Shown one piece after another: positions 1 through 64,000 of a stretch of DNA of 64,000 bases. Source of the DNA: Rhodocyclaceae bacterium (GTDB lineage: Bacteria; Pseudomonadota; Gammaproteobacteria; Burkholderiales; Rhodocyclaceae); the NCBI GenBank assembly GCA_030824115.1, contig JAVBYI010000009.1, positions 124,001 through 188,000 of the forward strand. Reading direction: 5' to 3'. The notes beneath the pieces were generated by a model, which saw nothing but the letters and a program-made list of their open reading frames with translations, was not told the origin of the DNA and did no database searches. The position numbers and the translations under genes are program-made. Position 1 is the first letter of the stretch. Each line of letters opens with the position of its first letter.

Positions 1-111
1 GAAGTAGCGCGCCGCGTGGTTCAACTGCTCATCGGAATGGCCCACCCAGGCCGGCACCGGCAGGCGCGTGAAGAAACGCAGCGCGGCAAAGAAATAGGTG
101 AGTTCTTTCAC
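1..111 (-). CDS. cobS: CobS, adenosylcobinamide-GDP ribazoletransferase (5' end only)
   Basis: Only the first 37 codons are in the window; the gene runs off the left edge. The reading starts [20 protein letters not shown], and the FxTRLPVP stretch is typical of the CobS N-terminus. CobS is an integral membrane enzyme that joins adenosylcobinamide-GDP to alpha-ribazole(-phosphate), the last assembly step of cobalamin. The start is a GTG at 111 whose GTGA overlaps the cobT stop, so the two genes are translationally coupled. The lower-ligand activation enzyme and the ligase that uses its product are therefore adjacent. The identification rests on a short stretch, strengthened by its position after cobT. 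Confidence 0.8.
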
Positions 112-1160
112 AGCTTTTCGGAAACGCCCGCCGACTCGAAACTGGCCATCTCGTTGAGGAAGGCACCGGCGGCGCGCACCAGCGGCCAAGCCAGCGCCGC
201 ACCGGTGCCTTCGCCGAGGCGCAGGTCGAGTGACACCAAAGGCTCGACCCCCAGTGCGGCCAGCTGTGCACGATGCCCGGCCTCGGCCGAGGCATGGCAG
301 AACACGGCGTAGTCGAGGAAGGCCGGTGCCAGCCGCGCCGCCACCAGCGCGGCCGAGCCGCAGATGAAGCCATCGACGAGTACGAGCATTTTTTGCTGTG
401 CCGCCGCGAGCATCGCGCCCGCCATCATGGCAATTTCGAAGCCACCGTAGCGGGTCAAAACAGGCAATGGGTCGGCCAATGGATCATTGCTACGCGCCGG
501 CCAGATGTCGAGCGCCTGTTGCAGCAGCGCCTGCTTGCGGGCGAGACCGGCATCGTCCAGCCCGGTGCCGCGCCCGACGCAGGCCGCCAGCGGCGTGTCG
601 GTGAGGCAGTGGGTAAGGAGTGCGGCGGACGCAGTGTTGCCGATGCCCATCTCGCCGAAGCCGATCACCTCGCAACCGGCGGCAGCCAGTTCTTCGACCA
701 GCGCGGCGCCACGCGCCAGCGCGACTTCGCATTCGGCAGCGGTCATCGCCGCCCCAGACAAATAACTTGCCGTCCCCCCAGTGCCGACTTTTGCATTGAC
801 GAGATTGGGGCGCGCGCCAAAGTCATGCGCCACGCCGGCATCGACGATCACTAGCTCGATCCCATTGGCCCGTGCAAACACATTGATCGCCGCGCCGCCG
901 GCAAGGAAGTTCTCGACCATCTGCCAGGTGACATCCTGCGGAAAAGCCGAAATGCCTGCCTTGGCCGCGCCGTGATCGCCGGCGAAGACGACGATGTGCG
1001 GATGATTCAGGCTCGGGGTGAGCGAACCGCGCACCCGGCCGATCTGCCAGGCCAGCGTTTCGAGCCGTCCCAGTGCGCCGAGAGGTTTGGTTTTTGCGTC
1101 GATCTTTGCGCGCAGGGCAGCATCAAAACGGGGATCGGGAGAGCAGGGATTGGGGTTCAT
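108..1160 (-). CDS. cobT: CobT, nicotinate-nucleotide--dimethylbenzimidazole phosphoribosyltransferase
   Basis: 350 aa, full family length. It transfers phosphoribose from nicotinate mononucleotide to 5,6-dimethylbenzimidazole, giving alpha-ribazole phosphate. Visible landmarks are [10 protein letters not shown] near residue 25, FAGDHG near 59, [10 protein letters not shown] near 170, and the catalytic Glu in [10 protein letters not shown] at residue 317, the same number as in the Salmonella enzyme. The ATG at 1160 was chosen because homologues begin just before the KPxGxLGxLE helix; an in-frame upstream extension looks non-coding. The gene overlaps cobS by 4 bp and is divergent from the M48 gene across 56 bp. 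The stretch KVGTGGTA is encoded by a copy of the 24-bp interspersed motif (769-792). Confidence 0.95.
769..792 (-). repeat. 24-bp motif copy 1 (in cobT)
   Basis: Sense with cobT. Arm 1 has A for G at position 11; spacer GGGG; arm 2 perfect. Encodes KVGTGGTA. Confidence 0.8.
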
Positions 1161-1216
1161 CGCGAGGAACGTGCAAAAATCGCATTCTAGGCAATGCGGA
1201 CGATGAGATTGCACAA

Positions 1217-2572
1217 ATGAACGAATCAATTCCTGCCGGGCTCGGGCAGCGCGTGGCACAAAACCGGGTCACGCGCCGTGACGTGCTTTGGCTGTTTGGG
1301 GCCGGTGTCGCCGCCAGCGCCACCGCCACGCTCTCCGGCTGCGCCGCCTCGCCGATCGACGGCAAAAGCATCCTTGTCGGCATGAGCGAAAGGCAAGAGC
1401 GCGAAATCGACAAAGAAGTCGCGCCGCACCAGTTTTCGCAAGACATGGGCGCGATTCAGGATGGCGCACTCAACCAGTACGTCGGTAGTGTTGGCAGCCG
1501 CATGCATGCGCTCACGCATCGCCCCGACATGCCCTATTCCTACCGCGTGCTCAACGCCAATTACCTGAACGCCTACACCTTCCCCGGCGGCGCGATGGGG
1601 GTAACGCGCGGCATTCTGGCCGAACTCAATAACGAAGCCGAACTGGCCGCCCTGCTGGGTCACGAAATGGGTCATGTCAACGCGCGTCATGCTGCCCAGC
1701 GCCAGGGGCAGGGGTTGCTGGCGCAGGTGGCCGTGGCCGGCATCGGTATCGCCACATCCGACAGTAGTTGGGGCACGCTGACCACCATCGCCAGTCAGGT
1801 CGGCGCCAGCGCACTGCTGTCATCCTATTCGCGCGACAACGAACGCGAGGCCGATGCACTGGGCCAGCAGTACATGGTCAAGGCCGGCTATCCGGCCAGC
1901 GGCATGACGCAACTGCATGGCCTGCTGGTGCGCGAGGCGAAGGAGCAGCCCTCGCTGCTGGAAACCATGTTCTCCTCCCATCCGATGAACAGCGAGCGCA
2001 TGGCCACCGCGCAACAACGAGCGGAATCAACCTATGCGGCAAGCCTGAAAACCAATCCGCAGCGCGAACGCTTTATGGACAACACTGCCAAACTGCGTCA
2101 GCTCAAGCCCACCATCGATGCCTGCAAACAGGGCGAAACGGCGATGGCGAAGAAAAAAATGGATGAAGCGGAAGGTCACTTCGACAAGGCTGTCGACCGT
2201 TCGCCGCAGGACTATCCGGCCAACCTGCTGATGGCGAAATGCCTCGCCGCACAAGGCAAGCCGGCTGAAGCGGTGCGCTATGCCGAGGCGGCCCGCACGC
2301 TCTACCCGCAGGAAGCGCAGGCCCACAAGCTGGCGGGCACGCTCAAGCTGGCGCTGCGCGACCCGGCGGGGGCCTTTCAGGCCTTCGACCAGTTCGACCG
2401 ACGCCTGCCGGGCGATCCCGGCATCACCTTCCTGAAGGGCATCAGCCTCGAAGCCAGCGGCAATCGCAAAAGTGCTGCCGAGCATTACGCCCGCTTTATC
2501 CAGGCCGGCGCACAAGGCAAGCCGGCCGAGCATGCGCGTCAGCAGCTCAAAGCCTGGGGTTATCAGCGTTGA
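1217..2572 (+). CDS. M48-family metalloprotease with TPR region (BepA/LoiP-like lipoprotein)
   Basis: 451 aa. The N-terminus has twin arginines at 20-21 (TRRDVLWLF), a hydrophobic stretch and a lipobox-like LSGC with Cys42, suggesting Tat export and lipidation in the periplasm. The zinc site is HEMGH at 149-153, and NEREAD near residue 211 supplies the third ligand. The C-terminal third looks like TPR repeats. This matches BepA-type proteases that help outer-membrane protein assembly. The start at 1217 was chosen because it places the signal peptide at the N-terminus; the open frame extends upstream to 1073 without signal-like sequence. The stop overlaps the cobU TTG start, so a protease and a cobalamin enzyme share a transcript. 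The substrate is unknown. Confidence 0.85.
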
Positions 2573-3102
2573 ACCGGGGCACGGTCGATCTGGTGATTGG
2601 CGGCGCGCGCTCGGGCAAGAGCCGCCATGCCGAACAACTGGCGCAGGAGAGTGGACTGTCCGTGACCTACATCGCCACGGCAGAAGTGCGCGATGCGGAG
2701 ATGGCGGCACGCATCGCCCACCACCGTGCCAGCCGGCCGGCCCACTGGCGCACCCTGGAGGCACCAATGGCTTTGGCCGAGACTCTGCACGGTGCGGCCA
2801 ATGCCAACACCTGCGTGCTGGTCGACTGCCTGACACTCTGGCTGAGCAACCTCATGCTGGCCGAAAAGGAAGCCGAAATCGACACCCTGCTCGACATCCT
2901 GCCAAAGCTGCCGGGAAAGATCATTCTGGTCAGCAACGAGGTGGGCTGGGGCATCGTGCCGGAGAACGCCCTGGCGCGCCGCTTCCGCGACGAACAGGGC
3001 CGGCTCAATCAGCGCATCGCCGCACTGGCCGACAACGTCACGCTGGTGACAGCAGGCCTGCCGCTCATGCTCAAGCACACGCCGCTACCGCCCACCGCAT
3101 AA
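2569..3102 (+). CDS. cobU: CobU/CobP, adenosylcobinamide kinase / adenosylcobinamide-phosphate guanylyltransferase
   Basis: 177 aa, family length. It phosphorylates adenosylcobinamide and then transfers GMP, making the GDP-cobinamide used by CobS. The P-loop GGARSGKS is at residues 11-18, followed by RIAHHRASRP, which carries the His region guanylylated in the family, and VDCLTLWLSNL. The start is TTG at 2569, embedded in the stop of the preceding protease gene (TTGA), which implies translational coupling; no better start puts the P-loop at the usual distance. It ends directly against the convergent cobQ stop with no intergenic base. Confidence 0.94.
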   Translation: MNRGTVDLVIGGARSGKSRHAEQLAQESGLSVTYIATAEVRDAEMAARIAHHRASRPAHWRTLEAPMALAETLHGAANANTCVLVDCLTLWLSNLMLAEKEAEIDTLLDILPKLPGKIILVSNEVGWGIVPENALARRFRDEQGRLNQRIAALADNVTLVTAGLPLMLKHTPLPPTA

Positions 3103-4548
3103 TCAAATCCAGCGGGCGAGCAGTTGCCAATCCAGCGCCGCTTCGGTGGCGTCAGCCAGCCGATCAAGATCCGCCTCGCGCCGCGCCGCCAGATCGACCG
3201 GCGCAATATCTTTGGCACCCGCCCAGGCGAGCAGCGCGGTGAGCGCCTGCGGATGGTCGAACAGGCCATGGCAGTAGGTGCCGAGGATCTGGTTATCGTC
3301 CGAAATCGCGCCATCGGCACGGCCATCGTCGAGCACGACTGCCGGACGTAAGAGCGCCGGGCCGCGCGTTACACCCATGTGGATTTCGTAGCCCTGCATT
3401 GCCGTCCTGTCAGCGCCGACTTTTAGCCAGCCGCTCACATTCTTCAACTGTTTCTCGGCTTCGAGTGTCGTCTCGCAATCGAGCAGCCCCAAGCCAAGGC
3501 CACCTTGCCCTTCGATACCCAGCGGATCATGCAACGCACGGCCGAGCATCTGGTAGCCGCCGCACAGGCCGATGAGTTTGCCGCCATAGCGCAAGTGACG
3601 TTTAAACGCTGCCTCGTGGCCTTGGGTACGTAGCCACGCCAGATCGGCCTGCACTGACTTCGAGCCGGGCAGCACAATCAGGTCGCAAGGCGGCAGCGGC
3701 TGGCCAGGGCCGATCCAGCGGAAATCGATCTCGGGATGCAGGCGCAGCGGATCGAGGTCGTTGGCGTTGGAGATGCGCGGAAACACCGGTGCGGCAACGA
3801 CGAGCTTCGTTTCGCCACTGCGCTCGGAATGATGCGCGAGCGCATCCTCGGCGTCGAGAAACAGGCCGTGCAGATAGGGCAATGTGCCGAGCACCGGCTT
3901 GCCGGTATGTTTTGCCAGCCAGTCGAGGCCGGGCTGCAGCAGACCGATGTCGCCGCGAAAGCGGTTGATGACAAGCCCCTGCGTGCGGGCGCGCTCGGAA
4001 GGCGACAACAGGTCGAGCGTGCCGGATAGATGCGCCAGCACGCCGCCGCGGTCGATGTCGCCGATGAGGATCACCGGGATATCGACGGCTTCCGCAAAAC
4101 CCATGTTGGCAATATCCCGGTCGCGCAAATTCACCTCCGCCGGGCTGCCCGCGCCCTCGACCAGCACGCAATCGAATTCCTTGCTCAGTCGGCCCCACGA
4201 TGCCAGCACCGCCTGCATCGCCACGCGCTTGTAGTCATGGTAGGCGCGTGCATCGAGGTCGGCAACGGCCTTGCCGTGGATGATCACCTGCGCCCGCTTG
4301 TCGGTATTGGGTTTGAGCAGCACGGGGTTGAAGTCGATGCGCGGCGCCAGCCCGGCAGCCTGTGCCTGCAGGGCCTGCGCGCGACCAATCTCGCCGCCGT
4401 CGACAGTCACCGCCGAGTTCAGCGCCATGTTCTGCGACTTGAACGGTGCAACCTTCACGCCGCGCCTGTGCAGGATGCGGCAGAGCGCGGCGACCAGCGT
4501 GCTTTTGCCGGCGTCGGAGGTGCAGCCTTGTATCATCAGTGCCTTCAT
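3103..4548 (-). CDS. cobQ: CobQ/CbiP, cobyric acid synthase (glutamine-hydrolysing)
   Basis: 481 aa. It amidates side chains b, d, e and g of adenosylcobyrinic acid a,c-diamide using glutamine and ATP. The N-terminal dethiobiotin-synthase-like ATPase domain starts [17 protein letters not shown] and has [10 protein letters not shown]. The C-terminal class I glutamine amidotransferase domain has the nucleophile Cys329 in LCGGYQMLG and the His in GTYCHGLF at 427. It is divergent from cobD across only 14 bp and convergent with cobU. Residues KVGADRTA are encoded by a motif copy (3401-3424), just before the conserved GYEIHMG. Confidence 0.95.
3401..3424 (-). repeat. 24-bp motif copy 2 (in cobQ)
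   Basis: Both arms perfect, spacer ACAG. Sense with cobQ, encodes KVGADRTA. Confidence 0.9.
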
Positions 4549-4562
4549 CCCTGAATTCTTGC

Positions 4563-5483
4563 ATGCCCACCCTCGCTTTCACCGCCCTCGTCGGCGTTTT
4601 GCTCGATCGCCTACTTGGCGAGCCGCGCCGCTGGCATCCGCTGGTCGGCTTCGGCCGACTTGCTGACGGAGCGGAGCGCCTGTTGCGCCAGGGTGCACCG
4701 GGGCATGCCGTCCGCAACCGCCTGCGCGGCCTCGCGGCATGGCTGCTGATCGTTGCACCCTGCGTCGCGCTGGCGGCTTGGGCCGCGCATCCGCTGGTCG
4801 ATGCGCTACTGCTCTGGCTGGCGCTGGGCGGACACAGCCTCGGCCAGCATGCGCGCGCCATTGCCGCGCCGCTGGCAGCGGGCGACCTGCCGGCCGCGCG
4901 ACAGGCCGTCGGCAGGATCGTTTCGCGCGACACGACGGCACTTGACGAGGAAGGCGTCGCCAAGGCCGCCGTCGAATCGGTGCTGGAAAACGGCAACGAC
5001 GCCGTGTTCGGCGCGCTGTTCTGGTTCTTTCTGCTCGGTGGGGCGGGCGCGGTGCTGTTCCGCCTCGCCAATACGCTCGATGCGATGTGGGGCTACAAGG
5101 ATGCGCGGCGCATTTACTTCGGCTGGGCGGCGGCGCGCATCGACGATGCGCTCAACTTCATCCCCGCGCGGCTGACGGCATTGACCTACGCCCTGCTGGG
5201 CAACACGCAACAGGCCCTCGCCTGCTGGCGCGCGCAGGCCAGTACCTGGAGCAGCCCGAATGCCGGGCCGGTGATGGCGGCAGGCGCCGGCGCGCTAAAA
5301 GTCGGCGTTGGCGGGACAGCGATCTATCACGGCGCGATGGAACAGCGTCCGCCGCTCGGCACAGGGGCCGCCCCGCAAGCTGCTGACATCGGCCGCGCAG
5401 TAGCGCTGGTCGAGCGTGGTCAGTGGCTGTGGATCGCATGCTTCGTGATCGGGACCGGGATATGGAGTATGGCCCTTGCTTGA
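4563..5483 (+). CDS. cobD: CobD/CbiB, adenosylcobinamide-phosphate synthase
   Basis: 306 aa integral membrane protein that attaches (R)-1-amino-2-propanol phosphate to adenosylcobyric acid. Family landmarks are [19 protein letters not shown] at the N-terminus, [22 protein letters not shown], and [13 protein letters not shown] near the C-terminus. The ATG at 4563 was chosen because it begins the DxxLGDP/EP motif at the normal distance; longer in-frame extensions run into cobQ. The stop lies inside the start of cobC, giving an 8-bp overlap. The LKVGVGGTA stretch is encoded by a motif copy (5297-5320), at the place where Pseudomonas-type CobD proteins have a native segment of equal length (from memory). 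Confidence 0.94.
5297..5320 (+). repeat. 24-bp motif copy 3 (in cobD)
   Basis: One change in each arm (T at 12, A at 22); spacer GCGG. Sense with cobD, encodes KVGVGGTA. Confidence 0.85.
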
Positions 5484-6417
5484 GCACGGCGGCAGACTGC
5501 GCGCGGCCGCACAGCGCTACGGCATCCCGCTGGCCGAATGGCTCGATCTATCCACCGGCATCGCCCCCTGGCCGTATCCCCTGCCCGCGCCGCCGGCCGA
5601 AGTCTGGCAACGCCTGCCGGAAGACGATGATGGTCTGCTGGCCGCCGCACACGCCTATTACGGCGCCGCCAATCTCCTCGCGCTGCCCGGCAGCCAGGCG
5701 GCCATTCAGTTGCTGCCGCGCCTCCTGCCGCCTGCCCGCGTCGCCATGCCCGTCCCGATCTACAACGAGCATCCGGCCGCATGGCAAGCCGCCGGCCATC
5801 AGCTTGTCGCATGGGGGGCTGCGGCCGACTATGCGCTGCTATGCAACCCCAACAACCCGACCAGCGCGCGCTTCACGCGGGATGAATTGCTTGCACAGGC
5901 CCGCCGTGTCCGCTGGCTGATCGTCGATGAGGCGTTTATCGATGCCGACCCCGGTGAATCCATGATCGGCTGTGCGGCCGACAACGTGCTGGTGCTGCGC
6001 TCCCTCGGCAAGTTTTTCGGGCTGGCCGGCGCGCGCGTGGGCTTCGTCAGCGCACCGCTGGCCATTCGGTCGGCACTCGCCGCACAGATCGGCCCCTGGG
6101 CGCTGGCCCACCCGGCGCGCTGGGCCGCGCAGCAGGCCCTGGTCGATCACGACTGGCAGGCCGCACAGCGCCTGCGCAGCCATGCTGCCGCGCAACGCCT
6201 GGCCGAACTGCTGCGCACGACCGGTTTGGGTAACGCCACTGGTACGGCCCTGTTTCAATACCTGCCCACCCCGCGTGCCAACGCATACCAGGAAGCGCTG
6301 GCCAGACAAGGCATTCTGGTGCGCGCCTTCGATCAACCCGCAGCGCTGCGCTTTGGCCTGCCGGGCAACGAAACCGCGTGGCAACGACTGGCAGCCGCGC
6401 TCAAGGAAATAACATGA
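5476..6417 (+). CDS. cobC: CobC-type threonine-phosphate decarboxylase / aminotransferase-like PLP enzyme
   Basis: 313 aa, fold type I PLP protein. It opens [17 protein letters not shown] and then [13 protein letters not shown], the signature of CobC/CobD-type L-threonine-O-3-phosphate decarboxylases that make aminopropanol phosphate for CobD. NPNNPTS and the PLP-binding Lys179 in [16 protein letters not shown] are intact. The start is TTG at 5476 inside the end of cobD; it is the only start that keeps the EHGG motif. The ATGA at its end overlaps the next gene. In this pathway the product feeds directly into the upstream CobD. The symbol follows the Pseudomonas usage and should not be confused with alpha-ribazole phosphatase. 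Confidence 0.9.
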
Positions 6418-7292
6418 AACGATTATTGTTGGGCCTGCTGGGACTGTTGGCCTTGCCGGCCAGCGCCGAGATCGCGGTAAAGGATGATACGGGCCAGATC
6501 GTCCGGCTCGCTGCGCCGGCACGCCGCATCGTCAGCCTGGCACCGCATGTCACCGAAACGCTGTTCGCCGCCGGGGCGGGCGAGCGCATGGTCAGTGCAG
6601 TCGAATACAGCGACTACCCCGACGCGGCAAAAAGACTGCCGCGCGTCGGCGGTTATTCGAAGCTCGATCTCGAAGCCATCGCCACCCTCAAGCCCGACCT
6701 CGCCGTCGGCTGGGCCAGTGGCAACAGCCCGGCACATATCGAAAAACTGCGCGCGCTCGGCATCCCCGTCTATCTCGTACAACCCGAGCGCATCGACGAT
6801 GTGGCGGCCAACCTCGAACGCTATGGCGAACTGGCCGGCACCGGCACCGTCGCGCGCGTCGCCGCCGCGAATTTCCGCAACCGCCTTGCAGCGTTGCGCA
6901 AGAAGTACGGAGCGCAACCGAAAGTGCGCGTCTTCTACCAGATCTGGAAGCAGCCGCTGACGACCGTCGGGGGCGGGCAAGTCATCACCGATGCGATCCG
7001 CCTGTGCGGTGGCGAAAACGTCTTTGCCGACCTCAAACCGCTCGCGCCAAAAATCAGCATCGAAGCCGTCCTGGCCGCCGACCCGGAAGTCATCATCGCC
7101 AGCGGCATGGGCGAGTCGCGCCCCGAGTGGGTAGACGACTGGCGCCATTGGGCGAACATCACGGCAGTCAAGCGCGACAACCTCTTCTTCATCCCGCCCG
7201 ACCTGATCCAGCGCCACACGCCGCGCCTCGCCGAAGGCGCCGCGCGACTCTGCGAGCAACTCGAAACAGCACGCGGCAGGCGACCTCAATAA
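6414..7292 (+). CDS. btuF: BtuF-like cobalamin ABC transporter substrate-binding protein
   Basis: 292 aa. It has a signal peptide ([18 protein letters not shown]), then a helical-backbone metal receptor fold. RRIVSLAPHVTETLFAAGAG and VGGYSKLDLEAIATLKPDL are typical of BtuF. It should capture corrinoid in the periplasm for BtuCD. The ATGA overlap with cobC places it in the cobD-cobC-btuF unit. A second, more divergent BtuF-like gene sits in the btuCD operon (11031-11831), so this organism has two binding proteins for one visible permease. A siderophore or other metal-chelate ligand cannot be excluded from sequence alone. Confidence 0.85.
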   Translation: MKRLLLGLLGLLALPASAEIAVKDDTGQIVRLAAPARRIVSLAPHVTETLFAAGAGERMVSAVEYSDYPDAAKRLPRVGGYSKLDLEAIATLKPDLAVGWASGNSPAHIEKLRALGIPVYLVQPERIDDVAANLERYGELAGTGTVARVAAANFRNRLAALRKKYGAQPKVRVFYQIWKQPLTTVGGGQVITDAIRLCGGENVFADLKPLAPKISIEAVLAADPEVIIASGMGESRPEWVDDWRHWANITAVKRDNLFFIPPDLIQRHTPRLAEGAARLCEQLETARGRRPQ

Positions 7293-7386
7293 GCGGGTGC
7301 CGTTCCGCCCCAAAGCGGTGGCCGAGACTTATCGTAGATAATCGCTCATGCAGCTTTAGTGCATTCCAAGTTTTATAGGGGGCAGT

Positions 7387-7749
7387 ATGAATTTCAGAGT
7401 CACCTCGCATGTCACCATCCTGGCATTGACAGTTGCTGGATGTAGCAGTGTCAACCTTTGGCCTTTTAGCGACGATAAGGAGCGGACTGCAGGCAGCGCA
7501 GAACCGGCAAATGCAACTCGATACCATTGCGATGGCAATAAGACTTTCTACGTCCGGCCGATGTATGAGGGTAAATCTGTGTGGCTAATTCTCCCCGACC
7601 GGCAGGTGCGGCTCGATCGCACTGATTCTGGCAAGTTCAGCAACGGCATATCGGTGCTAAGCATAGAGGGCACCAATGCATCGCTGACGGATGGCCCATC
7701 AATTACATACGCGAATTGCTCCACACAACCCAAAGCAACTGCCAAGTAA
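7387..7749 (+). CDS. Lipoprotein with MliC-like lysozyme-inhibitor domain
   Basis: 120 aa. The N-terminus is a lipoprotein signal ending AGC with Cys19. The mature part has YHCDGNKTFYVR, VWLILPDRQVRLDR, SGKFSNGISVLSIEG, and a late Cys in YANCS. This pattern (Y-C at the start, a basic beta sheet, SGxxY/I, paired Cys) resembles MliC/PliC inhibitors of C-type lysozyme, usually anchored in the outer membrane. The RBS AGGGGG sits just upstream of the ATG. The gene has lower GC and different codon use from the cobalamin genes beside it, which may indicate a separate origin. The family assignment is moderate. Confidence 0.6.
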   Translation: MNFRVTSHVTILALTVAGCSSVNLWPFSDDKERTAGSAEPANATRYHCDGNKTFYVRPMYEGKSVWLILPDRQVRLDRTDSGKFSNGISVLSIEGTNASLTDGPSITYANCSTQPKATAK

Positions 7750-7807
7750 CAGGTCGCGACTGGCCGTTCCCGGCCCACCACAAGCAACCGATTCCATCGA
7801 CAAACAT

Positions 7808-7829
7808 AATCCACAGTTTTTGTGGATAA
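7808..7829. promoter_or_regulatory. Inverted pair of DnaA-box-like sites
   Basis: TAATCCACA and TGTGGATAA face each other across four bases. The second, read on the minus strand, is the perfect DnaA box TTATCCACA; the first differs at one base. The arrangement also forms a 7-bp hairpin (ATCCACA / TGTGGAT). It lies in the 188-bp non-coding gap between the two lipoprotein genes. No T-run follows on either side, so it is not an obvious terminator. Confidence 0.35.
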
Positions 7830-7937
7830 GTCTGAGCCCAAGTTGCTCGTGCAGCGCTACATCAGGGACTTAGGTGCGATGACCTCGGATGGACATCAAG
7901 GAAGGTACGTAACTTAACCGAGTGTGCTGGCGGTCAA

Positions 7938-8384
7938 TTACTTTGCGGGTTCCCGTTGCTGCATGGAGACGCTGATCGAAATCGTCGATCCGCCCAGTTG
8001 CGAGGTTTCAATTTGAACCATGGCAATTCGCTCACCGCGCTGGAATGACAACAGGCTTGCCTTGGACTGCATGGCACTCATCAGTTTCCAGCCCAGCGAT
8101 GGCATGCCCTTGAAAAAATGGTTGTAGGTCTGAACCGGGTTTTCGTCAGACTTGACGACAACGCGGCCAAACCAGCGATCGCCGGAACCGATGATCAGCG
8201 AGTTTTCTGCATCCAGTTTCGCGCTGCCAGGCAAGGAGATATCCGTAATCTGGAGCGCATTGGATGGGCTTTGCGAAACCTCTTGATGCTGCGCCGATGT
8301 CGCTATCGGCTGATTCGTGACACACCCGCCGAGCAGGATGTAAAAAGGCAGCCAGGTGAAACATGATGGTCTGATCATTTTCAT
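7938..8384 (-). CDS. Hypothetical lipoprotein
   Basis: 148 aa. The N-terminus is hydrophobic and ends LLGGC with Cys21, a clear lipobox. The mature region contains LIIGSGDRWFGRVVVKS, then YNHFFKGMPSLGWKLM, SFQRGERIAMVQIE and STISISVSMQQRE. The spacing of 'GW' and 'ER-A-VQI' looks like a small alpha/beta domain, but I do not recognise a characterised family. It stands alone between two non-coding gaps and is not obviously part of the cobalamin operon that ends at 8505. Confidence 0.6.
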   Translation of the reverse strand: MKMIRPSCFTWLPFYILLGGCVTNQPIATSAQHQEVSQSPSNALQITDISLPGSAKLDAENSLIIGSGDRWFGRVVVKSDENPVQTYNHFFKGMPSLGWKLMSAMQSKASLLSFQRGERIAMVQIETSQLGGSTISISVSMQQREPAK

Positions 8385-8504
8385 CGTTCAATTATGCGGT
8401 GGGTTGTCTGAATGCGAAGTGGCGGTGCCTGTTGAATCTTACCTGTTTAAGCGGATGCCATCATCCCGGCACCGGCATTTCAGCAGGCGGTGCATGCGCA
8501 AGCC

Positions 8505-9176
8505 TCAGTAGCTTGGTGCCGTCCCGCCAGCGCCGACTTTCCAGCGTTCATCGAACAGCACGTCTTCAAGCGGCAGGCGTTGGCCCCAGCCGGCATCTTC
8601 GAACATCGGCCTCGGATAGAAGGCCGGCACCTTGCCGATGCAGAGGATGGCGAGCGGGCGGGCGCCGGCCGGCATCTCCAGCAGGTCGGCCAGCGCCTGC
8701 GGCTCGAAGAACGACACCCAGCCGATGCCGACGCCTTCGGCGCGTGCCAGCAGCCACATGTTCTGAATCGCGCAACCGACCGAGGCGATGTCCATCTCGG
8801 GCAGCGTGCGCCGGCCGATGAGGTGGCGTTCGCGCTCGGGCATCAGCGCGACGACCAGCAGTTCGGCGCAATCGCGGATGCCTTCGATCTTCACCTGCAT
8901 GAATTCTTCGTTGCGACTGGGCAGCGCGGCGGCAGTGGCAAGGCGTTCCTGCTCGACAAGGGCATGGATGCGTGTGCGCCGCTCGGAGTCGCGCACGCGG
9001 ATGAAGCGCCAGGGCTGCATGTAGCCAACCGAGGGGGCCAGATGCGCGGCTTCGACCAGACGTTCGATCAGACCTTCCGGCAGCGGGTCGGGCAGGAAGT
9101 GGCGCATGTCGCGGCGCTCGCGGATCGTGCGGTCGACAGCGGCAATTTCGGCGTCGGAATAACGGTGATCGCTCAT
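8505..9176 (-). CDS. bluB: BluB, 5,6-dimethylbenzimidazole synthase
   Basis: 223 aa flavin-destructase of the nitroreductase fold. It converts reduced FMN and oxygen to 5,6-dimethylbenzimidazole, the lower ligand used by CobT. RERRDMRHFLPDPLP, APSVGYMQPWRFI and GIGWVSFF are typical BluB signatures. The ATG at 9176 overlaps the cobB stop (ATGA); longer in-frame extensions merely read into cobB. The C-terminus, KVGAGGTAPSY, is encoded largely by a motif copy (8518-8541). Its presence implies aerobic lower-ligand synthesis. Confidence 0.95.
   Translation of the reverse strand: MSDHRYSDAEIAAVDRTIRERRDMRHFLPDPLPEGLIERLVEAAHLAPSVGYMQPWRFIRVRDSERRTRIHALVEQERLATAAALPSRNEEFMQVKIEGIRDCAELLVVALMPERERHLIGRRTLPEMDIASVGCAIQNMWLLARAEGVGIGWVSFFEPQALADLLEMPAGARPLAILCIGKVPAFYPRPMFEDAGWGQRLPLEDVLFDERWKVGAGGTAPSY
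8518..8541 (-). repeat. 24-bp motif copy 4 (3' end of bluB)
   Basis: First base G, otherwise perfect; spacer GCGG. Sense with bluB, ten bases before its stop codon. Confidence 0.9.
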
Positions 9177-10441
9177 GGTAGGAATAACCTTGCGGTGGCG
9201 GCCGGGTTCGAGGGAAAGTAGAAGTGCATGTAGCTCGCGGTGAGGCGGCCGCTGCGATAAATCGCCTCGCCGCCCTTGCCCGCCGTCTTGACGGCCTGTG
9301 CAATGGGTGCAAGCGTCGTGTTGGCCGTCGAGTAGTGGAAGGTGTGGCCGGCGAGGCTGCCCTCGGGCAGGTCGACCGACAGGATGCCGAGGCCAGCGAG
9401 CTTCGTTTGCATGCGCACTTGACCGGGCAGGAGGCCGAACATCGGGTGGGCATCTAGGCTGTCGAAGCAGGTCATCATGCCGCCGCATTCGGCGAGCAGC
9501 GGCTTGCCAGCGGCGACATGGGCGGCAAGGGCGACGCGCATCGCGCTGTTGGCGGCGATGGCCGGGCCGTGCAGTTCGGGATAGCCGCCGGGCAGCCAGA
9601 CGGCGTCGCACGCCGGCAGCACGGCGTCGGCCAGCGGCGAGAAGAAGGCGAGCCGCGCACCGAGTTGCGCCAGGCATTCGAGATTGGCGGGATACAAAAA
9701 GCAGAAGGCCGCATCGCGCGCGACGGCGATGGTCTTGCCGGCGAGCAGCGGCGCAAATGTCGGCGCTGGCAGGACGGCGAATTCCACGGGCGGGGGCAGT
9801 TCGGCGGCAGCCGTGGCGCTGAGCAGGTCGGCCATGCGCTCGATGCGCGCGTCGAGGTCGGCGATCTCGGCGGCAGGCAAGAGGCCCAGATGGCGCTCGG
9901 GCAACGCGGCGTCGACATCGCGCGGCAAGGCGCCGGCCCAGGCGATGTCCTCAGGCAGCGTTTCGCGGCACAGCTCGGCGTGGTAATCGCTGCCGACGCG
10001 GTTGGCGAGCGCATGCGTGATCGGCGCACCATCGCGGTAATGCTTCAGTCCCCATGCCACGGCGCCGAAACTGCCGGCCATCGCACTGGCGTCGATGACC
10101 AGCAATACCGGCAAGCCCAACCGACGCGCGAGTTCGGCCGAGTCCGGTGCGCCGTCGTTCAGGCCCATCACGCCCTCGACGAGGAGCAGCTCGGCATCCT
10201 GCGCGGCGCGCGCGAGCCGCCAGCGCGCGTCTTCCTCGCCACCCATGCGGAAGTCGATGTTCTCGCAGGGCTGGCCACTGGCGAGTACGTGAATCTGCGG
10301 ATCGAGAAAATCCGGCCCGCACTTGAAGACGCGCACCTTGCGGCCCAGCCGCGTGTGCAGGCGCGTCAGCGCAGCGACCACGGTGGTCTTGCCGTGGCCG
10401 GAGGCCGGGGCGGCGACGAGGAGTGCGGGGGTGGCTACCAT
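9173..10441 (-). CDS. cobB: CobB/CbiA, cobyrinic acid a,c-diamide synthase
   Basis: 422 aa. It amidates the a and c side chains of (hydrogeno)cobyrinic acid. The N-terminal P-loop AAPASGHGKTT and FKCGPDFLDP identify the ATPase half. The C-terminal amidotransferase half has Cys319 in LLAECGGMMTC and a His in YMHFYF near 406. It overlaps cobO by 7 bp and bluB by 4 bp, so the three are co-translated. AVLPAPTF near the middle is encoded by the reverse reading of a motif copy (9755-9778). Confidence 0.94.
   Translation of the reverse strand: MVATPALLVAAPASGHGKTTVVAALTRLHTRLGRKVRVFKCGPDFLDPQIHVLASGQPCENIDFRMGGEEDARWRLARAAQDAELLLVEGVMGLNDGAPDSAELARRLGLPVLLVIDASAMAGSFGAVAWGLKHYRDGAPITHALANRVGSDYHAELCRETLPEDIAWAGALPRDVDAALPERHLGLLPAAEIADLDARIERMADLLSATAAAELPPPVEFAVLPAPTFAPLLAGKTIAVARDAAFCFLYPANLECLAQLGARLAFFSPLADAVLPACDAVWLPGGYPELHGPAIAANSAMRVALAAHVAAGKPLLAECGGMMTCFDSLDAHPMFGLLPGQVRMQTKLAGLGILSVDLPEGSLAGHTFHYSTANTTLAPIAQAVKTAGKGGEAIYRSGRLTASYMHFYFPSNPAATARLFLP
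9755..9778 (+). repeat. 24-bp motif copy 5 (in cobB)
   Basis: Perfect arms with T at position 4; spacer GCAG. Antisense to cobB, which reads AVLPAPTF. Confidence 0.9.
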
Positions 10442-11034
10442 TCGATCCCCGGCATCGCCTGCACGCCAGCCTGGAAAGCGTGCTTGACCAGCGTCATGTC
10501 GGTTACGGTATCGGCGGCCTCAACCAGTTCGGCCGGCGCGGCGCGCCCGGTAACGATCAGGTGCTGCATCGGCGGGCGGGCTGCGAAGGCGGCGAGCACT
10601 TCGGCCGTGTCGAGCCAGCGGTATTTGAGCGCATAAGTGAATTCGTCGAGAATGACAAGGTCGACGGCGGGATCGGCAAAAGCCTGTTGTGCCACGGCCC
10701 ATGCCGCCTGTGCAGCAGCAGCATCCTTGGTGGCGTCCTGCGTCTCCCAGGTAAAACCCTCGCCCATCACATGCCAGCGCAGGTTTGGCTGTGCGCGGAA
10801 AAAAGCCTCTTCCCCGGTATCCGAACGGCTTTTGACGAACTGGATCACGACCGCATTCAGGCCATGGCCCAACGCGCGCGCCAACACGCCGAAAGCGGCG
10901 GATGATTTGCCCTTGCCATTGCCGGTGTGGATCAGGAAGAGGCCGCGTGCCGTCTGCGCAGCGCCGACTTTTGCGTCGACCACTTCCTTCTTGCGTTGCA
11001 TGCGCGCGCGATGGCGCTCATCCTTGGGTGTCAT
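10435..11034 (-). CDS. cobO: CobO/BtuR, corrinoid adenosyltransferase
   Basis: 199 aa. It transfers the adenosyl group from ATP to Co(I) corrinoids. The P-loop GNGKGKSSAAFG, VIQFVKS and VILDEFTYAL are diagnostic of the BtuR/CobO family. The ATG at 11034 gives the usual short basic N-terminal arm (MTPKDERHRARMQRKKEV) and overlaps the preceding btuF-like stop. DAKVGAAQTARG is partly encoded by a motif copy (10949-10972). In characterised CobO proteins this arm has the same length with different residues (from memory), suggesting substitution rather than insertion. Confidence 0.95.
   Translation of the reverse strand: MTPKDERHRARMQRKKEVVDAKVGAAQTARGLFLIHTGNGKGKSSAAFGVLARALGHGLNAVVIQFVKSRSDTGEEAFFRAQPNLRWHVMGEGFTWETQDATKDAAAAQAAWAVAQQAFADPAVDLVILDEFTYALKYRWLDTAEVLAAFAARPPMQHLIVTGRAAPAELVEAADTVTDMTLVKHAFQAGVQAMPGIEW
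10949..10972 (-). repeat. 24-bp motif copy 6 (in cobO)
   Basis: Both arms perfect, spacer CGCA. Sense with cobO. Confidence 0.9.
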
Positions 11035-11831
11035 GAATCGAGGTCCTTCATGGTCTGCTGCAGTTGTTCCAGACCCTTGAGCATCACAGGGCCGGGATGG
11101 GTGAATAAGGGGCCGTCGAGCGGCAGGATGGGAATGCCCGGCATGACGATGGCTACATTGCACATCTCGTCGCGACGATTTTTCAGCGCCAGGATGTAAT
11201 CCGGCTTGCGCTCCTTTATCCAGGCAGCAACATCGCCACCGGGTTTGCCGGGATGGAAGTTGCGGATGCTGTCGTGGTCGGCGACAACCTCGAAACCGGC
11301 GGCGGCCAGCAGTTCGTGCAGGGTGGTACCGCGGCCGAAGGAGTAGGGTGCCTCGCCGCAGGCAGAGAGCATCAGCACACGCCGCCCCTTGCCACCGACT
11401 CGTTGTGCCGCCGCCCGCCAGTCGGTGGCGAAGCGCTCCACGCGGACGTCAATGTCCTTCACGCCGGCGGCACGGCCAATGTCGCGCAGCATGCCTTCCA
11501 CGCCGACCATGCCGCGAAAGCCATCGACACGCAACGCTTTGGCGCCGGATGGGGCGGCAGCCTGCCAGACCTCGGCGTTGGTCCAACTTGAGGTGATCAT
11601 CAGTTGCGGGTCAAGCAGGGCAATGGCATCGGCATCGGGATCGATGACGCCACCGGTACGCGGTAGTTCACGCGGATCGTAGCGGCTGACGCCGACAATA
11701 CAGTCGGCAAGGCCCAGCCAATCGAGCGCCTGCGTGATATAGGGCGACTGACTGACGATGCGCGGGCAATCGGCGGCCCGTGCGCTGCCGGCAAGGAGAA
11801 GGAATGCAATCAGGAAGAAACGAAAATTCAT
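11031..11831 (-). CDS. BtuF-like cobalamin-binding protein (second copy)
   Basis: 266 aa with a signal peptide (MNFRFFLIAFLLLAGSARA). The mature part is a TroA/BtuF-type helical-backbone receptor: RIVSQSPYITQALDWLGLAD, then SRYDPRELPRTGG and DAIALLDPQLMITSS. It lies two bases after btuD and overlaps cobO, inside the riboswitch-controlled operon, so it is the cognate binding protein of the BtuCD permease here. It is clearly different in sequence from the 6414-7292 protein. Confidence 0.85.
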   Translation of the reverse strand: MNFRFFLIAFLLLAGSARAADCPRIVSQSPYITQALDWLGLADCIVGVSRYDPRELPRTGGVIDPDADAIALLDPQLMITSSWTNAEVWQAAAPSGAKALRVDGFRGMVGVEGMLRDIGRAAGVKDIDVRVERFATDWRAAAQRVGGKGRRVLMLSACGEAPYSFGRGTTLHELLAAAGFEVVADHDSIRNFHPGKPGGDVAAWIKERKPDYILALKNRRDEMCNVAIVMPGIPILPLDGPLFTHPGPVMLKGLEQLQQTMKDLDS

Positions 11832-11833
11832 AT

Positions 11834-12592
11834 TTACTCCGGAACAAAGAAATTCTCGACACGACGCAGCGGGTAGCCGTAGAGGTCGGACAGCGTCGCG
11901 GCATCGAGAATGTCCGCCGCCGGTCCGGCACGGTGCCGGCTGTCGCCATAGAGCAGTACGACCTGATCGCAGTAGCGCAAGGCCAGATTGGGGTCGTGCA
12001 GCACCATGGCAAATGCGCTGCCTTCGTCGCGAACGCGCTGCGACAACAGCTCAAGGGTGGCGATCTGGTGGTTGAGGTCGAGGTGCGCCAGCGGCTCATC
12101 GAGCAGATACAGGCGCGGTTCCTGCGCAAGTAGCGCGGCAATCGCCACACGCTGGCGTTCGCCCCCCGAAAGCGTGTGAATTTCGCGCGATTCCATACCT
12201 GCCAAACCCATTGCTGCCAGGGCGCGTCGCGCGATCTCCGTATCCGCATTCGATTCCCACGACCAGCGGTCGAGATGGGGATGGCGACCGGTCAGCGCCG
12301 CTTCCAGCACGGTGCTGGCGAACGGATCACTGCGATCCTGCCCAAGCCAGCCGCGCAGCTTCGCCGCATGGCGCAGCCCATGTTCGACATAGGATTTGCC
12401 GGCAAGCAACAGCGTGCCGGCATCGGCCGCCCGCAGGCCGGCGAGGGTGGCCAGCAGTGTCGACTTGCCCGCACCGTTGCGTCCGAGGATCGCCAGGCGC
12501 TTGCCCGGCGCAAGGTCGAGATCGAGATCAAGGCAGACCTTGTGCAGACCGATGCTGGCAGACAGTCCGCGCGTTGCAAGCATCGCACTCAC
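11834..12592 (-). CDS. btuD: BtuD, cobalamin ABC transporter ATPase
   Basis: 252 aa. FecE/BtuD-type ATPase with Walker A ILGRNGAGKST, signature LSGGERQRVAIAALL, Walker B LYLLDEPLAHLD and the switch His in MVLHDPN. It powers corrinoid import through BtuC. ATGA overlaps the btuC stop. The family also includes siderophore ATPases, so the substrate is assigned from operon context. Confidence 0.92.
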   Translation of the reverse strand: MSAMLATRGLSASIGLHKVCLDLDLDLAPGKRLAILGRNGAGKSTLLATLAGLRAADAGTLLLAGKSYVEHGLRHAAKLRGWLGQDRSDPFASTVLEAALTGRHPHLDRWSWESNADTEIARRALAAMGLAGMESREIHTLSGGERQRVAIAALLAQEPRLYLLDEPLAHLDLNHQIATLELLSQRVRDEGSAFAMVLHDPNLALRYCDQVVLLYGDSRHRAGPAADILDAATLSDLYGYPLRRVENFFVPE

Positions 12593-13563
12593 GTCCTGCG
12601 CCCCAGCAGGTAGAGGAACACCGGTACGCCGATCAGCGCCGTCAGCACGCCGACCGGCAACTGAATCGGCGCAACAATCGTGCGCGCCAGCGTATCCGCC
12701 AACACCAGCAGGCTGCCGCCGGCCAGCACGGAAGCAGGGAGCAGCAAGCGCTGATCGTTACCAATGACGAGACGCACCAAATGCGGCACCACCAGGCCCA
12801 CAAAGCCGATCGATCCGGCGGTGGTGACCGCGACGGCCGTCATCAGCGAGGCGATGACATAGACCAGGCGACGCAAGCGGGACACGGCCACGCCGAGCGC
12901 AGCAGCCTGCTCGGCACCCCGCGCAAGCAGGTTGAGTTCGCGCGCAACAGGCAGGATAGCCAGGATGCCCACCAACAGTACCGTCAGCGCTGTCCTTGGA
13001 TCGGCGACCAGGGACAGATCGCCCATCAGCCAGAACAACATGCCGTGGATCTTCTGCTCGGGCGCCAGTGTCAGCATCAAGGCGATGACGGCACCACAAC
13101 CGGCGGCAACGACCACACCGGTGAGTAGCAAGCGCGTCTGCGTCCAGCTGCCATCACCGTGGGCGAGACCAAACACGAGCACCATCGCCGCCAGGGCGCC
13201 GCCGAAAGACAGCCCCGCGATACCAAAGCCGGCAAGCCCCAGCAGCATGGCGGATAGCGCGCCGACACCGGCACCGCCGGAGATGCCGAGCACATAGGGA
13301 TCGGCCAATGGGTTTCTCAGCAACACCTGCATCAGCGCTCCCGCCAGTGCCAGCAGGCCGCCACAGGCGAAGCCGGCCAGAGCGCGCGGCAAGCGCAAGT
13401 CGAGGACAATGGCACCGCTCGGCGTCGCTGCGCCAGTCAATGCGGCCACGACGTCATGCAATGGCAATGCGATGCTGCCCACCGCGAGCGCCACGGCAAG
13501 ACTCGCCACGCTCAGGCAAGCGAGTAGGGCGAGAACCAGTAAGGCGCGACGGCGGGTGGGCAT
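12589..13563 (-). CDS. btuC: BtuC, cobalamin ABC transporter permease
   Basis: 324 aa FecCD-family inner-membrane permease with about ten hydrophobic segments. LRLPRALAGFACGGLLALAG, MQVLLRNPLADPYVLGIS and GFVGLVVPHLVRL are conserved landmarks of this family. It begins three bases after the btuB stop. With BtuD and the adjacent binding protein it forms a complete importer behind the BtuB receptor. Confidence 0.93.
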   Translation of the reverse strand: MPTRRRALLVLALLACLSVASLAVALAVGSIALPLHDVVAALTGAATPSGAIVLDLRLPRALAGFACGGLLALAGALMQVLLRNPLADPYVLGISGGAGVGALSAMLLGLAGFGIAGLSFGGALAAMVLVFGLAHGDGSWTQTRLLLTGVVVAAGCGAVIALMLTLAPEQKIHGMLFWLMGDLSLVADPRTALTVLLVGILAILPVARELNLLARGAEQAAALGVAVSRLRRLVYVIASLMTAVAVTTAGSIGFVGLVVPHLVRLVIGNDQRLLLPASVLAGGSLLVLADTLARTIVAPIQLPVGVLTALIGVPVFLYLLGRRT

Positions 13564-13566
13564 GCG

Positions 13567-15408
13567 CTATTTTGGCTGATAGCGCAGGCCAAGGAACAGA
13601 TTGGCGCCAGGGGTTCCGAAATCGGCCGCCAATTCATAGCGCTTGTTAAACAGGTTGTTGATCCGCCCGAATAGCGACCAATCCTTCGCTATTGCGTAGC
13701 TGCCATGAAAGTTGGTCAGGGTATAACCACCGAGCCGCACGGTATTACCGTTATCGTCATAACGGGCACCGACTACCTGCCATTCACCGCGCCACTCCCA
13801 TGCACCAACGGATTTGCCCAGCGAGAGGTTCAGGCGTTCATTCGCCCGACGTGCCAAGCGCTTGCCGGTTGAAGCATCTTTTGCGTCCAGTAGATCGAGA
13901 TTACCTCCAACATCATAGCCGCCGAGATAACCAGCATAGGCCAGTGTCAGGCCCTCAATCCGCGCCCGGCCGACATTCACTGGCGACGTTAGCCCGGACC
14001 AGGAAATCAGGTTCTTTACATCGTTACGGTACCAGGTAGCCGAAACCTGGCCGATGGCGGACTTGTGATGCAATGCAAATTCGCGGTTACGCGCAGATTC
14101 CGGCTGAAGATTGGGATTGCCGACGTAGCCAAAATTAAGCGGGTAATACAGATCGTTGAAGGTCGGCGCACGAAACGCCGTACCGAAATTCATGCTGGCA
14201 CGCCATGCCGGAGTAAATTGGTAGCCGTATGCCAAAGAGCCGGTATTGCGGCCGCCAAACTGGGAATTGTCATCTCGGCGCAGGTTGGCCTGGAATCGAT
14301 GGGCATCATGTTCCGTTGTCCAGCCGGCCAGCCAGGAGCGAATAGTCCTCCCCTTCAGCGTATAGGCGGCAGTACCACTGATTGTCTGCTGCAAATCTTC
14401 CCATCCCAGTAACAATGTGCCCACGGGCAGGCGCACATCGTTCATCCAGGATGTCTGATTCTGTTCTGTGCGGGTGCTACTGCTGACTGCCCCATTGGTG
14501 TAGTTTGTCGAGTCATCCGTCGTCAAGCCGTAACGCAGTGTGCTCGACCAGCGATCCGTAATCGCATTCTTCAGGTAGCCGGCATAACTTTGCACGATCA
14601 GTGCATTCTCATAATCCTTGGCACCAGCCGCAACGGTCGTTCCGCTATCGTACTTATTGGTGCCATCGCTATGAAAGAGCGTTATCCCGATCTCGTGACC
14701 TTTCGTCGGTGCATAGGCAACATTCGCCGTCGCACTCTCCTGGTGAAAGCCATCTCGGTCCGGGTTAAACCCCTTGTTTGCGGGGTTGCGGATATTGCTG
14801 AAGCCGGCAGTCCTGATGCTGCCACCGCTTAGGCTGACACGCCATCCATCCTTACCGCCCGTCAAACCGGCATTTGCACTGTACATATCATCACTGCCAA
14901 CGCCGGCTTCGGCATGGAACCGCATACCGTCCTCACCTCGTCGGGTGAAAATCTGGACGACGCCACCAATCGCATCGGAGCCGTAAAGCGCAGACGCCGG
15001 GCCGCGCAGAATTTCGATACGTTCGATTTGAGAAAGCGGAATACGCGACCAGGAAAGCGCGCCCAAAGTTGCAGAACCAACACGCTGACCATCAATCAAC
15101 ACCAGCGCATGCCCACTTTCTGTTCCGCGAATGTAGAGGCTCGAACTGGCGCCCGCACTACCATTTGCCGCATATTCAACACCCGGTTGCCGCGCCAGCA
15201 ACTGTTCCAGCGTGGACTGTCCGGCGAGCTCGATTTCCTCTCGATACAACACACTCACATCGGAAAGCAATTTGTCACTTCGTGTCGGAATGCGTGTGGC
15301 GGTGACGACGACGGCCGCTTCATCAACTGCAGCAGTTGTGGCAAAGACAGGTTGAAAAACAATGGAAAGTGCAACGGCGATCACCGTGCGTGAGTGGCGG
15401 ATAAACAT
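13567..15408 (-). CDS. btuB: BtuB, TonB-dependent cobalamin receptor
   Basis: 613 aa outer-membrane receptor. The signal peptide probably ends after VFA at residue 23. The TonB box is in EAAVVVTATRIP (31-40). The plug contains LEQLLARQPGV, SLYIRGTESGHALVLIDG and ERIEILRGPASALYGSDAIGG; the remainder is a 22-strand barrel ending GLRYQPK. A C-terminal Lys instead of the usual aromatic residue is slightly unusual. The ATG at 15408 has the SD AGGGAGA and starts the signal peptide; the longer open frame upstream runs through the riboswitch and is not coding. Confidence 0.95.
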   Translation of the reverse strand: MFIRHSRTVIAVALSIVFQPVFATTAAVDEAAVVVTATRIPTRSDKLLSDVSVLYREEIELAGQSTLEQLLARQPGVEYAANGSAGASSSLYIRGTESGHALVLIDGQRVGSATLGALSWSRIPLSQIERIEILRGPASALYGSDAIGGVVQIFTRRGEDGMRFHAEAGVGSDDMYSANAGLTGGKDGWRVSLSGGSIRTAGFSNIRNPANKGFNPDRDGFHQESATANVAYAPTKGHEIGITLFHSDGTNKYDSGTTVAAGAKDYENALIVQSYAGYLKNAITDRWSSTLRYGLTTDDSTNYTNGAVSSSTRTEQNQTSWMNDVRLPVGTLLLGWEDLQQTISGTAAYTLKGRTIRSWLAGWTTEHDAHRFQANLRRDDNSQFGGRNTGSLAYGYQFTPAWRASMNFGTAFRAPTFNDLYYPLNFGYVGNPNLQPESARNREFALHHKSAIGQVSATWYRNDVKNLISWSGLTSPVNVGRARIEGLTLAYAGYLGGYDVGGNLDLLDAKDASTGKRLARRANERLNLSLGKSVGAWEWRGEWQVVGARYDDNGNTVRLGGYTLTNFHGSYAIAKDWSLFGRINNLFNKRYELAADFGTPGANLFLGLRYQPK

Positions 15409-15412
15409 GCGA

Positions 15413-15475
15413 TTCTCCCTGAACGGCCAGCGTCCCCGCAGGCCGATTGACGGACACGAATGCACAGGGGGAGAA
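15413..15475 (-). promoter_or_regulatory. btuB ribosome-binding site and a complementary upstream segment
   Basis: The btuB Shine-Dalgarno region reads CAGGGAGAA on the minus strand (15421-15413). Upstream in the same leader, 15475-15465 reads TTCTCCCCCTG, complementary apart from a 2-nt bulge. If they pair, the ribosome site is buried, which is a plausible expression platform for the riboswitch upstream. This is inference from complementarity alone. Confidence 0.45.
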
Positions 15476-15540
15476 ACGGCGGCGGCAGAGATGGAACCCA
15501 CCGACGCACCGCACCCCGCAGCGCATTCAACTGGATCATC

Positions 15541-15708
15541 CGTGGCCGGTCTCCGGGCTTGAAAGTTTTGAACCATCGCCTTCCCGGGAAGATTCCCAGT
15601 GGCATTTGGATGGTTCCGCACTTTCTTACCGTTGCGGGGGCAGCACAGGCATTGTTGTCGCCAACTCACCTGTTTCCCGTTTCACCCGATTTAACTCGGG
15701 CACCTCGA
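15541..15708 (-). promoter_or_regulatory. Cobalamin riboswitch controlling the btuB operon
   Basis: On the minus strand the leader carries the hallmark blocks in order: GGTGCCCGAG (15705-15696), a GTGAAACGGGAA stretch, CCCCCGCAACGGTAA, GCCACTG (15603-15597), and the B12 box AAGCCCGGAGACCGGCC (15560-15544). This is the AdoCbl/cobalamin aptamer. It lies between the promoter and btuB, with about 130 nt of leader to the ATG. It should repress btuB and the downstream btuCDF-cobO-cobB-bluB genes when cobalamin is plentiful. Confidence 0.95.
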
Positions 15709-15722
15709 ACGAAGCGGGGCGG

Positions 15723-15728
15723 ATTATA
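15723..15728 (-). promoter_or_regulatory. -10 element of the btuB promoter
   Basis: TATAAT is perfect on the minus strand, about 20 bases before the first conserved block of the riboswitch. The -35 region, 17 bp further upstream, is weak (GTACAG-like) and falls inside motif copy 15745-15768. Confidence 0.6.
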
Positions 15729-15744
15729 GGGACGCCGCGCATGT

Positions 15745-15768
15745 GCTGTACGGCCAGCGCCGACTTTT
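15745..15768 (-). repeat. 24-bp motif copy 7 (btuB promoter)
   Basis: Arm 1 perfect, arm 2 TACAGC; spacer GCCG. It overlaps the -35 region upstream of the TATAAT box. Confidence 0.75.
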
Positions 15769-15850
15769 TTCTGCAACACACTCGAACGAACCTTCAAAAC
15801 CGCTGCGAACTGCTTGACCGGAAACCAATTTTCAAACAAACTGCGCGGCC

Positions 15851-16045
15851 ATGAACGAACATCTCGGACGTCTCGAAGGCAAAGTCGCACAGGTCATCGC
15901 CCTGTGCGATGCCCTGCGCGCCGAGAATCATCGCCTGCATGATCGCGTCGCGGCGCTTGAGGATGAAAAGCAAATCCTCACCGAGCGCATGACGGAGGCC
16001 CGTGGTCGCCTCGAAGGCCTGATGGAAAAGCTCCCCGCCGAATGA
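15851..16045 (+). CDS. Small coiled-coil protein, ZapB-like (TIGR02449 type)
   Basis: 64 aa, almost entirely heptad-patterned coiled coil: LEGKVAQVIALCDALRAEN, then RLHDRVAALEDEKQIL. A short coiled-coil gene directly upstream of zapA is a recurring arrangement in beta- and gammaproteobacteria and is annotated as a ZapB-like or TIGR02449 protein. The stop overlaps the zapA start. A role at the division ring is inferred from the neighbour. Confidence 0.8.
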   Translation: MNEHLGRLEGKVAQVIALCDALRAENHRLHDRVAALEDEKQILTERMTEARGRLEGLMEKLPAE

Positions 16046-16398
16046 GTACCACGCTCGACATCAAAATTCAGGGCCGCGAGTATCGCGTCGCCTGCCCGCC
16101 GGAAGAGGTGGAATCGCTCCAGTCAGCGGCCGAACTGCTGAATACGCGTCTGGATGAGATCGCCAAAGCCACGAAGAGTACCGGTGAGCGTCTGGCGATC
16201 ATGACCGCGCTGAATCTGGCGCATGAGGTCGATGCGGGCAAAACCGCTGAGACCGGGGCCATTCCGCAATCGCACACCGCTTCGGCATCGGAAAATTCCA
16301 TCGCCGCCTCCATTGACGACGCGGAGTCGCTGCGTAAAATCGAAGCCATTGAAGCGCGTCTGGATGCAGCGCTCGCCCGGCAGAACGAGCTGTTCTAG
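16042..16398 (+). CDS. zapA: ZapA, cell division protein
   Basis: 118 aa. The N-terminal ZapA domain reads LDIKIQGREYRVACPPEE, AAELLNTRLDEI, ERLAIMTALNLAHE, and is followed by a helical C-terminal tail with an acidic, Ser/Ala-rich linker. ZapA cross-links FtsZ filaments at the Z-ring. It overlaps the ZapB-like gene and is followed by 6S RNA, a conserved neighbourhood. Confidence 0.93.
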   Translation: MSTTLDIKIQGREYRVACPPEEVESLQSAAELLNTRLDEIAKATKSTGERLAIMTALNLAHEVDAGKTAETGAIPQSHTASASENSIAASIDDAESLRKIEAIEARLDAALARQNELF

Positions 16399-16444
16399 TT
16401 TCTCCAAACCCGCCGGGCTGGCCGCCTCCTGTCGCGCTGACCCG

Positions 16445-16622
16445 AATTCCCTGCGGTGTTCGCCTAGGCCATACATTCCTTGAACCAATGCTAATTGGCA
16501 TCGGTCGCAGCCCATAGACGCCGCCGTTGTGATCGCTCCTTGCGAGCGAACCTGAAGCGGCAGGAAAGCGGCCACTCTGAACCCAGGTTCAGGATGCCGG
16601 CCAAACGACACAGCGGGGAACC
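16445..16622 (+). ncRNA. ssrS: 6S RNA
   Basis: The region after zapA can fold with closing arms AATTCCCTGCGGTGTT (start) and GACACAGCGGGGAA (end), typical of betaproteobacterial 6S RNA. The middle contains paired segments such as CGCTCCTTGCGAGCG. Position after zapA is the usual location. 6S RNA binds sigma-70 holoenzyme and modulates transcription in stationary phase. Ends are approximate. Confidence 0.85.
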
Positions 16623-16627
16623 TATCG

Positions 16628-16668
16628 AAGTAGCTGCCCGGCAGATTGCCCGGCAGCTACTTTTTTTT
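16628..16668 (+). terminator. Rho-independent terminator after 6S RNA
   Basis: AGTAGCTGCC and GGCAGCTACT form a 10-bp stem around a short loop and are followed by eight T. It ends 20 bases before the next ATG and should terminate the zapA/6S RNA transcript. Confidence 0.9.
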
Positions 16669-16687
16669 CTGCGCTAACATTCCAACC

Positions 16688-17959
16688 ATGAGCGCAAGCC
16701 ACTCCTCGACAACCATCTTGGATCAACTGTTTCTCGGGCGACAGCCCATTCTCGACCCATCCGGCGCCTTGATCGGCTATGAACTGCTATTTCGCGATTC
16801 GCAGGTCAATCGCGCCGGTACCATCACCCCCGGTGTCGCTACGGCCGATGTCGTCTGCAAGGCGTTTGCCGAGTTGGGCCTGGCCGATGCGCTTGGCGGT
16901 AACAAGGCTTTCCTGATTGCCGATACCGCATTTCTTCAGCACGAAGCCATCGAAGCCCTGCCACCCGAGCAGGTGGTCTTCGAGGTGATTGCCGAGCAAC
17001 TGCACGATGCCGTGCTGATGGAGCGCTGCCTGATGCTCAATGAGCGTGGCTATGTTTTCTGCCTGCGCGACCCGCTCGAACTCGACGAATCCGTCCTGCT
17101 GTTTCTGCGTCAGTCCACGTTCATGAAGCTGAACATCAAGGGGATGCCGGATGAAACACTGGCCCAGCTCCTCAATCTGCCCGCCGATTTCCGCCCGCTG
17201 GCGATCGCCAGCCATGTCGAAACGGCCGCCGATCATGCCCACGCGAAAGCACTTGGCTTCCAGTTTTTTCAGGGCTACTACTTTGCCGAGCCGACACTGA
17301 TTGAAGGCAAGAAGCTCGACCCGGCCACGCAGGGCCTGATTCGCATCATCAACCTGATTCATGCCGATGCCGACAGCGGCAAGATTGAGCAGGCCTTCAA
17401 GAGTGAAACGGCGCTCACCGTCAAACTGCTGCACCTGACCAATTCGGTCGGCGTCGGCCTGCGCGTCCGCATCGGCTCGATCAAGCAGGCCATCAACGTG
17501 ATCGGCCGACGCCACATCCAGCGCTGGTTACAACTATTGCTCTACAGCAGTCATGGCGCCAGCGATACTTTCGAGCGCAATCCGCTGATGCAGTTGGCTG
17601 CGCTCAAGGGCCGCTTCATGGAATCGCTGACCGGCTATGCGCAGCCCCGCAACAAAGATCTCGCCGAACAGGCCTTTCTGGTCGGCATGATGTCCTTGAT
17701 GCCCGCCGCGCTGGGTATGCGGATCGAGGCGATTCTGGAACAAATCGACATCGCCACCCCCTTGCGCGAAGCCCTGCTGACGCACGAGGGTGATCTCGGC
17801 CAACTGCTTTCGCTGACCGAATACTTCGATAACGAGGATGTGGCCAACACACAGGCCATGCTGGGGCAAATTGGGCCATCGGTCTCACTGGAACTGATCA
17901 ACCGCTGCCTCGCTGATTCGATTGCCTGGGTTCAGGCGCTCGCCACACAGGCCGAGTAA
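16688..17959 (+). CDS. EAL-like / HDOD domain signalling protein
   Basis: 423 aa, YuxH-type architecture. The N-terminal EAL-like domain (about 1-200) begins FLGRQPILDPSGALIGYELLFRD; the EAL motif is replaced (YELLFR), FMKLNIK stands for KIDxxF-like sequence, and ASHVET replaces the catalytic AEGVE. It is therefore probably not a c-di-GMP phosphodiesterase. The C-terminal HDOD domain (about 200-400) includes LTVKLLHLTNS and SIKQAINVIGRRHIQRW. Such proteins act as signalling scaffolds. The ATG at 16688 follows a strong terminator, so the promoter must lie within or beside it. Confidence 0.85.
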   Translation: MSASHSSTTILDQLFLGRQPILDPSGALIGYELLFRDSQVNRAGTITPGVATADVVCKAFAELGLADALGGNKAFLIADTAFLQHEAIEALPPEQVVFEVIAEQLHDAVLMERCLMLNERGYVFCLRDPLELDESVLLFLRQSTFMKLNIKGMPDETLAQLLNLPADFRPLAIASHVETAADHAHAKALGFQFFQGYYFAEPTLIEGKKLDPATQGLIRIINLIHADADSGKIEQAFKSETALTVKLLHLTNSVGVGLRVRIGSIKQAINVIGRRHIQRWLQLLLYSSHGASDTFERNPLMQLAALKGRFMESLTGYAQPRNKDLAEQAFLVGMMSLMPAALGMRIEAILEQIDIATPLREALLTHEGDLGQLLSLTEYFDNEDVANTQAMLGQIGPSVSLELINRCLADSIAWVQALATQAE

Positions 17960-17963
17960 AGCG

Positions 17964-18425
17964 ATGCGCTGCTGGTTGATGAAAAGCGAACCTGCCGTGG
18001 TCGGTATCGACCACGTGCTGGCGATGCCGAACCAGAGCGTCGACTGGTGGGGCGTGCGCAACTATCAGGCGCGCAACTTCATGCGCGACCAGATGAAGCT
18101 TGGCGATAGGGTGTTCTTCTACCACTCCAACTGCCCGGTGCCGGGCATCGCCGGACTGGCCGAGGTATGCAAGCTGGCCTATCCCGACCGCACCCAGTTC
18201 GACCCGAGCAGTCATTACTTCGACCCGAAGTCGACACCGGAGAATCCGCGCTGGGTCAATGTGGATGTGCGTATCGTCAGGAAGACCCGGCTGGTGAGTC
18301 TCGACGAGCTGCGCAGCCATGCGGAACTGGCCCAGATGCGCGTGCTGCAGCGTGGCAACCGCCTGTCGATCACCCCGGTTGATCCGGCCGAGTGGGATTT
18401 CATCGTCTGTGAATTGATGAAATGA
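17964..18425 (+). CDS. EVE-domain protein (thymocyte nuclear protein 1 family)
   Basis: 153 aa, family length. CWLMKSEPAVVGIDHV, WWGVRNYQARNFMRD, MKLGDRVFFYHSN and GIAGLAEVCK are the family's signature blocks. EVE domains bind modified bases in DNA or RNA (PUA-like fold). The frequent placement near zapA/6S RNA is conserved. ATG at 17964 follows the upstream stop by 4 bases; its end overlaps the TauE gene by 4 bp. Confidence 0.92.
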   Translation: MRCWLMKSEPAVVGIDHVLAMPNQSVDWWGVRNYQARNFMRDQMKLGDRVFFYHSNCPVPGIAGLAEVCKLAYPDRTQFDPSSHYFDPKSTPENPRWVNVDVRIVRKTRLVSLDELRSHAELAQMRVLQRGNRLSITPVDPAEWDFIVCELMK

Positions 18426-19222
18426 CGGTCTGGCTATTAGGTTATCTGGCCCTCGGTGCGGTCGCCGGCTTCTTCGCCGGCTTGCTCGGCGTGGGCGGTG
18501 GCGCCATCATGGTGCCGGTACTGGCGTTGATGTTCGCCGCCCAAGGGTTTCCCGACGCACATCTGATGCACTTGGCCCTCGGGACATCAATGGCAGCCAT
18601 CGTGTTCACCTCGATTTCCTCCCTGCGCGCACACCATAGCCACGGCGCCGTGCTGTGGCCGATTGTCTGGGCCATCGCACCAGGCATCCTGATCGGCACT
18701 TTCGTCGGGGCGCAATTCGCCAGCCAGATCCCGACCCGTCCGCTGGCGATGTTTTTCACGCTGTTCATGAGTTACGTCGCGTTTCAGATGCTGGCGAACA
18801 TCAAACCCAAGCCTTCGCGCCAACTCCCCGGATCATTGGGCATGTTCCTCGTCGGCAGCGGTATCGGCGCCCTCTCCGCGCTGGTCGCCATCGGCGGCGG
18901 CTCGCTTTCCGTGCCTTTCATGACCTGGTGCAACGTCAAGATGCACCATGCCATCGGCACCTCGGCCGCCATCGGCCTACCCATCGCCGCAGCCGGTACG
19001 CTGGGTTATTGGGTGGGCGGACAAGGCACTACCGATCTGCCCGCAGGCGGCTTTGGCTACATTTACCTGCCCGCCTTGGCGGCCTGCGTGGCAATGAGCA
19101 TGCTCACGGCGCCGCTGGGCGCAAAAGCGGCGCACAAACTCCCCGTCCCAACCCTGAAGAAAATATTTGCCGGCGTCATCCTGCTGCTGTTGGTCAAGAT
19201 GGTGCATGGCCTGTTTCTGTAA
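18422..19222 (+). CDS. TauE/SafE family membrane transporter
   Basis: 266 aa, mostly hydrophobic, with two internally related halves, each starting with a glycine-rich helix (GFFAGLLGVGGGAIMVPVL and GIGALSALVAIGGGSLSVPF). These are the TauE/SafE signatures. Relatives export sulfite, sulfoacetate or other organic anions; the substrate here is unknown. The stop TAA is formed by the first A residues of a motif copy (19222-19245). Confidence 0.88.
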   Translation: MTVWLLGYLALGAVAGFFAGLLGVGGGAIMVPVLALMFAAQGFPDAHLMHLALGTSMAAIVFTSISSLRAHHSHGAVLWPIVWAIAPGILIGTFVGAQFASQIPTRPLAMFFTLFMSYVAFQMLANIKPKPSRQLPGSLGMFLVGSGIGALSALVAIGGGSLSVPFMTWCNVKMHHAIGTSAAIGLPIAAAGTLGYWVGGQGTTDLPAGGFGYIYLPALAACVAMSMLTAPLGAKAAHKLPVPTLKKIFAGVILLLLVKMVHGLFL

Positions 19223-19245
19223 AAAGTCGGCGTTGGCGGGACGGC
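19222..19245 (+). repeat. 24-bp motif copy 8 (after the TauE gene)
   Basis: One change (T at 12); spacer GCGG. Its first A completes the TauE stop codon; it precedes the diguanylate cyclase gene. Confidence 0.9.
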
Positions 19246-19261
19246 GCTATACTCTAAAAGC

Positions 19262-20323
19262 ATGACGCCCCTGTTTCAGCATCTCGACATCATCACCCGC
19301 AGTCGCAACCGCAGCGGGGTCGAGATCGCGGCAGTCAAGGCACTGCACGAACTGATCGGGGCCAGCCGAACCGAGTTGCACAAGGTTTTTCTGTCACCGG
19401 GCGACATTCTCGCCGGCCTGTCGGTCGCGGTATCCGGCACCGACGCAAACACAGTCGCCCATGATGATGGCTTCTCCTGGCCAGAGCAAACAGGTTCAAT
19501 CGAGAACCACCCCCTGCTGGCCGCCTGTCTTGCTGCCAAGGGGCCATGTCTCTCGTCACTGCCGAACGGTCAGCAACGCTGCATCGCACTCATTCGCAAC
19601 CAGATGCACGAACCTTACGGCTTCCTCCAGATCGAACGCGATGGTACCCTTGATCAGACGGCTCTCGATTTGATTGAGGGATTTTCAGTCATCCTGAGCA
19701 ACAGTCTGGGCATGCTGGAGTACAGCGAAACCGATACCCTCACGCGCCTGCTCAATCGCAAGACCTTCGATGAATACCTGATCAACATCCTCGCCAACAT
19801 TCCCGATCAGGAAGACGATGCGCTGGCGCTGCTGCACCTGCCACATCGTCGCCAATCTCACCCCGAGGCGCGCAATCACTGGCTGGGTGTGATGGATATC
19901 GACAAGTTCAAGTCGATCAATGACCGTTTCGGTCACCTCATCGGTGATGAGGTATTGATCCTGGTCGCCAACCTGATGCGCGAAAGCTTTCGTGCGCAGG
20001 ACAAGCTGTTCCGCTTTGGCGGCGAGGAGTTCGTCGCCCTGCTACGGCCAGCGGAGTTCGATCACGCCATCGGCACCTTCGAACGCTTTCGCAAGCGGGT
20101 AGAAGAGTTCGAGTTCCCTCAGGTTGGCCATGTCACTGTGAGTATCGGCTTTACGCAGATCAAGCTTGGCGACACCCCGTCAATGATTCTGGATGCCGCT
20201 GACGAAGCGCTTTACTGGGCCAAAGAGCATGGTCGTAACCAGTGCCATGCTTACGAAGTGCTGATCGAGGAAGGCAAGCTGCAACGTCACGCGACACCCA
20301 TCTCGGATATCGAATTGTTCTAG
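19262..20323 (+). CDS. Diguanylate cyclase (GAF-like + GGDEF)
   Basis: 353 aa. Residues about 20-150 look like a GAF sensor domain. The GGDEF domain has the active-site GGEEF at 253-257 and the inhibitory I-site RAQD at 244-247, five residues upstream as in feedback-inhibited cyclases. DTLTRLLNRKTFDEYL marks the domain start. It should make c-di-GMP in the cytoplasm. The stop overlaps the convergent ubiJ stop in a shared CTAG. Confidence 0.93.
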   Translation: MTPLFQHLDIITRSRNRSGVEIAAVKALHELIGASRTELHKVFLSPGDILAGLSVAVSGTDANTVAHDDGFSWPEQTGSIENHPLLAACLAAKGPCLSSLPNGQQRCIALIRNQMHEPYGFLQIERDGTLDQTALDLIEGFSVILSNSLGMLEYSETDTLTRLLNRKTFDEYLINILANIPDQEDDALALLHLPHRRQSHPEARNHWLGVMDIDKFKSINDRFGHLIGDEVLILVANLMRESFRAQDKLFRFGGEEFVALLRPAEFDHAIGTFERFRKRVEEFEFPQVGHVTVSIGFTQIKLGDTPSMILDAADEALYWAKEHGRNQCHAYEVLIEEGKLQRHATPISDIELF

Positions 20324-20889
20324 CGGCGCAGGCGCATTTCCAAGGAGGAAAGCGCCGTATCAAGTTGGGCCAAATCAGCGCGAAACTGCTCAAATTCCTG
20401 CCAAGGCACCAGCCATGCGCTTTCCATGGTCAGATACTCGATCACATTGTCGGCCAAGTGACTGGCCGCCTGCCGTTGCCATTTGGCCGCGCCCGTTGCA
20501 ACTTGTACCATGCGCTGCGCCGCCACATCACCGAAAACCTGCGCGAGATCCTCAGTGGCGTCCCAGCGCAGGTTACGAAACACGAAAGAAAGTTCAGTCG
20601 CAAATTCGGCGTTGCCCTCGACACGGGCGCCCCCCATCAGACGCTCGAAGCCATCCAGCAACCGGAACGGCGAATCGGCCGGCAGGGTGATGGTGACATC
20701 GGGTGTTGCAGGTTCGGCAACCCGCGCCGCGCCACCCGCGCTGGTGACGACAAAACCGATCTGTAAGGGAGGCATGCCTATCACTGCCTCTCGGCCCGCA
20801 TAGGGGGCAAGGCGCTGGCGTGCCCAATCGTTACCCTGCAACAGGTGATTGAGTGTCGCGATCAGGGCCGTTGCGGGGTGCGGCAGCAT
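20320..20889 (-). CDS. ubiJ: UbiJ, ubiquinone biosynthesis accessory factor (SCP2 domain)
   Basis: 189 aa. The N-terminal SCP2-like lipid-binding domain contains LQIGFVVTSAG and DVTITLPADSPFRLL, followed by a helical C-terminal half rich in charged residues ending LEMRLRR. UbiJ supports the soluble Ubi complex in coenzyme Q synthesis. The gene directly follows ubiE on the same strand, the usual ubiE-ubiJ order. Confidence 0.88.
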   Translation of the reverse strand: MLPHPATALIATLNHLLQGNDWARQRLAPYAGREAVIGMPPLQIGFVVTSAGGAARVAEPATPDVTITLPADSPFRLLDGFERLMGGARVEGNAEFATELSFVFRNLRWDATEDLAQVFGDVAAQRMVQVATGAAKWQRQAASHLADNVIEYLTMESAWLVPWQEFEQFRADLAQLDTALSSLEMRLRR

Positions 20890-20898
20890 GAGAAGCCG

Positions 20899-21630
20899 TC
20901 AGAGCTTGTAGCCGCGGTGCAAGGCGACCACGCCGGCCGTCAGATTGAAGAACTCGACGCGCGCGAGTCCGGCCTGTTCCATCATGCCTTTAAGGGTCGC
21001 CTGATCCGGATGCATGCGAATCGACTCCGCCAGATAGCGGTAACTGTCCGGATCGTTAACCACTTTCTGACCCAGCCAAGGCAGAACTTTGAAGGAATAG
21101 AAGTCATAGGCCGGCGTCAGAGGCTCCCAAACCTTGGAGAACTCAAGCACCAGAAGCCGTCCGCCCGGTCGCAGGACTCGGCGCATTTCTTCCAGCGCTT
21201 TATCCTTATGCGTCATGTTGCGCAGGCCAAAAGCAACGGTCACGATATCGAAATGATTGTCGGGGAAGGGCAGCTTTTCGGCATCGCACTGCGCCACCGG
21301 CCCCAACTGGCCTTCATCGAGCAGGCGATCGCGCCCGCGCGTCAGCATGGCATTGTTGATGTCAGTGAGCCAGACTTCACCGGTCGGGCCGACTTTCTTG
21401 CGGAAGGCCGAAGCCAGGTCGCCCGTACCGCCGGCAATGTCGAGCACGCGCTCACCCGTGCGGGCACCCGCCACTTGCAGCGTGAACGCCTTCCACAGGC
21501 GATGCAGCCCGGCCGACATCAGGTCGTTCATCAAATCATATTTATCGGCAACCGAGGAAAAAACGCCGCGAACGCGCTGCGCCTTCTCGTTTTCAGGGAC
21601 GGTTTCAAAACCGAAATGGGTATCGGACAT
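20899..21630 (-). CDS. ubiE: UbiE, demethylmenaquinone/2-methoxy-6-polyprenyl-1,4-benzoquinol methyltransferase
   Basis: 243 aa. SAM-dependent C-methyltransferase of ubiquinone and menaquinone synthesis. [32 protein letters not shown] and [20 protein letters not shown] are the UbiE signatures. The ATG at 21630 was chosen because homologues start MSDTxTHFGF/ETVPxxEK. It is followed by ubiJ after 9 bases and preceded by the DUF971 gene. Confidence 0.96.
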
Positions 21631-21638
21631 AATAGTTC

Positions 21639-22061
21639 TCAGTGCTTTCCACAACCACCACCAGATTTTGGCGGCAAAGTGGTTGAATCAACGTCACGGT
21701 TTGCGCCGGCGGCTTCCAGTCGTGCCAGATACTCAGCCCAAAGGGCATCCTTGTCCTTGCCGTAACGGTAGAGCAGGTCCCAGGAATAAATCCCGCTGTC
21801 GTGTCCGTCGGAAAAGAAAGGTTGCACCGCATAGTTGCCCACGGGCTCCAGTGCCTTGATGTCGACGTTGCGCTTGCCGGTTTGCAGCGTTTCCTGGCCT
21901 GGACCATGGCCGCGCACCTCGGCAGATGGGGAAAATACGCGCAGAAACTCGTAACTCAGGCGAAAATTGCTGCCATCGGCAAAACTAAGCTCCATTTCAC
22001 GGGATTTCTGGTGCAGTTTGATCTCGGTAGGAATCGGAATACTCTTGTCTAGTCCGGCCAT
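21639..22061 (-). CDS. DUF971 protein (gamma-butyrobetaine hydroxylase-like N-terminal domain)
   Basis: 140 aa. [59 protein letters not shown] and [12 protein letters not shown] are the conserved blocks of DUF971, a small metal-binding fold seen alone or fused to gamma-butyrobetaine dioxygenases. The C-terminal GGGCGKH adds a Cys and a His. It precedes ubiE by 8 bases, a conserved pairing, but its biochemical role is not known. Confidence 0.88.
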
Positions 22062-22143
22062 GGCAGTTTTACGCAGGAATGAAGGAAACCTTCAGATATG
22101 GGCCAGTTATCATAGCGCAAGCTGATCCTCCGTCTCGCGCCGA

Positions 22144-22161
22144 CTGTCACAAAAGCATCAT
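22144..22161 (+). promoter_or_regulatory. Possible Pho box upstream of phoB
   Basis: CTGTCAC, four A residues, then a degenerate half-site GCATCAT. The first half matches the PhoB consensus CTGTCAT at six of seven bases and the second at four. It is placed about 50 bases before phoB, consistent with autoregulation, but the second half is weak. Confidence 0.35.
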
Positions 22162-22207
22162 CTGGCTGCAATAGACTTTATGCTGTCTCATCAAGAACCC
22201 TACCCTT

Positions 22208-22900
22208 ATGCCCGCTACTATTCTGGTGGTCGAAGACGAACCCGCCATTCAGGCGCTCATCGCGACCAACCTGCGCCGCCATGGCCATGATGTCGTCACC
22301 GCCATCGACACCGAAGCAGCAACACGCCAGATTAATGCAGCGCTGCCGGATCTGATCCTGCTCGACTGGATGTTGCCCGGCATGAGCGGCATCGACTTTG
22401 CCCGCCGCCTGCGGGCCGATCCACGTACCCGTGCAATCCCGATCATTATGCTGACGGCGCGTGGCGAGGAGCGCGACAAGGTAACCGGGCTCGAAACCGG
22501 CGCTGATGACTACATTACCAAACCCTTTTCTCCGCGCGAACTGCTGGCACGCATCCAGGCTGTCCTGCGCCGCGGCAAGCCGCAGGCAACTGAAGATATG
22601 GTTGAAGCCGGCGGCTTGAAGCTCGATCCAGCCTCCCATCGCGTTACGGCGGACGGCAAGCCGGTGAATCTCGGGCCCACCGAATTCCGCCTGCTGCACT
22701 TTCTGATGACCCACCCGGAGCGGGTACACTCGCGCGATCAACTGCTTGATCAGGTCTGGGGAGATCATGTGTTCGTTGAGGAACGTACCGTCGATGTCCA
22801 TATCCGCCGTCTGCGTGCTGCGCTGGAGGCTTCCGGTCTGGATCGGTTTGTGCAAACGGTACGTGGTAGCGGTTACCGTTTCTCGCTTGATAACAATTAA
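22208..22900 (+). CDS. phoB: PhoB, phosphate regulon response regulator
   Basis: 230 aa. The receiver domain has phospho-acceptor Asp53 (ILLDWMLPG) and acidic pocket E9-D10; the KPF switch Lys follows in TKPFSPREL. The C-terminal OmpR/PhoB winged helix has [31 protein letters not shown] and VDVHIRRLR. Paired with phoR 11 bases downstream, it should activate genes for phosphate scavenging. Confidence 0.94.
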
Positions 22901-22911
22901 CTGACCGCCTC

Positions 22912-24222
22912 ATGCCGATAAGGCTGCTGATTGCCAGTGTTTTTCTTGCTGGAAGTGGTGCGCTGATCAACCGGTTCTTTGGTGGATATCCCGCCATCGC
23001 CGCAGTGACCCTCCTCGCAATTTTGCTGCTTGCCCGCCATGAACGGCAAATTACCCGCTTGACGGCTTGGGCAGAAAAGCCGCTGGGAACACCCGTGCCG
23101 GAAGCCTCGGGTATCTGGTCGCCGCCCTTTCTTGCCCTGCATCGACGCGCGCGTCAGGCCGCCACACAGCGTGAAGAACTGATCGAAATGGGCGAGCGCT
23201 TTCGCCTCGCGGCGGAGGCCCTGCCAGATGGCGTGGTCATCCTCGACGAACAGCGGACCATCGAATGGCTGAACCCGCGTGCCGAGCGCCTGCTGGGGCT
23301 GGATAGCAATCGCGACATCGGCATGATGATCGGCCACCTGATGCGTGAGCCGGAATTCATCCAATTTCTGGACCAGCCGCCCGAGAAGCAACAGATTCCG
23401 CTGGTAGTCCGCCCGATGCGCAATCCCGGCCATATCCTGCATGTTCGCGGCACGCCCTTTTCGGCAGGGCGCACGTTGCTGCTGATCGAAGACCTGACCC
23501 AACTAGATCGTCTTGAAACCGTGCGTCGTGATTTCGTGGCCAATGTCTCGCACGAGCTTCGCACGCCACTCACTGTCGTCCAGGGTTTTCTGGAAACCGC
23601 CAGGGATGGCCTGACTGACGAGGTACACCCCACCCCGCCTGCAGAAATCGTCCAGTATCTCGACATGGCGTTTGATCATTCACGGCGCATGCACCGCTTG
23701 GTCGAAGACCTGCTGACGCTCTCCTCGCTTGAAACCGACGCACCGCCGCAGGAGGAAGTCATTGAGGTCGCCCCCCTATTGGCCCTGGTGCGTGAAGAAA
23801 TCATTGCGCTCTCAGCGGGGCGTCACGCGATCCACCTGGACAATACCGGCCCTGCCAAGCTACTCGGCAGCAGCCGCGAATTGCACAGCGCCTTCAGCAA
23901 TCTGGCCAGCAATGCGGTGCGCTATACCCCCGATGGCGGCAAAATCACGCTCTCGTGGCAGGTGGATCGAAATGGCGCTGTGTTCTCCGTCACCGATAGC
24001 GGGATTGGCATTGAGGCACGTCATCTGCCCCGTCTGACCGAACGTTTCTATCGCGTTGATCGTGGCCGCTCACGCGAAAGTGGGGGAACCGGATTGGGAC
24101 TTGCCATCGTCAAGCATGTGCTCGAACGGCATGAGGCGACACTAACGGTGGATAGCACGCCAGGAAAAGGCAGCCGTTTCGCGGCCAGCTTTACGGCGCG
24201 CAGCATCCTCGCTGAAAACTAA
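22912..24222 (+). CDS. phoR: PhoR, phosphate regulon sensor histidine kinase
   Basis: 436 aa. Membrane segments at about 3-40, a PAS domain (about 92-190), the HisKA dimerisation helix with His214 in ANVSHELRTPL, and a HATPase domain with LASNAVRYTPDGG, DSGIGIE and GTGLGLAIV. The short periplasmic part and PAS are typical of PhoR, which senses phosphate through the Pst system rather than directly. The end overlaps the convergent hprK stop by 4 bp. Confidence 0.93.
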   Translation: MPIRLLIASVFLAGSGALINRFFGGYPAIAAVTLLAILLLARHERQITRLTAWAEKPLGTPVPEASGIWSPPFLALHRRARQAATQREELIEMGERFRLAAEALPDGVVILDEQRTIEWLNPRAERLLGLDSNRDIGMMIGHLMREPEFIQFLDQPPEKQQIPLVVRPMRNPGHILHVRGTPFSAGRTLLLIEDLTQLDRLETVRRDFVANVSHELRTPLTVVQGFLETARDGLTDEVHPTPPAEIVQYLDMAFDHSRRMHRLVEDLLTLSSLETDAPPQEEVIEVAPLLALVREEIIALSAGRHAIHLDNTGPAKLLGSSRELHSAFSNLASNAVRYTPDGGKITLSWQVDRNGAVFSVTDSGIGIEARHLPRLTERFYRVDRGRSRESGGTGLGLAIVKHVLERHEATLTVDSTPGKGSRFAASFTARSILAEN

Positions 24223-25169
24223 TCGCTGCTGTTTTCCAGCGCCTTTTGTTGGCGCTGCAGGAATTCATCCATGCTGTCGATGCCGCGCAGCAACAGGATA
24301 GTGGCCCGGACCGCAGCTTCCAGTAGCACCGCGAGGTTACGGCCGGCAGCAACAGGCAGCACCACTTTGCGCACAGGAACGCCCAGGACGTTTTCGGTGA
24401 GAGCATCCAGCGGCAAACGTGCCATTTCCGGCACGCCGGGATTGGGGCGTTGCAGATGCACGATGAGTTTCAGGCGCATTTTGCGGCGACAGGCGGTTTC
24501 GCCGAAAACCGTGCGGATATTCAGCAGGCCAAGGCCGCGTACTTCGATAAAGTCCTTCAGCAACTCGGGGCAGCGTCCCTCAAGAGCGTCCGGGGCAATA
24601 CGCGAAACCTCAACGACATCATCGGCAACCAAGCCATGGCCGCGCGTGATCAGCTCCAAACCGAGTTCGCTTTTGCCGACACCGGAATCACCGGTAATCA
24701 GTACGCCAATGCCCAGCACATCCATGAATACGCCATGCAACGTGACGGTCTCGGCCAGTTGGCGCGACACGTAGATGCGCAGGGCATCAATCACCTGCGC
24801 CGTCGGCACCGGCGTGGCGAACAGCGGCGTATCGGTCGCCTCACAGGCAGCGCGAATTTCTTCAAGGATGTCGCAGCCATCGGCCACGATCACCGCGGGT
24901 GGGTGGGCATCGATGACGCGCTGGAACAGATGGAGTTCCGCATCCTCACCTTCCTTGGCATGGCGTTTGTACCAGATGATCTCGGGGGTGCCGAGAACCT
25001 GGACGCGATCCGGGTGAATCAGGTTGAGGTGACCAATCAGGTCGGCCGGTGAAACGTCGTCGCGATTGACGGCGATCGGGCGGTTGAGGGTACCCCCTAC
25101 CCAGGTCAGTTGCAGCCGTTCGCGATTACGCTCGAACAGCTGCGCGACGATCAGTTGGCCGACTGCCAC
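24219..25169 (-). CDS. hprK: HPr kinase/phosphorylase
   Basis: 316 aa. The C-terminal kinase domain has the P-loop GDSGVGKS at 160-167, LVADDVVEVSR and the family signature EVRGLGLLNIRTVFG. In proteobacteria HprK regulates the nitrogen-type PTS rather than sugar uptake. It is last in the rpoN-hpf-ptsN series, with a GTG start at 25169 overlapping the ptsN end by 19 bp. No HPr or EI gene follows; the cluster stops at convergent phoR. Confidence 0.94.
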   Translation of the reverse strand: MAVGQLIVAQLFERNRERLQLTWVGGTLNRPIAVNRDDVSPADLIGHLNLIHPDRVQVLGTPEIIWYKRHAKEGEDAELHLFQRVIDAHPPAVIVADGCDILEEIRAACEATDTPLFATPVPTAQVIDALRIYVSRQLAETVTLHGVFMDVLGIGVLITGDSGVGKSELGLELITRGHGLVADDVVEVSRIAPDALEGRCPELLKDFIEVRGLGLLNIRTVFGETACRRKMRLKLIVHLQRPNPGVPEMARLPLDALTENVLGVPVRKVVLPVAAGRNLAVLLEAAVRATILLLRGIDSMDEFLQRQQKALENSSD

Positions 25170-25612
25170 TGCGCAAACAGCGCATGCACGGCTGCCGCAT
25201 CGGGCGCAGCGGTGAGTTGCTCACGAAAACCCTTGTCGCTGAACATCTGTGCAAGTTCAGACAACATCTGCAGATGATGTTCGGTCGCCGCCTCGGGCAC
25301 CAGCAGGACAAAGATCAGACTAACAGGTTGACCATCCGGGGCATCGAACTGGACCGGGCTGGCAAGCCGCAGGAAAGCGCCATGCGCTTCCTTGAGGCCC
25401 TTGATACGGCCATGCGGAATGGCGATACCCAGCCCAAGGCCGGTGGAGCCCATTTTCTCGCGGGCGAACAGGGCATCGTAAACGGTGCTTCTGGCAATGC
25501 CTTGCAGGTTTTCAAACAACAGGCCAGCTTGTTCGAAGACGCGTTTCTTGCTGCTGGCATCGAGGTCGACAAGCACGTTCTCGACCTTGAGGAGTTTGGC
25601 AATCAGGTTCAT
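25151..25612 (-). CDS. ptsN: PtsN, EIIA-Ntr of the nitrogen-related phosphotransferase system
   Basis: 153 aa. Phosphorylatable His67 lies in GLGIAIPHGRIKGL, the EIIA-fructose/Ntr signature. It regulates potassium transport, nitrogen metabolism and other targets by phosphorylation state. The gene overlaps hprK and is separated from hpf by 134 bp containing a terminator-like hairpin, so its transcription may be partly uncoupled from rpoN. Confidence 0.94.
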   Translation of the reverse strand: MNLIAKLLKVENVLVDLDASSKKRVFEQAGLLFENLQGIARSTVYDALFAREKMGSTGLGLGIAIPHGRIKGLKEAHGAFLRLASPVQFDAPDGQPVSLIFVLLVPEAATEHHLQMLSELAQMFSDKGFREQLTAAPDAAAVHALFAQWQSAN

Positions 25613-25640
25613 TGTGGATCAGGGGTGTCCCATACACAGA

Positions 25641-25680
25641 AAAACATCATCGGCGGGGCAATGGTGGGCCGCCGCCGATG
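25641..25680 (-). terminator. Terminator-like hairpin between hpf and ptsN
   Basis: On the minus strand CATCGGCGG and CCGCCGATG pair as a 9-bp GC-rich stem (25680-25648), followed by ATG and five T. A second stem (GTGGCGA / TCGCCAC, 25705-25682) precedes it. Together they may attenuate read-through from hpf into ptsN-hprK. Confidence 0.6.
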
Positions 25681-25746
25681 CGTGGCGAAGTATATACCTC
25701 GCCACATGATGAGAAAACCATGTAAACAGGACTGGGGGCGGATGCC

Positions 25747-26058
25747 TTACTCGACCGTGGGGCGACTATGGCCGTGGTCGTGGTTCTTGTCCTTGTACTT
25801 GATCACCTGGCGGTCGAGTTTGTCGACCAGCTTGTCGATGGCTGCGTAGAGATCTGCATCGTTGCTGTCGGCGAAGATATCCTTGCCCTTGACGTGCAGC
25901 GTGATTTCGGCTTTCTGCACGAGCTTTTCCACAGTGAGAATCACATGGACGCTGGTGACATGATCAAAATGGCGAATGACCTTATCCACTTTTCCGGTGA
26001 CATACTCACGCAGAGCGGGGGTGACTTCGATGTGGTGTCCCGTGATATTGAGGTTCAT
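25747..26058 (-). CDS. hpf: Hpf, short ribosome hibernation-promoting factor
   Basis: 103 aa, short-HPF class. MNLNITGHHIEVTPALREYV and DLYAAIDKLVDKLDRQVIKYK are the family signatures. It binds the 30S subunit and promotes 100S dimers in stationary phase. The sequence ends in a His-rich tail (DKNHDHGHSRP). It sits 11 bases after rpoN, the usual order. Confidence 0.94.
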   Translation of the reverse strand: MNLNITGHHIEVTPALREYVTGKVDKVIRHFDHVTSVHVILTVEKLVQKAEITLHVKGKDIFADSNDADLYAAIDKLVDKLDRQVIKYKDKNHDHGHSRPTVE

Positions 26059-26069
26059 GATGGCTCCTC

Positions 26070-27548
26070 TTAGAGTGCTTTTCGTAGGTTAACCGGCGGA
26101 ATGTTCAGGGATTCACGATACTTGGCAACGGTACGTCGCGCAACCACAATTCCCTGTTCGCCGAGGACTTCCGCGATTTTGGCGTCGGAAAGCGGCTTGT
26201 GACCGTCTTCGACGCTCACCAGCTGCTTGATCAGCGCCCGGATCGCGGTGGATGACGCCGCGCCGCCGGTATCGGTGGCGACGTGGCTGCCAAAAAAGTA
26301 TTTGAGTTCGTAGACGCCGCGCGGACTCGCCAGATATTTCTGCGTTGTCACGCGCGAGATAGTCGATTCGTGCAGTTCAACTGTATCGGCAATTTCACGC
26401 AAAGTAAGTGGCCGCATCGCCACCTCGCCATGATCGAAGAAGGCGCGCTGCCGGTCGACAATCGCCTGCGAAACACGTGCGATGGTATCGAAACGCTGCT
26501 GCACGTTCTTGATCAGCCACTTGGCTTCCTGCAACTGACCTGACAGATTGCCGCCACCATTGCTGCGCTGACGCCGTAGCAGATCGGCATACAGGCGGTT
26601 GATGCGCAGGCGCGGCATGGCTTCCTGATTGAGTTGCACCGTCCAGCTACCGCGATGCTTCCTGACGAAGACATCGGGCACGATGTACCGCGTATCCATC
26701 GGCGAGAACTGCGCGCCCGGACGTGGATTGAGCGAACGAATCAGTTCCTGTGCCTGGCGCAGGGCCTCATCTTCGCAACCCAGCGCCTTGCGGATGCGCA
26801 CGTAATCGCGATTGGCCAGTTGTTCGAGATGATCCTTGACGATCGCCACGGCCAGCGCTTGCGTCGGGCTGGGCTGCAGGTTGAGCAGCTGCAGCAGCAG
26901 GCATTCGCGCGGATTGCGCGCGCCGATGCCGGGAGGGTCAAGGCTTTGCAGATGTTTCAGGGCGATCTGCAGGTCGTCGATGACCTCATCCGGTTCGCCG
27001 TAAAACTCTTCCGGCACCACCTCAACCAGCTCTTCCAGCGTCTGCGCCAGGTAGCCGTCGTCACTCAGTGCCTCGACCAGAAACGCCACCAGCATGCGCT
27101 CGCGGTGCGAAAGCTGCGTGAGCGCCAGTTGCTCGATCATGTGGTCGCGCAGGCTAATGGCGGCGGCCTGCAACTCGCCGGCATCAGCCTCGCTTTCATC
27201 GTTGGGGTCGCGCGGCGTGCGCGTGCTACCGCTGCCCGACCAGTCGTGTCCTTCATCCTGCGACCAGTCGTTGCCGGATTCCTGGCTGTCGCGCGACTCC
27301 TGTGCATCCCGTTGCTCAGAAGTGTTGTTGCCCTGTTCGTCGTTGCGATGCGACAGCGCATCGTTGGTCGTGGAAAACACCCCCACGTCGCCCGGCTCCT
27401 CGCGTTCCAGCAGCGGGTTTTCCTGCAGGGCCTGTTCGATTTCCTGATTGAGTTCCAGCGACGAGAGTTGCAACAATCGAATCGACTGCTGCAACTGGGG
27501 CGTCAGGGCGAGATGCTGGGAAAGCCGGAGCTGGAGGGTGGGTTTCAC
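26070..27548 (-). CDS. rpoN: RpoN, RNA polymerase sigma-54 factor
   Basis: 492 aa. Region I is Gln/Leu-rich ([20 protein letters not shown]) and contacts enhancer-binding proteins; an acidic linker with many D/E/S residues follows (about 55-120). The core-binding and DNA-binding regions follow, and the RpoN box reads [12 protein letters not shown] near the C-terminus, recognising the -24 element. The start is GTG at 27548, nine bases after lptB. Several -24/-12 promoters occur in this window. Confidence 0.96.
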
Positions 27549-27557
27549 TTCTTGTTC

Positions 27558-28292
27558 TTACATCCGGAAGTGTTCGCCGAGATACACGCGGCGGACACTT
27601 TCATTATCGATGATTTCGGCCGGATTGCCAGCCGCCAGCACTTCGCCTTCGTTGATGATCGTCGCGCGATCACAGATGCCCAGCGTTTCGCGTACGTTGT
27701 GGTCGGTGATCAGCACACCAATCTCGCGTTCTTTCAGGAACTTGATGATCTTCTGGATATCGATCACCGCAATCGGGTCGACACCCGCGAACGGTTCGTC
27801 GAGCAGGATGAATTTGGGGCGGGTTGCCAGCGCACGGGCAATTTCAACGCGGCGACGTTCGCCGCCGGACAAGGCGACCGCCTTCTGCTCACGCAAATGA
27901 CTGATGTGCAACTCCTCCAGCAACTCATCAAGGCGGGTTGCAATAGTCGGCTCATCGTAATCCTGCAGTTCCAGCACGGCCCGCACGTTCTCGGCGACCG
28001 TCAGTTTGCGGAATACCGAATTTTCCTGCGGCAGATAGGACAACCCGAGACGCGCCCGCTTGTGGATCGGCAGGTGCGTCATGCGCTGCTCCGTGCCATC
28101 GGCGGAAATGCTGATTTCGCCGGCATCGGACGCCACCAGACCGACGATCATGTAGAAGCAGGTGGTCTTGCCGGCGCCATTTGGGCCGAGCAGGCCGACC
28201 ACCTCACCGCCATCGACATGCAGGCTGACGTCCTTGACGACAGTGCGTGCGCGGTATTTCTTGTGCAGGTTGTAGACGGAAAGACGACTCAT
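27558..28292 (-). CDS. lptB: LptB, LPS export ABC transporter ATPase
   Basis: 244 aa. Walker [11 protein letters not shown]-loop [13 protein letters not shown], signature [15 protein letters not shown], Walker [14 protein letters not shown] and switch His in LITDHNV. It powers LPS extraction with LptFG. The ATG at 28292 overlaps the recX stop. Usually lptC-lptA precede lptB; here recX does, so lptB is separated from its partners. Confidence 0.95.
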
Positions 28293-28726
28293 ACGTCTAT
28301 CTCTCCTGTCTCTTTGAGCAGCTTGCGGATGATCTCGCTGGAAAAGCCACGGCCCTGAAGAAAACGTGCCTGCTTGGCCCATTCCTTTGCATCCGCTGGC
28401 ACTGCCGCGAATTTCTTCTGCCACACAACTCGGGCACGGGCCAACTCATCGGGCAGGTCCTCAACCTGTGCCTGGACCAGCTCAGCCCCAACCCCCTTCT
28501 GTCGCAAGGTCTGGCGCAAACGTGCGCCGCCGAGGCGGCCGGCTTGGCTGCGCAGGTAGCTTTCGGCAAAACGGGCATCCGACTGCAATCCACTTCTGGC
28601 AAGTTCGTTCAACACGGTGTCGATTTCTTCTTCGGTGCCATGCGGCGCGAGTTTGCGGGCCAGTTCGGCGCGGGTATGTTCGCGCCGGGCCAGCAGTCTC
28701 ACTGCGCGGCTATAAAGTTCACTCAC
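28289..28726 (-). CDS. recX: RecX, regulator of RecA
   Basis: 145 aa. Three-helix repeats: [39 protein letters not shown] and [18 protein letters not shown]. RecX caps or disassembles RecA filaments. It overlaps recA (start inside the recA stop) and lptB, giving coupled recA-recX-lptB translation. Confidence 0.93.
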
Positions 28727-29742
28727 TCGGCCTCGACGGGTGCCGCCATGGCTGTCACGCCCACGGCCTCGCGCACCCGGTTTTCGATCTCGCGCGCCAC
28801 GTCGGCATGCTCACGCAGAAACTCACGCGCATTGTCCTTGCCCTGGCCGATCTTCTCGCCCTTGTAGGCATACCAGGCACCGGACTTCTCGACGATCTTG
28901 TGCTCGACACCGAGTTCAACCACTTCGCCCTGACGCGAAATGCCTTCCCCGTAGAGAATGTCGAAGTGCGCCTCGCGGAACGGTGGCGCCACCTTATTCT
29001 TGACGACCTTGACCTTGGTTTCGTTGCCGATCACTTCGTCGCCCTTCTTGATCGCGCCGGTACGGCGAATGTCCATGCGCACCGACGCATAGAACTTCAG
29101 CGCGTTGCCGCCGGTGGTGGTTTCCGGGTTGCCAAACATCACGCCGATCTTCATGCGGATCTGGTTGATGAAGATGACCAAGGTATTGGTGCGCTTAATG
29201 TTGGCGGTGAGCTTGCGCAAGGCCTGTGACATCAGGCGGGCCTGCAGGCCGGGCAACTGGTCGCCCATCTCGCCTTCGATTTCGGCTTTCGGCGTCAACG
29301 CGGCAACCGAGTCGATGACGATCAGATCGACGCCGCCGGAACGCACCAGCATGTCGGTAATCTCAAGACCCTGCTCGCCGGTATCGGGTTGCGAGATCAG
29401 CAAATCGGGCACATTCACACCCAGCTTGGCGGCATAGCTCGGGTCGAGGGCGTTTTCCGCATCGATGTAGGCGGCGACACCGCCGGCCTTCTGGATTTCG
29501 GCGACAACGTGCAGACACAGCGTGGTTTTGCCGGAAGACTCCGGGCCATAGATTTCCACGACACGGCCACGCGGCAGGCCGCCTATGCCCAAAGCGATAT
29601 CGAGGCCGAGCGAGCCTGTCGAGACAGTCTGAATATCATCGGTGGCAAGACCCTCGCCCATCTTCATGATGGAGCCCTTGCCGAACTGCTTTTCGATTTG
29701 TGCCAGTGCCGCTTGCAGGGCTTTGGTCTTATTTTCGTCCAT
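28723..29742 (-). CDS. recA: RecA recombinase
   Basis: 339 aa, complete. Walker [10 protein letters not shown] near residue 67, [38 protein letters not shown] and [15 protein letters not shown] are textbook RecA. It catalyses strand exchange and LexA self-cleavage. The upstream 27 bp before pncC contain no CTGT-N8-ACAG type SOS operator, so SOS control, if any, must act from further upstream or differ in sequence. Confidence 0.98.
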
Positions 29743-29769
29743 GATGGTCCTTCCGAAATATTGATCCGA

Positions 29770-30264
29770 TTATGGCATGTTTCTTGCGCGATCTAGCAGA
29801 CCGGAAAGCGCATGAAGTACCGATTGACGCCGGATACTCTCCCGATCACCGCTGAAAAGTCGGCGCTCGCAGGACGGCGTGCTATTTTTCCCTGACCACG
29901 CAAAGCAGACGGTGCCCACCGGCTTGTCCGGCGAGCCGCCGGCGGGGCCGGCGACTCCCGTAATTGACAATGAAATCAGCGCATTGGAGTGTTGCAATGC
30001 CCCTGCTGCCATGGCCATTGCAGTTTCCAGACTGACCGCACCGAAGGTTTCTATAGTGTTCATAGGAACACCGAGCATATCTGCTTTCGCGGCATTTGTA
30101 TAGGTGACAAAGCCACGGTCGAACCAGGCCGAGCTGCCGGGCGTGTGCGTAATGACCTGCGCCGCCCAGCCGCCGGTGCAGGATTCGGCCGTGGCGATCA
30201 TGAGGTTTCGGGCCAGACAGACTGCACCGATGGCCGCAGAGAGTTCGACCAGATCGCTATCCAT
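29770..30264 (-). CDS. pncC: PncC/CinA-C, nicotinamide-nucleotide amidohydrolase
   Basis: 164 aa. Stand-alone CinA C-terminal domain: TAESCTGGWAAQVIT, SSAWFDRGFVTYTNAAK, GVAGPAGGSPDKPVGTVCFA. It deamidates NMN to nicotinate mononucleotide, the phosphoribosyl donor for CobT, and commonly sits before recA. ERRLFSG near the C-terminus is encoded by the reverse reading of a motif copy (29855-29878). Confidence 0.92.
   Translation of the reverse strand: MDSDLVELSAAIGAVCLARNLMIATAESCTGGWAAQVITHTPGSSAWFDRGFVTYTNAAKADMLGVPMNTIETFGAVSLETAMAMAAGALQHSNALISLSITGVAGPAGGSPDKPVGTVCFAWSGKNSTPSCERRLFSGDRESIRRQSVLHALSGLLDRARNMP
29855..29878 (+). repeat. 24-bp motif copy 9 (in pncC)
   Basis: C for G at position 14; spacer GCAG. 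Antisense to pncC in the ERRLFS frame. Confidence 0.85.
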
Positions 30265-30273
30265 TGGCTTGCA

Positions 30274-30783
30274 TCAGAAAAAGCTCTCGACCAGCGTCTT
30301 GAAGAGCGCCAGCGTCAGCACGGTATAGCCGGCGGCCACGAGGTCATCCATCATCACGCCGAGACCATTCTTGACTTCGTTATCGAAGTAATTGGCCGGT
30401 GGCGGCTTGACGATGTCGTAGAAGCGGAACCACAGAAAGGCCGCGAGTTGCCAGAGCAGCGTGTCCGGCGTCATCAGCAGGACGATCCAGAAAGGCACGA
30501 TCTCGTCCCAGACGATGGCACCATGATCGACCACGCCGAGATTGCGGCCGGTGATGTGGCAGGCCGTTACCCCGAGCACGAAGGCCAGCGCCAGGAAAAT
30601 GGCCAGCGCGAACTCATCAGGGAACAGGCTGCGTAGAAACGGGTAGGTCAGCCAGGCGAACAGGGTACCGGCCGTGCCCGACGCCCACGGTGAAAGCCCG
30701 CTGCCAAAGCCGCAGGCGATCAGATGTGCCGGGTGGCGAAACAGGAAGGAAACAGGCGGGGATGGGGATTTTTTGATCTTCAT
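30274..30783 (-). CDS. pgpA: PgpA, phosphatidylglycerophosphatase A
   Basis: 169 aa membrane enzyme that dephosphorylates phosphatidylglycerol phosphate. GFGSGLSPWASGTAGTL, VVDHGAIVWDEIVPFWI and GVMMDDLVAAGY are the PgpA signatures, the last two containing the catalytic Asp residues. It overlaps thiL by 4 bp, the usual thiL-pgpA pair. Confidence 0.94.
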   Translation of the reverse strand: MKIKKSPSPPVSFLFRHPAHLIACGFGSGLSPWASGTAGTLFAWLTYPFLRSLFPDEFALAIFLALAFVLGVTACHITGRNLGVVDHGAIVWDEIVPFWIVLLMTPDTLLWQLAAFLWFRFYDIVKPPPANYFDNEVKNGLGVMMDDLVAAGYTVLTLALFKTLVESFF

Positions 30784-31718
30784 GAGGCAAAGTGGTCGTA
30801 GCCGCGCCGGGCAATCGTCACCGGCGCACCGTCAAGGGTCAGCACCGTCAACGCGGCGGCGTTGCCGGCGGTAATCTGCCCCAGACAGCTCAGGGACAGG
30901 GAAAGTGTTTTCCCGAGCACGAGGACTTCTGCATGCCGGTCGGCCGGGGCAGTAAATATCAGTTCGTAGTCGTCACCGCCGGACAGGAAACACTGCTCTT
31001 CAAAAGTCGGCGCTGGCGAGACGGCAAGTTGCAGGGTGGCAGCCACACCCGACTGCTCAAGGATATGGCCCAGATCGGCAAGAAGGCCATCGGAAACATC
31101 AATAGCGGCAGTGGCCAGCCCGCGTAGAGCCAACCCCAGCGCCACACGCGGCTGGGGACGATGCAAGGCAGTCAGACAGTCAGTGAGCGCCGGCTCACTT
31201 AACAGCGCCTGCCCCTGCAGGTGCGCCAGTCCTTGCGCTGCCCGCCCCGGCGCGCCGGAGACCCAAATTTCATCGCCCGGCCGGGCACCTGAACGCAACA
31301 GCGCGGCGCCGGCGGGTACCTCGCCGAAGATCGTCACGCAGAAATTGCGCGGGCCCTGGGTGGTGTCGCCACCGATGACGTCGATACCAAAAGCTTCCGC
31401 ACAGGCGAAAAAGCCGCTGGCAAATTTTTCAATCCAAGACTCAGTGGCGGCCGGTAACGCCGCGGCCAACAAAGCCCACTTCGGCTGGGCACCCATGGCG
31501 GCCATATCCGAGACATTCACCGCCAGCACTTTCCAGCCAAGATCCGCCGGATCGGTATTTGGCAGGAAGTGAGTGCCTGCCACCAGCATGTCGGTCGACA
31601 CCACCAGCTCGCAACCGGCCGCAGGCTGCAGGATGGCGCCGTCGTCACCGACGCCCAGTACGCTGTGAGGTGTCGGCCGCTTGAAGTACCGGTTGATCAG
31701 GGCAAACTCGGAGGGCAT
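30780..31718 (-). CDS. thiL: ThiL, thiamine-monophosphate kinase
   Basis: 312 aa. It phosphorylates thiamine monophosphate to the diphosphate. LGVGDDGAILQP, VSTDMLVAGTHF, VIGGDTTQGP, IDVSDGLLADLGHI and LSGGDDYELIF are conserved Mg-ATP blocks. Overlaps pgpA. The segment AVSPAPTF is encoded by the reverse reading of a motif copy (31002-31025), in the variable region before SGGDDYEL. Confidence 0.95.
   Translation of the reverse strand: MPSEFALINRYFKRPTPHSVLGVGDDGAILQPAAGCELVVSTDMLVAGTHFLPNTDPADLGWKVLAVNVSDMAAMGAQPKWALLAAALPAATESWIEKFASGFFACAEAFGIDVIGGDTTQGPRNFCVTIFGEVPAGAALLRSGARPGDEIWVSGAPGRAAQGLAHLQGQALLSEPALTDCLTALHRPQPRVALGLALRGLATAAIDVSDGLLADLGHILEQSGVAATLQLAVSPAPTFEEQCFLSGGDDYELIFTAPADRHAEVLVLGKTLSLSLSCLGQITAGNAAALTVLTLDGAPVTIARRGYDHFAS
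31002..31025 (+). repeat. 24-bp motif copy 10 (in thiL)
   Basis: Both arms perfect, spacer GCGA. Antisense to thiL, which reads AVSPAPTF. Confidence 0.92.
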
Positions 31719-31727
31719 GCCCGACGC

Positions 31728-32183
31728 TTATTTGGCGCTGATTTCGTGGGGACGTAATTCCGGCCCGAGCTTGTCGAGGATGCCATTGACGAACTTGTGG
31801 CCGTCGGTGCCGCCGTAGGACTTGGTCAGTTCGATCGCCTCATTGAGCACGACACGGTAGGGCGTTTCCGGGTGATCGCGCAATTCGCAGGCGGCGATCA
31901 GCAGGATGCCGCGCTCAATGGGGGAAATCTCGGCCCACGGGCGCTCAATATGCGGTTCGAGCAGGGCCTGCAAGGCCGCCGCGTTATTCAGCACGCCCTC
32001 AAGCAGCGCATCGTAAAGCGCGCGATTGGCCTTGTCGAAACCCGCCACGGATTCGGCCTGGACAATGATGGCCGCGGCATCCTGGCCGCCGACCAGATGC
32101 TGGTAAAGCCCCTGAACAACAAACTCGCGCGCACGATGGCGCGGGCTGGAGGGGTTCTTTTTCGGACTGACGTTGGTACTCAC
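31728..32183 (-). CDS. nusB: NusB, transcription antitermination factor
   Basis: 151 aa, all-helical. [50 protein letters not shown] (in pieces) and [15 protein letters not shown] are NusB signatures. It binds boxA with S10 in rRNA antitermination. The GTG at 32183 overlaps the ribH stop (GTGA); an upstream extension in frame belongs to ribH. The ribH-nusB pair is widely conserved. Confidence 0.94.
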
Positions 32184-32692
32184 TTCACGGCTTTCAGCAG
32201 ATTGGCCATTTCGACGGCACACTGTGCCGCCTCCGTACCCTTCTGCAGCATGCGTACTTCAGCCTGGTCGTCGTTCTCGACCGTCAGCACGGCATTGGCA
32301 ATCGGAATGCCGGTGTTGAGCTGGACATCGGTGACACCGCGCGCCGATTCGTTCGACACGATTTCGAAATGGTAGGTCTCGCCGCGGATCACGCAGCCGA
32401 GCGCGACCAGCGCCGCGTATTTGCCGGTTTGTGCCATGGCTTGCAGGGTCAGCGGGATTTCCAGCGCGCCGGGCACCGTCACCAACTGAACATCCGTCAC
32501 GCCGAGGCGCCGCAGTTCATGGCAGCAGCCGGACAGCAAGCCCTCACCTACCACTTTGTTGAAACGCGCCATGACGATGCCGATCGAGAGGCCAGCGCCG
32601 GCAAGATTCGGTTCGATTTCCTTGAGGCCGTCGCAGCGTCCGGCGGGGGCGCCTGTACTTGCACTCATGTTGGCATTGGGGGTAAAGCTCAT
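32180..32692 (-). CDS. ribH: RibH, 6,7-dimethyl-8-ribityllumazine synthase
   Basis: 170 aa. [50 protein letters not shown] and [12 protein letters not shown] are the active-site blocks. It condenses the ribityl pyrimidine with DHBP. The first 25 residues are a variable extension and translation could instead begin at Met9. It overlaps ribBA by 4 bp. Confidence 0.95.
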
Positions 32693-33789
32693 TTCAGGGC
32701 CTCCTCGGGCGAAAGGTAGCCGGAGATTTCCAGACCGAAGCCGGCCATGCTCGGCATCTTGCGCGGGCTGGCCAGCAAGCGCATCTTGCCGACACCGAGT
32801 TCACGCAGAATTTGCGCACCGATGCCGTAGATGCGGGGGTCCCACTTGGTGGCGGGCTTGGCGCCGTCGGCCGTCAGTGCATTGACGAGGTCGCTGCCGG
32901 TTTCGTTCCGGTGCAGCAGCACAATCGCGCCGCGCCCCGCCTTGGCAATCGCCTGCATGGCCTGGTCGATACTGAAGCTGTGGCGCTGGCTCTTGCAGTC
33001 AAGGAAGTCGAGGACCGACACCGGTTCATGGACGCGCACGAGCGCTTCCAGTTCAGGCTTGAGCTCGCCCTGCGTCAGGGTCAGATGCACGTCGCCGCTG
33101 GTCTGGTCGCGGAAGGCGCGCAGGCGGAAGCTGCCATGTGAGCAGATCACTTCCTTGTCGGCCACGCACTCGACCAGCTTTTCGTTTTCCGAGCGGTACT
33201 GGATCAGGTCGCGGATGGTGCCGATCCTGAGGCCGTGCTCCTTGGCGTATTCGATCAGATCGGGCAGACGCGCCATAGTGCCGTCGTCCTTGAGGATCTC
33301 GCAGATCACTGCGGCTGGTTCGCAACCCGCCATCTGGGCGAGGTCGCAACCGGCTTCGGTGTGGCCGGCACGCACCAGTACGCCGCCGCGTTGTGCCATC
33401 AGCGGGAAAATGTGGCCGGGCTGAACGATGTCGGCGGCCCGCGCGTTTTTGGCTACAGCCGCCTGCACGGTGCGCGCACGGTCATGTGCCGAGATGCCGG
33501 TGGTGACACCCTCGGCCGCCTCGATGGAAACGGTAAAGGCGGTGCCGTGCGGCGTCTTGTTGTCGCGCACCATCAGCGGCAATTCGAGTTGGCGGCAGCG
33601 GCCCTCGGTCAGCGTCAGACAGATCAGTCCGCGGCCGAACTTGGCCATGAAGTTGATCGCCTCGGGCGTGACGTGTTCGGCGGCGAGGACAAGATCGCCC
33701 TCGTTCTCGCGGTCTTCCTCATCGACGAGGATGACCATTTTGCCGGCACGCATGTCGGCGACGATGTCCTGAACTGAACTGATGCTCAC
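32689..33789 (-). CDS. ribB: RibBA-like: 3,4-DHBP synthase with degenerate GTP cyclohydrolase II domain
   Basis: 366 aa. The N-terminal DHBP synthase (1-200) is intact: [51 protein letters not shown]. The C-terminal GCHII-like domain has lost the zinc Cys cluster and the QEGRG region (it reads [17 protein letters not shown] and [11 protein letters not shown]), as seen in other betaproteobacterial RibBA proteins, so GTP cyclohydrolase must be supplied elsewhere. Start GTG at 33789 with SD AAGGAG; the longer ATG-started frame lacks homology. No FMN riboswitch is seen upstream. Confidence 0.93.
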
Positions 33790-33862
33790 AATAGATCGCT
33801 CCTTGGGGAAGGAGTGCATTTTACGCCGGGCCGCAGTTAATCCGCAGGCTTGGCAAATGATG

Positions 33863-33878
33863 TGGCGCACAAATTGCT
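33863..33878 (+). promoter_or_regulatory. Sigma-54 type promoter (-24/-12) for the 33915 gene
   Basis: TGGCGCA, four bases, TTGCT: GG and GC are ten bases apart as required, and the -12 element is perfect. It lies about 37 bases before the ATG, giving a plausible short leader. Confidence 0.6.
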
Positions 33879-33914
33879 CAGTGAAGGGCAAACAAGTTTT
33901 CTGTGGAGCCCGCC

Positions 33915-34193
33915 ATGCACGCCAATGACCAACAACAATTTCTCGAAAAGAAACTCAGCTTCCTGAAAATGCGCGTCGAAATGATCGCTTGGCGCGTTGA
34001 TGAACTGGGCATGTCGCCGGCCATCCGCCAGGCACTGCCTGAAGCCACGCTGGGTGTGATCGAATCGCTGCTCTACGAAACCCAGCCTGACCCGGACCGG
34101 CTCTCTCTCTACGAACAGACTGTCTGCCGCACCGAGGAAACCCTCGCCCAGAATCCTGAATTCTGGCGCAGCGGCAACGAAACCCTGCACTAA
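33915..34193 (+). CDS. Hypothetical small protein
   Basis: 92 aa, acidic and helical. FLEKKLSFLKMRVEMIAWRV is followed by LGMSPAIRQALPEATLGVI and a C-terminal helix ending QNPEFWRSGNETLH. No family recognised. The ATG at 33915 has GGAG six bases upstream; a GTG 12 bases earlier is in frame but lacks an SD. The gene has its own -24/-12 promoter and is followed after 62 bp by a YjfB-family gene, so a motility-related role is possible. Confidence 0.65.
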   Translation: MHANDQQQFLEKKLSFLKMRVEMIAWRVDELGMSPAIRQALPEATLGVIESLLYETQPDPDRLSLYEQTVCRTEETLAQNPEFWRSGNETLH

Positions 34194-34255
34194 GCTCAGT
34201 CCATCATCAATATTCCGCCAGCGCTGCCGTTAAGGCAGTCAGGAGGGATATTTTC

Positions 34256-34459
34256 ATGGACGTTTCCAGTATTGCCGCCGTTGCCTCGGAGATGAGTCAG
34301 GCGCGTACCGCCGAGGCGGTGCAACTGACCGTGCTCAAAAAGGCGATGGATATCGAAGCCCAAGGCGCCATGCAGCTGGTGGCTGCGGCCGCATCGGTCG
34401 TTTCTGCTTCGGCCAACAATCCACCCCACCTCGGTCAGCAGATCGATACGTTCGCCTAG
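34256..34459 (+). CDS. YjfB-family putative motility protein
   Basis: 67 aa. MDVSSIAAVASEMSQARTAE followed by VQLTVLKKAMDIEAQ and an Ala-rich helix is the YjfB pattern (Pfam 'putative motility protein'). SD AGGAGGGA is upstream. No promoter of its own was found, so it may be co-transcribed with the 33915 gene. The family is small and its mechanism unknown. Confidence 0.75.
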   Translation: MDVSSIAAVASEMSQARTAEAVQLTVLKKAMDIEAQGAMQLVAAAASVVSASANNPPHLGQQIDTFA

Positions 34460-34468
34460 GGCCACTGA

Positions 34469-34540
34469 GGGCAATTTTGCCCAGTCAGGCATCGGCAAGC
34501 CCTGCGTCTTTGCCGATGCGCCGGCATATCTTGCCGATGC
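34469..34540. repeat. Iterated GCATCGGCAA inverted/direct repeats
   Basis: GCATCGGCAAG (34489-34499) is followed by two reverse copies of TTGCCGATGC (34510-34519 and 34531-34540), so either can pair with the first. A GGGCAATTTTGCCC palindrome (34469-34482) lies just before. No T-run follows. The array fills much of the gap after the YjfB gene. Confidence 0.5.
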
Positions 34541-34588
34541 ACCTTCAAGCCAACCAGTAACATCATGATCTAAATAGCTTTAATTAGC

Positions 34589-34604
34589 TGGCACATGCCA
34601 TGCA
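34589..34604 (+). promoter_or_regulatory. Sigma-54 type promoter for the 34638 gene
   Basis: TGGCACA, four bases, ATGCA: six of seven bases at -24 and the essential GC at -12, with ten-base GG-GC spacing. It lies 33 bases before the start codon. Confidence 0.65.
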
Positions 34605-34637
34605 TTGAGTTCCGTCGTCGTCTCACGCCGGAACACC

Positions 34638-35108
34638 ATGCAAATCGCTTCAGTCAATCCAGGAATCGCCGCCGCCCTGACCAGCATCACTGCCGGGTTG
34701 GAGAAAAACAGTCCGGCTGCCGATGCCGCTCAGGAAGCCATCAAGGAATCCTCTGCCCCTTCAGAGCGCGCTGTTGCGCCGGTCGAGAACGAGCGCAGCG
34801 ACTCTGCCAACGTCTCCATTTCGGCCAACGCGCAAACCCAGGCGGCCAAAGGCTTGCCGGCGCCGGTCTATGCCGAGATCTGGCAGGGCGACATCAAGGT
34901 GGCCCAGGTAGACATCCATGGTCATGTCACCTCCTATTCCGCCATGCTCGCCTCCGGTGGCGGTGGACTGGCCGGGCCGCTGGTTGCCGCACAACGCGCC
35001 GTACAGGTGGCGCAACTGCTCGGTGGAGAAATTCGCAGCGCCGGACAATCGCTCGACAAGCAGACCTTGTTGATGCGCGCAAAATTGGCCAACACCTATT
35101 CAGTCTGA
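34638..35108 (+). CDS. Hypothetical protein
   Basis: 156 aa. It has no signal peptide. An N-terminal region rich in Ala, Ser and Glu (about 1-75) is followed by a conserved-looking block: LPAPVYAEIWQGDIKVAQVD, HGHVTSYSAMLASGGG, GPLVAAQRAVQVAQLLGGE. I do not recognise the family. It has its own sigma-54 type promoter and lies between two other sigma-54-linked small genes and the YjfB gene, suggesting co-regulation, possibly with flagellar functions. Confidence 0.65.
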   Translation: MQIASVNPGIAAALTSITAGLEKNSPAADAAQEAIKESSAPSERAVAPVENERSDSANVSISANAQTQAAKGLPAPVYAEIWQGDIKVAQVDIHGHVTSYSAMLASGGGGLAGPLVAAQRAVQVAQLLGGEIRSAGQSLDKQTLLMRAKLANTYSV

Positions 35109-35146
35109 GCGAAATTGGCCGATAAAAATACTTCAGTTCATGGAAT

Positions 35147-35162
35147 TGGCACGAAGCCTGCC
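35147..35162 (+). promoter_or_regulatory. Sigma-54 type promoter for the 35277 gene
   Basis: TGGCACG is a perfect -24 element, followed after four bases by CTGCC at -12, with ten-base GG-GC spacing. It is the best match in the window. Confidence 0.7.
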
Positions 35163-35276
35163 TATGTGTCGGCAAGCCCGCAGAAATAGAGGGTGAAACT
35201 GCTTCTAAACCCGCTTTAAGGAAAAAACTTGCCGCCCATGATGACCATCAGGCGGCACGGTTTGCCGGAGACCACG

Positions 35277-35642
35277 ATGCGTAAGAACCGTTCGAAACAA
35301 ACTGTATTGCCACTGGGCATCAAAAACAAACTCAAGACCGAGTTGCCCGCGCTGGTGGCACTCACGGCGATTGGCCAGTCATGGTTCACCGCCCAGCATC
35401 AGTCCGACCTGCTGGCAGTTGCGCTGGTGGTGCGCGAGATGGCGCTGCCGGGTAGCCTGCAGGCCGAATGCGCTGCCGAATTGCAGCGCCTGTGCGAGCA
35501 GGAAATCACCATGGACAATAAAACCGATATCGCGCTCAATCTCGCCGAATGCCTGCCCTGGCTACAGGTTCAGCAAAATCATCTGGTCGCCAAGGCCATC
35601 CAGGCCCTGTCGGAAAAAGCCAACCTCGCCATGGCGGCCTAG
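35277..35642 (+). CDS. Hypothetical protein
   Basis: 121 aa, helical, no signal peptide. A basic N-terminus (MRKNRSKQT) is followed by LVALTAIGQSWFTAQHQSDL, ALVVREMALPGSLQAECAAE and repeated helices. No family recognised. The ATG at 35277 has GGAG upstream; ATG codons at 35238 and 35241 offer longer alternatives in this region. A sigma-54 type promoter lies about 115 bases upstream, so the leader is longer than for its neighbours. Confidence 0.6.
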   Translation: MRKNRSKQTVLPLGIKNKLKTELPALVALTAIGQSWFTAQHQSDLLAVALVVREMALPGSLQAECAAELQRLCEQEITMDNKTDIALNLAECLPWLQVQQNHLVAKAIQALSEKANLAMAA

Positions 35643-35646
35643 TATT

Positions 35647-35670
35647 GCCGTCTTATCAGCGCCGACATTT
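35647..35670 (-). repeat. 24-bp motif copy 11 (stop codon of the FAH gene)
   Basis: Both arms perfect with T at 4; spacer ATAA. It overlaps the last two bases of the FAH stop codon. Confidence 0.88.
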
Positions 35671-36436
35671 ACTCGTAACGATTGACGAGCCGCCCAATCC
35701 CGTCAATCACCACTTCGACCGTATCGCCTGCCGCGAGCGGCCCGGCGCCGACCGAGGTGCCGCAGGCAATCACGTCGCCTGCTTCCAGTGTCATGTCCTG
35801 GGAAATGCGGCTGACGATTTCGGCCGGCGAAAAGAACATGTCGCTGACCGGATAGTCTTGGCGCACCTCGCCCGAGATGACTGCACCGACCCGCAGGCTG
35901 GCGGGATCAAGACCGGTGGCAATCACCGGGCCGAACACGCCGAAGGTGTCAAAGCTCTTGGCGCGCGTCCAATGCACGAAGGCCGGATCGAGGCGCATCA
36001 CATCGCGGGCCGTCACGTCATTCACGCAGGTATAGCCGAAGATGGCTGCCGGTGCCTCGGCGACTGACACCGCCTTGGAGCGCCGGCCGATCACAATACC
36101 CAGCTCCGCCTCGAACACCACCGCGCCGTGATAACCGGCCGGGCGGCGAATCGTGTCGCCATGCGCCGCAAAACAGTTGCTGCTCTTGAGAAAGTAGAGC
36201 GGATGCTCGGGGCGATGCAGCCCCTCCTTCGTTGCTCGCTCATGGAAGTTGTTCCACAGACCGATCATCTTGCCCGGCCGGCAGGGCATCAGCACGCGCA
36301 CGTCCGCCAGCGCAAACTGCTGTGACGTGGGCTGCGGGTCGGCAAACAGGTCGCCAGTCCAGACGGTGACGATTTCGTTGTCGAGGGTGCCGAAATGTTC
36401 AGCCCCTGCCGCTTCAAAGCGCAGCCAGTGGGTCAT
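35669..36436 (-). CDS. Fumarylacetoacetate hydrolase family protein
   Basis: 255 aa. FAH fold: VFEAELGIVIG provides two metal-binding acidic residues, YTCVNDVTARDVM, AKSFDTFGVFGPVI and GDVIACGTSVGAGPL are conserved blocks. Relatives hydrolyse acylpyruvates or decarboxylate oxaloacetate; the substrate cannot be told from sequence. The ATG at 36436 was chosen since upstream frame overlaps the ATPase gene. The stop lies within a motif copy (35647-35670). Confidence 0.85.
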   Translation of the reverse strand: MTHWLRFEAAGAEHFGTLDNEIVTVWTGDLFADPQPTSQQFALADVRVLMPCRPGKMIGLWNNFHERATKEGLHRPEHPLYFLKSSNCFAAHGDTIRRPAGYHGAVVFEAELGIVIGRRSKAVSVAEAPAAIFGYTCVNDVTARDVMRLDPAFVHWTRAKSFDTFGVFGPVIATGLDPASLRVGAVISGEVRQDYPVSDMFFSPAEIVSRISQDMTLEAGDVIACGTSVGAGPLAAGDTVEVVIDGIGRLVNRYE

Positions 36437-36447
36437 GCCTTTAATCC

Positions 36448-39051
36448 TCAGTCCGTGGCTTTCGAGTGTAGCAGCCGCGCGAACAGCTTGCGCGCTTCCT
36501 CTAGCAGCAGCGTGCTCGATGCCACCAGCACGGCCACGCCCCACTCCTGCGCGCTCAAATCCACCGTATCGAAGATCGCCTGTGCCGGTGCCCAATGCAC
36601 GGCCACGACTTGCAGAATAACGACGGCGGCGAGGGCCAGCCACAGTTTGCCGTTGCTGAAGAACTGGCGATTGAAGGCGCTGCCATGTTCGGCGCGGGCG
36701 TTGAAGATATTGAAGAATTGGAACAGCACGAAGGTGGTGAAGGCCAGCGTCATTGCTTTTGCGACATTGCCGCTCTGCATTGCCCAGCTATAGACGGCCA
36801 GTGTGCCGACGGCCATCGTCGCGCCATAAAGTCCGATACGCCACAGGCGCTGCCACGACAGGATCGACGCATCTGCGGCGCGCGGCTTGTCCTGCATGAT
36901 ACCGGGGCGCGCGGGTTCAACGCCCAAGGTCATCGCGGGCGGGCCATCCATGATGATGTTGACCCAAAGAATCTGGATCGCCGTAAAGGGCGTGGCGAAA
37001 CCGAGGAAAGGCGCGCCGAGCACGGTGAGGATGGCGCCGATGTTGGTCGACAACTGGAAGCGCACAAACTTGACGATGTTGTCGTAAATGGTGCGCCCCT
37101 CCTCGACGGCATGCACAATCGAGACGAAGTTGTCGTCGGTGAGCACCATGGTGGCGGCTTCCTTGGTCACCTCGGTGCCGGTAATGCCCATCGCTACGCC
37201 GATGTCGGCGGTCTTGAGGGCTGGCGCATCGTTGACACCATCGCCGGTCATCGCCACCACATGGCCCTGTGACTGCAGAGCTTCGACAATCTGCATCTTG
37301 TGTTCAGGCGCCACGCGCGCGAACACCGCGCTTCTTTCCACCAGCGCGGCGATTTCTGCCTGACTCAAGCCGTCGAGATCGCGCCCCTCGTGGGCCTCGC
37401 CTTCGAGGCCGAGTTCGCGCGCGATGGCGGCTGCGGTGATGCGGTGATCACCGGTAATCACCTTAACCTGCACACCGGCCACGCGGCAGGTGGCAATCGC
37501 CTCCTTCGCCTCTGCGCGTGGCGGATCGATGATGCCGACCAGGGCATCGATGGTCAGCCCCTCCACCCACGGCATCAAGTCGACACCGGGGTAAAAGTCG
37601 GCGCTGGGAAGACGGCGACTGGCTAGCGCCAGCACGCGCATGGCTTCGCCGGCCAGCGCTTCGTTTTCATCCGCAAACCGTTGGCGCGTGGCATCGTCCA
37701 GTACGGCACGCCCCAGCAGTACATCGGGCGCACCCTTGACGCAGACCAGTATGTCGTCGCCATCGCGATGGAAGGTCGCCATGAACTTGTGCGCCGAGTC
37801 AAAGGGAATTTCGGCGATGCGCGGTCGGGCCGCAGCGGCGCTGTCCGGGTCGAGACCGGCCAATGCCGCCAGTCCGAGCAGCGCGCCCTCGGTTGGGTCG
37901 CCGATCAACACGCCATCGCGCAGGCGCGCATCGACGCACAACGCGGCGGGCAGCAGGCGTTCGGACAAGGACTCGGGCAGCGGCTCGGCCTCAAGCCGGT
38001 AACGTTGGCCCTCGCAGAAAAGCGCGCGCGCGGTCATCTGATTCAAGGTCAGCGTGCCGGTCTTGTCGGAGCAGATCACTGTGGTGCACCCCAGCGTTTC
38101 GACAGCGGCAAGTTTCTTCACAATGGCATGGCGTTTGGCCATGCGGTGCATGCCGAGCGCCAGTGTGACGGTGACCACCGCCGGCAGACCTTCGGGAATC
38201 GCGGCAACCGCCAACGCAATCGCCGTCATCGCGGTCTTGACCAGATCGTCGCCGCGCATCAATCCAAACACGAACATCAGACCGACCACCACGCTGGCGA
38301 TTAGCGCGAGGCGCTTGCCGAGCGCATCGAGCTGGATTTGCAGCGGCGTCGCGCCATCCGCCGTTTCCGCGAGCAGATCGGCCAGTCGGCCCATCTCGGT
38401 CTGCATGCCGGTGGCGGTGACGATGGCTTCGATGCGCCCGCGCGTGACCACCGTGTTCATGAACACCATGTTGTGCCGTTCCGCCAGCGCCGACTTTTCA
38501 TCGACTGCCTCCGGCAGCTTCGTCACCGCCTGCGATTCGCCGGTCAGTGCTGCCTCAGCCACTTCGGCACTGTGGGCCGAGAGCACGCGCGCATCGGCAG
38601 GGATGCGGTCGCCGGCTTCAAGCAACAGGATGTCGCCGGGCACCAGTTCGCCGGCTTCGATGAGATGCACCGTGCCATCACGTCGCACGCGCGCCGTGGG
38701 GGCGAGCATGTTCTTCAGTGCGGCAAGCGCCGCCTCGGCACGGTGTTCCTGGAAGAAACCGAGCGTGGCGTTGAGCAGCACCACGACGACGATGACCATC
38801 GAATCCTTGATCTCGCCGATCGCACCGGCCAGCACGGCCGCCCCGAGCAGGATCAACACCAGCAGGCTTTTGAACTGGTCGAGGAATTTCAGCCAGACCG
38901 GCCGTGGTACCTTCTCGGCGAGACGGTTGGGGCCGTACTGGATGAGGCGGCTGGCTGCCACCTCGCTTTGCAAACCCGTTGCCGGCGCGGACTCCAGTTG
39001 CTCGGTCACGACAGTGACCGACAAGGCGTGCCACGCCGGCATGGGGTTCAT
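36448..39051 (-). CDS. P-type cation ATPase, Ca2+-type (P2A)
   Basis: 867 aa. Phosphorylation site Asp329 in CSDKTGTLT, TGES actuator loop at 170-173, PEGLP at 286-290 in M4 (as in calcium pumps), MTGDGVNDAPALKTADIGVAMG hinge (in pieces) and about ten membrane helices. It should export Ca2+ or a related cation. Two motif copies are inside it, one read in sense (EKSALAER, 38475-38498) and one in antisense (RRLPSADF, 37593-37616), the only ATPase segment duplicated this way. Confidence 0.92.
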   Translation of the reverse strand: MNPMPAWHALSVTVVTEQLESAPATGLQSEVAASRLIQYGPNRLAEKVPRPVWLKFLDQFKSLLVLILLGAAVLAGAIGEIKDSMVIVVVVLLNATLGFFQEHRAEAALAALKNMLAPTARVRRDGTVHLIEAGELVPGDILLLEAGDRIPADARVLSAHSAEVAEAALTGESQAVTKLPEAVDEKSALAERHNMVFMNTVVTRGRIEAIVTATGMQTEMGRLADLLAETADGATPLQIQLDALGKRLALIASVVVGLMFVFGLMRGDDLVKTAMTAIALAVAAIPEGLPAVVTVTLALGMHRMAKRHAIVKKLAAVETLGCTTVICSDKTGTLTLNQMTARALFCEGQRYRLEAEPLPESLSERLLPAALCVDARLRDGVLIGDPTEGALLGLAALAGLDPDSAAAARPRIAEIPFDSAHKFMATFHRDGDDILVCVKGAPDVLLGRAVLDDATRQRFADENEALAGEAMRVLALASRRLPSADFYPGVDLMPWVEGLTIDALVGIIDPPRAEAKEAIATCRVAGVQVKVITGDHRITAAAIARELGLEGEAHEGRDLDGLSQAEIAALVERSAVFARVAPEHKMQIVEALQSQGHVVAMTGDGVNDAPALKTADIGVAMGITGTEVTKEAATMVLTDDNFVSIVHAVEEGRTIYDNIVKFVRFQLSTNIGAILTVLGAPFLGFATPFTAIQILWVNIIMDGPPAMTLGVEPARPGIMQDKPRAADASILSWQRLWRIGLYGATMAVGTLAVYSWAMQSGNVAKAMTLAFTTFVLFQFFNIFNARAEHGSAFNRQFFSNGKLWLALAAVVILQVVAVHWAPAQAIFDTVDLSAQEWGVAVLVASSTLLLEEARKLFARLLHSKATD
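37593..37616 (+). repeat. 24-bp motif copy 12 (in the P-ATPase)
   Basis: Both arms perfect, spacer GGAA. Antisense to the gene in the RRLPSADF frame. Confidence 0.9.
38475..38498 (-). repeat. 24-bp motif copy 13 (in the P-ATPase)
   Basis: Arm 2 AACGGC; spacer GCGG. Sense with the gene, in the EKSALAER frame. Confidence 0.88.
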
Positions 39052-39064
39052 TTCATCAGCTCAC

Positions 39065-39745
39065 TCAGTCGTCGCCACCGAAGACGCCGAGCAACTGCAG
39101 CAGGCTGGTGAAGAGGTTGAAGATCGAGACGAAGAGGCTGACGGTGGCCATCACGTAGTTGGTCTCGCCACCGTGGATGATGTTGCTGGTCTCAAACAGA
39201 ATCAGGCCGGACATCAGCAGCACGAAGGCGGCCGACACGGTCAGCGACAGCGCGGGGATCTCGAAGAAGATCGCGGCTAGGCCGGCGACGAAGGCGACGA
39301 GCATGCCGACCATCAGGAAGCCGCTCATGAAGCTGAAGTCCTTCTTCGTCGTCAGCGCGTAGGCAGACAGACCGACAAAGATTACTGCCGTGCCAGCCAT
39401 CGCCTGCATGACGATTTCGGCGCCGTTGGGCATGCCGAGATAGCGGTTGATGATCGGGCCGAGCGTATAGCCCATGAAGCCGGTCAGCGCAAACACCAGC
39501 GCCACGCCGGCGCCGCTGTTCTGAAATTTGGTAATGGCGAACAACAGGCCGAAGTAGCCGACCAGCGTGATGATGATGCCCGGATGCGGCAGGTTCAACG
39601 CCACCGACGCACCAGCGGTCACCGCAGCAAACAGCAGCGTCATGGATAGCAGCATGTAGGTGTTGCGGATCACCCGGTTGCTGGCGAGGACCGATTCGGC
39701 GCCGCCGTGCGGAAAGGCAATGGCTTGGTTTCTCGGTTGGTTCAT
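39065..39745 (-). CDS. Bax inhibitor-1/YccA family membrane protein
   Basis: 226 aa with seven hydrophobic segments. RNTYMLLSMTLLFAAVTAG, GFMGYTLGPIINRYL and the C-terminal SLFVSIFNLFTSLLQLLGVF are family signatures. Bacterial members interact with FtsH or act as pH-sensitive Ca2+ leak channels. It is followed after 13 bases by a Ca-type ATPase, so the pair may manage calcium. The ATG at 39745 has SD AAGGAG. Confidence 0.9.
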   Translation of the reverse strand: MNQPRNQAIAFPHGGAESVLASNRVIRNTYMLLSMTLLFAAVTAGASVALNLPHPGIIITLVGYFGLLFAITKFQNSGAGVALVFALTGFMGYTLGPIINRYLGMPNGAEIVMQAMAGTAVIFVGLSAYALTTKKDFSFMSGFLMVGMLVAFVAGLAAIFFEIPALSLTVSAAFVLLMSGLILFETSNIIHGGETNYVMATVSLFVSIFNLFTSLLQLLGVFGGDD

Positions 39746-39847
39746 GTGTGTCTCCTTGGGTTGAAGCGTGACAGTCATACGCAGGATTTTCGATGCCTTA
39801 ACAGGATAAGGGCAAGCACCCATCAAATAAAGTCGAATATTCCTGAG

Positions 39848-39874
39848 TTAAAGCTCGACTTATTCGAGCTTTAA
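39848..39874. repeat. 11-bp perfect inverted repeat
   Basis: TTAAAGCTCGA and TCGAGCTTTAA flank a five-base loop. No T-run follows on either strand, so it is more like an operator or processing hairpin than a terminator. It abuts the motif copy at 39874. Confidence 0.7.
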
Positions 39875-39897
39875 AAAGTCGGTGCTGGCCGGACGGC
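39874..39897 (+). repeat. 24-bp motif copy 14 (intergenic)
   Basis: T for C at position 10; spacer GCCG. Starts at the last base of an 11-bp inverted repeat. Confidence 0.88.
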
Positions 39898-40006
39898 ATA
39901 AACGCGCCCCATCCCGGGGCAAATATCGCCGTTCTGCGCGGATTTTGCCGACCTGATTTTCTTGCCATTATCGCCAATGGCCTGTTTTGCGGTAGAAACC
40001 ACGAAC

Positions 40007-40022
40007 TGGCCCGGGTTTTGCA
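40007..40022 (+). promoter_or_regulatory. Sigma-54 type promoter for the 40085 gene
   Basis: TGGCCCG, four bases, TTGCA: six of seven at -24 and a perfect -12, with correct spacing. It lies about 62 bases before the ATG. Confidence 0.6.
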
Positions 40023-40084
40023 TTTAGATCGGCGTGCAAGCGCACGCAACTTCGAATGCAATAGAGGACTTCAAGGAGACTGTC

Positions 40085-40243
40085 ATGATCGTACGTCGTC
40101 GCACCTGGTTTTATCGCCTGGCCGGTCAGAAGTTTGCACAGGTCATCACCTTCACCATGCCCGTGACGGCCGCCAAGGTTCGTGATGCGCTGAGCCGTAG
40201 CGTCGGCGCACCGCTCGAACTCTGGGGCCGCTCAGCGCACTAA
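40085..40243 (+). CDS. Hypothetical small protein
   Basis: 52 aa, basic. MIVRRRTWFYRLAGQKFAQV is followed by TMPVTAAKVRDALSRSVG and PLELWGRSAH. SD AAGGAG is well spaced. No family recognised. The sigma-54 type promoter upstream and the following 107-aa gene (57 bp later) suggest a two-gene unit. Confidence 0.55.
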   Translation: MIVRRRTWFYRLAGQKFAQVITFTMPVTAAKVRDALSRSVGAPLELWGRSAH

Positions 40244-40300
40244 TCGGCTCATCTTCCCCCCCCCGGCTTGTCGTTACTAGAGACAAGCAAGGAGATGATC

Positions 40301-40624
40301 ATGAGCGCTTCACTTCGACTGGTTGCCAGCAATCCCCATCCGACAGGCCATCGCCGCGTCGATGCGGCGACCTTGCATCGTCTCGCCGACCATCTGACCG
40401 CACAGATTCAGGCCGGCAATGACCGGCTGGCCCACGCGCTGGTGGTCAATGAACATCTCAATCCCCTTGGTGTTGCAGCGGTGGCTACCTGGATGTCGCG
40501 CGCAGGCTTGAGCGAGTCGCAGATCCTCGCGGTAATGGTTGGCCAAAGCGATCCAGCAACCGCGCCCAGAAACCAGACACCGGCTGCACCTGAACTTGCG
40601 CCTTGCCGTGGAGCGCATCAATAA
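40301..40624 (+). CDS. Hypothetical protein
   Basis: 107 aa. TLHRLADHLTAQIQAGNDRL, VNEHLNPLGVAAVATWMSRA and LSESQILAVMVG form a helical domain; the last 35 residues are Pro/Ala-rich. The ATG at 40301 has SD AAGGAG six bases upstream. The final 140 bp overlap the convergent DUF2917 gene on the other strand, so the tail may be non-native. The preceding leader contains a CTTGTC/GACAAG hairpin. Confidence 0.5.
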   Translation: MSASLRLVASNPHPTGHRRVDAATLHRLADHLTAQIQAGNDRLAHALVVNEHLNPLGVAAVATWMSRAGLSESQILAVMVGQSDPATAPRNQTPAAPELAPCRGAHQ

Positions 40625-40802
40625 GGATGCGCCCGTTGATCGGGATCTGATACACCGCACCGGCTTGCAGAAACACGTCCTCGGGAATGCCGCTGGCGGT
40701 GATCCAGACCGTGCCGGAGACCACTTGCAGCAAACGGGCGCGTGCCGCCTCAAGTGCGATCGGGCGATCGGCTTCCAGCAGGTACTCATCCGGGTTGTCC
40801 AT
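40485..40802 (-). CDS. DUF2917 protein
   Basis: 105 aa. ARLLQVVSGTVWITASGIPE followed by DVFLQAGAVYQIPINGRILI is the DUF2917 beta-rich pattern. Members are small cytosolic proteins of unknown function. It is divergent from a MocR regulator across 175 bp, a pairing that suggests regulation by it. The last 45 residues are encoded opposite the 107-aa gene above. Confidence 0.75.
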   Translation of the reverse strand: MDNPDEYLLEADRPIALEAARARLLQVVSGTVWITASGIPEDVFLQAGAVYQIPINGRILIDALHGKAQVQVQPVSGFWARLLDRFGQPLPRGSATRSSLRATSR

Positions 40803-40909
40803 GGCGTTCTCCCAAGCAGGTGACGATGGCTCCATGCTAGGGCGCAAGACAGCAGCGATACAGATTCACCACGCCAGAATTGTGACCATGACAGTCTGTT
40901 TGAATTAAA

Positions 40910-40941
40910 ACTGTGCTGATCGATAATGGTGGCAACTGTGC
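40910..40941 (+). promoter_or_regulatory. Direct repeat, candidate MocR operator
   Basis: ACTGTGC occurs at 40910-40916 and 40935-40941 in the same orientation, 25 bp apart, in the divergent gap between DUF2917 and the MocR gene. MocR regulators such as GabR and PdxR bind direct repeats, so this is a plausible operator. Confidence 0.5.
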
Positions 40942-40977
40942 AGGTCATCCGCCCCCTGTCCGCGCCACAATGCCGCC

Positions 40978-42390
40978 ATGCTGCTCTACGAAAATCTTGC
41001 CAATGAATTCGCCACGCTGATCGGTGACGGACAGATGCGTCCCGGCGACCGCCTGCCCTCGGTGCGCCACTTGGCGCAGCAGCGCCAGCTTTCCATCTCC
41101 ACCGTCGTGCAGGCGCTGCGCACGCTGGAAAGCCGCGGCATCGTCGAAGCCCGGCCACAATCCGGCTACTACGTGCGCGGCCGCACCGCGCGCTGCGTCG
41201 ACGCACCAGCGCCCACTACGGCCGCCCTCCCCGTTGAAGTGGGCGTCAGTCGCCGTTTGGTCGATGTGCTGCGTGCCAACGAGGCGCCCGGCATGGTGCC
41301 GCTCGGTTCCGCCCTGCCCGCCCCGGAACTGCTGCTGGCACCACGACTGAATCGCCTGTACGCCAGCATCGCGCGGTGCCAGCCCAAACTGCTGGCCGGT
41401 AGCAGCCACGGCGAACTCAGTGAAGCGCCGCTGGTGCGCGCCCTGATGCGCCGCGCGCTTGAGTGGGGCTACCCGCTGGCTGCTGACGAAATCATCGTGA
41501 CCAACTCCTGCACCGAGGCGATGACGCTGTGTCTGCGTGCCGTCACCAAGCCCGGCGATACCGTCGCCGTCGAATCGCCGACCTATTACGTCATGCTCCA
41601 ACTGCTTGAGGCGATGGGCCTGCGTGCGCTGGAAATCCCGACGCATCCTGATACCGGCGTGTCGCTCGACGCCCTCGAACTGGCCACGCGCAACGGCCAG
41701 GTGGCCGCCTGCCTGTTCATCCCGAATGGCGCCAATCCGCTCGGCAGCGTGATTCCCGACGCGACCAAGCAGGCCATCGCCAGCCTGCTGGCGGCGCGCA
41801 ATGTGCCGCTGATCGAGGACGACATCTACGGTGACGTCTGCTTTACCCCCGTGCGTCCACGACCGATCCATGCCTTCGACCCGAGCGGCAACACTATGCT
41901 GTGCTCCTCGTTCTCGAAAACGGTCAGTCCGGCGCTGCGCGTCGGTTTCGTCGCGGCTGGCAGGCGCATCGGCGACATCGTGCTGCAGAAGACGCTGACC
42001 AGCGGCAAGACCAATCCGCTGACTCAACGCGTGATTGCCGAATTGCTCGAAACACGTGGCTTCGACGTGCATCTGCGCACCCTGCGGCGGCGCTTCGCCG
42101 ACCAGATCGGGCGTGTGCGCGATGGCGTGGCGCGTTACTTCCCGGCCGACACGCGTGTCACCGATCCGCAGGGCGGCTTTGTGCTGTGGCTCGAACTGCC
42201 GGCCGATATCGACGCCACGGCGCTCCATCGCAAGGCGGTGGCGGCGGGCATTGCCTTCGTACCGGGCGAGATGTTTTCGGCCAGCGGCCAGTACCGCAAC
42301 TACCTGCGGCTGGCCTGCGGGCATCCGTGGAGCGAGCGCATCGACGACGGGCTGCGGCAGCTGGGACTGTTGATCGCCCAGCTTAAATAG
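40978..42390 (+). CDS. MocR-type GntR/aminotransferase regulator
   Basis: 470 aa. An N-terminal GntR winged helix (RPGDRLPSVRHLAQQRQLSI, STVVQALRTLESRG) is fused to a fold-type I aminotransferase domain with PLP Lys314 in CSSFSKTVSPALRVGF and NGANPLGS. MocR proteins use PLP as a sensor rather than a catalyst. The divergent DUF2917 gene is the probable target. Confidence 0.92.
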   Translation: MLLYENLANEFATLIGDGQMRPGDRLPSVRHLAQQRQLSISTVVQALRTLESRGIVEARPQSGYYVRGRTARCVDAPAPTTAALPVEVGVSRRLVDVLRANEAPGMVPLGSALPAPELLLAPRLNRLYASIARCQPKLLAGSSHGELSEAPLVRALMRRALEWGYPLAADEIIVTNSCTEAMTLCLRAVTKPGDTVAVESPTYYVMLQLLEAMGLRALEIPTHPDTGVSLDALELATRNGQVAACLFIPNGANPLGSVIPDATKQAIASLLAARNVPLIEDDIYGDVCFTPVRPRPIHAFDPSGNTMLCSSFSKTVSPALRVGFVAAGRRIGDIVLQKTLTSGKTNPLTQRVIAELLETRGFDVHLRTLRRRFADQIGRVRDGVARYFPADTRVTDPQGGFVLWLELPADIDATALHRKAVAAGIAFVPGEMFSASGQYRNYLRLACGHPWSERIDDGLRQLGLLIAQLK

Positions 42391-42454
42391 CACAACACTT
42401 TTATATATCTTTAGCATAAGATGCCACCTCGATTCTCATCCACAGGCGGCAAGT

Positions 42455-43282
42455 TTGAAAACACTGATTGCGCTGGTGAGTTGCATGTGGCTGGCCGGCG
42501 CGGTCAGCGCCAAAGACACGCTGGTCTGGATGCGACTCGACTTCCCGCCCTCCTTCGTCGCCAACGGCCCGGATCAGGGCATGGGCTATTCGGACGTGGC
42601 AATGCAGATTGCCATCCAGTCGCTGCCGGACTACACCCACGAGACAACGTTTGTGAATCCGTCCAAGGCCATCCAGAACCTGAGAACCCAGAGCAATTTC
42701 TGCGGTTCCGGCCTGAATCGGAACGCCGAGCGCGAGACCTTCATGGAATTTTCCGTGCCGTTCATCAAGCGCCTGCCGAACCAGCTCGTCATCCTGAAAG
42801 AAACCCTGCCACGTCTGCGGCCCTACATCGAAACCAATGGGCGCGTGGATTTCGCCCGCCTGATCAATGACGAAGCCTTGAAGATGGGTTTTCACAAGGA
42901 GCGCTCCTACGGTGCGAGCATCGACCCGCATATCACCGAAAAGCCTCGGGCACACCTGATTCACCGACCCGCCAACGATCTGACGCTGGGCTTCCTGCAC
43001 ATGCTCAAGGCGCAAGAGATCGACTACATCATCGAATCGCCCGACAGCCTGCGCTATTTCCAGCGACGGGGCAATTACCAGGGCGCCTTCTGGTCGCTGC
43101 CCATCAAGGAAGCGGAAGGCCTGCTACCGGTATATTTCGCCTGCCCCAAATCGGCACTGGGCAAACAGGTCATCCGTAAAATCGACGCCATCATTCAGGC
43201 GCGCCAGAGCGAATTCGAAGCGGCTTATCTCTATTGGGTTTCCGACGAGTCCCGTACGCCGCCGCAGGTGGAGAAATACTAG
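42455..43282 (+). CDS. TIGR02285-like periplasmic substrate-binding-type protein
   Basis: 275 aa. Signal peptide MKTLIALVSCMWLAGAVSA. The mature part, DTLVWMRLDFPPSFVANGPD, GMGYSDVAMQIAIQSLPDY and AIQNLRTQSNFCGSGLNR, resembles the TIGR02285 family of solute-binding-type proteins of unknown ligand. The start is TTG at 42455, needed to include the signal peptide. An AT-rich stretch 42398-42415 may hold the promoter. Confidence 0.65.
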   Translation: MKTLIALVSCMWLAGAVSAKDTLVWMRLDFPPSFVANGPDQGMGYSDVAMQIAIQSLPDYTHETTFVNPSKAIQNLRTQSNFCGSGLNRNAERETFMEFSVPFIKRLPNQLVILKETLPRLRPYIETNGRVDFARLINDEALKMGFHKERSYGASIDPHITEKPRAHLIHRPANDLTLGFLHMLKAQEIDYIIESPDSLRYFQRRGNYQGAFWSLPIKEAEGLLPVYFACPKSALGKQVIRKIDAIIQARQSEFEAAYLYWVSDESRTPPQVEKY

Positions 43283-43284
43283 TC

Positions 43285-43584
43285 ATGAAAATTCATCTCC
43301 TGCCCATGGGCGCCCGCTTCGAATACGAAGGCGGCGAATACGTCAAAACCGGCCCGCAACTGGCCTCCGGTAAAAACGGTCAGCGCCTGATTCCGAAATA
43401 CGCGGTACTGCAGGTACTCGATAACACCACCGTGCCCGTTGAAAAGAAAACGGATGCGCTCCCGCGCGCCGCCGTGCTGGCTGCCTTCGAGACGTGCTAC
43501 GCCAAGTGCGTCGCACTGATTCCCGCAGAACAGCAAGCGGAAGCAGCAGCAGCGCGGGATGCTTTCCTGAAGTCGCTGGGATAA
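43285..43584 (+). CDS. Hypothetical protein
   Basis: 99 aa. MKIHLLPMGARFEYEGGEYV followed by TGPQLASGKNGQRLIPKYAV looks like a small beta-sheet domain, then an Ala-rich helical tail. No family recognised. Two bases after the upstream stop, so co-transcribed. Its stop codon lies in a degenerate motif copy (43582-43605). Confidence 0.6.
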   Translation: MKIHLLPMGARFEYEGGEYVKTGPQLASGKNGQRLIPKYAVLQVLDNTTVPVEKKTDALPRAAVLAAFETCYAKCVALIPAEQQAEAAAARDAFLKSLG

Positions 43585-43605
43585 AGTCGGCGTAATCAGG
43601 GGGAA
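43582..43605 (+). repeat. 24-bp motif copy 15 (degenerate)
   Basis: TAAAGTCGGCG is kept but the second half is lost. It supplies the stop codon of the 43285 gene. Confidence 0.45.
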
Positions 43606-43608
43606 GCC

Positions 43609-44229
43609 ATGGCGCACAAAGATCACTGGGAACAGGTCTACACGACGAAACCAACCACGGGGGTGAGCTGGTTTCAGGCGCATGCCGAGCAGTCGCTGCG
43701 GCTGATTCAGGACACTGGCGCGCCCCTGTCGGCCGCCATCATTGATGTTGGCGGCGGTGCCTCGACGTTGGTCGATGACCTGCTGGCCGGTGGCTATTGT
43801 GCACTCAGCGTGCTCGATATCTCTGCTACGGCGCTCAAGACCACACAGACTCGCCTTGGCACCGCCGCCGATCAGGTGCGCTGGTTGGTCGGCGACATCA
43901 CCACCCTGGATTTGCCGACACAGGCATTTGATGTCTGGCATGACCGGGCAGTATTTCATTTTCTGACCTCACCCGAACAGCGGGCAGCCTATGTGCGTCA
44001 GGTGCTGCACGCCGTCAAGCCGGGCGGGCATGTGATTGTGTCTACCTTCGCCGAGGATGGCCCGCTGCAATGCAGCGGCCTGCCGGTGATGCGTTACAGC
44101 GCCGATGGCCTGCATGCCGAATTCGGTGCCCCGTTCGAACTGGTCCGGCACGAACAAGAAGAACATCGCACGCCAGCCGGCGGCATCCAGAAGTTCGTTT
44201 ATTGCTACTGCCGCATGCACAATAGCTGA
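43609..44229 (+). CDS. Class I SAM-dependent methyltransferase
   Basis: 206 aa. DHWEQVYTTKPTTGVSWFQ is the N-terminal signature of a group of stand-alone methyltransferases; motif I is IIDVGGGASTLV, and VWHDRAVFHFLTSPEQRAAY, VKPGGHVIVSTFAEDGP follow. The target is unknown. SD GGGGGAAG lies just before the ATG. A motif copy follows the stop by five bases. Confidence 0.85.
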   Translation: MAHKDHWEQVYTTKPTTGVSWFQAHAEQSLRLIQDTGAPLSAAIIDVGGGASTLVDDLLAGGYCALSVLDISATALKTTQTRLGTAADQVRWLVGDITTLDLPTQAFDVWHDRAVFHFLTSPEQRAAYVRQVLHAVKPGGHVIVSTFAEDGPLQCSGLPVMRYSADGLHAEFGAPFELVRHEQEEHRTPAGGIQKFVYCYCRMHNS

Positions 44230-44234
44230 CGCCA

Positions 44235-44258
44235 AAATGTCGGCGCTGGCAGGACGGC
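44235..44258 (+). repeat. 24-bp motif copy 16 (after the methyltransferase gene)
   Basis: Both arms perfect with T at 4; spacer GCAG. Starts five bases after the stop codon. Confidence 0.92.
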
Positions 44259-44306
44259 ATGGCACGGGTATCATTTCGTTTCAATCCCGTCCGTTTAGGA
44301 GGTCGT

Positions 44307-44906
44307 ATGCGTCAGTTCATGCTCTGGTTTTCCCTGCTGGTCATCACCACCCTGTCCGGCTGCGGCTACAACACCTTCCAGTCTCAGGACGAACAGATCA
44401 AGGCAAGCTGGGCCGAAGTGCTCAACCAGTACCAGCGCCGTGCCGACCTGATCCCCAACCTCGTCAGCACCGTGAAGGGCTACGCCGCTCATGAGAAGGA
44501 CGTGCTGACCCAGGTCACCGAGGCGCGCGCGCAAGTCGGCTCGATCCAGGCCACCCCCGAACTACTCAACGACCCGGCCGCCTTCGCCAAGTTCCAGCAG
44601 GCGCAGGCGCAGATGACCTCAGCCCTTTCCCGTCTGCTCGTCGTCGCCGAAAACTATCCGCAGCTCAAGGCCGACCAGAACTTCCGCGACCTGCAGGCCC
44701 AACTCGAAGGCACGGAGAACCGCATCACCGTCGCGCGCAACCGCTACATCAAGGCGGTGCAGGACTACAACGTCACGGTGCGCTCTTTCCCCTCGAACCT
44801 GACGGCGATGCTCTTCAGCTACCAAACCAAACCGGGCTTCGAAGTGCAGGACGAAAAAGCCATCAGCACCGCACCGAAGGTCGACTTCAACGCACCGGCG
44901 AAGTAA
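44307..44906 (+). CDS. lemA: LemA family lipoprotein
   Basis: 199 aa. Lipobox TLSGC with Cys19, then the LemA coiled-coil fold: KASWAEVLNQYQRRADLIPN, LVSTVKGYAAHEKDVL, ENRITVARNRYIKAVQDYN. SD TTAGGAGGT is strong. LemA with downstream TPM-domain genes is a widespread trio thought to act in the envelope. Confidence 0.93.
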   Translation: MRQFMLWFSLLVITTLSGCGYNTFQSQDEQIKASWAEVLNQYQRRADLIPNLVSTVKGYAAHEKDVLTQVTEARAQVGSIQATPELLNDPAAFAKFQQAQAQMTSALSRLLVVAENYPQLKADQNFRDLQAQLEGTENRITVARNRYIKAVQDYNVTVRSFPSNLTAMLFSYQTKPGFEVQDEKAISTAPKVDFNAPAK

Positions 44907-44909
44907 GTG

Positions 44910-45746
44910 ATGGCCCTGCCGCGCCTGGCGTGGCTGTTTCTCTGTCTTGCGCTCTGGGTCACGGGAGCGTGGGCCGAAGTTCCGGTACCGCCGCTGACGG
45001 CGCGCGTCACCGACCTCACCGCCACGCTTGCCACTGCCGACAAGACCGCGCTCGAAAATGATCTGCAAGCATTAGAGGCGCGCAGCGGTGCACAAGTCGC
45101 CATGCTGCTGGTGTCGACCACGCAACCGGAAAGCATCGAGCAGTATTCGATCCGCGTCGTCGAGGCATGGCAGCTCGGCCGCAAGGAGCATGACGACGGC
45201 GTCCTGCTACTGGTGGCGAAGGACGACCGCAAGCTGCGCATCGAAGTCGGCTACGGCCTCGAAGGCAGGATTCCCGACGTCGTCGCCTTCCGCATCATCG
45301 ACCAGGTCATCACGCCGCACTTCAAGCAGGGCGATTTCGCTGGCGGCCTCGCGGCGGGTATCGAGCGTCTCGCTGCCCTGATCGAAGGCCAGGAAATACC
45401 GGCCGACGTCACACCGGCCGATGCCGACCCTGATCCTTTCGAAGACATTCCTGCCTGGCTGCTGCTGGTCCTCGTCGTGGTCGGCAGCATCGTGCGCTGG
45501 GTGATCGGCCCTCTGCTCGGTGGATTAACCATGGGCGGCCTCGTCGGTGCCGGTATCTGGTTCCTCACCGGCGTGCTGCCGGCAGCGCTGTTCGCCGGCA
45601 TCTTTGCTTTCGTCTTTTTCCTCGTCGGACTGGCCAACTGGATTTCCGTCATCGGCAGCGGATCGTCCGGTGGTGGGGGAAGAGGAGGCGGATTTTCGGG
45701 CGGCGGCGGCAGCTTTGGCGGCGGCGGCGCCTCGGGGAGTTGGTGA
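44910..45746 (+). CDS. TPM-domain membrane protein (YgcG family)
   Basis: 278 aa. Signal peptide ending WA-E, a TPM domain (LENDLQALEARSGAQVAMLL, KEHDDGVLLLVAKDDRKLRI, EVGYGLEGRIPDVV), three hydrophobic segments and a Gly/Ser-rich tail (GGGGRGGGFSGGGG). TPM domains occur in envelope stress and photosystem II repair factors. Translation probably starts at ATG 44910 rather than the GTG just before it. Confidence 0.9.
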   Translation: MALPRLAWLFLCLALWVTGAWAEVPVPPLTARVTDLTATLATADKTALENDLQALEARSGAQVAMLLVSTTQPESIEQYSIRVVEAWQLGRKEHDDGVLLLVAKDDRKLRIEVGYGLEGRIPDVVAFRIIDQVITPHFKQGDFAGGLAAGIERLAALIEGQEIPADVTPADADPDPFEDIPAWLLLVLVVVGSIVRWVIGPLLGGLTMGGLVGAGIWFLTGVLPAALFAGIFAFVFFLVGLANWISVIGSGSSGGGGRGGGFSGGGGSFGGGGASGSW

Positions 45747-46243
45747 TGAATCTGAAACGCGTATTCCGACATCTGTTGTATTCACGCTGGCGCAGCAGGC
45801 AGGCATTTCCTCCGGCCACACAGCGCGCCATCGCGGCCGCCGTCGCCACCTCGGAAAACGCCCACCGCGGCGAACTGCGCTTCGTCGTCGAGGGCGGCCT
45901 CGATCTGCCGTTCCTGTTGCGCGGCGTCGATGCCCACACCCGGGCCATCGACCTGTTCGCACAACTGCGCGTCTGGGACACCGAGGAAAACAGTGGCGTG
46001 CTGATCTACGTGCAGCTTGCCGACCGGCGTGTCGAGATCGTCGCCGATCGTGGCATCCACGCCCGTGTCGGCAACGCCGGCTGGCAGGCCATCTGCCGCG
46101 ACATGGAGCAAGCCTTCGCCGCCGGGCAGTTCGAGGCGGGTGCGCTCACTGGCCTCGACGCCATCAGCTGCCTGCTCGCGGCACACTTCCCCGCCGGCAC
46201 GGACAATCCCGACGAACTGGCGAACGCGCCGACACTCCTGTAG
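45746..46243 (+). CDS. TPM-domain protein, soluble
   Basis: 165 aa. A TPM domain without signal peptide or Gly-rich tail: AVATSENAHRGELRFVVEGG, NSGVLIYVQLADRRVEIVAD and AGWQAICRDMEQAFAAG. SD GGGGAG is inside the end of the preceding gene and the stop of that gene overlaps the start. It is the third gene of the lemA-ygcG series. Confidence 0.85.
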   Translation: MNLKRVFRHLLYSRWRSRQAFPPATQRAIAAAVATSENAHRGELRFVVEGGLDLPFLLRGVDAHTRAIDLFAQLRVWDTEENSGVLIYVQLADRRVEIVADRGIHARVGNAGWQAICRDMEQAFAAGQFEAGALTGLDAISCLLAAHFPAGTDNPDELANAPTLL

Positions 46244-46245
46244 GG

Positions 46246-46269
46246 AAATGTCGGCGCTGGTGAGACGGC
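46246..46269 (+). repeat. 24-bp motif copy 17 (between two stop codons)
   Basis: Both arms perfect with T at 4; spacer GTGA. It fills nearly all of the 27-base gap between the convergent TPM and transglutaminase genes. Confidence 0.92.
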
Positions 46270-46270
46270 A

Positions 46271-49200
46271 CTACCGCCTGCGCAAATCCAGCGTACTCGG
46301 ATACTCGGGGTTGATTTCCTCTTCCACCGGCGCCATCGGCCCGATGGTCGTGCCTTCGGGCAGGAAGGTGTCCAGCGCGCCGACCCACGGCGGTGGCGTG
46401 TAGCTGCCAATGGTGTGGCCCTCGCCCTGAAAACGGATGTGGCGACGCGCCTCGGCTTCGTAGGCGTTGACCGGGAAGCTGTCGTAGTTGCGGCCACCCG
46501 GGTGCATGACCTGGTAGGTGCAGCCGCCGATGGCCTTGTTGTTCCACAGGTCGACGATGTCGAAGACCAGTGGCGACTGCACACCGATGGTCGGGTGCAT
46601 CGCCGAAGGCGGTTGCCAGGCGCGGTAGCGCACGCTGGCGATGTATTCGCCGTGCGTGCCGGTATTGGCGAGCGGCACGCGGCGGCCGTTGCAGGTCAGC
46701 GCATGGCGGCCATCGGTCAGGCCGTTGACCTTGACCTGCACGCGCTCGATGGATGAATCGACATAGCGCGCCGTGCCGAGGCCGGTCGCTTCCTCGCCGA
46801 GCACATGCCAGGGCTCGATGGCGGCACGTACTTCGAGGGCGATGTCGCCGAGCTGGATGCCGCCGTAGCGCGGAAAACGGAATTCGAGGAAGGGGGCGAA
46901 CCAGTCGAGCTGGAAGGGATAGCCGGCCTCGTTAAGCTCGGTCACCACTTGCTTGAGATCAGCCCACAGGTGATGCGGCATCATCCAGCGGTCATGCAGC
47001 GCTGTGCCCCAATGCACCAGCGGCTTGGCATAGGGCTTGGCCCAGAAGCGTGCGACGAGCGCGCGCACCAAGAGCATCTGGGCAAGGCTCATGTGCGCAT
47101 GCGGCGGCATTTCGAAGCCACGAAACTCGACCAGCCCCTGCCGACCGGCGGCGGAATCCGGCGAATAGAGCTTGTCGATGCAGAACTCGGTGCGATGCGT
47201 ATTGCCGGTCAGGTCGGTGAGCATGTGGCGGAACAGGCGGTCGACCAGCCAGGGCTGCGGCGTTTCCTCGCCCGCCTTGGGTAACTGCTGGAAGGCGATT
47301 TCCAGCTCGTAGAGAATTTCCGGGCGACCTTCATCGACGCGCGGCGCCTGACTGGTTGGGCCGATGAACAGGCCGCTAAACAGATAGGACAGGCTCGGGT
47401 GGTGCTGCCAGTAGGTCAGCAGGCTGCGCAGCAGATCGGGGCGACGCAGGAATGGGCTGTCGGCCGGTGTGGCACCGCCGAGGGTGACATGGTTGCCGCC
47501 GCCCGTGCCGCTGTGGCGGCCGTCGAGCATGAACTTCTCGGTGCCGAGGCGCGACTGGCGCGCTTCTTCGTAGAGCGTCAGCGTGGTGGCTTCGAGTTCT
47601 TCCCAGTTCTTTGCCGGATGGATGTTGACCTCGATGACGCCGGGGTCGGGCGTGACCAGCAGTTTTTCGAGGCGGCCATCGGAAGGCGGCGCATAGCCTT
47701 CGATCACCACCGGTAACCTGAGGGCCGCACAGGTGCATTCGATGGCGGCGATCAGGTCGAGCGCCTGATCGAGGCGCGGCGTGGGCGGCAGGAAGACGTA
47801 GAGACAGCCGTCGCGCGGTTCGATACACAGGGCGGTGCGTGGCACCTCGGCCGCCTTGGCGCTGCTGATGGCCTTGGCACGTGCAGCGGCTTCTTCATGA
47901 AAATCGGCCAGTGGCTCGGTGGGGGCAAAAGGATCAACTTCCGTGGCGATCTCCAGCTTGTCCTCATCGACCGCCGCGACTGAATTGAGCGGCAGGCGTA
48001 GGCCGAGCGGCGAATCACCCTGAATGAGATAGAGACGTTCGCGACGGAATTTCCACGGCGCGCTATGCCAGCCTTCCTTCCATGCCAGCGGGAGGACGAA
48101 ACCGGTGGGCGTATCAAGTCCGCGCGAGAGGATCTCGGCGAGGTTGCGTCGTCCGAGCAGGTCGAGCGGATCGGCCCGCAGCGCCGCTTCGGCAAGATCG
48201 AGATTCTCCGGCACCGTGGCTTCACGCAGCAAGGCGGCGAGGGCATCCTCGTAGGCAGGCTGCACGCATTGCGCGGCCAGACCGAGATGGCGCGCCAGGG
48301 TTTCGGCAAAACGCTGCGCCTCGGCCACGCCATGGCCGTAGTCCTGGCCCGGATCGGCGAGCCACTGCTCGTCTTTCCACACCGGCACGCCGTCCTTGCG
48401 CCAGAAGATGCCGAGTGCCCAGCGCGGCAGCGGCTCGCCCGGATACCATTTGCCCTGCGCATTGTGCAGCAGCGCGCCGGTGGCAAAGCGGTCTTTCAGG
48501 CGGCGCGCCAGCACTTCGGCGCGTTCGCGCTTGTGCTTGCCGAGCGCAGCGATGGTCCATTCCGGCGCCTCCATGTCGTCAATCGAGACGAAGGTCGGCT
48601 CGCCGCCCTGCGTCAGGCGCACGTCCATTGCTTGCAGCCTGGTGTCGACCATGCGGCCGAGCGCACGGATGTGTGCCCACTGTTCGTCGGTGTAGGGCTT
48701 GGTGACGCGCGGGTCTTCCTTGAAGCGCGTGACGGTGTTGCTGAAGGCAAAGTCGACCTCGCATGGATCAGTGAGGCCGGCAATCGGCGCGGCCGAGGAC
48801 GGATGCGGCGTGCAGGCGAGCGGAATATGACCTTCGCCGGCGAAGAGACCCGAGGTCGGGTCGAGGCCGACCCAGCCGGCGCCGGGTATGAAAACTTCGG
48901 TCCACGCATGCAGGTCAGTGAAGTCGGCTTCCGGGCCGGAGGGGCCGTCGAGCGATTTTTCGTCGGCGGTGAGCTGGACGAGGTAGCCGGAGACGAAGCG
49001 CGCGGCCAAGCCCAGATGCCGCAGGATCTGCACCAGCAGCCAAGCCGAATCGCGACAGGAACCGAGCTTGCGTTGCAGCGTTTCCTCGCAGCTTTGCACG
49101 CCGGGTTCGAGGCGAATGGTGTAGCCGATGTGCTGTTGCAGATTGCGGTTGATGTCGACAAGGAAATCGACGATCTGTTGCGGCTTGCGTTCAATGCTGG

Positions 49201-49594
49201 CCAGATAGGCACCCAGCAACGGCTCAGGCGTTTCCTTTTCGAGGTAGGGCGTGAGTTCCTTGGCGAGCGCTTCGGGATAGGCGAAAGGCCACTGGTCGGC
49301 ATATTCCTCGACGAAGAAGTCGAAGGGGTTGATGACGGTGAGATCGGCGATCACCTCGACATCGATCAACAGCTCGGTCGCGCGTTCGGGGAAGACCAGC
49401 CGCGCCAGATAGTTGCCGAACGGATCCTGCTGCCAGTTGATGAAATGCTTTTCCGGCCGGATCTTCAGGCTGTAGGACAGGATCGGCGTGCGGCTGTGGG
49501 CGGCGGGCTTCAACCGCACCACATGCGGACTCAGGCTGACCGGGCGATCAAACTTGTAATGCGTGGTGTGGCGAATGGCAACGTGGATGGACAT
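46271..49594 (-). CDS. Transglutaminase-like / DUF2126 fusion protein
   Basis: 1107 aa. N-terminal transglutaminase domain with Cys180 (KLGSCRDSAW), His229 (DLHAWTEVF) and Asp245 (GLDPTSG). The rest (about 300-1100) is DUF2126, with LDGRHSGTGGGNHVTLGG and RGFEMPPHAHMSLAQ. The gene belongs to the Anbu cluster. Related clusters have been linked to peptide or glutathione-like metabolism, but the product is unknown. Confidence 0.9.
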   Translation of the reverse strand: MSIHVAIRHTTHYKFDRPVSLSPHVVRLKPAAHSRTPILSYSLKIRPEKHFINWQQDPFGNYLARLVFPERATELLIDVEVIADLTVINPFDFFVEEYADQWPFAYPEALAKELTPYLEKETPEPLLGAYLASIERKPQQIVDFLVDINRNLQQHIGYTIRLEPGVQSCEETLQRKLGSCRDSAWLLVQILRHLGLAARFVSGYLVQLTADEKSLDGPSGPEADFTDLHAWTEVFIPGAGWVGLDPTSGLFAGEGHIPLACTPHPSSAAPIAGLTDPCEVDFAFSNTVTRFKEDPRVTKPYTDEQWAHIRALGRMVDTRLQAMDVRLTQGGEPTFVSIDDMEAPEWTIAALGKHKRERAEVLARRLKDRFATGALLHNAQGKWYPGEPLPRWALGIFWRKDGVPVWKDEQWLADPGQDYGHGVAEAQRFAETLARHLGLAAQCVQPAYEDALAALLREATVPENLDLAEAALRADPLDLLGRRNLAEILSRGLDTPTGFVLPLAWKEGWHSAPWKFRRERLYLIQGDSPLGLRLPLNSVAAVDEDKLEIATEVDPFAPTEPLADFHEEAAARAKAISSAKAAEVPRTALCIEPRDGCLYVFLPPTPRLDQALDLIAAIECTCAALRLPVVIEGYAPPSDGRLEKLLVTPDPGVIEVNIHPAKNWEELEATTLTLYEEARQSRLGTEKFMLDGRHSGTGGGNHVTLGGATPADSPFLRRPDLLRSLLTYWQHHPSLSYLFSGLFIGPTSQAPRVDEGRPEILYELEIAFQQLPKAGEETPQPWLVDRLFRHMLTDLTGNTHRTEFCIDKLYSPDSAAGRQGLVEFRGFEMPPHAHMSLAQMLLVRALVARFWAKPYAKPLVHWGTALHDRWMMPHHLWADLKQVVTELNEAGYPFQLDWFAPFLEFRFPRYGGIQLGDIALEVRAAIEPWHVLGEEATGLGTARYVDSSIERVQVKVNGLTDGRHALTCNGRRVPLANTGTHGEYIASVRYRAWQPPSAMHPTIGVQSPLVFDIVDLWNNKAIGGCTYQVMHPGGRNYDSFPVNAYEAEARRHIRFQGEGHTIGSYTPPPWVGALDTFLPEGTTIGPMAPVEEEINPEYPSTLDLRRR

Positions 49595-49654
49595 GCAGTT
49601 CTCGCAGCGGTGTGGACGCTACGAGCACGCAAGCATCGTGCCTTGCCAGCGTGC

Positions 49655-50386
49655 TTACTGGTATTCCCAGTCGAAATGGGGCAATTGCTCCAGCGCCTGA
49701 AACAGGCCTTGGCTCCATTTCTCGGATAGTTCACGTGCAAACGGGTCGTCTTCGCGGAAATACAGGTGCTTGCCTTCCTCGAAGCTATCGCGGCGATAGA
49801 TCAGGAGTTCCACCGGCGGGCCGACGGTGAGGTTGGAGCGAATCGTCGAGTTCATCGATACCAGCGCGCAGCGCGCAGCCGGCTCTAGCGTCACATCGCG
49901 CTTGATCACGCGATCAAGGATCGGCTTGCCATACTTGATCTCGCCGATCTGCAGGAAGGGGTGCTCGGACGATTCATGGATGTAATTGCCCTGCGGATAG
50001 ATCATGAAGATCTCGGGCGCCTGGCCAATAATCTGGCCGGCGAGGATGAAAGTGGCTTCGAAGTTGGTGGTGGCCGTATCGCGGCTGGCATGCAGCTTCT
50101 GCACCTGCGTGCTGACGATGCCCAGATAGTCGGCAGCCTCCTGCATGGTCGCCACCGTGGTCAGATTAGGCACCATGCCGGCGACGATATCGCTATTGAT
50201 TTTTTTGACCACCGCCTGTGTCGTGGCCAGGTTGCCCGCTGACAGCAGCGTAAAAAAGCGCACGCCCGGCCAGACAAAGGGGAACATCTTCGAATAGATG
50301 CTGACGTTGTCCGTGCCCGCATTCGTGCGCGAATCGGAACACAGGACGAGGCCGTCATTGACGTGGATAGCGAGGCAATAAGTCAT
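49655..50386 (-). CDS. Anbu, ancestral beta-subunit proteasome-like peptidase
   Basis: 243 aa. It begins MTYCLAIHVNDGLVLCSDSR, then TNAGTDNVSIYSK, typical Anbu; the Thr after the initiator Met would be the Ntn nucleophile once Met is removed. LSAGNLATTQAV and DYLGIVSTQVQ follow. Anbu forms open helical rings, unlike HslV. The ATG at 50386 puts Thr at position 2; the longer frame is unlikely. It is 60 bases upstream of the transglutaminase gene. Confidence 0.93.
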   Translation of the reverse strand: MTYCLAIHVNDGLVLCSDSRTNAGTDNVSIYSKMFPFVWPGVRFFTLLSAGNLATTQAVVKKINSDIVAGMVPNLTTVATMQEAADYLGIVSTQVQKLHASRDTATTNFEATFILAGQIIGQAPEIFMIYPQGNYIHESSEHPFLQIGEIKYGKPILDRVIKRDVTLEPAARCALVSMNSTIRSNLTVGPPVELLIYRRDSFEEGKHLYFREDDPFARELSEKWSQGLFQALEQLPHFDWEYQ

Positions 50387-50523
50387 GGAGGCGTGGCGCA
50401 GGACAATTTGGATCGAGGGCGAATTGTATGCGCTAGGAACGGCAGCGCGGCTACCGGAGGCGATCGAACAATGAGCGAATACACCGATTTGATGGCTGGC
50501 GCGTTTGTTGCAGAGCAACAGGT

Positions 50524-51984
50524 ATGACCCTCGAACTGCACAACTATCCCCAGCCCAACACCTATGATGAGCTGCTCGATGAGTGTCAGCAGCCGCGGCC
50601 TGCCGCGCGCGTCCTCTTCGATTACGTCAATCGCCTCGGCGCCAAGGAACTCGCCGCCCGCCGCGAGAGCGTCGACGCCGCCATCATGGCCATGGGCATT
50701 ACCTTTACCGTTTATAGCGACGCCGGAAACATCGACCGCGCATGGCCTTTCGACATCATCCCGCGCACCTTGTCGAGCAAGGAATGGGCACGTATCGATG
50801 CCGGCCTCAAGCAGCGCCTGACCGCCCTCAACCTGTTCATCAACGATCTTTACAACGAGCAGAAAATCGTCAGGGACGGCATTTTCCCGATCGAGGTACT
50901 GGAAGGTTCGAAGAACTTTCGTGCTCAATGCAAGGGCATGACGCCCCGTTTTGGGGTGTGGGCGCATGTGTGCGGCACCGATCTGGTGCGCGACAAGGAT
51001 GGCACTGTCTATGTGCTTGAGGACAATCTGCGCGTGCCTTCCGGCGTTTCCTACATGCTGGAAAACCGCCAGCTGATGAAGCGGCTGTTCCCCGAACTGT
51101 TCAAGTCGAGTGACATCCTGCCGGTCGACGATTACCCGACGCAGTTGTACGACACCCTCGCCGCCCTGTCACCGCGCGACAGTGAGCGCCCGGTGATTGC
51201 GGTGCTCACGCCCGGCATCTACAACTCGGCCTATTTCGAGCACAGCTATCTGGCGCAGAAGATGGGTGCCATCCTCGTCGAAGGTTCCGATCTGGTCGTC
51301 AAGGATGACGACTGTGTCTACATGAAGACGATTTCCGGCCTGAGTCGTGTTGATGTCATCTACCGCCGCATCGACGACGACTTTCTCGACCCCGAGGCCT
51401 TCCGGCCCGATTCCGCGCTCGGCGTACCCGGCCTGATGCGCGCCTGGCGTGCCGGCAATGTCGGTATCGCCAATGCGCCCGGCGCCGGTGTGGCGGACGA
51501 CAAGGTGGTGTATACCTTCGTGCCGCAGATCATCAAGTACTACCTCGACGAAGAGCCGATCCTGCCCAACGTACCGAGCTGGATGTGTATGTACGAGGAC
51601 CAGCGCGAGCACGTCCTCGCCAACCTCGACAAGCTGGTGGTCAAGCCGGCCAACGAGTCGGGCGGCTACGGCATGCTGATCGGCCCGCGCGCCAGTCCCG
51701 AGGAGCGCGCGCAGTTCGCCGACCTGATTCGCGAAAATCCACGCAACTACATGGCCCAGCCGACGCTGTCGATTTCCACCGCGCCGACGCTGATCGGCGA
51801 CAAGCTGGCGCCGCGCCATCTCGACCTGCGCCCCTTCGTGCTGCAGTCGGACAGGCTCTACGCCACCACTGGCGGCCTGACGCGCGTCGCCCTGCGCGAA
51901 GGCTCGCTGATCGTCAATTCCTCGCAGGGAGGCGGCAGCAAGGACACCTGGATCATCAACACCGATGACGGGGAGGCCACCTGA
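50524..51984 (+). CDS. Circularly permuted ATP-grasp protein (DUF404/DUF407 type)
   Basis: 486 aa. [75 protein letters not shown] and [17 protein letters not shown] identify the circularly permuted ATP-grasp family. ATP-grasp enzymes form amide bonds, so a peptide-like product is plausible. Divergent from Anbu across 137 bp; it overlaps alpha-E by one base. Confidence 0.92.
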
Positions 51985-52958
51985 TGCTCTCGCGTGTCGC
52001 CGAAAATCTCTACTGGCTGGGCCGCTATCTCGAACGTGCCGAGAACACCGCCCGCTTCATCAACTCCACCACGCAGGTGTTGCTCGACCTGCCGAAGGAT
52101 TCCGCCTTCGGCTGGGACGTGCTGCTCAAGGTCGCCGGTCTCGACGAGATTTTCAGCGAACACCATCCACATTTGGCGCAAGCCGATGAAGACAGCATCG
52201 TGCGCTTCCTCGTCGAGGACGAAAAGAACCCGAGTTCGATCCTCTCCGGCATCCACAACGCCCGCGAAAATGCGCGCACGGTGCGTGAAGTGCTGCCGAT
52301 GGAGCTATGGGAGCGCATCAACAGCCTCTACCTGTATGCGCGCGACAATGCGGCGCGTGCCAGCGAAGGACGTGGCCCGCGTATCGAGGTGCTACAGGGC
52401 GTAATCGGCCGGCGTGAATCGATCATCGGCCTGCTCACCGGCTCGATGAGTCAGGATGTTGCCTACCAGTTCATCAAGCTCGGCCGCAACATCGAGCGTG
52501 CCGACATGACGACGCGCATTATCGACGTCAATTCCGCCGTGCGCCTGCCGCGCGATCCAGCGCTAGCAGCGGTCGCCACCGAACGCATGTGGATGAGCAC
52601 GCTCAACGGCCTCTCCGCCTACCAGATGTATCGCCGCCATGTCAGCGTGCATGTACGCGCCAACGAGGTGGTTAACTACCTGCTGAAGAATTCGCACTTC
52701 CCGCGCACGGTGCTGCATTGCCTCGCCGAGGTCGAAGGCTGCCTATCCGTGCTGCCCGAGCACAAGGACGCCATGAAGAAAGTGCGCCAGGCCTGGCGGC
52801 GTGTCGAGAGCATGCAGTTGAACGATCTCAAGCCGACGGTATTGCACGAGTATCTCGATCAGGTGCAAAGCGACCTCGGCGAAGTCCATACCGCCGTGGC
52901 CCGGCAGTATTTCCACTTGCACCACGAAAATGTCGGCGCTGGCGGGATGGCACAGTAA
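51984..52958 (+). CDS. Alpha-E domain protein
   Basis: 324 aa, nearly all helical. [57 protein letters not shown] and VAYQFIKLGRNIERADMTTR are alpha-E signatures. It always accompanies the circularly permuted ATP-grasp in this type of cluster. The last residues, NVGAGGMAQ, are encoded by a motif copy (52929-52952), and the stop abuts the convergent ribE stop. Confidence 0.92.
   Translation: MLSRVAENLYWLGRYLERAENTARFINSTTQVLLDLPKDSAFGWDVLLKVAGLDEIFSEHHPHLAQADEDSIVRFLVEDEKNPSSILSGIHNARENARTVREVLPMELWERINSLYLYARDNAARASEGRGPRIEVLQGVIGRRESIIGLLTGSMSQDVAYQFIKLGRNIERADMTTRIIDVNSAVRLPRDPALAAVATERMWMSTLNGLSAYQMYRRHVSVHVRANEVVNYLLKNSHFPRTVLHCLAEVEGCLSVLPEHKDAMKKVRQAWRRVESMQLNDLKPTVLHEYLDQVQSDLGEVHTAVARQYFHLHHENVGAGGMAQ
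52929..52952 (+). repeat. 24-bp motif copy 18 (3' end of the alpha-E gene)
   Basis: Arm 2 GATGGC; spacer GCGG. Sense; encodes NVGAGGMA just before the stop. Confidence 0.9.
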
Positions 52959-53546
52959 TCAGGCGTTCAGCATGCGCTCCACGTAGCGCGCGATCAGGTC
53001 GACTTCAAGATTCACCAACGCGCCGGGCTTCAGGCGCTTGAGCGTCGTCACCTGCACGGTGTGCGGGATCAGGTTGATCGCGAACTCGCGGCCTTTCACT
53101 TTATTCGTCGTCAGCGAGACGCCATCAATGGTGATCGATCCCTTGCGGGCGATGTATTTCGCCAGCTTCTTCGGCGCCCGGATAATCAGCAAATGCGATT
53201 CGCCGATCGGTTCGAAAGTAATCACCTCGCCGACGCCATCGACATGCCCGGAGACCAGATGGCCGCCGATGAAATCAGACAGGCGCATCGCCTTTTCCAG
53301 ATTCACTTCGCCGCCCGGCACATCCAGGCCGACGGTGCAGTCGAGCGTCTCCTTCGAGACATCGATCTGGTAGCTGGTTCTTTTCTTGGCGATGACCGTC
53401 AGGCAGACGCCATTGTGGGCGATCGAATCGCCGAGCGCGACATCCTTGAGATTCAGGCCGGGTGCCTCGACGGTCAGGCGCACGCCTTGTTCGAGGGGCT
53501 GCAACTGGGTGATCTTGCCGGTGGTGGCGACGATGCCGGTAAACAT
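52959..53546 (-). CDS. ribE: RibE, riboflavin synthase alpha subunit
   Basis: 195 aa. Two lumazine-binding repeats, the first beginning MFTGIVATTGKITQL and the second SDFIGGHLVSGHVDGVGEV. Conserved SIAHNGVCLTV and ITIDGVSLT are active-site blocks. It dismutates the lumazine made by RibH, whose gene is 20 kb away. Directly downstream of dsbD on the same strand after 20 bases... in the leftward direction dsbD would be transcribed towards it; no overlap, so linkage is uncertain. Confidence 0.95.
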   Translation of the reverse strand: MFTGIVATTGKITQLQPLEQGVRLTVEAPGLNLKDVALGDSIAHNGVCLTVIAKKRTSYQIDVSKETLDCTVGLDVPGGEVNLEKAMRLSDFIGGHLVSGHVDGVGEVITFEPIGESHLLIIRAPKKLAKYIARKGSITIDGVSLTTNKVKGREFAINLIPHTVQVTTLKRLKPGALVNLEVDLIARYVERMLNA

Positions 53547-53566
53547 GGTGGGGACTCCGATCGGGG

Positions 53567-55366
53567 TTAATTGGGTTTCTGCGCTTTTTCGAGGACGCCG
53601 AGAAACTGTGAAGCCGGCTGATAACCGACCACGCGCAGATCGGTATTTTCCTTGCCATCCTTGAAGAAGATGATACCTGGCGGGCCGAACAGGCCGAAGC
53701 GCTTGAGCAGCGCCTTGTCGTCGTCGTTATTGGCCGTGACATCCGCCTTGAGCAGGGTGAATTCCTTCATCTTCGCAGCCACCTGCGGATCGGCGAAGGT
53801 GAATTTCTCCATCTCCTTGCAGCTCACGCACCAGTCGGCATAGAAATCGAGCATCACGGGTTTGGTCGCACCGGCAATACGTGCATCGAGTTCGGCAACC
53901 GTCTTCACTTTTTCAAAAGTCGGCGCTGGCGAGACGGCATTGCCTGCCGTTCTCAGAAATGCGAGGGGCTGCAATGGATCGCGGCTGCCGCCCATCAGTC
54001 CGAGCAGCATGGCTGCACCAGCCAGCAGCAAGGTAATGCCAATGCCTTTCCAGAACCGCGCCCAGCCGCCCGAATGGGCCGGCAGCGGTTCAAGCGCGCG
54101 CAGGTAGATGGCCGGCACAATCAGCAACATGGCCCAGCCGGCCATCACCAGCCAACTCGGCAACACCGGTGAGACCAGCCACAAGGCCGTGGCGAGCAGC
54201 ACAACGCCGAAGAATTTCTTGACGGCTTCCATCCACGGGCCGGTCTTGGGCAGGAAGGAACGCGAGAACACGCCGACGGCCAAGAGCGGCGCGCCCATGC
54301 CGAGGCCCATGGAGAACAGCGCCGCGCCACCGAGCACGGCATCCTTCGTCTGTGCGATGTAGAGCAGCGCGCCGGCCAGTGGCGCGGCAACGCAGGGGCC
54401 GACGATCAGGGCCGAGAGGGCGCCCATGAGGGCAATTGCCGGCAGCGAGCCGCCCTGGTGATTGGCGGTGTCCGACAGTTTCGACTGCAAGGCGGCCGGC
54501 AGTTGCAATTCATAGAAACCGAACATCGAGAAGGACAGCACGACGAAAACCAGCGCGAAACTGCCGAGCACCCAGGCGTTTTGCAGGGCGGCCGACAGCA
54601 GCGTGCCGCTGAAGCCGGCCGCGACGCCGATTAGCGCATAGGTCACGGCCATGCCGAGCACATAGGCCAGCGAGAGCGTGAATGCGCGCAGATGGGTCAC
54701 CGCGTGCCCATGATTGACGATGATGCCGGAGAGGATCGGGATCATCGGGAAGACGCAGGGCGTCAGCGATAACAACAGGCCGAAGCCAAAGAAGGTGATG
54801 ACGGCCATCCAGAAGCCGCTGCCCTTGAGCAATTTGGCGATCTGGCCGCTCTCGTCGCCTGCGTCGCCACTGGCGGGTGCGGCCGATGCCGTCTCGCCAG
54901 CGCCGACATTTGCAGGCAGCGGCACACTGGCCGTTGCGGGCGCACCGCTCATCGCAGCCAGCGTGATTCTGGCGTCCTGCGTCATTGGCGGATAGCACAC
55001 GCCGCCATCCCAGCAGCCCTGCGATGTGGCTTTGAGGATGACTTGCCCGCTGCCGCTGGCGACGGGAATGCGCGCAACCGCTTCGTTGTCGCGGAAGATA
55101 TGCACCTTGCCGAAGAACTCGTCGTCCTTTTCCTTGCCCTTGGGCATCTCGGGTGTGCCGAGCTTGACGCTGGCCGGTTCGACGGCGAATTCGATTTTTT
55201 CCTTGTAAAGGTAGTACTCGGGGGTGATGGTCCAGCGTGCTTCGATGGTCTTGTCGTCCAGCGCACGGGCAGAAAATCGGAAAGCCTGCTCCGGGTCGAG
55301 CGGCTCGGCAGCCATAGTAAGGAAGCTGGCAAGCAGCAGGCTGAACAGGGCAAGAAATCGTGTCAT
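53567..55366 (-). CDS. dsbD: DsbD, thiol:disulfide interchange protein
   Basis: 599 aa. Signal peptide, N-terminal periplasmic alpha domain with the Cys pair in CWDGGVCYPP, eight-helix transmembrane beta domain (LSLTPCVFPMIPILSGIIV, VGPCVAAPLAGALLYIAQ), and a thioredoxin-like gamma domain with YADWCVSCKEME. It carries electrons from cytoplasmic thioredoxin to periplasmic partners. Two motif copies flank the membrane domain in opposite orientations: NVGAGETA (54888-54911) and AVSPAPTF (53915-53938), both in interdomain linkers. Confidence 0.94.
   Translation of the reverse strand: MTRFLALFSLLLASFLTMAAEPLDPEQAFRFSARALDDKTIEARWTITPEYYLYKEKIEFAVEPASVKLGTPEMPKGKEKDDEFFGKVHIFRDNEAVARIPVASGSGQVILKATSQGCWDGGVCYPPMTQDARITLAAMSGAPATASVPLPANVGAGETASAAPASGDAGDESGQIAKLLKGSGFWMAVITFFGFGLLLSLTPCVFPMIPILSGIIVNHGHAVTHLRAFTLSLAYVLGMAVTYALIGVAAGFSGTLLSAALQNAWVLGSFALVFVVLSFSMFGFYELQLPAALQSKLSDTANHQGGSLPAIALMGALSALIVGPCVAAPLAGALLYIAQTKDAVLGGAALFSMGLGMGAPLLAVGVFSRSFLPKTGPWMEAVKKFFGVVLLATALWLVSPVLPSWLVMAGWAMLLIVPAIYLRALEPLPAHSGGWARFWKGIGITLLLAGAAMLLGLMGGSRDPLQPLAFLRTAGNAVSPAPTFEKVKTVAELDARIAGATKPVMLDFYADWCVSCKEMEKFTFADPQVAAKMKEFTLLKADVTANNDDDKALLKRFGLFGPPGIIFFKDGKENTDLRVVGYQPASQFLGVLEKAQKPN
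53915..53938 (+). repeat. 24-bp motif copy 19 (in dsbD)
   Basis: Both arms perfect, spacer GCGA, identical to copy 10. Antisense; dsbD reads AVSPAPTF, as thiL does. Confidence 0.92.
54888..54911 (-). repeat. 24-bp motif copy 20 (in dsbD)
   Basis: Both arms perfect with T at 4; spacer GCGA. Sense with dsbD, encodes NVGAGETA. Confidence 0.92.
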
Positions 55367-55689
55367 GGCGATGGCGGCGTAGTTTCGAAAACGACCCAGT
55401 CCAGATAGGCGGGCAGGCCGTGTTGAAGTGGGACTGCAATAATCTCGGGAAGTTCGTACGGGTGCTGCTTTTGGATGGCGGCTTGCAGTTCGGCATAGCG
55501 CGCGGTGGTGGTCTTGATCAGCAGCGGCACCTCGCTGGTCACCTCGGTCTTACCCGCCCAGCGATAAACCGAATGACACGGTGCCAGGATATTCACGCAG
55601 GCCGCCAGCCGCGCCTCGACAAGCTGTGCCGCAAGCGCGTGCGCGCTTGCGGCGTCGGGCAGGTTGGTAAGCACCAGCAGGGCATCCAT
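55363..55689 (-). CDS. cutA: CutA, divalent-cation tolerance protein
   Basis: 108 aa. VLTNLPDAASAHALAAQLVE, ARLAACVNILAPCHSVYRW and KTEVTSEVPLLIKTTTAR are CutA1 signatures; it forms a trimer of the PII-like fold. Overlaps dsbD by 4 bp, a common pairing. The ATG at 55689 is divergent from the ClpX-like gene across 18 bp. Confidence 0.94.
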   Translation of the reverse strand: MDALLVLTNLPDAASAHALAAQLVEARLAACVNILAPCHSVYRWAGKTEVTSEVPLLIKTTTARYAELQAAIQKQHPYELPEIIAVPLQHGLPAYLDWVVFETTPPSP

Positions 55690-55707
55690 GCTGTTATTCT
55701 AGCGGCC

Positions 55708-56715
55708 ATGAAGCTCACCCCCAGCCAGATCGTCAAATTCCTCGACCAGCATGTCATCGGCCAGGACGAGGCCAAGAAACAGTTGGCCGTGGCCGTTTAT
55801 ACCCATTACCAGAAGATCGCGCTGGCCCAGCAGGGTCGCCACGAGATCATCAAGAGCAACGTGCTGCTGGTCGGCCCGACCGGCACCGGCAAGACGCTCT
55901 TGTGCGAAACCCTGTCGCGCGCACTTGAAGTGCCCTTCGTCACCGCCAATGCCACCTCACTGGCGCAAAGCGAGTTCGTCAATGAGGAAATTGACGCGAT
56001 CCTGCAGCGCCTGATCGAGAAGGCCGACGGCGATCTTGAACGCGCCGGGCGCGGTATCGTTTTCATCGACGAGATCGACAAGTTGAAGAAGCGGGAAGGC
56101 GCTGAAAGTGCAGTACGTGGTGGCGAGCATGTACAACATGCCCTGCTCAAGATCATGGAAGGTGCACCGGTCAAACTCAAATCCGGGACGTATCTCGACA
56201 CCACGCAGATTCTCTTCATCTGTGGCGGCGCCTTTGTCGGCCTCGACGAGATTCTCGCCAACACCCATACCTTCGGTTTCATCTCTACAGATGAGGGCGA
56301 TAACCAGAAAGTGCTGGACCGTCTCAACTCGCGCGTCAAGCCGACCGACCTGTTCCAGTTCGGCCTGATCCCGGAATTCACCGGTCGTCTGCCGATTGTC
56401 GCGCGCCTTGCGCCGCTCTCACGCGACATGCTGGTGCATATCATGACCGACCCGCAAAATGCGCTCTACAAGCAGTTTCAGGCCATCCTGCGCCAGCAGG
56501 GTGTCGAACTGGACATCGCGTCCGCCGTGTTTGAACAGATCGCCGATCTGGCGATCGAATATCGGGCCGGCGCACGCAGCTTGCGCGGCATCTTCGAGGA
56601 ACTGCTGACGCCGGTGCTTTATCTGCTACCCGATCATCCCGAGGTCAGAAAGGTCGTCATCGGCTCGCTGTTCGACACACCGCGCTACATCGGCTCGCCG
56701 CCTGTCGACCGCTAG
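55708..56715 (+). CDS. ClpX-like AAA+ protein lacking the zinc-binding domain
   Basis: 335 aa. It begins where ClpX's AAA+ module begins (MKLTPSQIVKFLDQHVIGQD). Walker A GPTGTGKT at 56-63, Walker B IVFIDEID at 117-124, GGEHVQHALLKIMEG, and sensor-2 region AGARSLRGIFEELL. The C4 zinc domain of ClpX is absent. In the ClpP-contact loop, ClpX's IGF is replaced by FGF (189-191) in THTFGFIS. It may be a ClpX paralogue with a different partner. It leads the helicase-like and radical SAM genes. Confidence 0.9.
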   Translation: MKLTPSQIVKFLDQHVIGQDEAKKQLAVAVYTHYQKIALAQQGRHEIIKSNVLLVGPTGTGKTLLCETLSRALEVPFVTANATSLAQSEFVNEEIDAILQRLIEKADGDLERAGRGIVFIDEIDKLKKREGAESAVRGGEHVQHALLKIMEGAPVKLKSGTYLDTTQILFICGGAFVGLDEILANTHTFGFISTDEGDNQKVLDRLNSRVKPTDLFQFGLIPEFTGRLPIVARLAPLSRDMLVHIMTDPQNALYKQFQAILRQQGVELDIASAVFEQIADLAIEYRAGARSLRGIFEELLTPVLYLLPDHPEVRKVVIGSLFDTPRYIGSPPVDR

Positions 56716-56722
56716 GGCTGCA

Positions 56723-57865
56723 ATGATCGCCCAGCACCTCAATCAGGCATTTGCCGCATTCAAGCTGTCCCGCCCGTTGCTAATGGCGGTGGTTGAGGCC
56801 GGCTACGAAGCGCCCTCACAGCTCCAGCAGGCCTGTATTCCGCCGATCCTGTCCGGCCAGGATCTCGTGGTTGAAACGCATGCGGGCAGCGGGAAAACTC
56901 TCGCCTTCGTGTTGCCCTTGCTGGAGGGGCTTGATCTGTCGGATCGGCTACCGCAAGTGCTGGTCCTGACCCCTTCGGGTGAGGAAGCGATTCGTATCGC
57001 CGAAGCATTCCAGCATCTGGCGCGTTACCTGCCGGGATTCCACGTCATGCCGCTCTGTGGCGGAGACGGTCAGGTCGTGCAGCTGCGTCAGCTTGAACGT
57101 GGCGTACATGTGGTCATCGGCACCCCACGCTGGATGCTCGGCCATGTCGAAAAGAATCGATTGACCCTGACCGACCTGCGCACTCTGGTACTCGACGATG
57201 CCGACGAATTGCTGCGGGCGGGCTTTCAGGAAGACCTTGACGCCCTTTTTAGGCTTATGCCCGCCAAGCGGCAAACGCTGGTGTTTGCCAGTGGTCGCAC
57301 GCGAGCGCTGACATCGTTTGTCGAGCAACACCTCGTCGACCCAGTGACAATTACATTGCCGCAAGTCCCCCTCGACATTCCAGCCTTGCGCCAGCGCTAC
57401 TGGCAAGTGGATGCCGGTCACAAACTTGAGGCGCTGATTCGTCTGATCGAGATTGAATCCCGCTTCGAAGCAGCGCTGATCTTCGTGCACACGCCAAGTG
57501 AGGCCGAATCACTGACGGAAAAAATGAGCGCACGCGGCTACGCGGTCGCCACCATTCATAGCCACACCCCCGGCCGTCAGTGCGACCTGGTCTCTGCCCA
57601 GTTGGTCAGGCGGCACATCGATATCATCATCGCGACCGATGCGGCCTGTCAGCAAATTGATCTTGAGCGCATCTCCCACGTCATTCACTATGACCTACCC
57701 TGCGATACGAGTGTCTATCAGGTACGGATTGCCCGTGCGCCAGCCGCTCACACGATATTGCTGCTCGTCACGCCCCACGAGATGAGCATGTTGCACGACA
57801 TCGAGCATGGCATCGGTAGCGCCATCGATCCGCTGGCGCTACCCGAACGCTCCCGAGAGCACTGA
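56723..57865 (+). CDS. DEAD-box-like protein with degenerate motifs
   Basis: 380 aa, two RecA-like domains. Walker A is kept as AGSGKT (54-59), but motif II reads DDAD (158-161) with the catalytic Glu changed to Asp, motif III SAT is ASG, motif Ia is TPSGEEA, and motif VI HRIGRTGR is reduced to YQVRIARA. Normal RNA unwinding is doubtful; RNA binding or regulation is possible. Seven bases after the ClpX-like gene and overlapping the radical SAM gene, so the three are co-transcribed. Confidence 0.85.
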   Translation: MIAQHLNQAFAAFKLSRPLLMAVVEAGYEAPSQLQQACIPPILSGQDLVVETHAGSGKTLAFVLPLLEGLDLSDRLPQVLVLTPSGEEAIRIAEAFQHLARYLPGFHVMPLCGGDGQVVQLRQLERGVHVVIGTPRWMLGHVEKNRLTLTDLRTLVLDDADELLRAGFQEDLDALFRLMPAKRQTLVFASGRTRALTSFVEQHLVDPVTITLPQVPLDIPALRQRYWQVDAGHKLEALIRLIEIESRFEAALIFVHTPSEAESLTEKMSARGYAVATIHSHTPGRQCDLVSAQLVRRHIDIIIATDAACQQIDLERISHVIHYDLPCDTSVYQVRIARAPAAHTILLLVTPHEMSMLHDIEHGIGSAIDPLALPERSREH

Positions 57866-59772
57866 TGAATCGCTTGCGCGTGCTGTCGACACGTGTGTTG
57901 TCCATCGTGCCGCCGATGACGCAGCTCAACACGCCCTATCCCGCCACCGCCTATCTGACCGGCTTTCTGCGGTCGCATGGTGTTGAAGCCGTACAGGAAG
58001 ATCTGGCGCTGGCGCTGGTGTTACGCCTGTTTTCATCTGCAGGACTCAAAGCCATTCACGCTGCCCTGCCGGCCAAACGTACACCCGCAATGGACTGCTT
58101 CGACCAGGAGTTGCCGCGCTACCTGGCCGCCATCGAACCGGCCATCGCCTTTCTGCAGGGACGCGACACCAGCTTGGCTTGGCGCATCGCCGGCCGTGAC
58201 TTTCTGCCTGAAGGGCCGCGCTTTGCAGCGCTCGACGAGTATGTCGACCCCGATGGCGGCGATCAAGGTGACCCATTGGCGTGGGCCTTCGGCGCGCTGG
58301 GCATTCAGGATCGCGCGCGCCACTTTGCCACCCTCTTCCTCAACGACATCGCCGACGTCTTGCGCGACGCGGTCGATCCGCGCTTCGAGTTCGTGCGCTA
58401 CGCCGAATCGCTAGCGCAAAGTCAGGCCAGCTTCGAGCCGCTGGCCACGGCACTCGCTGCCCCACCCACCCTCGTCGACACCTGTTTGCATGAACTGACG
58501 CTGGCCGCGCTCACGCGCCACAAACCAACCGTGGTACTGATCTCTGCACCCTTTCCCGGCAACGTCTATGGTGCCTTCCGCATCGCGCAGACGATCAAGG
58601 CGCAGAGTGGAAATATCGTCACCGTACTCGGTGGCGGCTTCGCCAATACCGAACTGCGCGAACTGGCCGAACCGCGCGTCTTCGACTATTTCGACTACGT
58701 CTGTCTCGACGATGGCGAACGTCCCCTGCTCACCCTGCTGGAACATCTGGACGGTCAGCGCCCGCAGGAACAACTGGTGCGCACCTTCCTGCGCAATACC
58801 GGCAAGGTGGTCTACATCACTGGCGAAGAAGCAGACATTCCCTTCGACGCCGTTGGGACGCCGACTTGGGATGGCCTGCCGCTCGACCGCTATCTCTCGG
58901 TACTGGACATGCTCAATCCCATGCACCGCCTCTGGTCGGACGGGCGCTGGAACAAGCTGACCGTCGCGCATGGCTGCTACTGGAAAAAATGCAGCTTCTG
59001 CGATGTCTCGCTCGACTACATTGGCCGCTACGATGCGGCCAATGCCAAAACACTGGTCGACCGCATCGAGACCGTCATCGCTGAGACCGGGCAGACCGGC
59101 TTTCACTTTGTCGACGAAGCCGCGCCACCCAAGGCACTTGCCGCCATGGCAGTCGAACTCCAGCAGCGCAATCGCGCCATCTCATGGTGGGGCAACATCC
59201 GCTTCGAGAAATCCTTCACGCATGAACTGTGTCAGCAACTCGCCACCAGTGGCTGCATCGCCGTCTCGGGCGGGCTGGAGGTCGCCTCCGATCGCCTGCT
59301 GGCGCTGATGAAGAAGGGCGTGTCGGTCGAACAAGTCGCACGCGTCACCCACGCCTTCAGCGAGGCAGGCATTCTCGTCCACGCCTACCTGATGTACGGC
59401 TTTCCAACCCAGACCGTTCAGGACACCGTCGATGCCCTGGACTATGTACGCCAGTTGTTTGCCGCCGGCTGCATCCAGTCCGGCTTCTGGCATCGCTTTG
59501 CCTGCTCGGTACATTCGCCGGTCGGCTTGCGCCCAGACGAGTACGGCATCACGCTCAAGCCCTTGCCACACACCACCTTCGCCAAGAATGACGTGCGCTT
59601 TATCGATCCGACCAACGTTGATCATGACACCCTCGGTCAGGCGCTCAACAAGGCGCTCTACAACTACATGCACGGCATCGGGCTGGACGAGGATGTGCGC
59701 CAGTGGTTCGATCAGCGCGTACCGAAGACCCGAGTACCGCGCCATTTCATCGAACGGGCCCTTGCAAAATAA
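57865..59772 (+). CDS. B12-binding radical SAM protein
   Basis: 635 aa. An N-terminal region is followed by a B12-binding-like Rossmann domain (about 220-300: VVLISAPFPGNVYGAFRIAQ, VLGGGFANTELRE). The radical SAM core follows, with Cys371, Cys376 and Cys379 in HGCYWKKCSFCD, a C-x4-C-x2-C spacing instead of the usual C-x3-C-x2-C. Its substrate is unknown. Cobalamin-dependent chemistry fits the B12 locus in the same window. ATGA overlaps the helicase-like gene. Confidence 0.85.
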   Translation: MNRLRVLSTRVLSIVPPMTQLNTPYPATAYLTGFLRSHGVEAVQEDLALALVLRLFSSAGLKAIHAALPAKRTPAMDCFDQELPRYLAAIEPAIAFLQGRDTSLAWRIAGRDFLPEGPRFAALDEYVDPDGGDQGDPLAWAFGALGIQDRARHFATLFLNDIADVLRDAVDPRFEFVRYAESLAQSQASFEPLATALAAPPTLVDTCLHELTLAALTRHKPTVVLISAPFPGNVYGAFRIAQTIKAQSGNIVTVLGGGFANTELRELAEPRVFDYFDYVCLDDGERPLLTLLEHLDGQRPQEQLVRTFLRNTGKVVYITGEEADIPFDAVGTPTWDGLPLDRYLSVLDMLNPMHRLWSDGRWNKLTVAHGCYWKKCSFCDVSLDYIGRYDAANAKTLVDRIETVIAETGQTGFHFVDEAAPPKALAAMAVELQQRNRAISWWGNIRFEKSFTHELCQQLATSGCIAVSGGLEVASDRLLALMKKGVSVEQVARVTHAFSEAGILVHAYLMYGFPTQTVQDTVDALDYVRQLFAAGCIQSGFWHRFACSVHSPVGLRPDEYGITLKPLPHTTFAKNDVRFIDPTNVDHDTLGQALNKALYNYMHGIGLDEDVRQWFDQRVPKTRVPRHFIERALAK

Positions 59773-59911
59773 TCGCTTGCTATTGGCACGGAATGAGTCC
59801 ATAGTGCACGGCGCGATCTTCAAGAGTAGTGCTTAGTTGTTGTTCGGCTCTTCCGTTTAGCCATTTGTCAAAGCGGACGTTTCCCTTCATCACCCCGCCG
59901 TCTTGAGTTTC

Positions 59912-59939
59912 GCCCCATCCGAGGGGCATTCCCCTTTTT
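59912..59939 (+). promoter_or_regulatory. Two exclusive hairpins in the cold-shock gene leader
   Basis: AGGGG (59922) pairs with CCCCT (59931) in a 5-bp stem followed by a T-run, a short intrinsic-terminator shape. The same GGGGC can instead pair with GCCCC at 59912-59916. The two are mutually exclusive and lie 22 to 49 bases before the csp ATG, suggesting an attenuator or temperature-responsive switch. Confidence 0.45.
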
Positions 59940-59960
59940 AATTTTTAGGAGATTCAAGAC

Positions 59961-60167
59961 ATGGCAGCAGGTACCGTCAAGTGGTTCAACGATTCCAAGG
60001 GCTTCGGCTTCATCACCCCCGAAAACGGCGGTGACGATCTGTTCGCTCACTTTTCCGCCATCCAGTCGGGCGGCTTCAAGACTCTGAAGGAAGGTCAGCG
60101 CGTCAACTTCGACGTCACCACCGGCCCCAAGGGTCAGCAGGCATCGAACATCCGCACCATCGACTAA
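59961..60167 (+). CDS. Cold-shock domain protein (CspA family)
   Basis: 68 aa. RNP1 KGFGFITPE and RNP2 DLFAHFSAI are intact, giving an RNA chaperone. It binds single-stranded RNA or DNA and melts structure at low temperature. SD TAGGAG precedes the ATG. The roughly 190-base leader after the radical SAM gene contains an attenuator-like structure, and a terminator follows the gene. Confidence 0.97.
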
Positions 60168-60228
60168 GCAAGCGCCTGATTCGGCATGCACCGTGGTTTC
60201 GCGGTCATGCCTTCAGCGCGTTCCGCTA

Positions 60229-60255
60229 GGCCCGGACTCCGGGCCTTTTTTATTT
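60229..60255 (+). terminator. Rho-independent terminator after the cold-shock gene
   Basis: GGCCCGG, three bases, CCGGGCC, then TTTTTTATTT. It should end the csp transcript before infA. Confidence 0.9.
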
Positions 60256-60277
60256 CCTAAACCAACGAGGTGATTCT

Positions 60278-60538
60278 ATGGCCAAGGAAGAGTTGCTTGA
60301 AATGAACGGTGTCGTGGACGAAGTGCTGCCTGACTCGCGTTATCGCGTCACGCTGGAAAACGGTCATGCGCTCGTCGCCTACAGTGCTGGCAAGATGCGC
60401 AAGCACCACATCCGCATTCTCGCGGGCGACAAGGTTTCGCTCGAGTTGTCGCCTTACGACCTGAGCAAGGGTCGTATTACGTTCCGTCATATCGAGGGAC
60501 GCACGCCCCCCAGCAGCCCGGTACGGCGCAAGTTCTGA
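60278..60538 (+). CDS. infA: Translation initiation factor IF-1
   Basis: 86 aa. [40 protein letters not shown] and [20 protein letters not shown] are IF-1 signatures, followed by a 15-residue extra C-terminal tail ([14 protein letters not shown]) compared with the usual 72 aa. Location apart from ribosomal-protein genes suggests the second infA copy typical of betaproteobacteria. It occludes the A site during initiation. It may be cold-induced given its neighbour. Confidence 0.95.
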
Positions 60539-60554
60539 GAGCAATCGCACAGCA

Positions 60555-63068
60555 TCACTGGTGCTGTTGCAGGAAGACAAGCGCTTCGCTGGCGGGCAGG
60601 GGTTTGCTGTAGTAGTAGCCCTGCAGATAGTCGCATTGATGCGCCACCAGGAACTTGCGTTGTTCCTCGGTTTCGACCCCCTCGGCGACCACCTTCAGGC
60701 CGAGATTGTGGGCCAGCGCCAGTGTGGCCGCGCTGATTTCCGCATCGTTTTGATCGGTTTCGATATCGCGCACAAAGGCCCGGTCCAGCTTCAGCACATT
60801 GATCGGCAGCCGCTTCAGGTAGGCGAGTGACGAATAGCCGGTGCCAAAGTCGTCGATGGCCAGATGCACACCCAGATTGCGCAGCGCCTGCAAGGTGCGG
60901 ATGGCGCGATTGGGGTTCTCCATGGCCGCCGACTCGGTAATTTCCAGTTCCAGATCCCGTCCCTCGAGTCCGTGTTTTTTCAGGATCTCGGCAACGCTGG
61001 TCACAAGGTCAGGTGAGCGCAACTGCTTCGCGGACAAATTCACAGCCATGCGAATCCCATGGATTCCCTCGGTCTTCCACTGCGCCATCTGGCGGCAGGC
61101 TTCATTGAGTACCCAGCGGCCCAGTTCCTCAATCAGGCCCGATTCCTCGGCAATCGCAATGAACTTGAGTGGCGGGATATGGCCGCGCTTGGGATGGTGC
61201 CAGCGTGCCAGCGCCTCAACACCACACGCATGCTCATCGATGGCACAGACTTGGGGCTGATAGTGCAGTGCCAGCTTGCCTGTCTGTAGTGCCTCGCGCA
61301 GGTCGCCTTCCAGCTCCAGTCGCTCGCTGGCGGCAACATTCATGGAAGAGGTGAAGTACTGCACGTTGTTGCGGCCACGTTCCTTGGCGTGGTACATCGC
61401 CGTGTCTGCATTCTTCATCAGCGCTTGCCCATCATTCCCGTCACTCGGGAAAATTGCGACCCCGATGCTCGGGCTGGAGTGCAACTGATTGTTTTCGATC
61501 TGGTAAGTCTCACCCAGAATACGCAGGATCTTTTCGGCAACCGGCACTGCCTCGAGATCCGACGTCAGCCCCGGCAGCACGACGACAAACTCGTCACCGC
61601 CAAGGCGGGCCACAATGTCGCTGTCACGCACGCATTCCTTCAGTCGACGCGCAATCTCGATCAACAGCAGGTCACCCACGTGATGACCGAGGGTATCGTT
61701 GATGTTCTTGAAGCGATCCATGTCGATGAACAGCACGGCCACGCCGAGGCTTTCACGATTGGCCGTCAACAGCGCCTGGTCAAGGCGATTTTCCAGGTTG
61801 TAGCGATTGATCAGGCCGGTCAGCGCATCGTGGTGGGCCAGATAATCGATGCGTGCTTCGTTGGCCTTGCGTTCGCTGATATCCGAGAAGCTGGCGACAT
61901 AGAACAGTGCCTTGCCGTGCGCATCGCGAATGGCGGAGATCGACGTCCATTTCGGATAAATCTCACCGCTCTTTTTCCGATCCCAGAGTTCGCCATGCCA
62001 GAAACCATCCGTGCGAATGCATTGCCACATGGCGTCATAAACCGCACGCGGCGTGTTACCGCTCGACAGCATGCCCGGATCCTTGCCGCGCACTTCATCA
62101 AGCGTGTAGCCGGTTTGCGCGGTAAAGGACGCGTTGACGTTGATGATGCGGTTGCGGTCATCGGTGATCAGCATCGATTCACCGCTGTTGTCAAAGGCAT
62201 TGGCGTACAACTGCAATTCTTCCGCGACGGCTTCGGCATTCTGCTTGGCGCGCTCCAGCGCCTCACGACCCTGCTCAATGTGCTCCGCCATGCTGCGCAT
62301 GGCACTCGTCAGCTGCCCGACCTCATCGTACGAATCAGGCACCAGGCGGTTGCTCATGTCGCCAAGGGCAATGCGCTTCGACCAAGCCAGCAGACCATGA
62401 ATGCGCCGACTGGCACGGCGCGTCACAAAAAACGCCATGCCCAGCAAAAAGATACCGCCCAGGATCGCCATGGCGATGGTGATCCAGACATTCCGGCCAG
62501 AGGCCTGGGTCAGGCTCTCACGCGTCACCGAAATTTCCTCGAACGCGTGGCGCGTGAGATGTTGCATGGTGTTCTGAATCACCGCGAGTTGTTCGCCCTC
62601 GGTGCGCGCCAACAATTCAAAGGCGGTTTCCTTTTCAAAGTCGCTGCTCAGTTGCATCGCTTCATTCGCGCCGGCGAAGTAGGCGGCCACCGCCGCCATC
62701 ATCGTATGGACTTGTCCAATCGCTTCCTGATGCCCGTTTTTCTGCTCATCTGCTGCAAGCAGGTGCAGATACGCCTCAATGCGGCTGCGCGACAGGCCCA
62801 GTTCATCGGCCAGCGTCCGCATGGTGTCGGCGCCTTCGCTGGCCTGATGACGCAAGGTCAGGGCGCGATGCACCGCCAGATCGCGCTCCAGTCCCTGCAG
62901 AATCTTGAGCCGCTCACTGCTCGCGGCATACATGTCGCCGAGCTCGGTGACTGAACGCTCAAGAATGAAGGCGGAACTGATAATGGCGCCGACGGCAAGG
63001 ACACCGAGGACGACCATCGGCACCAGCAGTTGCTGGAACAGGGTCAAGTTCTTGTAGCGATTCAGCAT
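60555..63068 (-). CDS. Membrane-bound GGDEF-EAL protein with HAMP and PAS domains
   Basis: 837 aa. Two membrane segments (about 10-34 and 190-210) flank a helical periplasmic sensor; then HAMP, PAS (NSGESMLITDDRNRIINVN), GGDEF with ARLGGDEFVVVL near 490, and EAL with GVEALARWHHP near 620 and an intact ELTES (EITES) and DDFGTGYSSL. It could make or break c-di-GMP. It follows the ModA-like gene by 17 bases, so the binding protein may feed its sensor domain. Confidence 0.93.
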   Translation of the reverse strand: MLNRYKNLTLFQQLLVPMVVLGVLAVGAIISSAFILERSVTELGDMYAASSERLKILQGLERDLAVHRALTLRHQASEGADTMRTLADELGLSRSRIEAYLHLLAADEQKNGHQEAIGQVHTMMAAVAAYFAGANEAMQLSSDFEKETAFELLARTEGEQLAVIQNTMQHLTRHAFEEISVTRESLTQASGRNVWITIAMAILGGIFLLGMAFFVTRRASRRIHGLLAWSKRIALGDMSNRLVPDSYDEVGQLTSAMRSMAEHIEQGREALERAKQNAEAVAEELQLYANAFDNSGESMLITDDRNRIINVNASFTAQTGYTLDEVRGKDPGMLSSGNTPRAVYDAMWQCIRTDGFWHGELWDRKKSGEIYPKWTSISAIRDAHGKALFYVASFSDISERKANEARIDYLAHHDALTGLINRYNLENRLDQALLTANRESLGVAVLFIDMDRFKNINDTLGHHVGDLLLIEIARRLKECVRDSDIVARLGGDEFVVVLPGLTSDLEAVPVAEKILRILGETYQIENNQLHSSPSIGVAIFPSDGNDGQALMKNADTAMYHAKERGRNNVQYFTSSMNVAASERLELEGDLREALQTGKLALHYQPQVCAIDEHACGVEALARWHHPKRGHIPPLKFIAIAEESGLIEELGRWVLNEACRQMAQWKTEGIHGIRMAVNLSAKQLRSPDLVTSVAEILKKHGLEGRDLELEITESAAMENPNRAIRTLQALRNLGVHLAIDDFGTGYSSLAYLKRLPINVLKLDRAFVRDIETDQNDAEISAATLALAHNLGLKVVAEGVETEEQRKFLVAHQCDYLQGYYYSKPLPASEALVFLQQHQ

Positions 63069-63085
63069 CTGCGCGCTGGAAGCGT

Positions 63086-63871
63086 TCAGTGACCCGTGGG
63101 TTCGAAACGCTCGGCCAGAAAGATCTGCCGGGCAGTTTGACTCTGCAGGAACTTCAGGAAATCACGCACCTCCTCCTTGTTGGCGGACGACTTGAGGGGT
63201 GCAAGAAAGTAGCGAATCGGCTTGTGCAAGCGGGTGTCGATGGCAAAACTTTCTTTCAGATGCTGGTTGAGATTGGTGCGAAACAGGATGCCCGCCGTCC
63301 CCGTCTTTTTCTCGGCCAGGGATTCGGCCAGCAGGGTGATGTTCTTTCGGGTCGCAATCTTGTCCTTGATCCGCCCCCACAAACCGGCGCTTTCCAGTGC
63401 TTCCTTGGCGTAACGACCAAACGGTGCCGTACTCGGATCGCCGATCAGGATATCCGTCACTTGTTCGCTGGCCAGATCCTGCAGGTTGTTGAGCTGAAGC
63501 GGATTGACGCTCGCCACCGCAACCACGAGACGATTGCCCCACGGGCTGCTTACCTGCTCGCGGGCTACCAGGGTGTTTTCGACCGCAAAGTCCATCCACT
63601 CCTGATCGGCCGAAACGAAAATGTCGGCATGCAGCGCACCGCCTCGCAAACCCTTGGCGAGCAGGCCGGACGATTTGCAGTTGTAGTCGATCTCGACCGG
63701 GGTGCTGGCCTGATAGGCCGCGCCGATCTTTTTCATGACCTCGCAGGTGGAGTTCGCCAATGCCAGCCGGAGATGCTCAGCCAGCGCGGGTGGTGTAAGC
63801 ACCAGGAACAGGAATAGTGTAGACAGCAGCCCGCGCCAGAAACGCGATGGCAATGGCGATAGCATTGGCAT
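63086..63871 (-). CDS. ModA-like molybdate/tungstate-type substrate-binding protein
   Basis: 261 aa. Signal peptide MPMLSPLPSRFWRGLLSTLF and on to PPALA. The mature part resembles ModA: RLALANSTCEVMKKIGAAYQ, SSGLLAKGLRGGALHADIFV and GDPSTAPFGRYAKEAL. Its ligand may be an oxyanion. No ModB/ModC permease genes are adjacent; instead it is upstream of a membrane GGDEF-EAL gene, so it may sense rather than transport. ATG at 63871 is preferred over one at 63904 because it places the signal peptide at the start. Confidence 0.8.
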   Translation of the reverse strand: MPMLSPLPSRFWRGLLSTLFLFLVLTPPALAEHLRLALANSTCEVMKKIGAAYQASTPVEIDYNCKSSGLLAKGLRGGALHADIFVSADQEWMDFAVENTLVAREQVSSPWGNRLVVAVASVNPLQLNNLQDLASEQVTDILIGDPSTAPFGRYAKEALESAGLWGRIKDKIATRKNITLLAESLAEKKTGTAGILFRTNLNQHLKESFAIDTRLHKPIRYFLAPLKSSANKEEVRDFLKFLQSQTARQIFLAERFEPTGH

Positions 63872-63944
63872 CTTGATCCCCCGATTATTTTTCTCGGGTG
63901 TCATGATGGCACATCTGCGCCCCAAGTTGGGGCGTCATTTTCTT

Positions 63945-63968
63945 GCCGTCCTACCAGCGCCGACTTTT
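63945..63968 (-). repeat. 24-bp motif copy 21 (upstream of the ModA-like gene)
   Basis: Both arms perfect, spacer GTAG. Lies about 75 bases upstream of the ModA-like ATG in the non-coding right end. Confidence 0.88.
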
Positions 63969-64000
63969 ACGTCAGCGCTGCCCCAACCATCTGCTGCGCT

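Follow-up and report, generated by a model that had tools for sequence, protein, structure and literature searches.

A dispersed 24-bp motif with dialects in Rhodocyclaceae, probably a DNA uptake sequence

The window analysed here, the whole stretch of 64,000 nt from a Rhodocyclaceae genome of 3.0 Mb (G000; other G numbers denote further genomes compared), contains a group of cob genes, thiL, a P-type cation ATPase gene and dsbD, and an Rfam search of it matched a cobalamin riboswitch and 6S RNA but nothing else. Scattered within and between the genes are 20 matches to one motif at a threshold of three mismatches (Table 1), compared with 0.05 expected by chance and a maximum of one in 100 shuffled windows. 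Eleven matches are exact, seven have one mismatch and two have two. The copies listed in a preliminary description of the window, about 20 in number, were thereby recovered at their places, with a single start shifted from 52929 to 52928. A degenerate copy reported at 43582 lies outside these matches; only AAAGTCGGCG is present there, and the right part is missing.

Table 1. Copies of the motif in the window and their state at corresponding sites of other genomes
Position	Strand	Match	Location	Site in other genomes
769..792	-	1 mismatch	inside cobT (108-1160, -), in frame	G009 ortholog, hairpin-inserted form; G028, own dialect at same codons
3401..3424	-	exact	inside cobQ (3103-4548, -)	G016 dialect at same place
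5297..5320	+	2 mismatches	inside cbiB/cobD (4563-5483, +)	
8518..8541	-	1 mismatch	C-terminal codons of bluB (8505-9176, -)	G011, 63-bp hairpin-inserted form at orthologous place
9755..9778	+	exact	antisense in cobB (9173-10441, -)	
10949..10972	-	exact	near N-terminus of cobA/cobO (10435-11034, -)	
15745..15768	-	2 mismatches	intergenic	
19222..19245	+	1 mismatch	first base is last stop-codon base of 18422-19222 (+)	
29855..29878	+	1 mismatch	intergenic	common to G011 and G012
31002..31025	+	exact	antisense in thiL (30780-31718, -)	
35647..35670	-	exact	2-base overlap with stop codon of 35669-36436 (-)	
37593..37616	+	exact	antisense in P-type cation ATPase gene (36448-39051, -)	G011, other sequence, gap-free alignment over 48 columns
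38475..38498	-	1 mismatch	in P-type cation ATPase gene (36448-39051, -)	
39874..39897	+	1 mismatch	intergenic	
44235..44258	+	exact	intergenic	
46246..46269	+	exact	intergenic, convergent genes either side	
52928..52951	+	1 mismatch	last codons of Alpha-E protein gene (51984-52958, +)	
53915..53938	+	exact	antisense in dsbD (53567-55366, -)	present in G001, G007, G009, G011, G012, G017; degenerate or absent in G003, G004, G005, G013, G016
54888..54911	-	exact	in dsbD linker	several congeners, copies at other linker positions
63945..63968	-	exact	2-base overlap with stop codon of 63967-65586 (-, extends past window)	

Throughout the G000 genome, the exact pattern GTCGGCGCTGN4GACGGC was found 503 times (252 forward and 251 reverse) and the reversed control pattern not once, placing the genome-wide count far above chance. 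The copies are thus spread well beyond the window, and they do not derive from one duplication, as the flanks of 157 copies showed no conservation outside the motif. Neither of the two outcomes that the preliminary description gave as refuting, chance-level counts or confinement to the window or one duplication, was observed. The unit measures 24–25 bp with sharp edges, has a high information content and, in its short form, is not a palindrome. It had been described as two arms with a variable 4-base spacer, but the spacer is not free. Because the spacer letters are partly kept (G in 90%, C in 87%, then mostly A or G at two positions) and position 25 is biased (A in 62%, G in 26%), the unit is better written as AAAWGTCGGCGCTGGCRRGACGGCR. 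Both strands are used equally, with 37 copies on each in 248 kb of G000 and 45 and 38 in 283 kb of G011.

The 74 copies in the 248 kb of G000 (91.4% coding) comprised 50 intragenic, 15 intergenic and 9 overlapping a gene end, and the 83 copies in the 283 kb of G011 (87.8% coding) comprised 54, 24 and 5, respectively, indicating that locally permissive DNA is occupied both in genes and between them. The mean gap between copies was 3.3 kb, and the spacing was even (CV of 0.598 versus 0.979 under the null), with none of 5000 random placements as even. At 51 sites common to G000 and G011, the 20 fixed positions were 92.5% identical, a figure inflated by the demand for at most three mismatches in both genomes, compared with 77.9% for the spacer and 81.4% for the DNA 13–50 bp away. 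However, a syntenic partner in G011 could be assigned to 59 G000 sites, and only 8 of these lacked a copy within that threshold there. The copies are therefore better kept than their own flanks. A trace of recombination in the form of lower divergence near copies was not found, as identity was 86.0% within 500 bp and 87.2% beyond 1500 bp.

Ortholog protein alignments at copies (48 at 32 sites, with G000 and G011 counted apart) were gap-free in 22 cases, shorter by 7–9 residues in 2 and by 10–14 in 3, and interrupted by other gaps in 21. Plain insertion of a 24-bp unit was rejected for most sites, as only 5 of the 48 alignments were shorter by at least 7 residues. Most copies appear to have arisen in place or via homologous replacement.

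The strongest finding is the existence of dialects. The G000 version was present at 94–478 copies in 15 of 18 congeners. Another 18 genomes represented other genera of the family, and 16 of them had 0–3 copies. The genome of a cultured relative, Sulfurisoma sediminicola BSN1, has 21. Congener G016 carried only 2 copies of it and 216 copies (101 + 115) of a dialect of its own, which occurred twice in 18 other genomes searched. G028, from another genus, likewise had its own dialect, with 271 copies (136 + 135) and 3 in 60 other genomes, and one further dialect was found in G004. Among G016 sites with aligned flanks, the dialect shared by G000 and G011 stood at the same place in 3 of 6 and not exactly there in the other 3; for the alignable G028 sites, codon-for-codon coincidence was seen in 2 of 9, and the remaining 7 were not at exactly the same place. 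Five dialect sites in all thus share their place in orthologous DNA. Congener G005 had no copies, and none of the 22 top 10-mers in 91 kb of it was motif-like. The search for dialects by 10-mer enrichment covered 11 of the 18 other-genus genomes (100 kb of G028 and 60–80 kb each of ten others) and yielded a related motif in G028 only. Of the remaining genomes, G023 and G031 had their top repeats inspected, which were a tandem array in G023 and REP-like inverted pairs in G031. For five other families (80 kb each), motif-like entries were absent from the lists, and G057 showed strong 12-mers. Among the matches listed for viral contigs, most were single.

The dialects, the in-place evolution within genes, the strand balance, the even spacing and the conservation above the flanks, all directly observed as are the abundance and the ComEC gene, strongly favour an uptake signal, one of the roles proposed in the preliminary description. 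We consider it probable from these genomic patterns that the motif serves a Rhodocyclaceae group as its DNA uptake sequence. In this model, a receptor on the cell surface, for which a minor pilin of the type IV pilus is the likeliest candidate, would bind the 24-bp duplex outside the cell and favour its import. Imported strands would recombine at their home locus, and because of this, copies born by chance could spread through the population and be kept by molecular drive, selection for uptake of own DNA, or both. A shift of receptor preference in a lineage might then cause the genomic copies to be respelled over time, giving rise to dialects.

ComEC is encoded by G000 and by 33 of the 36 relatives, among them the copy-free G005 and motif-free genera. 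The ComP_DUS pilin family (PF16732) had a match in 33 of 37 genomes, with one such pilin in G000. As this family is present in motif-free genomes and had no match in the motif-rich but incomplete G012 and G015, no receptor was pinned down. The presence of a gene of this kind was also considered as a correlate of the motif and proved uninformative, ComEC and the ComP_DUS family being nearly universal in the sample.

The motif could instead, as also proposed in the preliminary description, be recognised inside the cell by a protein of chromosome organisation, or by one of segregation or repair, as a nucleoid-protein site or recombination signal. Such a role would need many evenly spaced sites, and both the even spacing and the high information content suit it; Karlin et al., as cited in an excerpt of PMC1939737, read the even spacing of the Pasteurellaceae uptake signal sequence (USS) in this way. 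However, it does not readily explain the respelling of a whole genome in a single species, nor the absence of the motif from a congener and its near-absence from most other-genus genomes. Chi and KOPS signals have strand polarity. Since the copies have none (37/37 in the 248-kb contig), a signal of this type is disfavoured, and we regard a chromosomal protein site in general as unlikely.

REP elements mobilised by RAYT (Y1_Tnp) are short, dispersed, palindromic repeats with hundreds of copies, and in size, dispersal and number the motif is like them. The sharp edges at 24–25 bp, the longer hairpin-bearing forms, which look mobile, and the 5 of 48 alignments shortened by at least 7 residues (2 of them by 7–9) would also fit relics of a small REP/MITE-like element transposed through the genome. 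Nevertheless, no RAYT match was found in G000, G001, G003, G011 and G017, which carry 94–503 copies; among congeners, 13 of 18 had no match and 5 of 18 did. Moreover, the short form is not a palindrome, 22 of the 48 alignments are gap-free, identical codons carry different dialects in different genera, and the REP-like repeat of the family (G031) differs, being arranged as inverted pairs about 80 bp apart. The REP-like residue that had been proposed is thus disfavoured, and a mobile origin appears very improbable. Codon or peptide bias in protein linkers (KVGAGGTA, AVSPAPTF and RRLASADF) was suggested by the recurring peptides and few reading frames of the intragenic copies. It is contradicted by the intergenic copies, as 24 of the 74 G000 copies are intergenic or at a gene end in DNA that is only 8.6% non-coding, and the same DNA yields different peptides from frames on both strands; this explanation is scarcely credible.

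With an uptake sequence as the preferred reading, the motif can be compared with known systems as described in excerpts of the papers cited here. The DNA uptake sequence (DUS) of Neisseriaceae is read by the minor pilin ComP, has many copies and distinct dialects in related species (PMC3630211), and is conserved above its surroundings with copies in permissive DNA (PMC2397512). The motif shares with DUS the very many copies, dialects, intragenic and intergenic placement, conservation in permissive DNA and some family genomes without any copy. It differs in specifying about 20 positions over 24–25 bp rather than a 10–12-mer, in numbering hundreds rather than thousands, and in its environmental hosts. 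Inverted terminator pairs, common but not universal among DUS and USS, were absent from the 248 kb of G000, where the smallest gap was 625 bp. A core-genome bias is reported for Neisseria; here, DNA common to G000 and G011 held at most a slight excess of copies (58 of 74 in G000, 54.0 expected; 55 of 83 in G011, 53.3 expected). Like USS, the motif is rather long, and it shares the even spacing that PMC1939737 cites from Karlin et al., with a mean gap of 3.3 kb beside one USS per about 1 kb in H. influenzae (PMC7811141 and PMC12616744). Its sequence is unrelated. The Pasteurellaceae receptor (ComN/PpdA) is itself only predicted in these excerpts.

In the same excerpts, genome-wide uptake sequences figure as a feature of Neisseriaceae and Pasteurellaceae, and PMC7811141 connects them with mucosal surfaces where host DNA is plentiful. 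Literature searches combining Rhodocyclaceae or Rhodocyclales with uptake sequences, and Sulfuritalea with natural transformation, gave no match; a search with the letters GTCGGCGCTG gave, among the matches listed, none concerning such a repeat by title or abstract start. If the uptake reading is true, a third family with hosts from water and sediment (habitat per sequence records) and at least four dialects would be added, providing an independent case for testing why uptake sequences evolve, how a receptor changes in step with its hundreds of sites in the genome, and whether species are isolated by their dialects. Bacteria that resist manipulation would, in addition, gain a transformation tag.

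Some copies hold small hairpins of about 20–40 bp, with both motif arms kept. They are not predicted by the uptake model, and we know of no explanation for them. Because earlier stretches of G011 and G009 had been chosen for an insert, the hairpins were counted again on stretches not picked for one. Hairpins hardly ever occurred outside a motif in the sequence examined, and their entry points were fixed, following base 11 or base 20 of the motif, with the reverse orientation seen twice. It is possible, but doubtful, that they represent a new kind of miniature rider entering the uptake motif at fixed points, either parasitising or boosting the uptake signal and perhaps moving as imported single strands. 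Several of the inserts have a length divisible by three.

Within the window, 20 copies of AAAWGTCGGCGCTGNNNNGACGGC were found with up to three mismatches, against 0.05 expected; 11 of them were exact, seven carried one mismatch and two carried two. The copy coordinates in the preliminary description were correct, except that the copy placed at 52929 lies at 52928 and that the one at 43582 comprises the left part of the motif only. Across the whole genome (G000; 2,999,174 bases in 24 contigs), GTCGGCGCTGN4GACGGC occurred in 252 forward and 251 reverse exact copies, and its mirror image occurred nowhere. The motif unit was AAAWGTCGGCGCTGGCRRGACGGCR, the consensus of 157 copies drawn from G000 (248 kb) and its sister species, G011 (283 kb). 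In these copies the edges were abrupt, with no conservation past either side.

Exact copies numbered 94–478 in 15 of the 18 other species of the genus; two congeners had low counts (11 in G004 and two in G016), and the whole-genome count of a further congener, G005, was zero. Among 18 genomes of other genera of the family, two had 132 and 154 copies and the remainder 0–3, and all 24 genomes of other families had 0–3. The reversed-pattern control gave one match in one of the 61 genomes. Additionally, a scan of named genomes returned, among the matches listed, mostly records titled Rhodocyclaceae or Rhodocyclales. Full counts in 22 genomes among those matches, some of which match members of the 61 in both size and counts and so are the same genomes, gave 21–216 copies in 14 (Sulfuritalea, Rugosibacter, Sulfurisoma, a MAG named Propionivibrio dicarboxylicus and others) and 1–5 in eight (Thiobacillus, Azonexus, Rhodoferax and others). 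The nearest DNA to the window among 109 named loci was that of a Sulfurisoma MAG, at ~76% identity.

In 248 kb of G000, for which a home-made caller gave 242 genes (91.4% coding), 50 of 74 copies were inside genes, 15 between genes and nine across a gene end. The window genes that carry copies encode core enzymes (cobT, cobQ, cbiB, bluB, cobB, cobA, thiL, a P-type ATPase gene and dsbD). At 32 sites, with those of G000 and of G011 counted separately, proteins from genomes lacking the main dialect (the G000/G011 version) were aligned. Among the 48 alignments, several of which were of low identity, 22 showed no gap at the motif site, 21 had other gaps, two were shortened there by 7–9 residues, the length expected from an inserted unit, and three by 10–14. 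G000 and 13 of the 18 congeners gave no match to a RAYT transposase, the kind associated with REP elements. Most copies do not look like an inserted element. Some copies, such as that at window position 37593, stand opposite quite different sequence in G011; the same is reported for the Neisseriaceae DNA uptake sequence (DUS) and interpreted as arrival by recombination (PMC2397512).

G000 and G011 were 86.9% identical over alignable DNA. Of the 59 G000 sites that had a syntenic counterpart in G011, 51 carried a copy there as well; conversely, G000 had a copy at 49 of 51 G011 sites. At the 51 shared G000 sites, identity was 92.5% at the 20 fixed positions, a value inflated by demanding a copy in both genomes, versus 77.9% at the four spacer positions; DNA 13–50 bp from the copies was 81.4% identical. 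The copies thus occupy permissive places and are kept, a likeness to DUS as described in PMC2397512. Any bias of the copies towards core-genome DNA was weak or absent.

The copies were evenly spaced in G000 (CV 0.598 vs 0.979 at random, lower than all 5000 random trials), with no gap below 600 bp against 12 expected. The effect was weaker in G011 (CV 0.752, p 0.004; four such gaps vs 13 expected). Even spacing and strand balance are also compatible with a structural role of the motif in the chromosome, which we nevertheless consider improbable. Karlin et al., cited in PMC1939737, likewise describe regular spacing for the Pasteurellaceae uptake signal sequence; PMC1939737 itself finds the spacing not regular enough for a role in compaction. 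Of the machinery for the putative uptake, ComEC was matched in 34 of 37 genomes, including G000; G016 gave two partial matches, each on its own contig, and none was found in the congener G018 (83% complete). One ComP_DUS family pilin was found in G000. Because motif-free genomes also have one and the motif-rich, incomplete congeners G012 and G015 gave none, this match does not identify the receptor.

By 10-mer enrichment, other dialects were detected: AAACTCGGCGCYGGCGRGGCGGCG in G016, AAAGTCGGCGCYGGYGGGACGGTG in G004 and AAAAGTCAGT-N9-ACGGCG in G028, of another genus. The G016 version occurred 216 times in G016 vs twice in 18 other genomes searched, and the G028 version 271 times in G028 vs three times in 60 others; in 69 kb, the sole stretch counted, the G004 version had 13 copies with up to two mismatches (reversed control 0). 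Flanks were alignable to other species at six of 25 G016 sites (120 kb): three had the main dialect at the same place, and two had a copy elsewhere within the same variable stretch. Nine of 23 G028 sites (100 kb) were spanned by protein alignments in G000 or G011; two coincided codon for codon with G000/G011 copies, one of them in cobT (window copy 769), two had one no more than 30 bp away, in one case within a poor alignment, and five had none. Dialects share fixed places at only some of the alignable sites. In a tree of one gene, DsbD, G016 (local support 0.54 within a group of 0.97) and G004 (0.91) fell among main-dialect species. Thus, a whole set of sites seems to have been respelled within single lineages. 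The only process known to us for this, described for DUS dialects (PMC3630211), is one in which a sequence-specific reader changes and acts back on the genome. G005 was sister to the motif-rich G006 in the same tree (support 1.00); 91 kb of it held no similar enriched 10-mer either, though its ComEC match was full.

In some copies, an additional hairpin separated base 11 from base 12; it measured 39 bp in G011 and about 23–27 bp in G000, G011 and the congeners G004, G007, G009, G010, G012 and G013, and twice, both times in G011, its orientation was reversed. Elsewhere in the sequence covered, such hairpins were rare. Pattern-search totals for the inserted form are not insert counts, because in many matches a GTCGGC lay by chance upstream of a complete motif. 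In stretches chosen without regard to inserts, the 39-bp hairpin was inside the motif in five of five cases (G011), and the shorter one had both arms in six of nine, a degenerate or doubly inserted motif in two and no arms in one (G007). A second kind, TGAAATGCCCCGCAGCGGGTA-like, followed base 20; G009 and G011 together gave four cases, and G007 had a variant of it. Six of 27 inserted elements had an ortholog in another species, and for all six a short motif stood at the orthologous place in at least one other species; two more inserted/short pairs were found beyond these. Since the short motif stands at orthologous places, the short form is probably ancestral and the hairpin inserted. We know of no enzyme for such insertion.

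Positions of hairpin-bearing copies, other repeats and RNA features
Feature	Position	Strand	Remark
Bases-11/12 hairpin inserts	G011:C45:96392-96454, 190373-190435, 200842-200904		and others
Bases-11/12 hairpin inserts	G009 L222:6547-6594, L223:15153-15200
After-base-20 hairpin	L223:14063	+
After-base-20 hairpin	L146:3221	+
After-base-20 hairpin	L146:14933	-	offset on strand read
After-base-20 hairpin	G011:C45:96644	-	offset on strand read
Composite copy (example)	G008:C108:6646-6704
REP-like inverted pair	G031 L393:17972-18051
12-mer-enriched stretch	G057 C1:200001-280000
Cobalamin riboswitch	window 15527-15722	-	adjoins cobalamin gene cluster
6S RNA gene	window 16445-16623	+

Other repeats were also met. 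A composite element, GTCGGCGCTGGCGGCATGTTTGGCGTCCCGCCAGCGAAAGTCGGCGCTGGCGGGACGGC, in which a truncated copy is combined with an inverted piece and a complete copy, recurred in the congeners G008 and G010. G031, from another genus of the family, contained REP-like inverted pairs ~80–90 bp apart, GTTGGGCATCGCT...CTCACCCCAACCTAC. In G057, from another family, 12-mers were strongly enriched, for example, CTCAGGATGACA, which occurred nine times in 80 kb.
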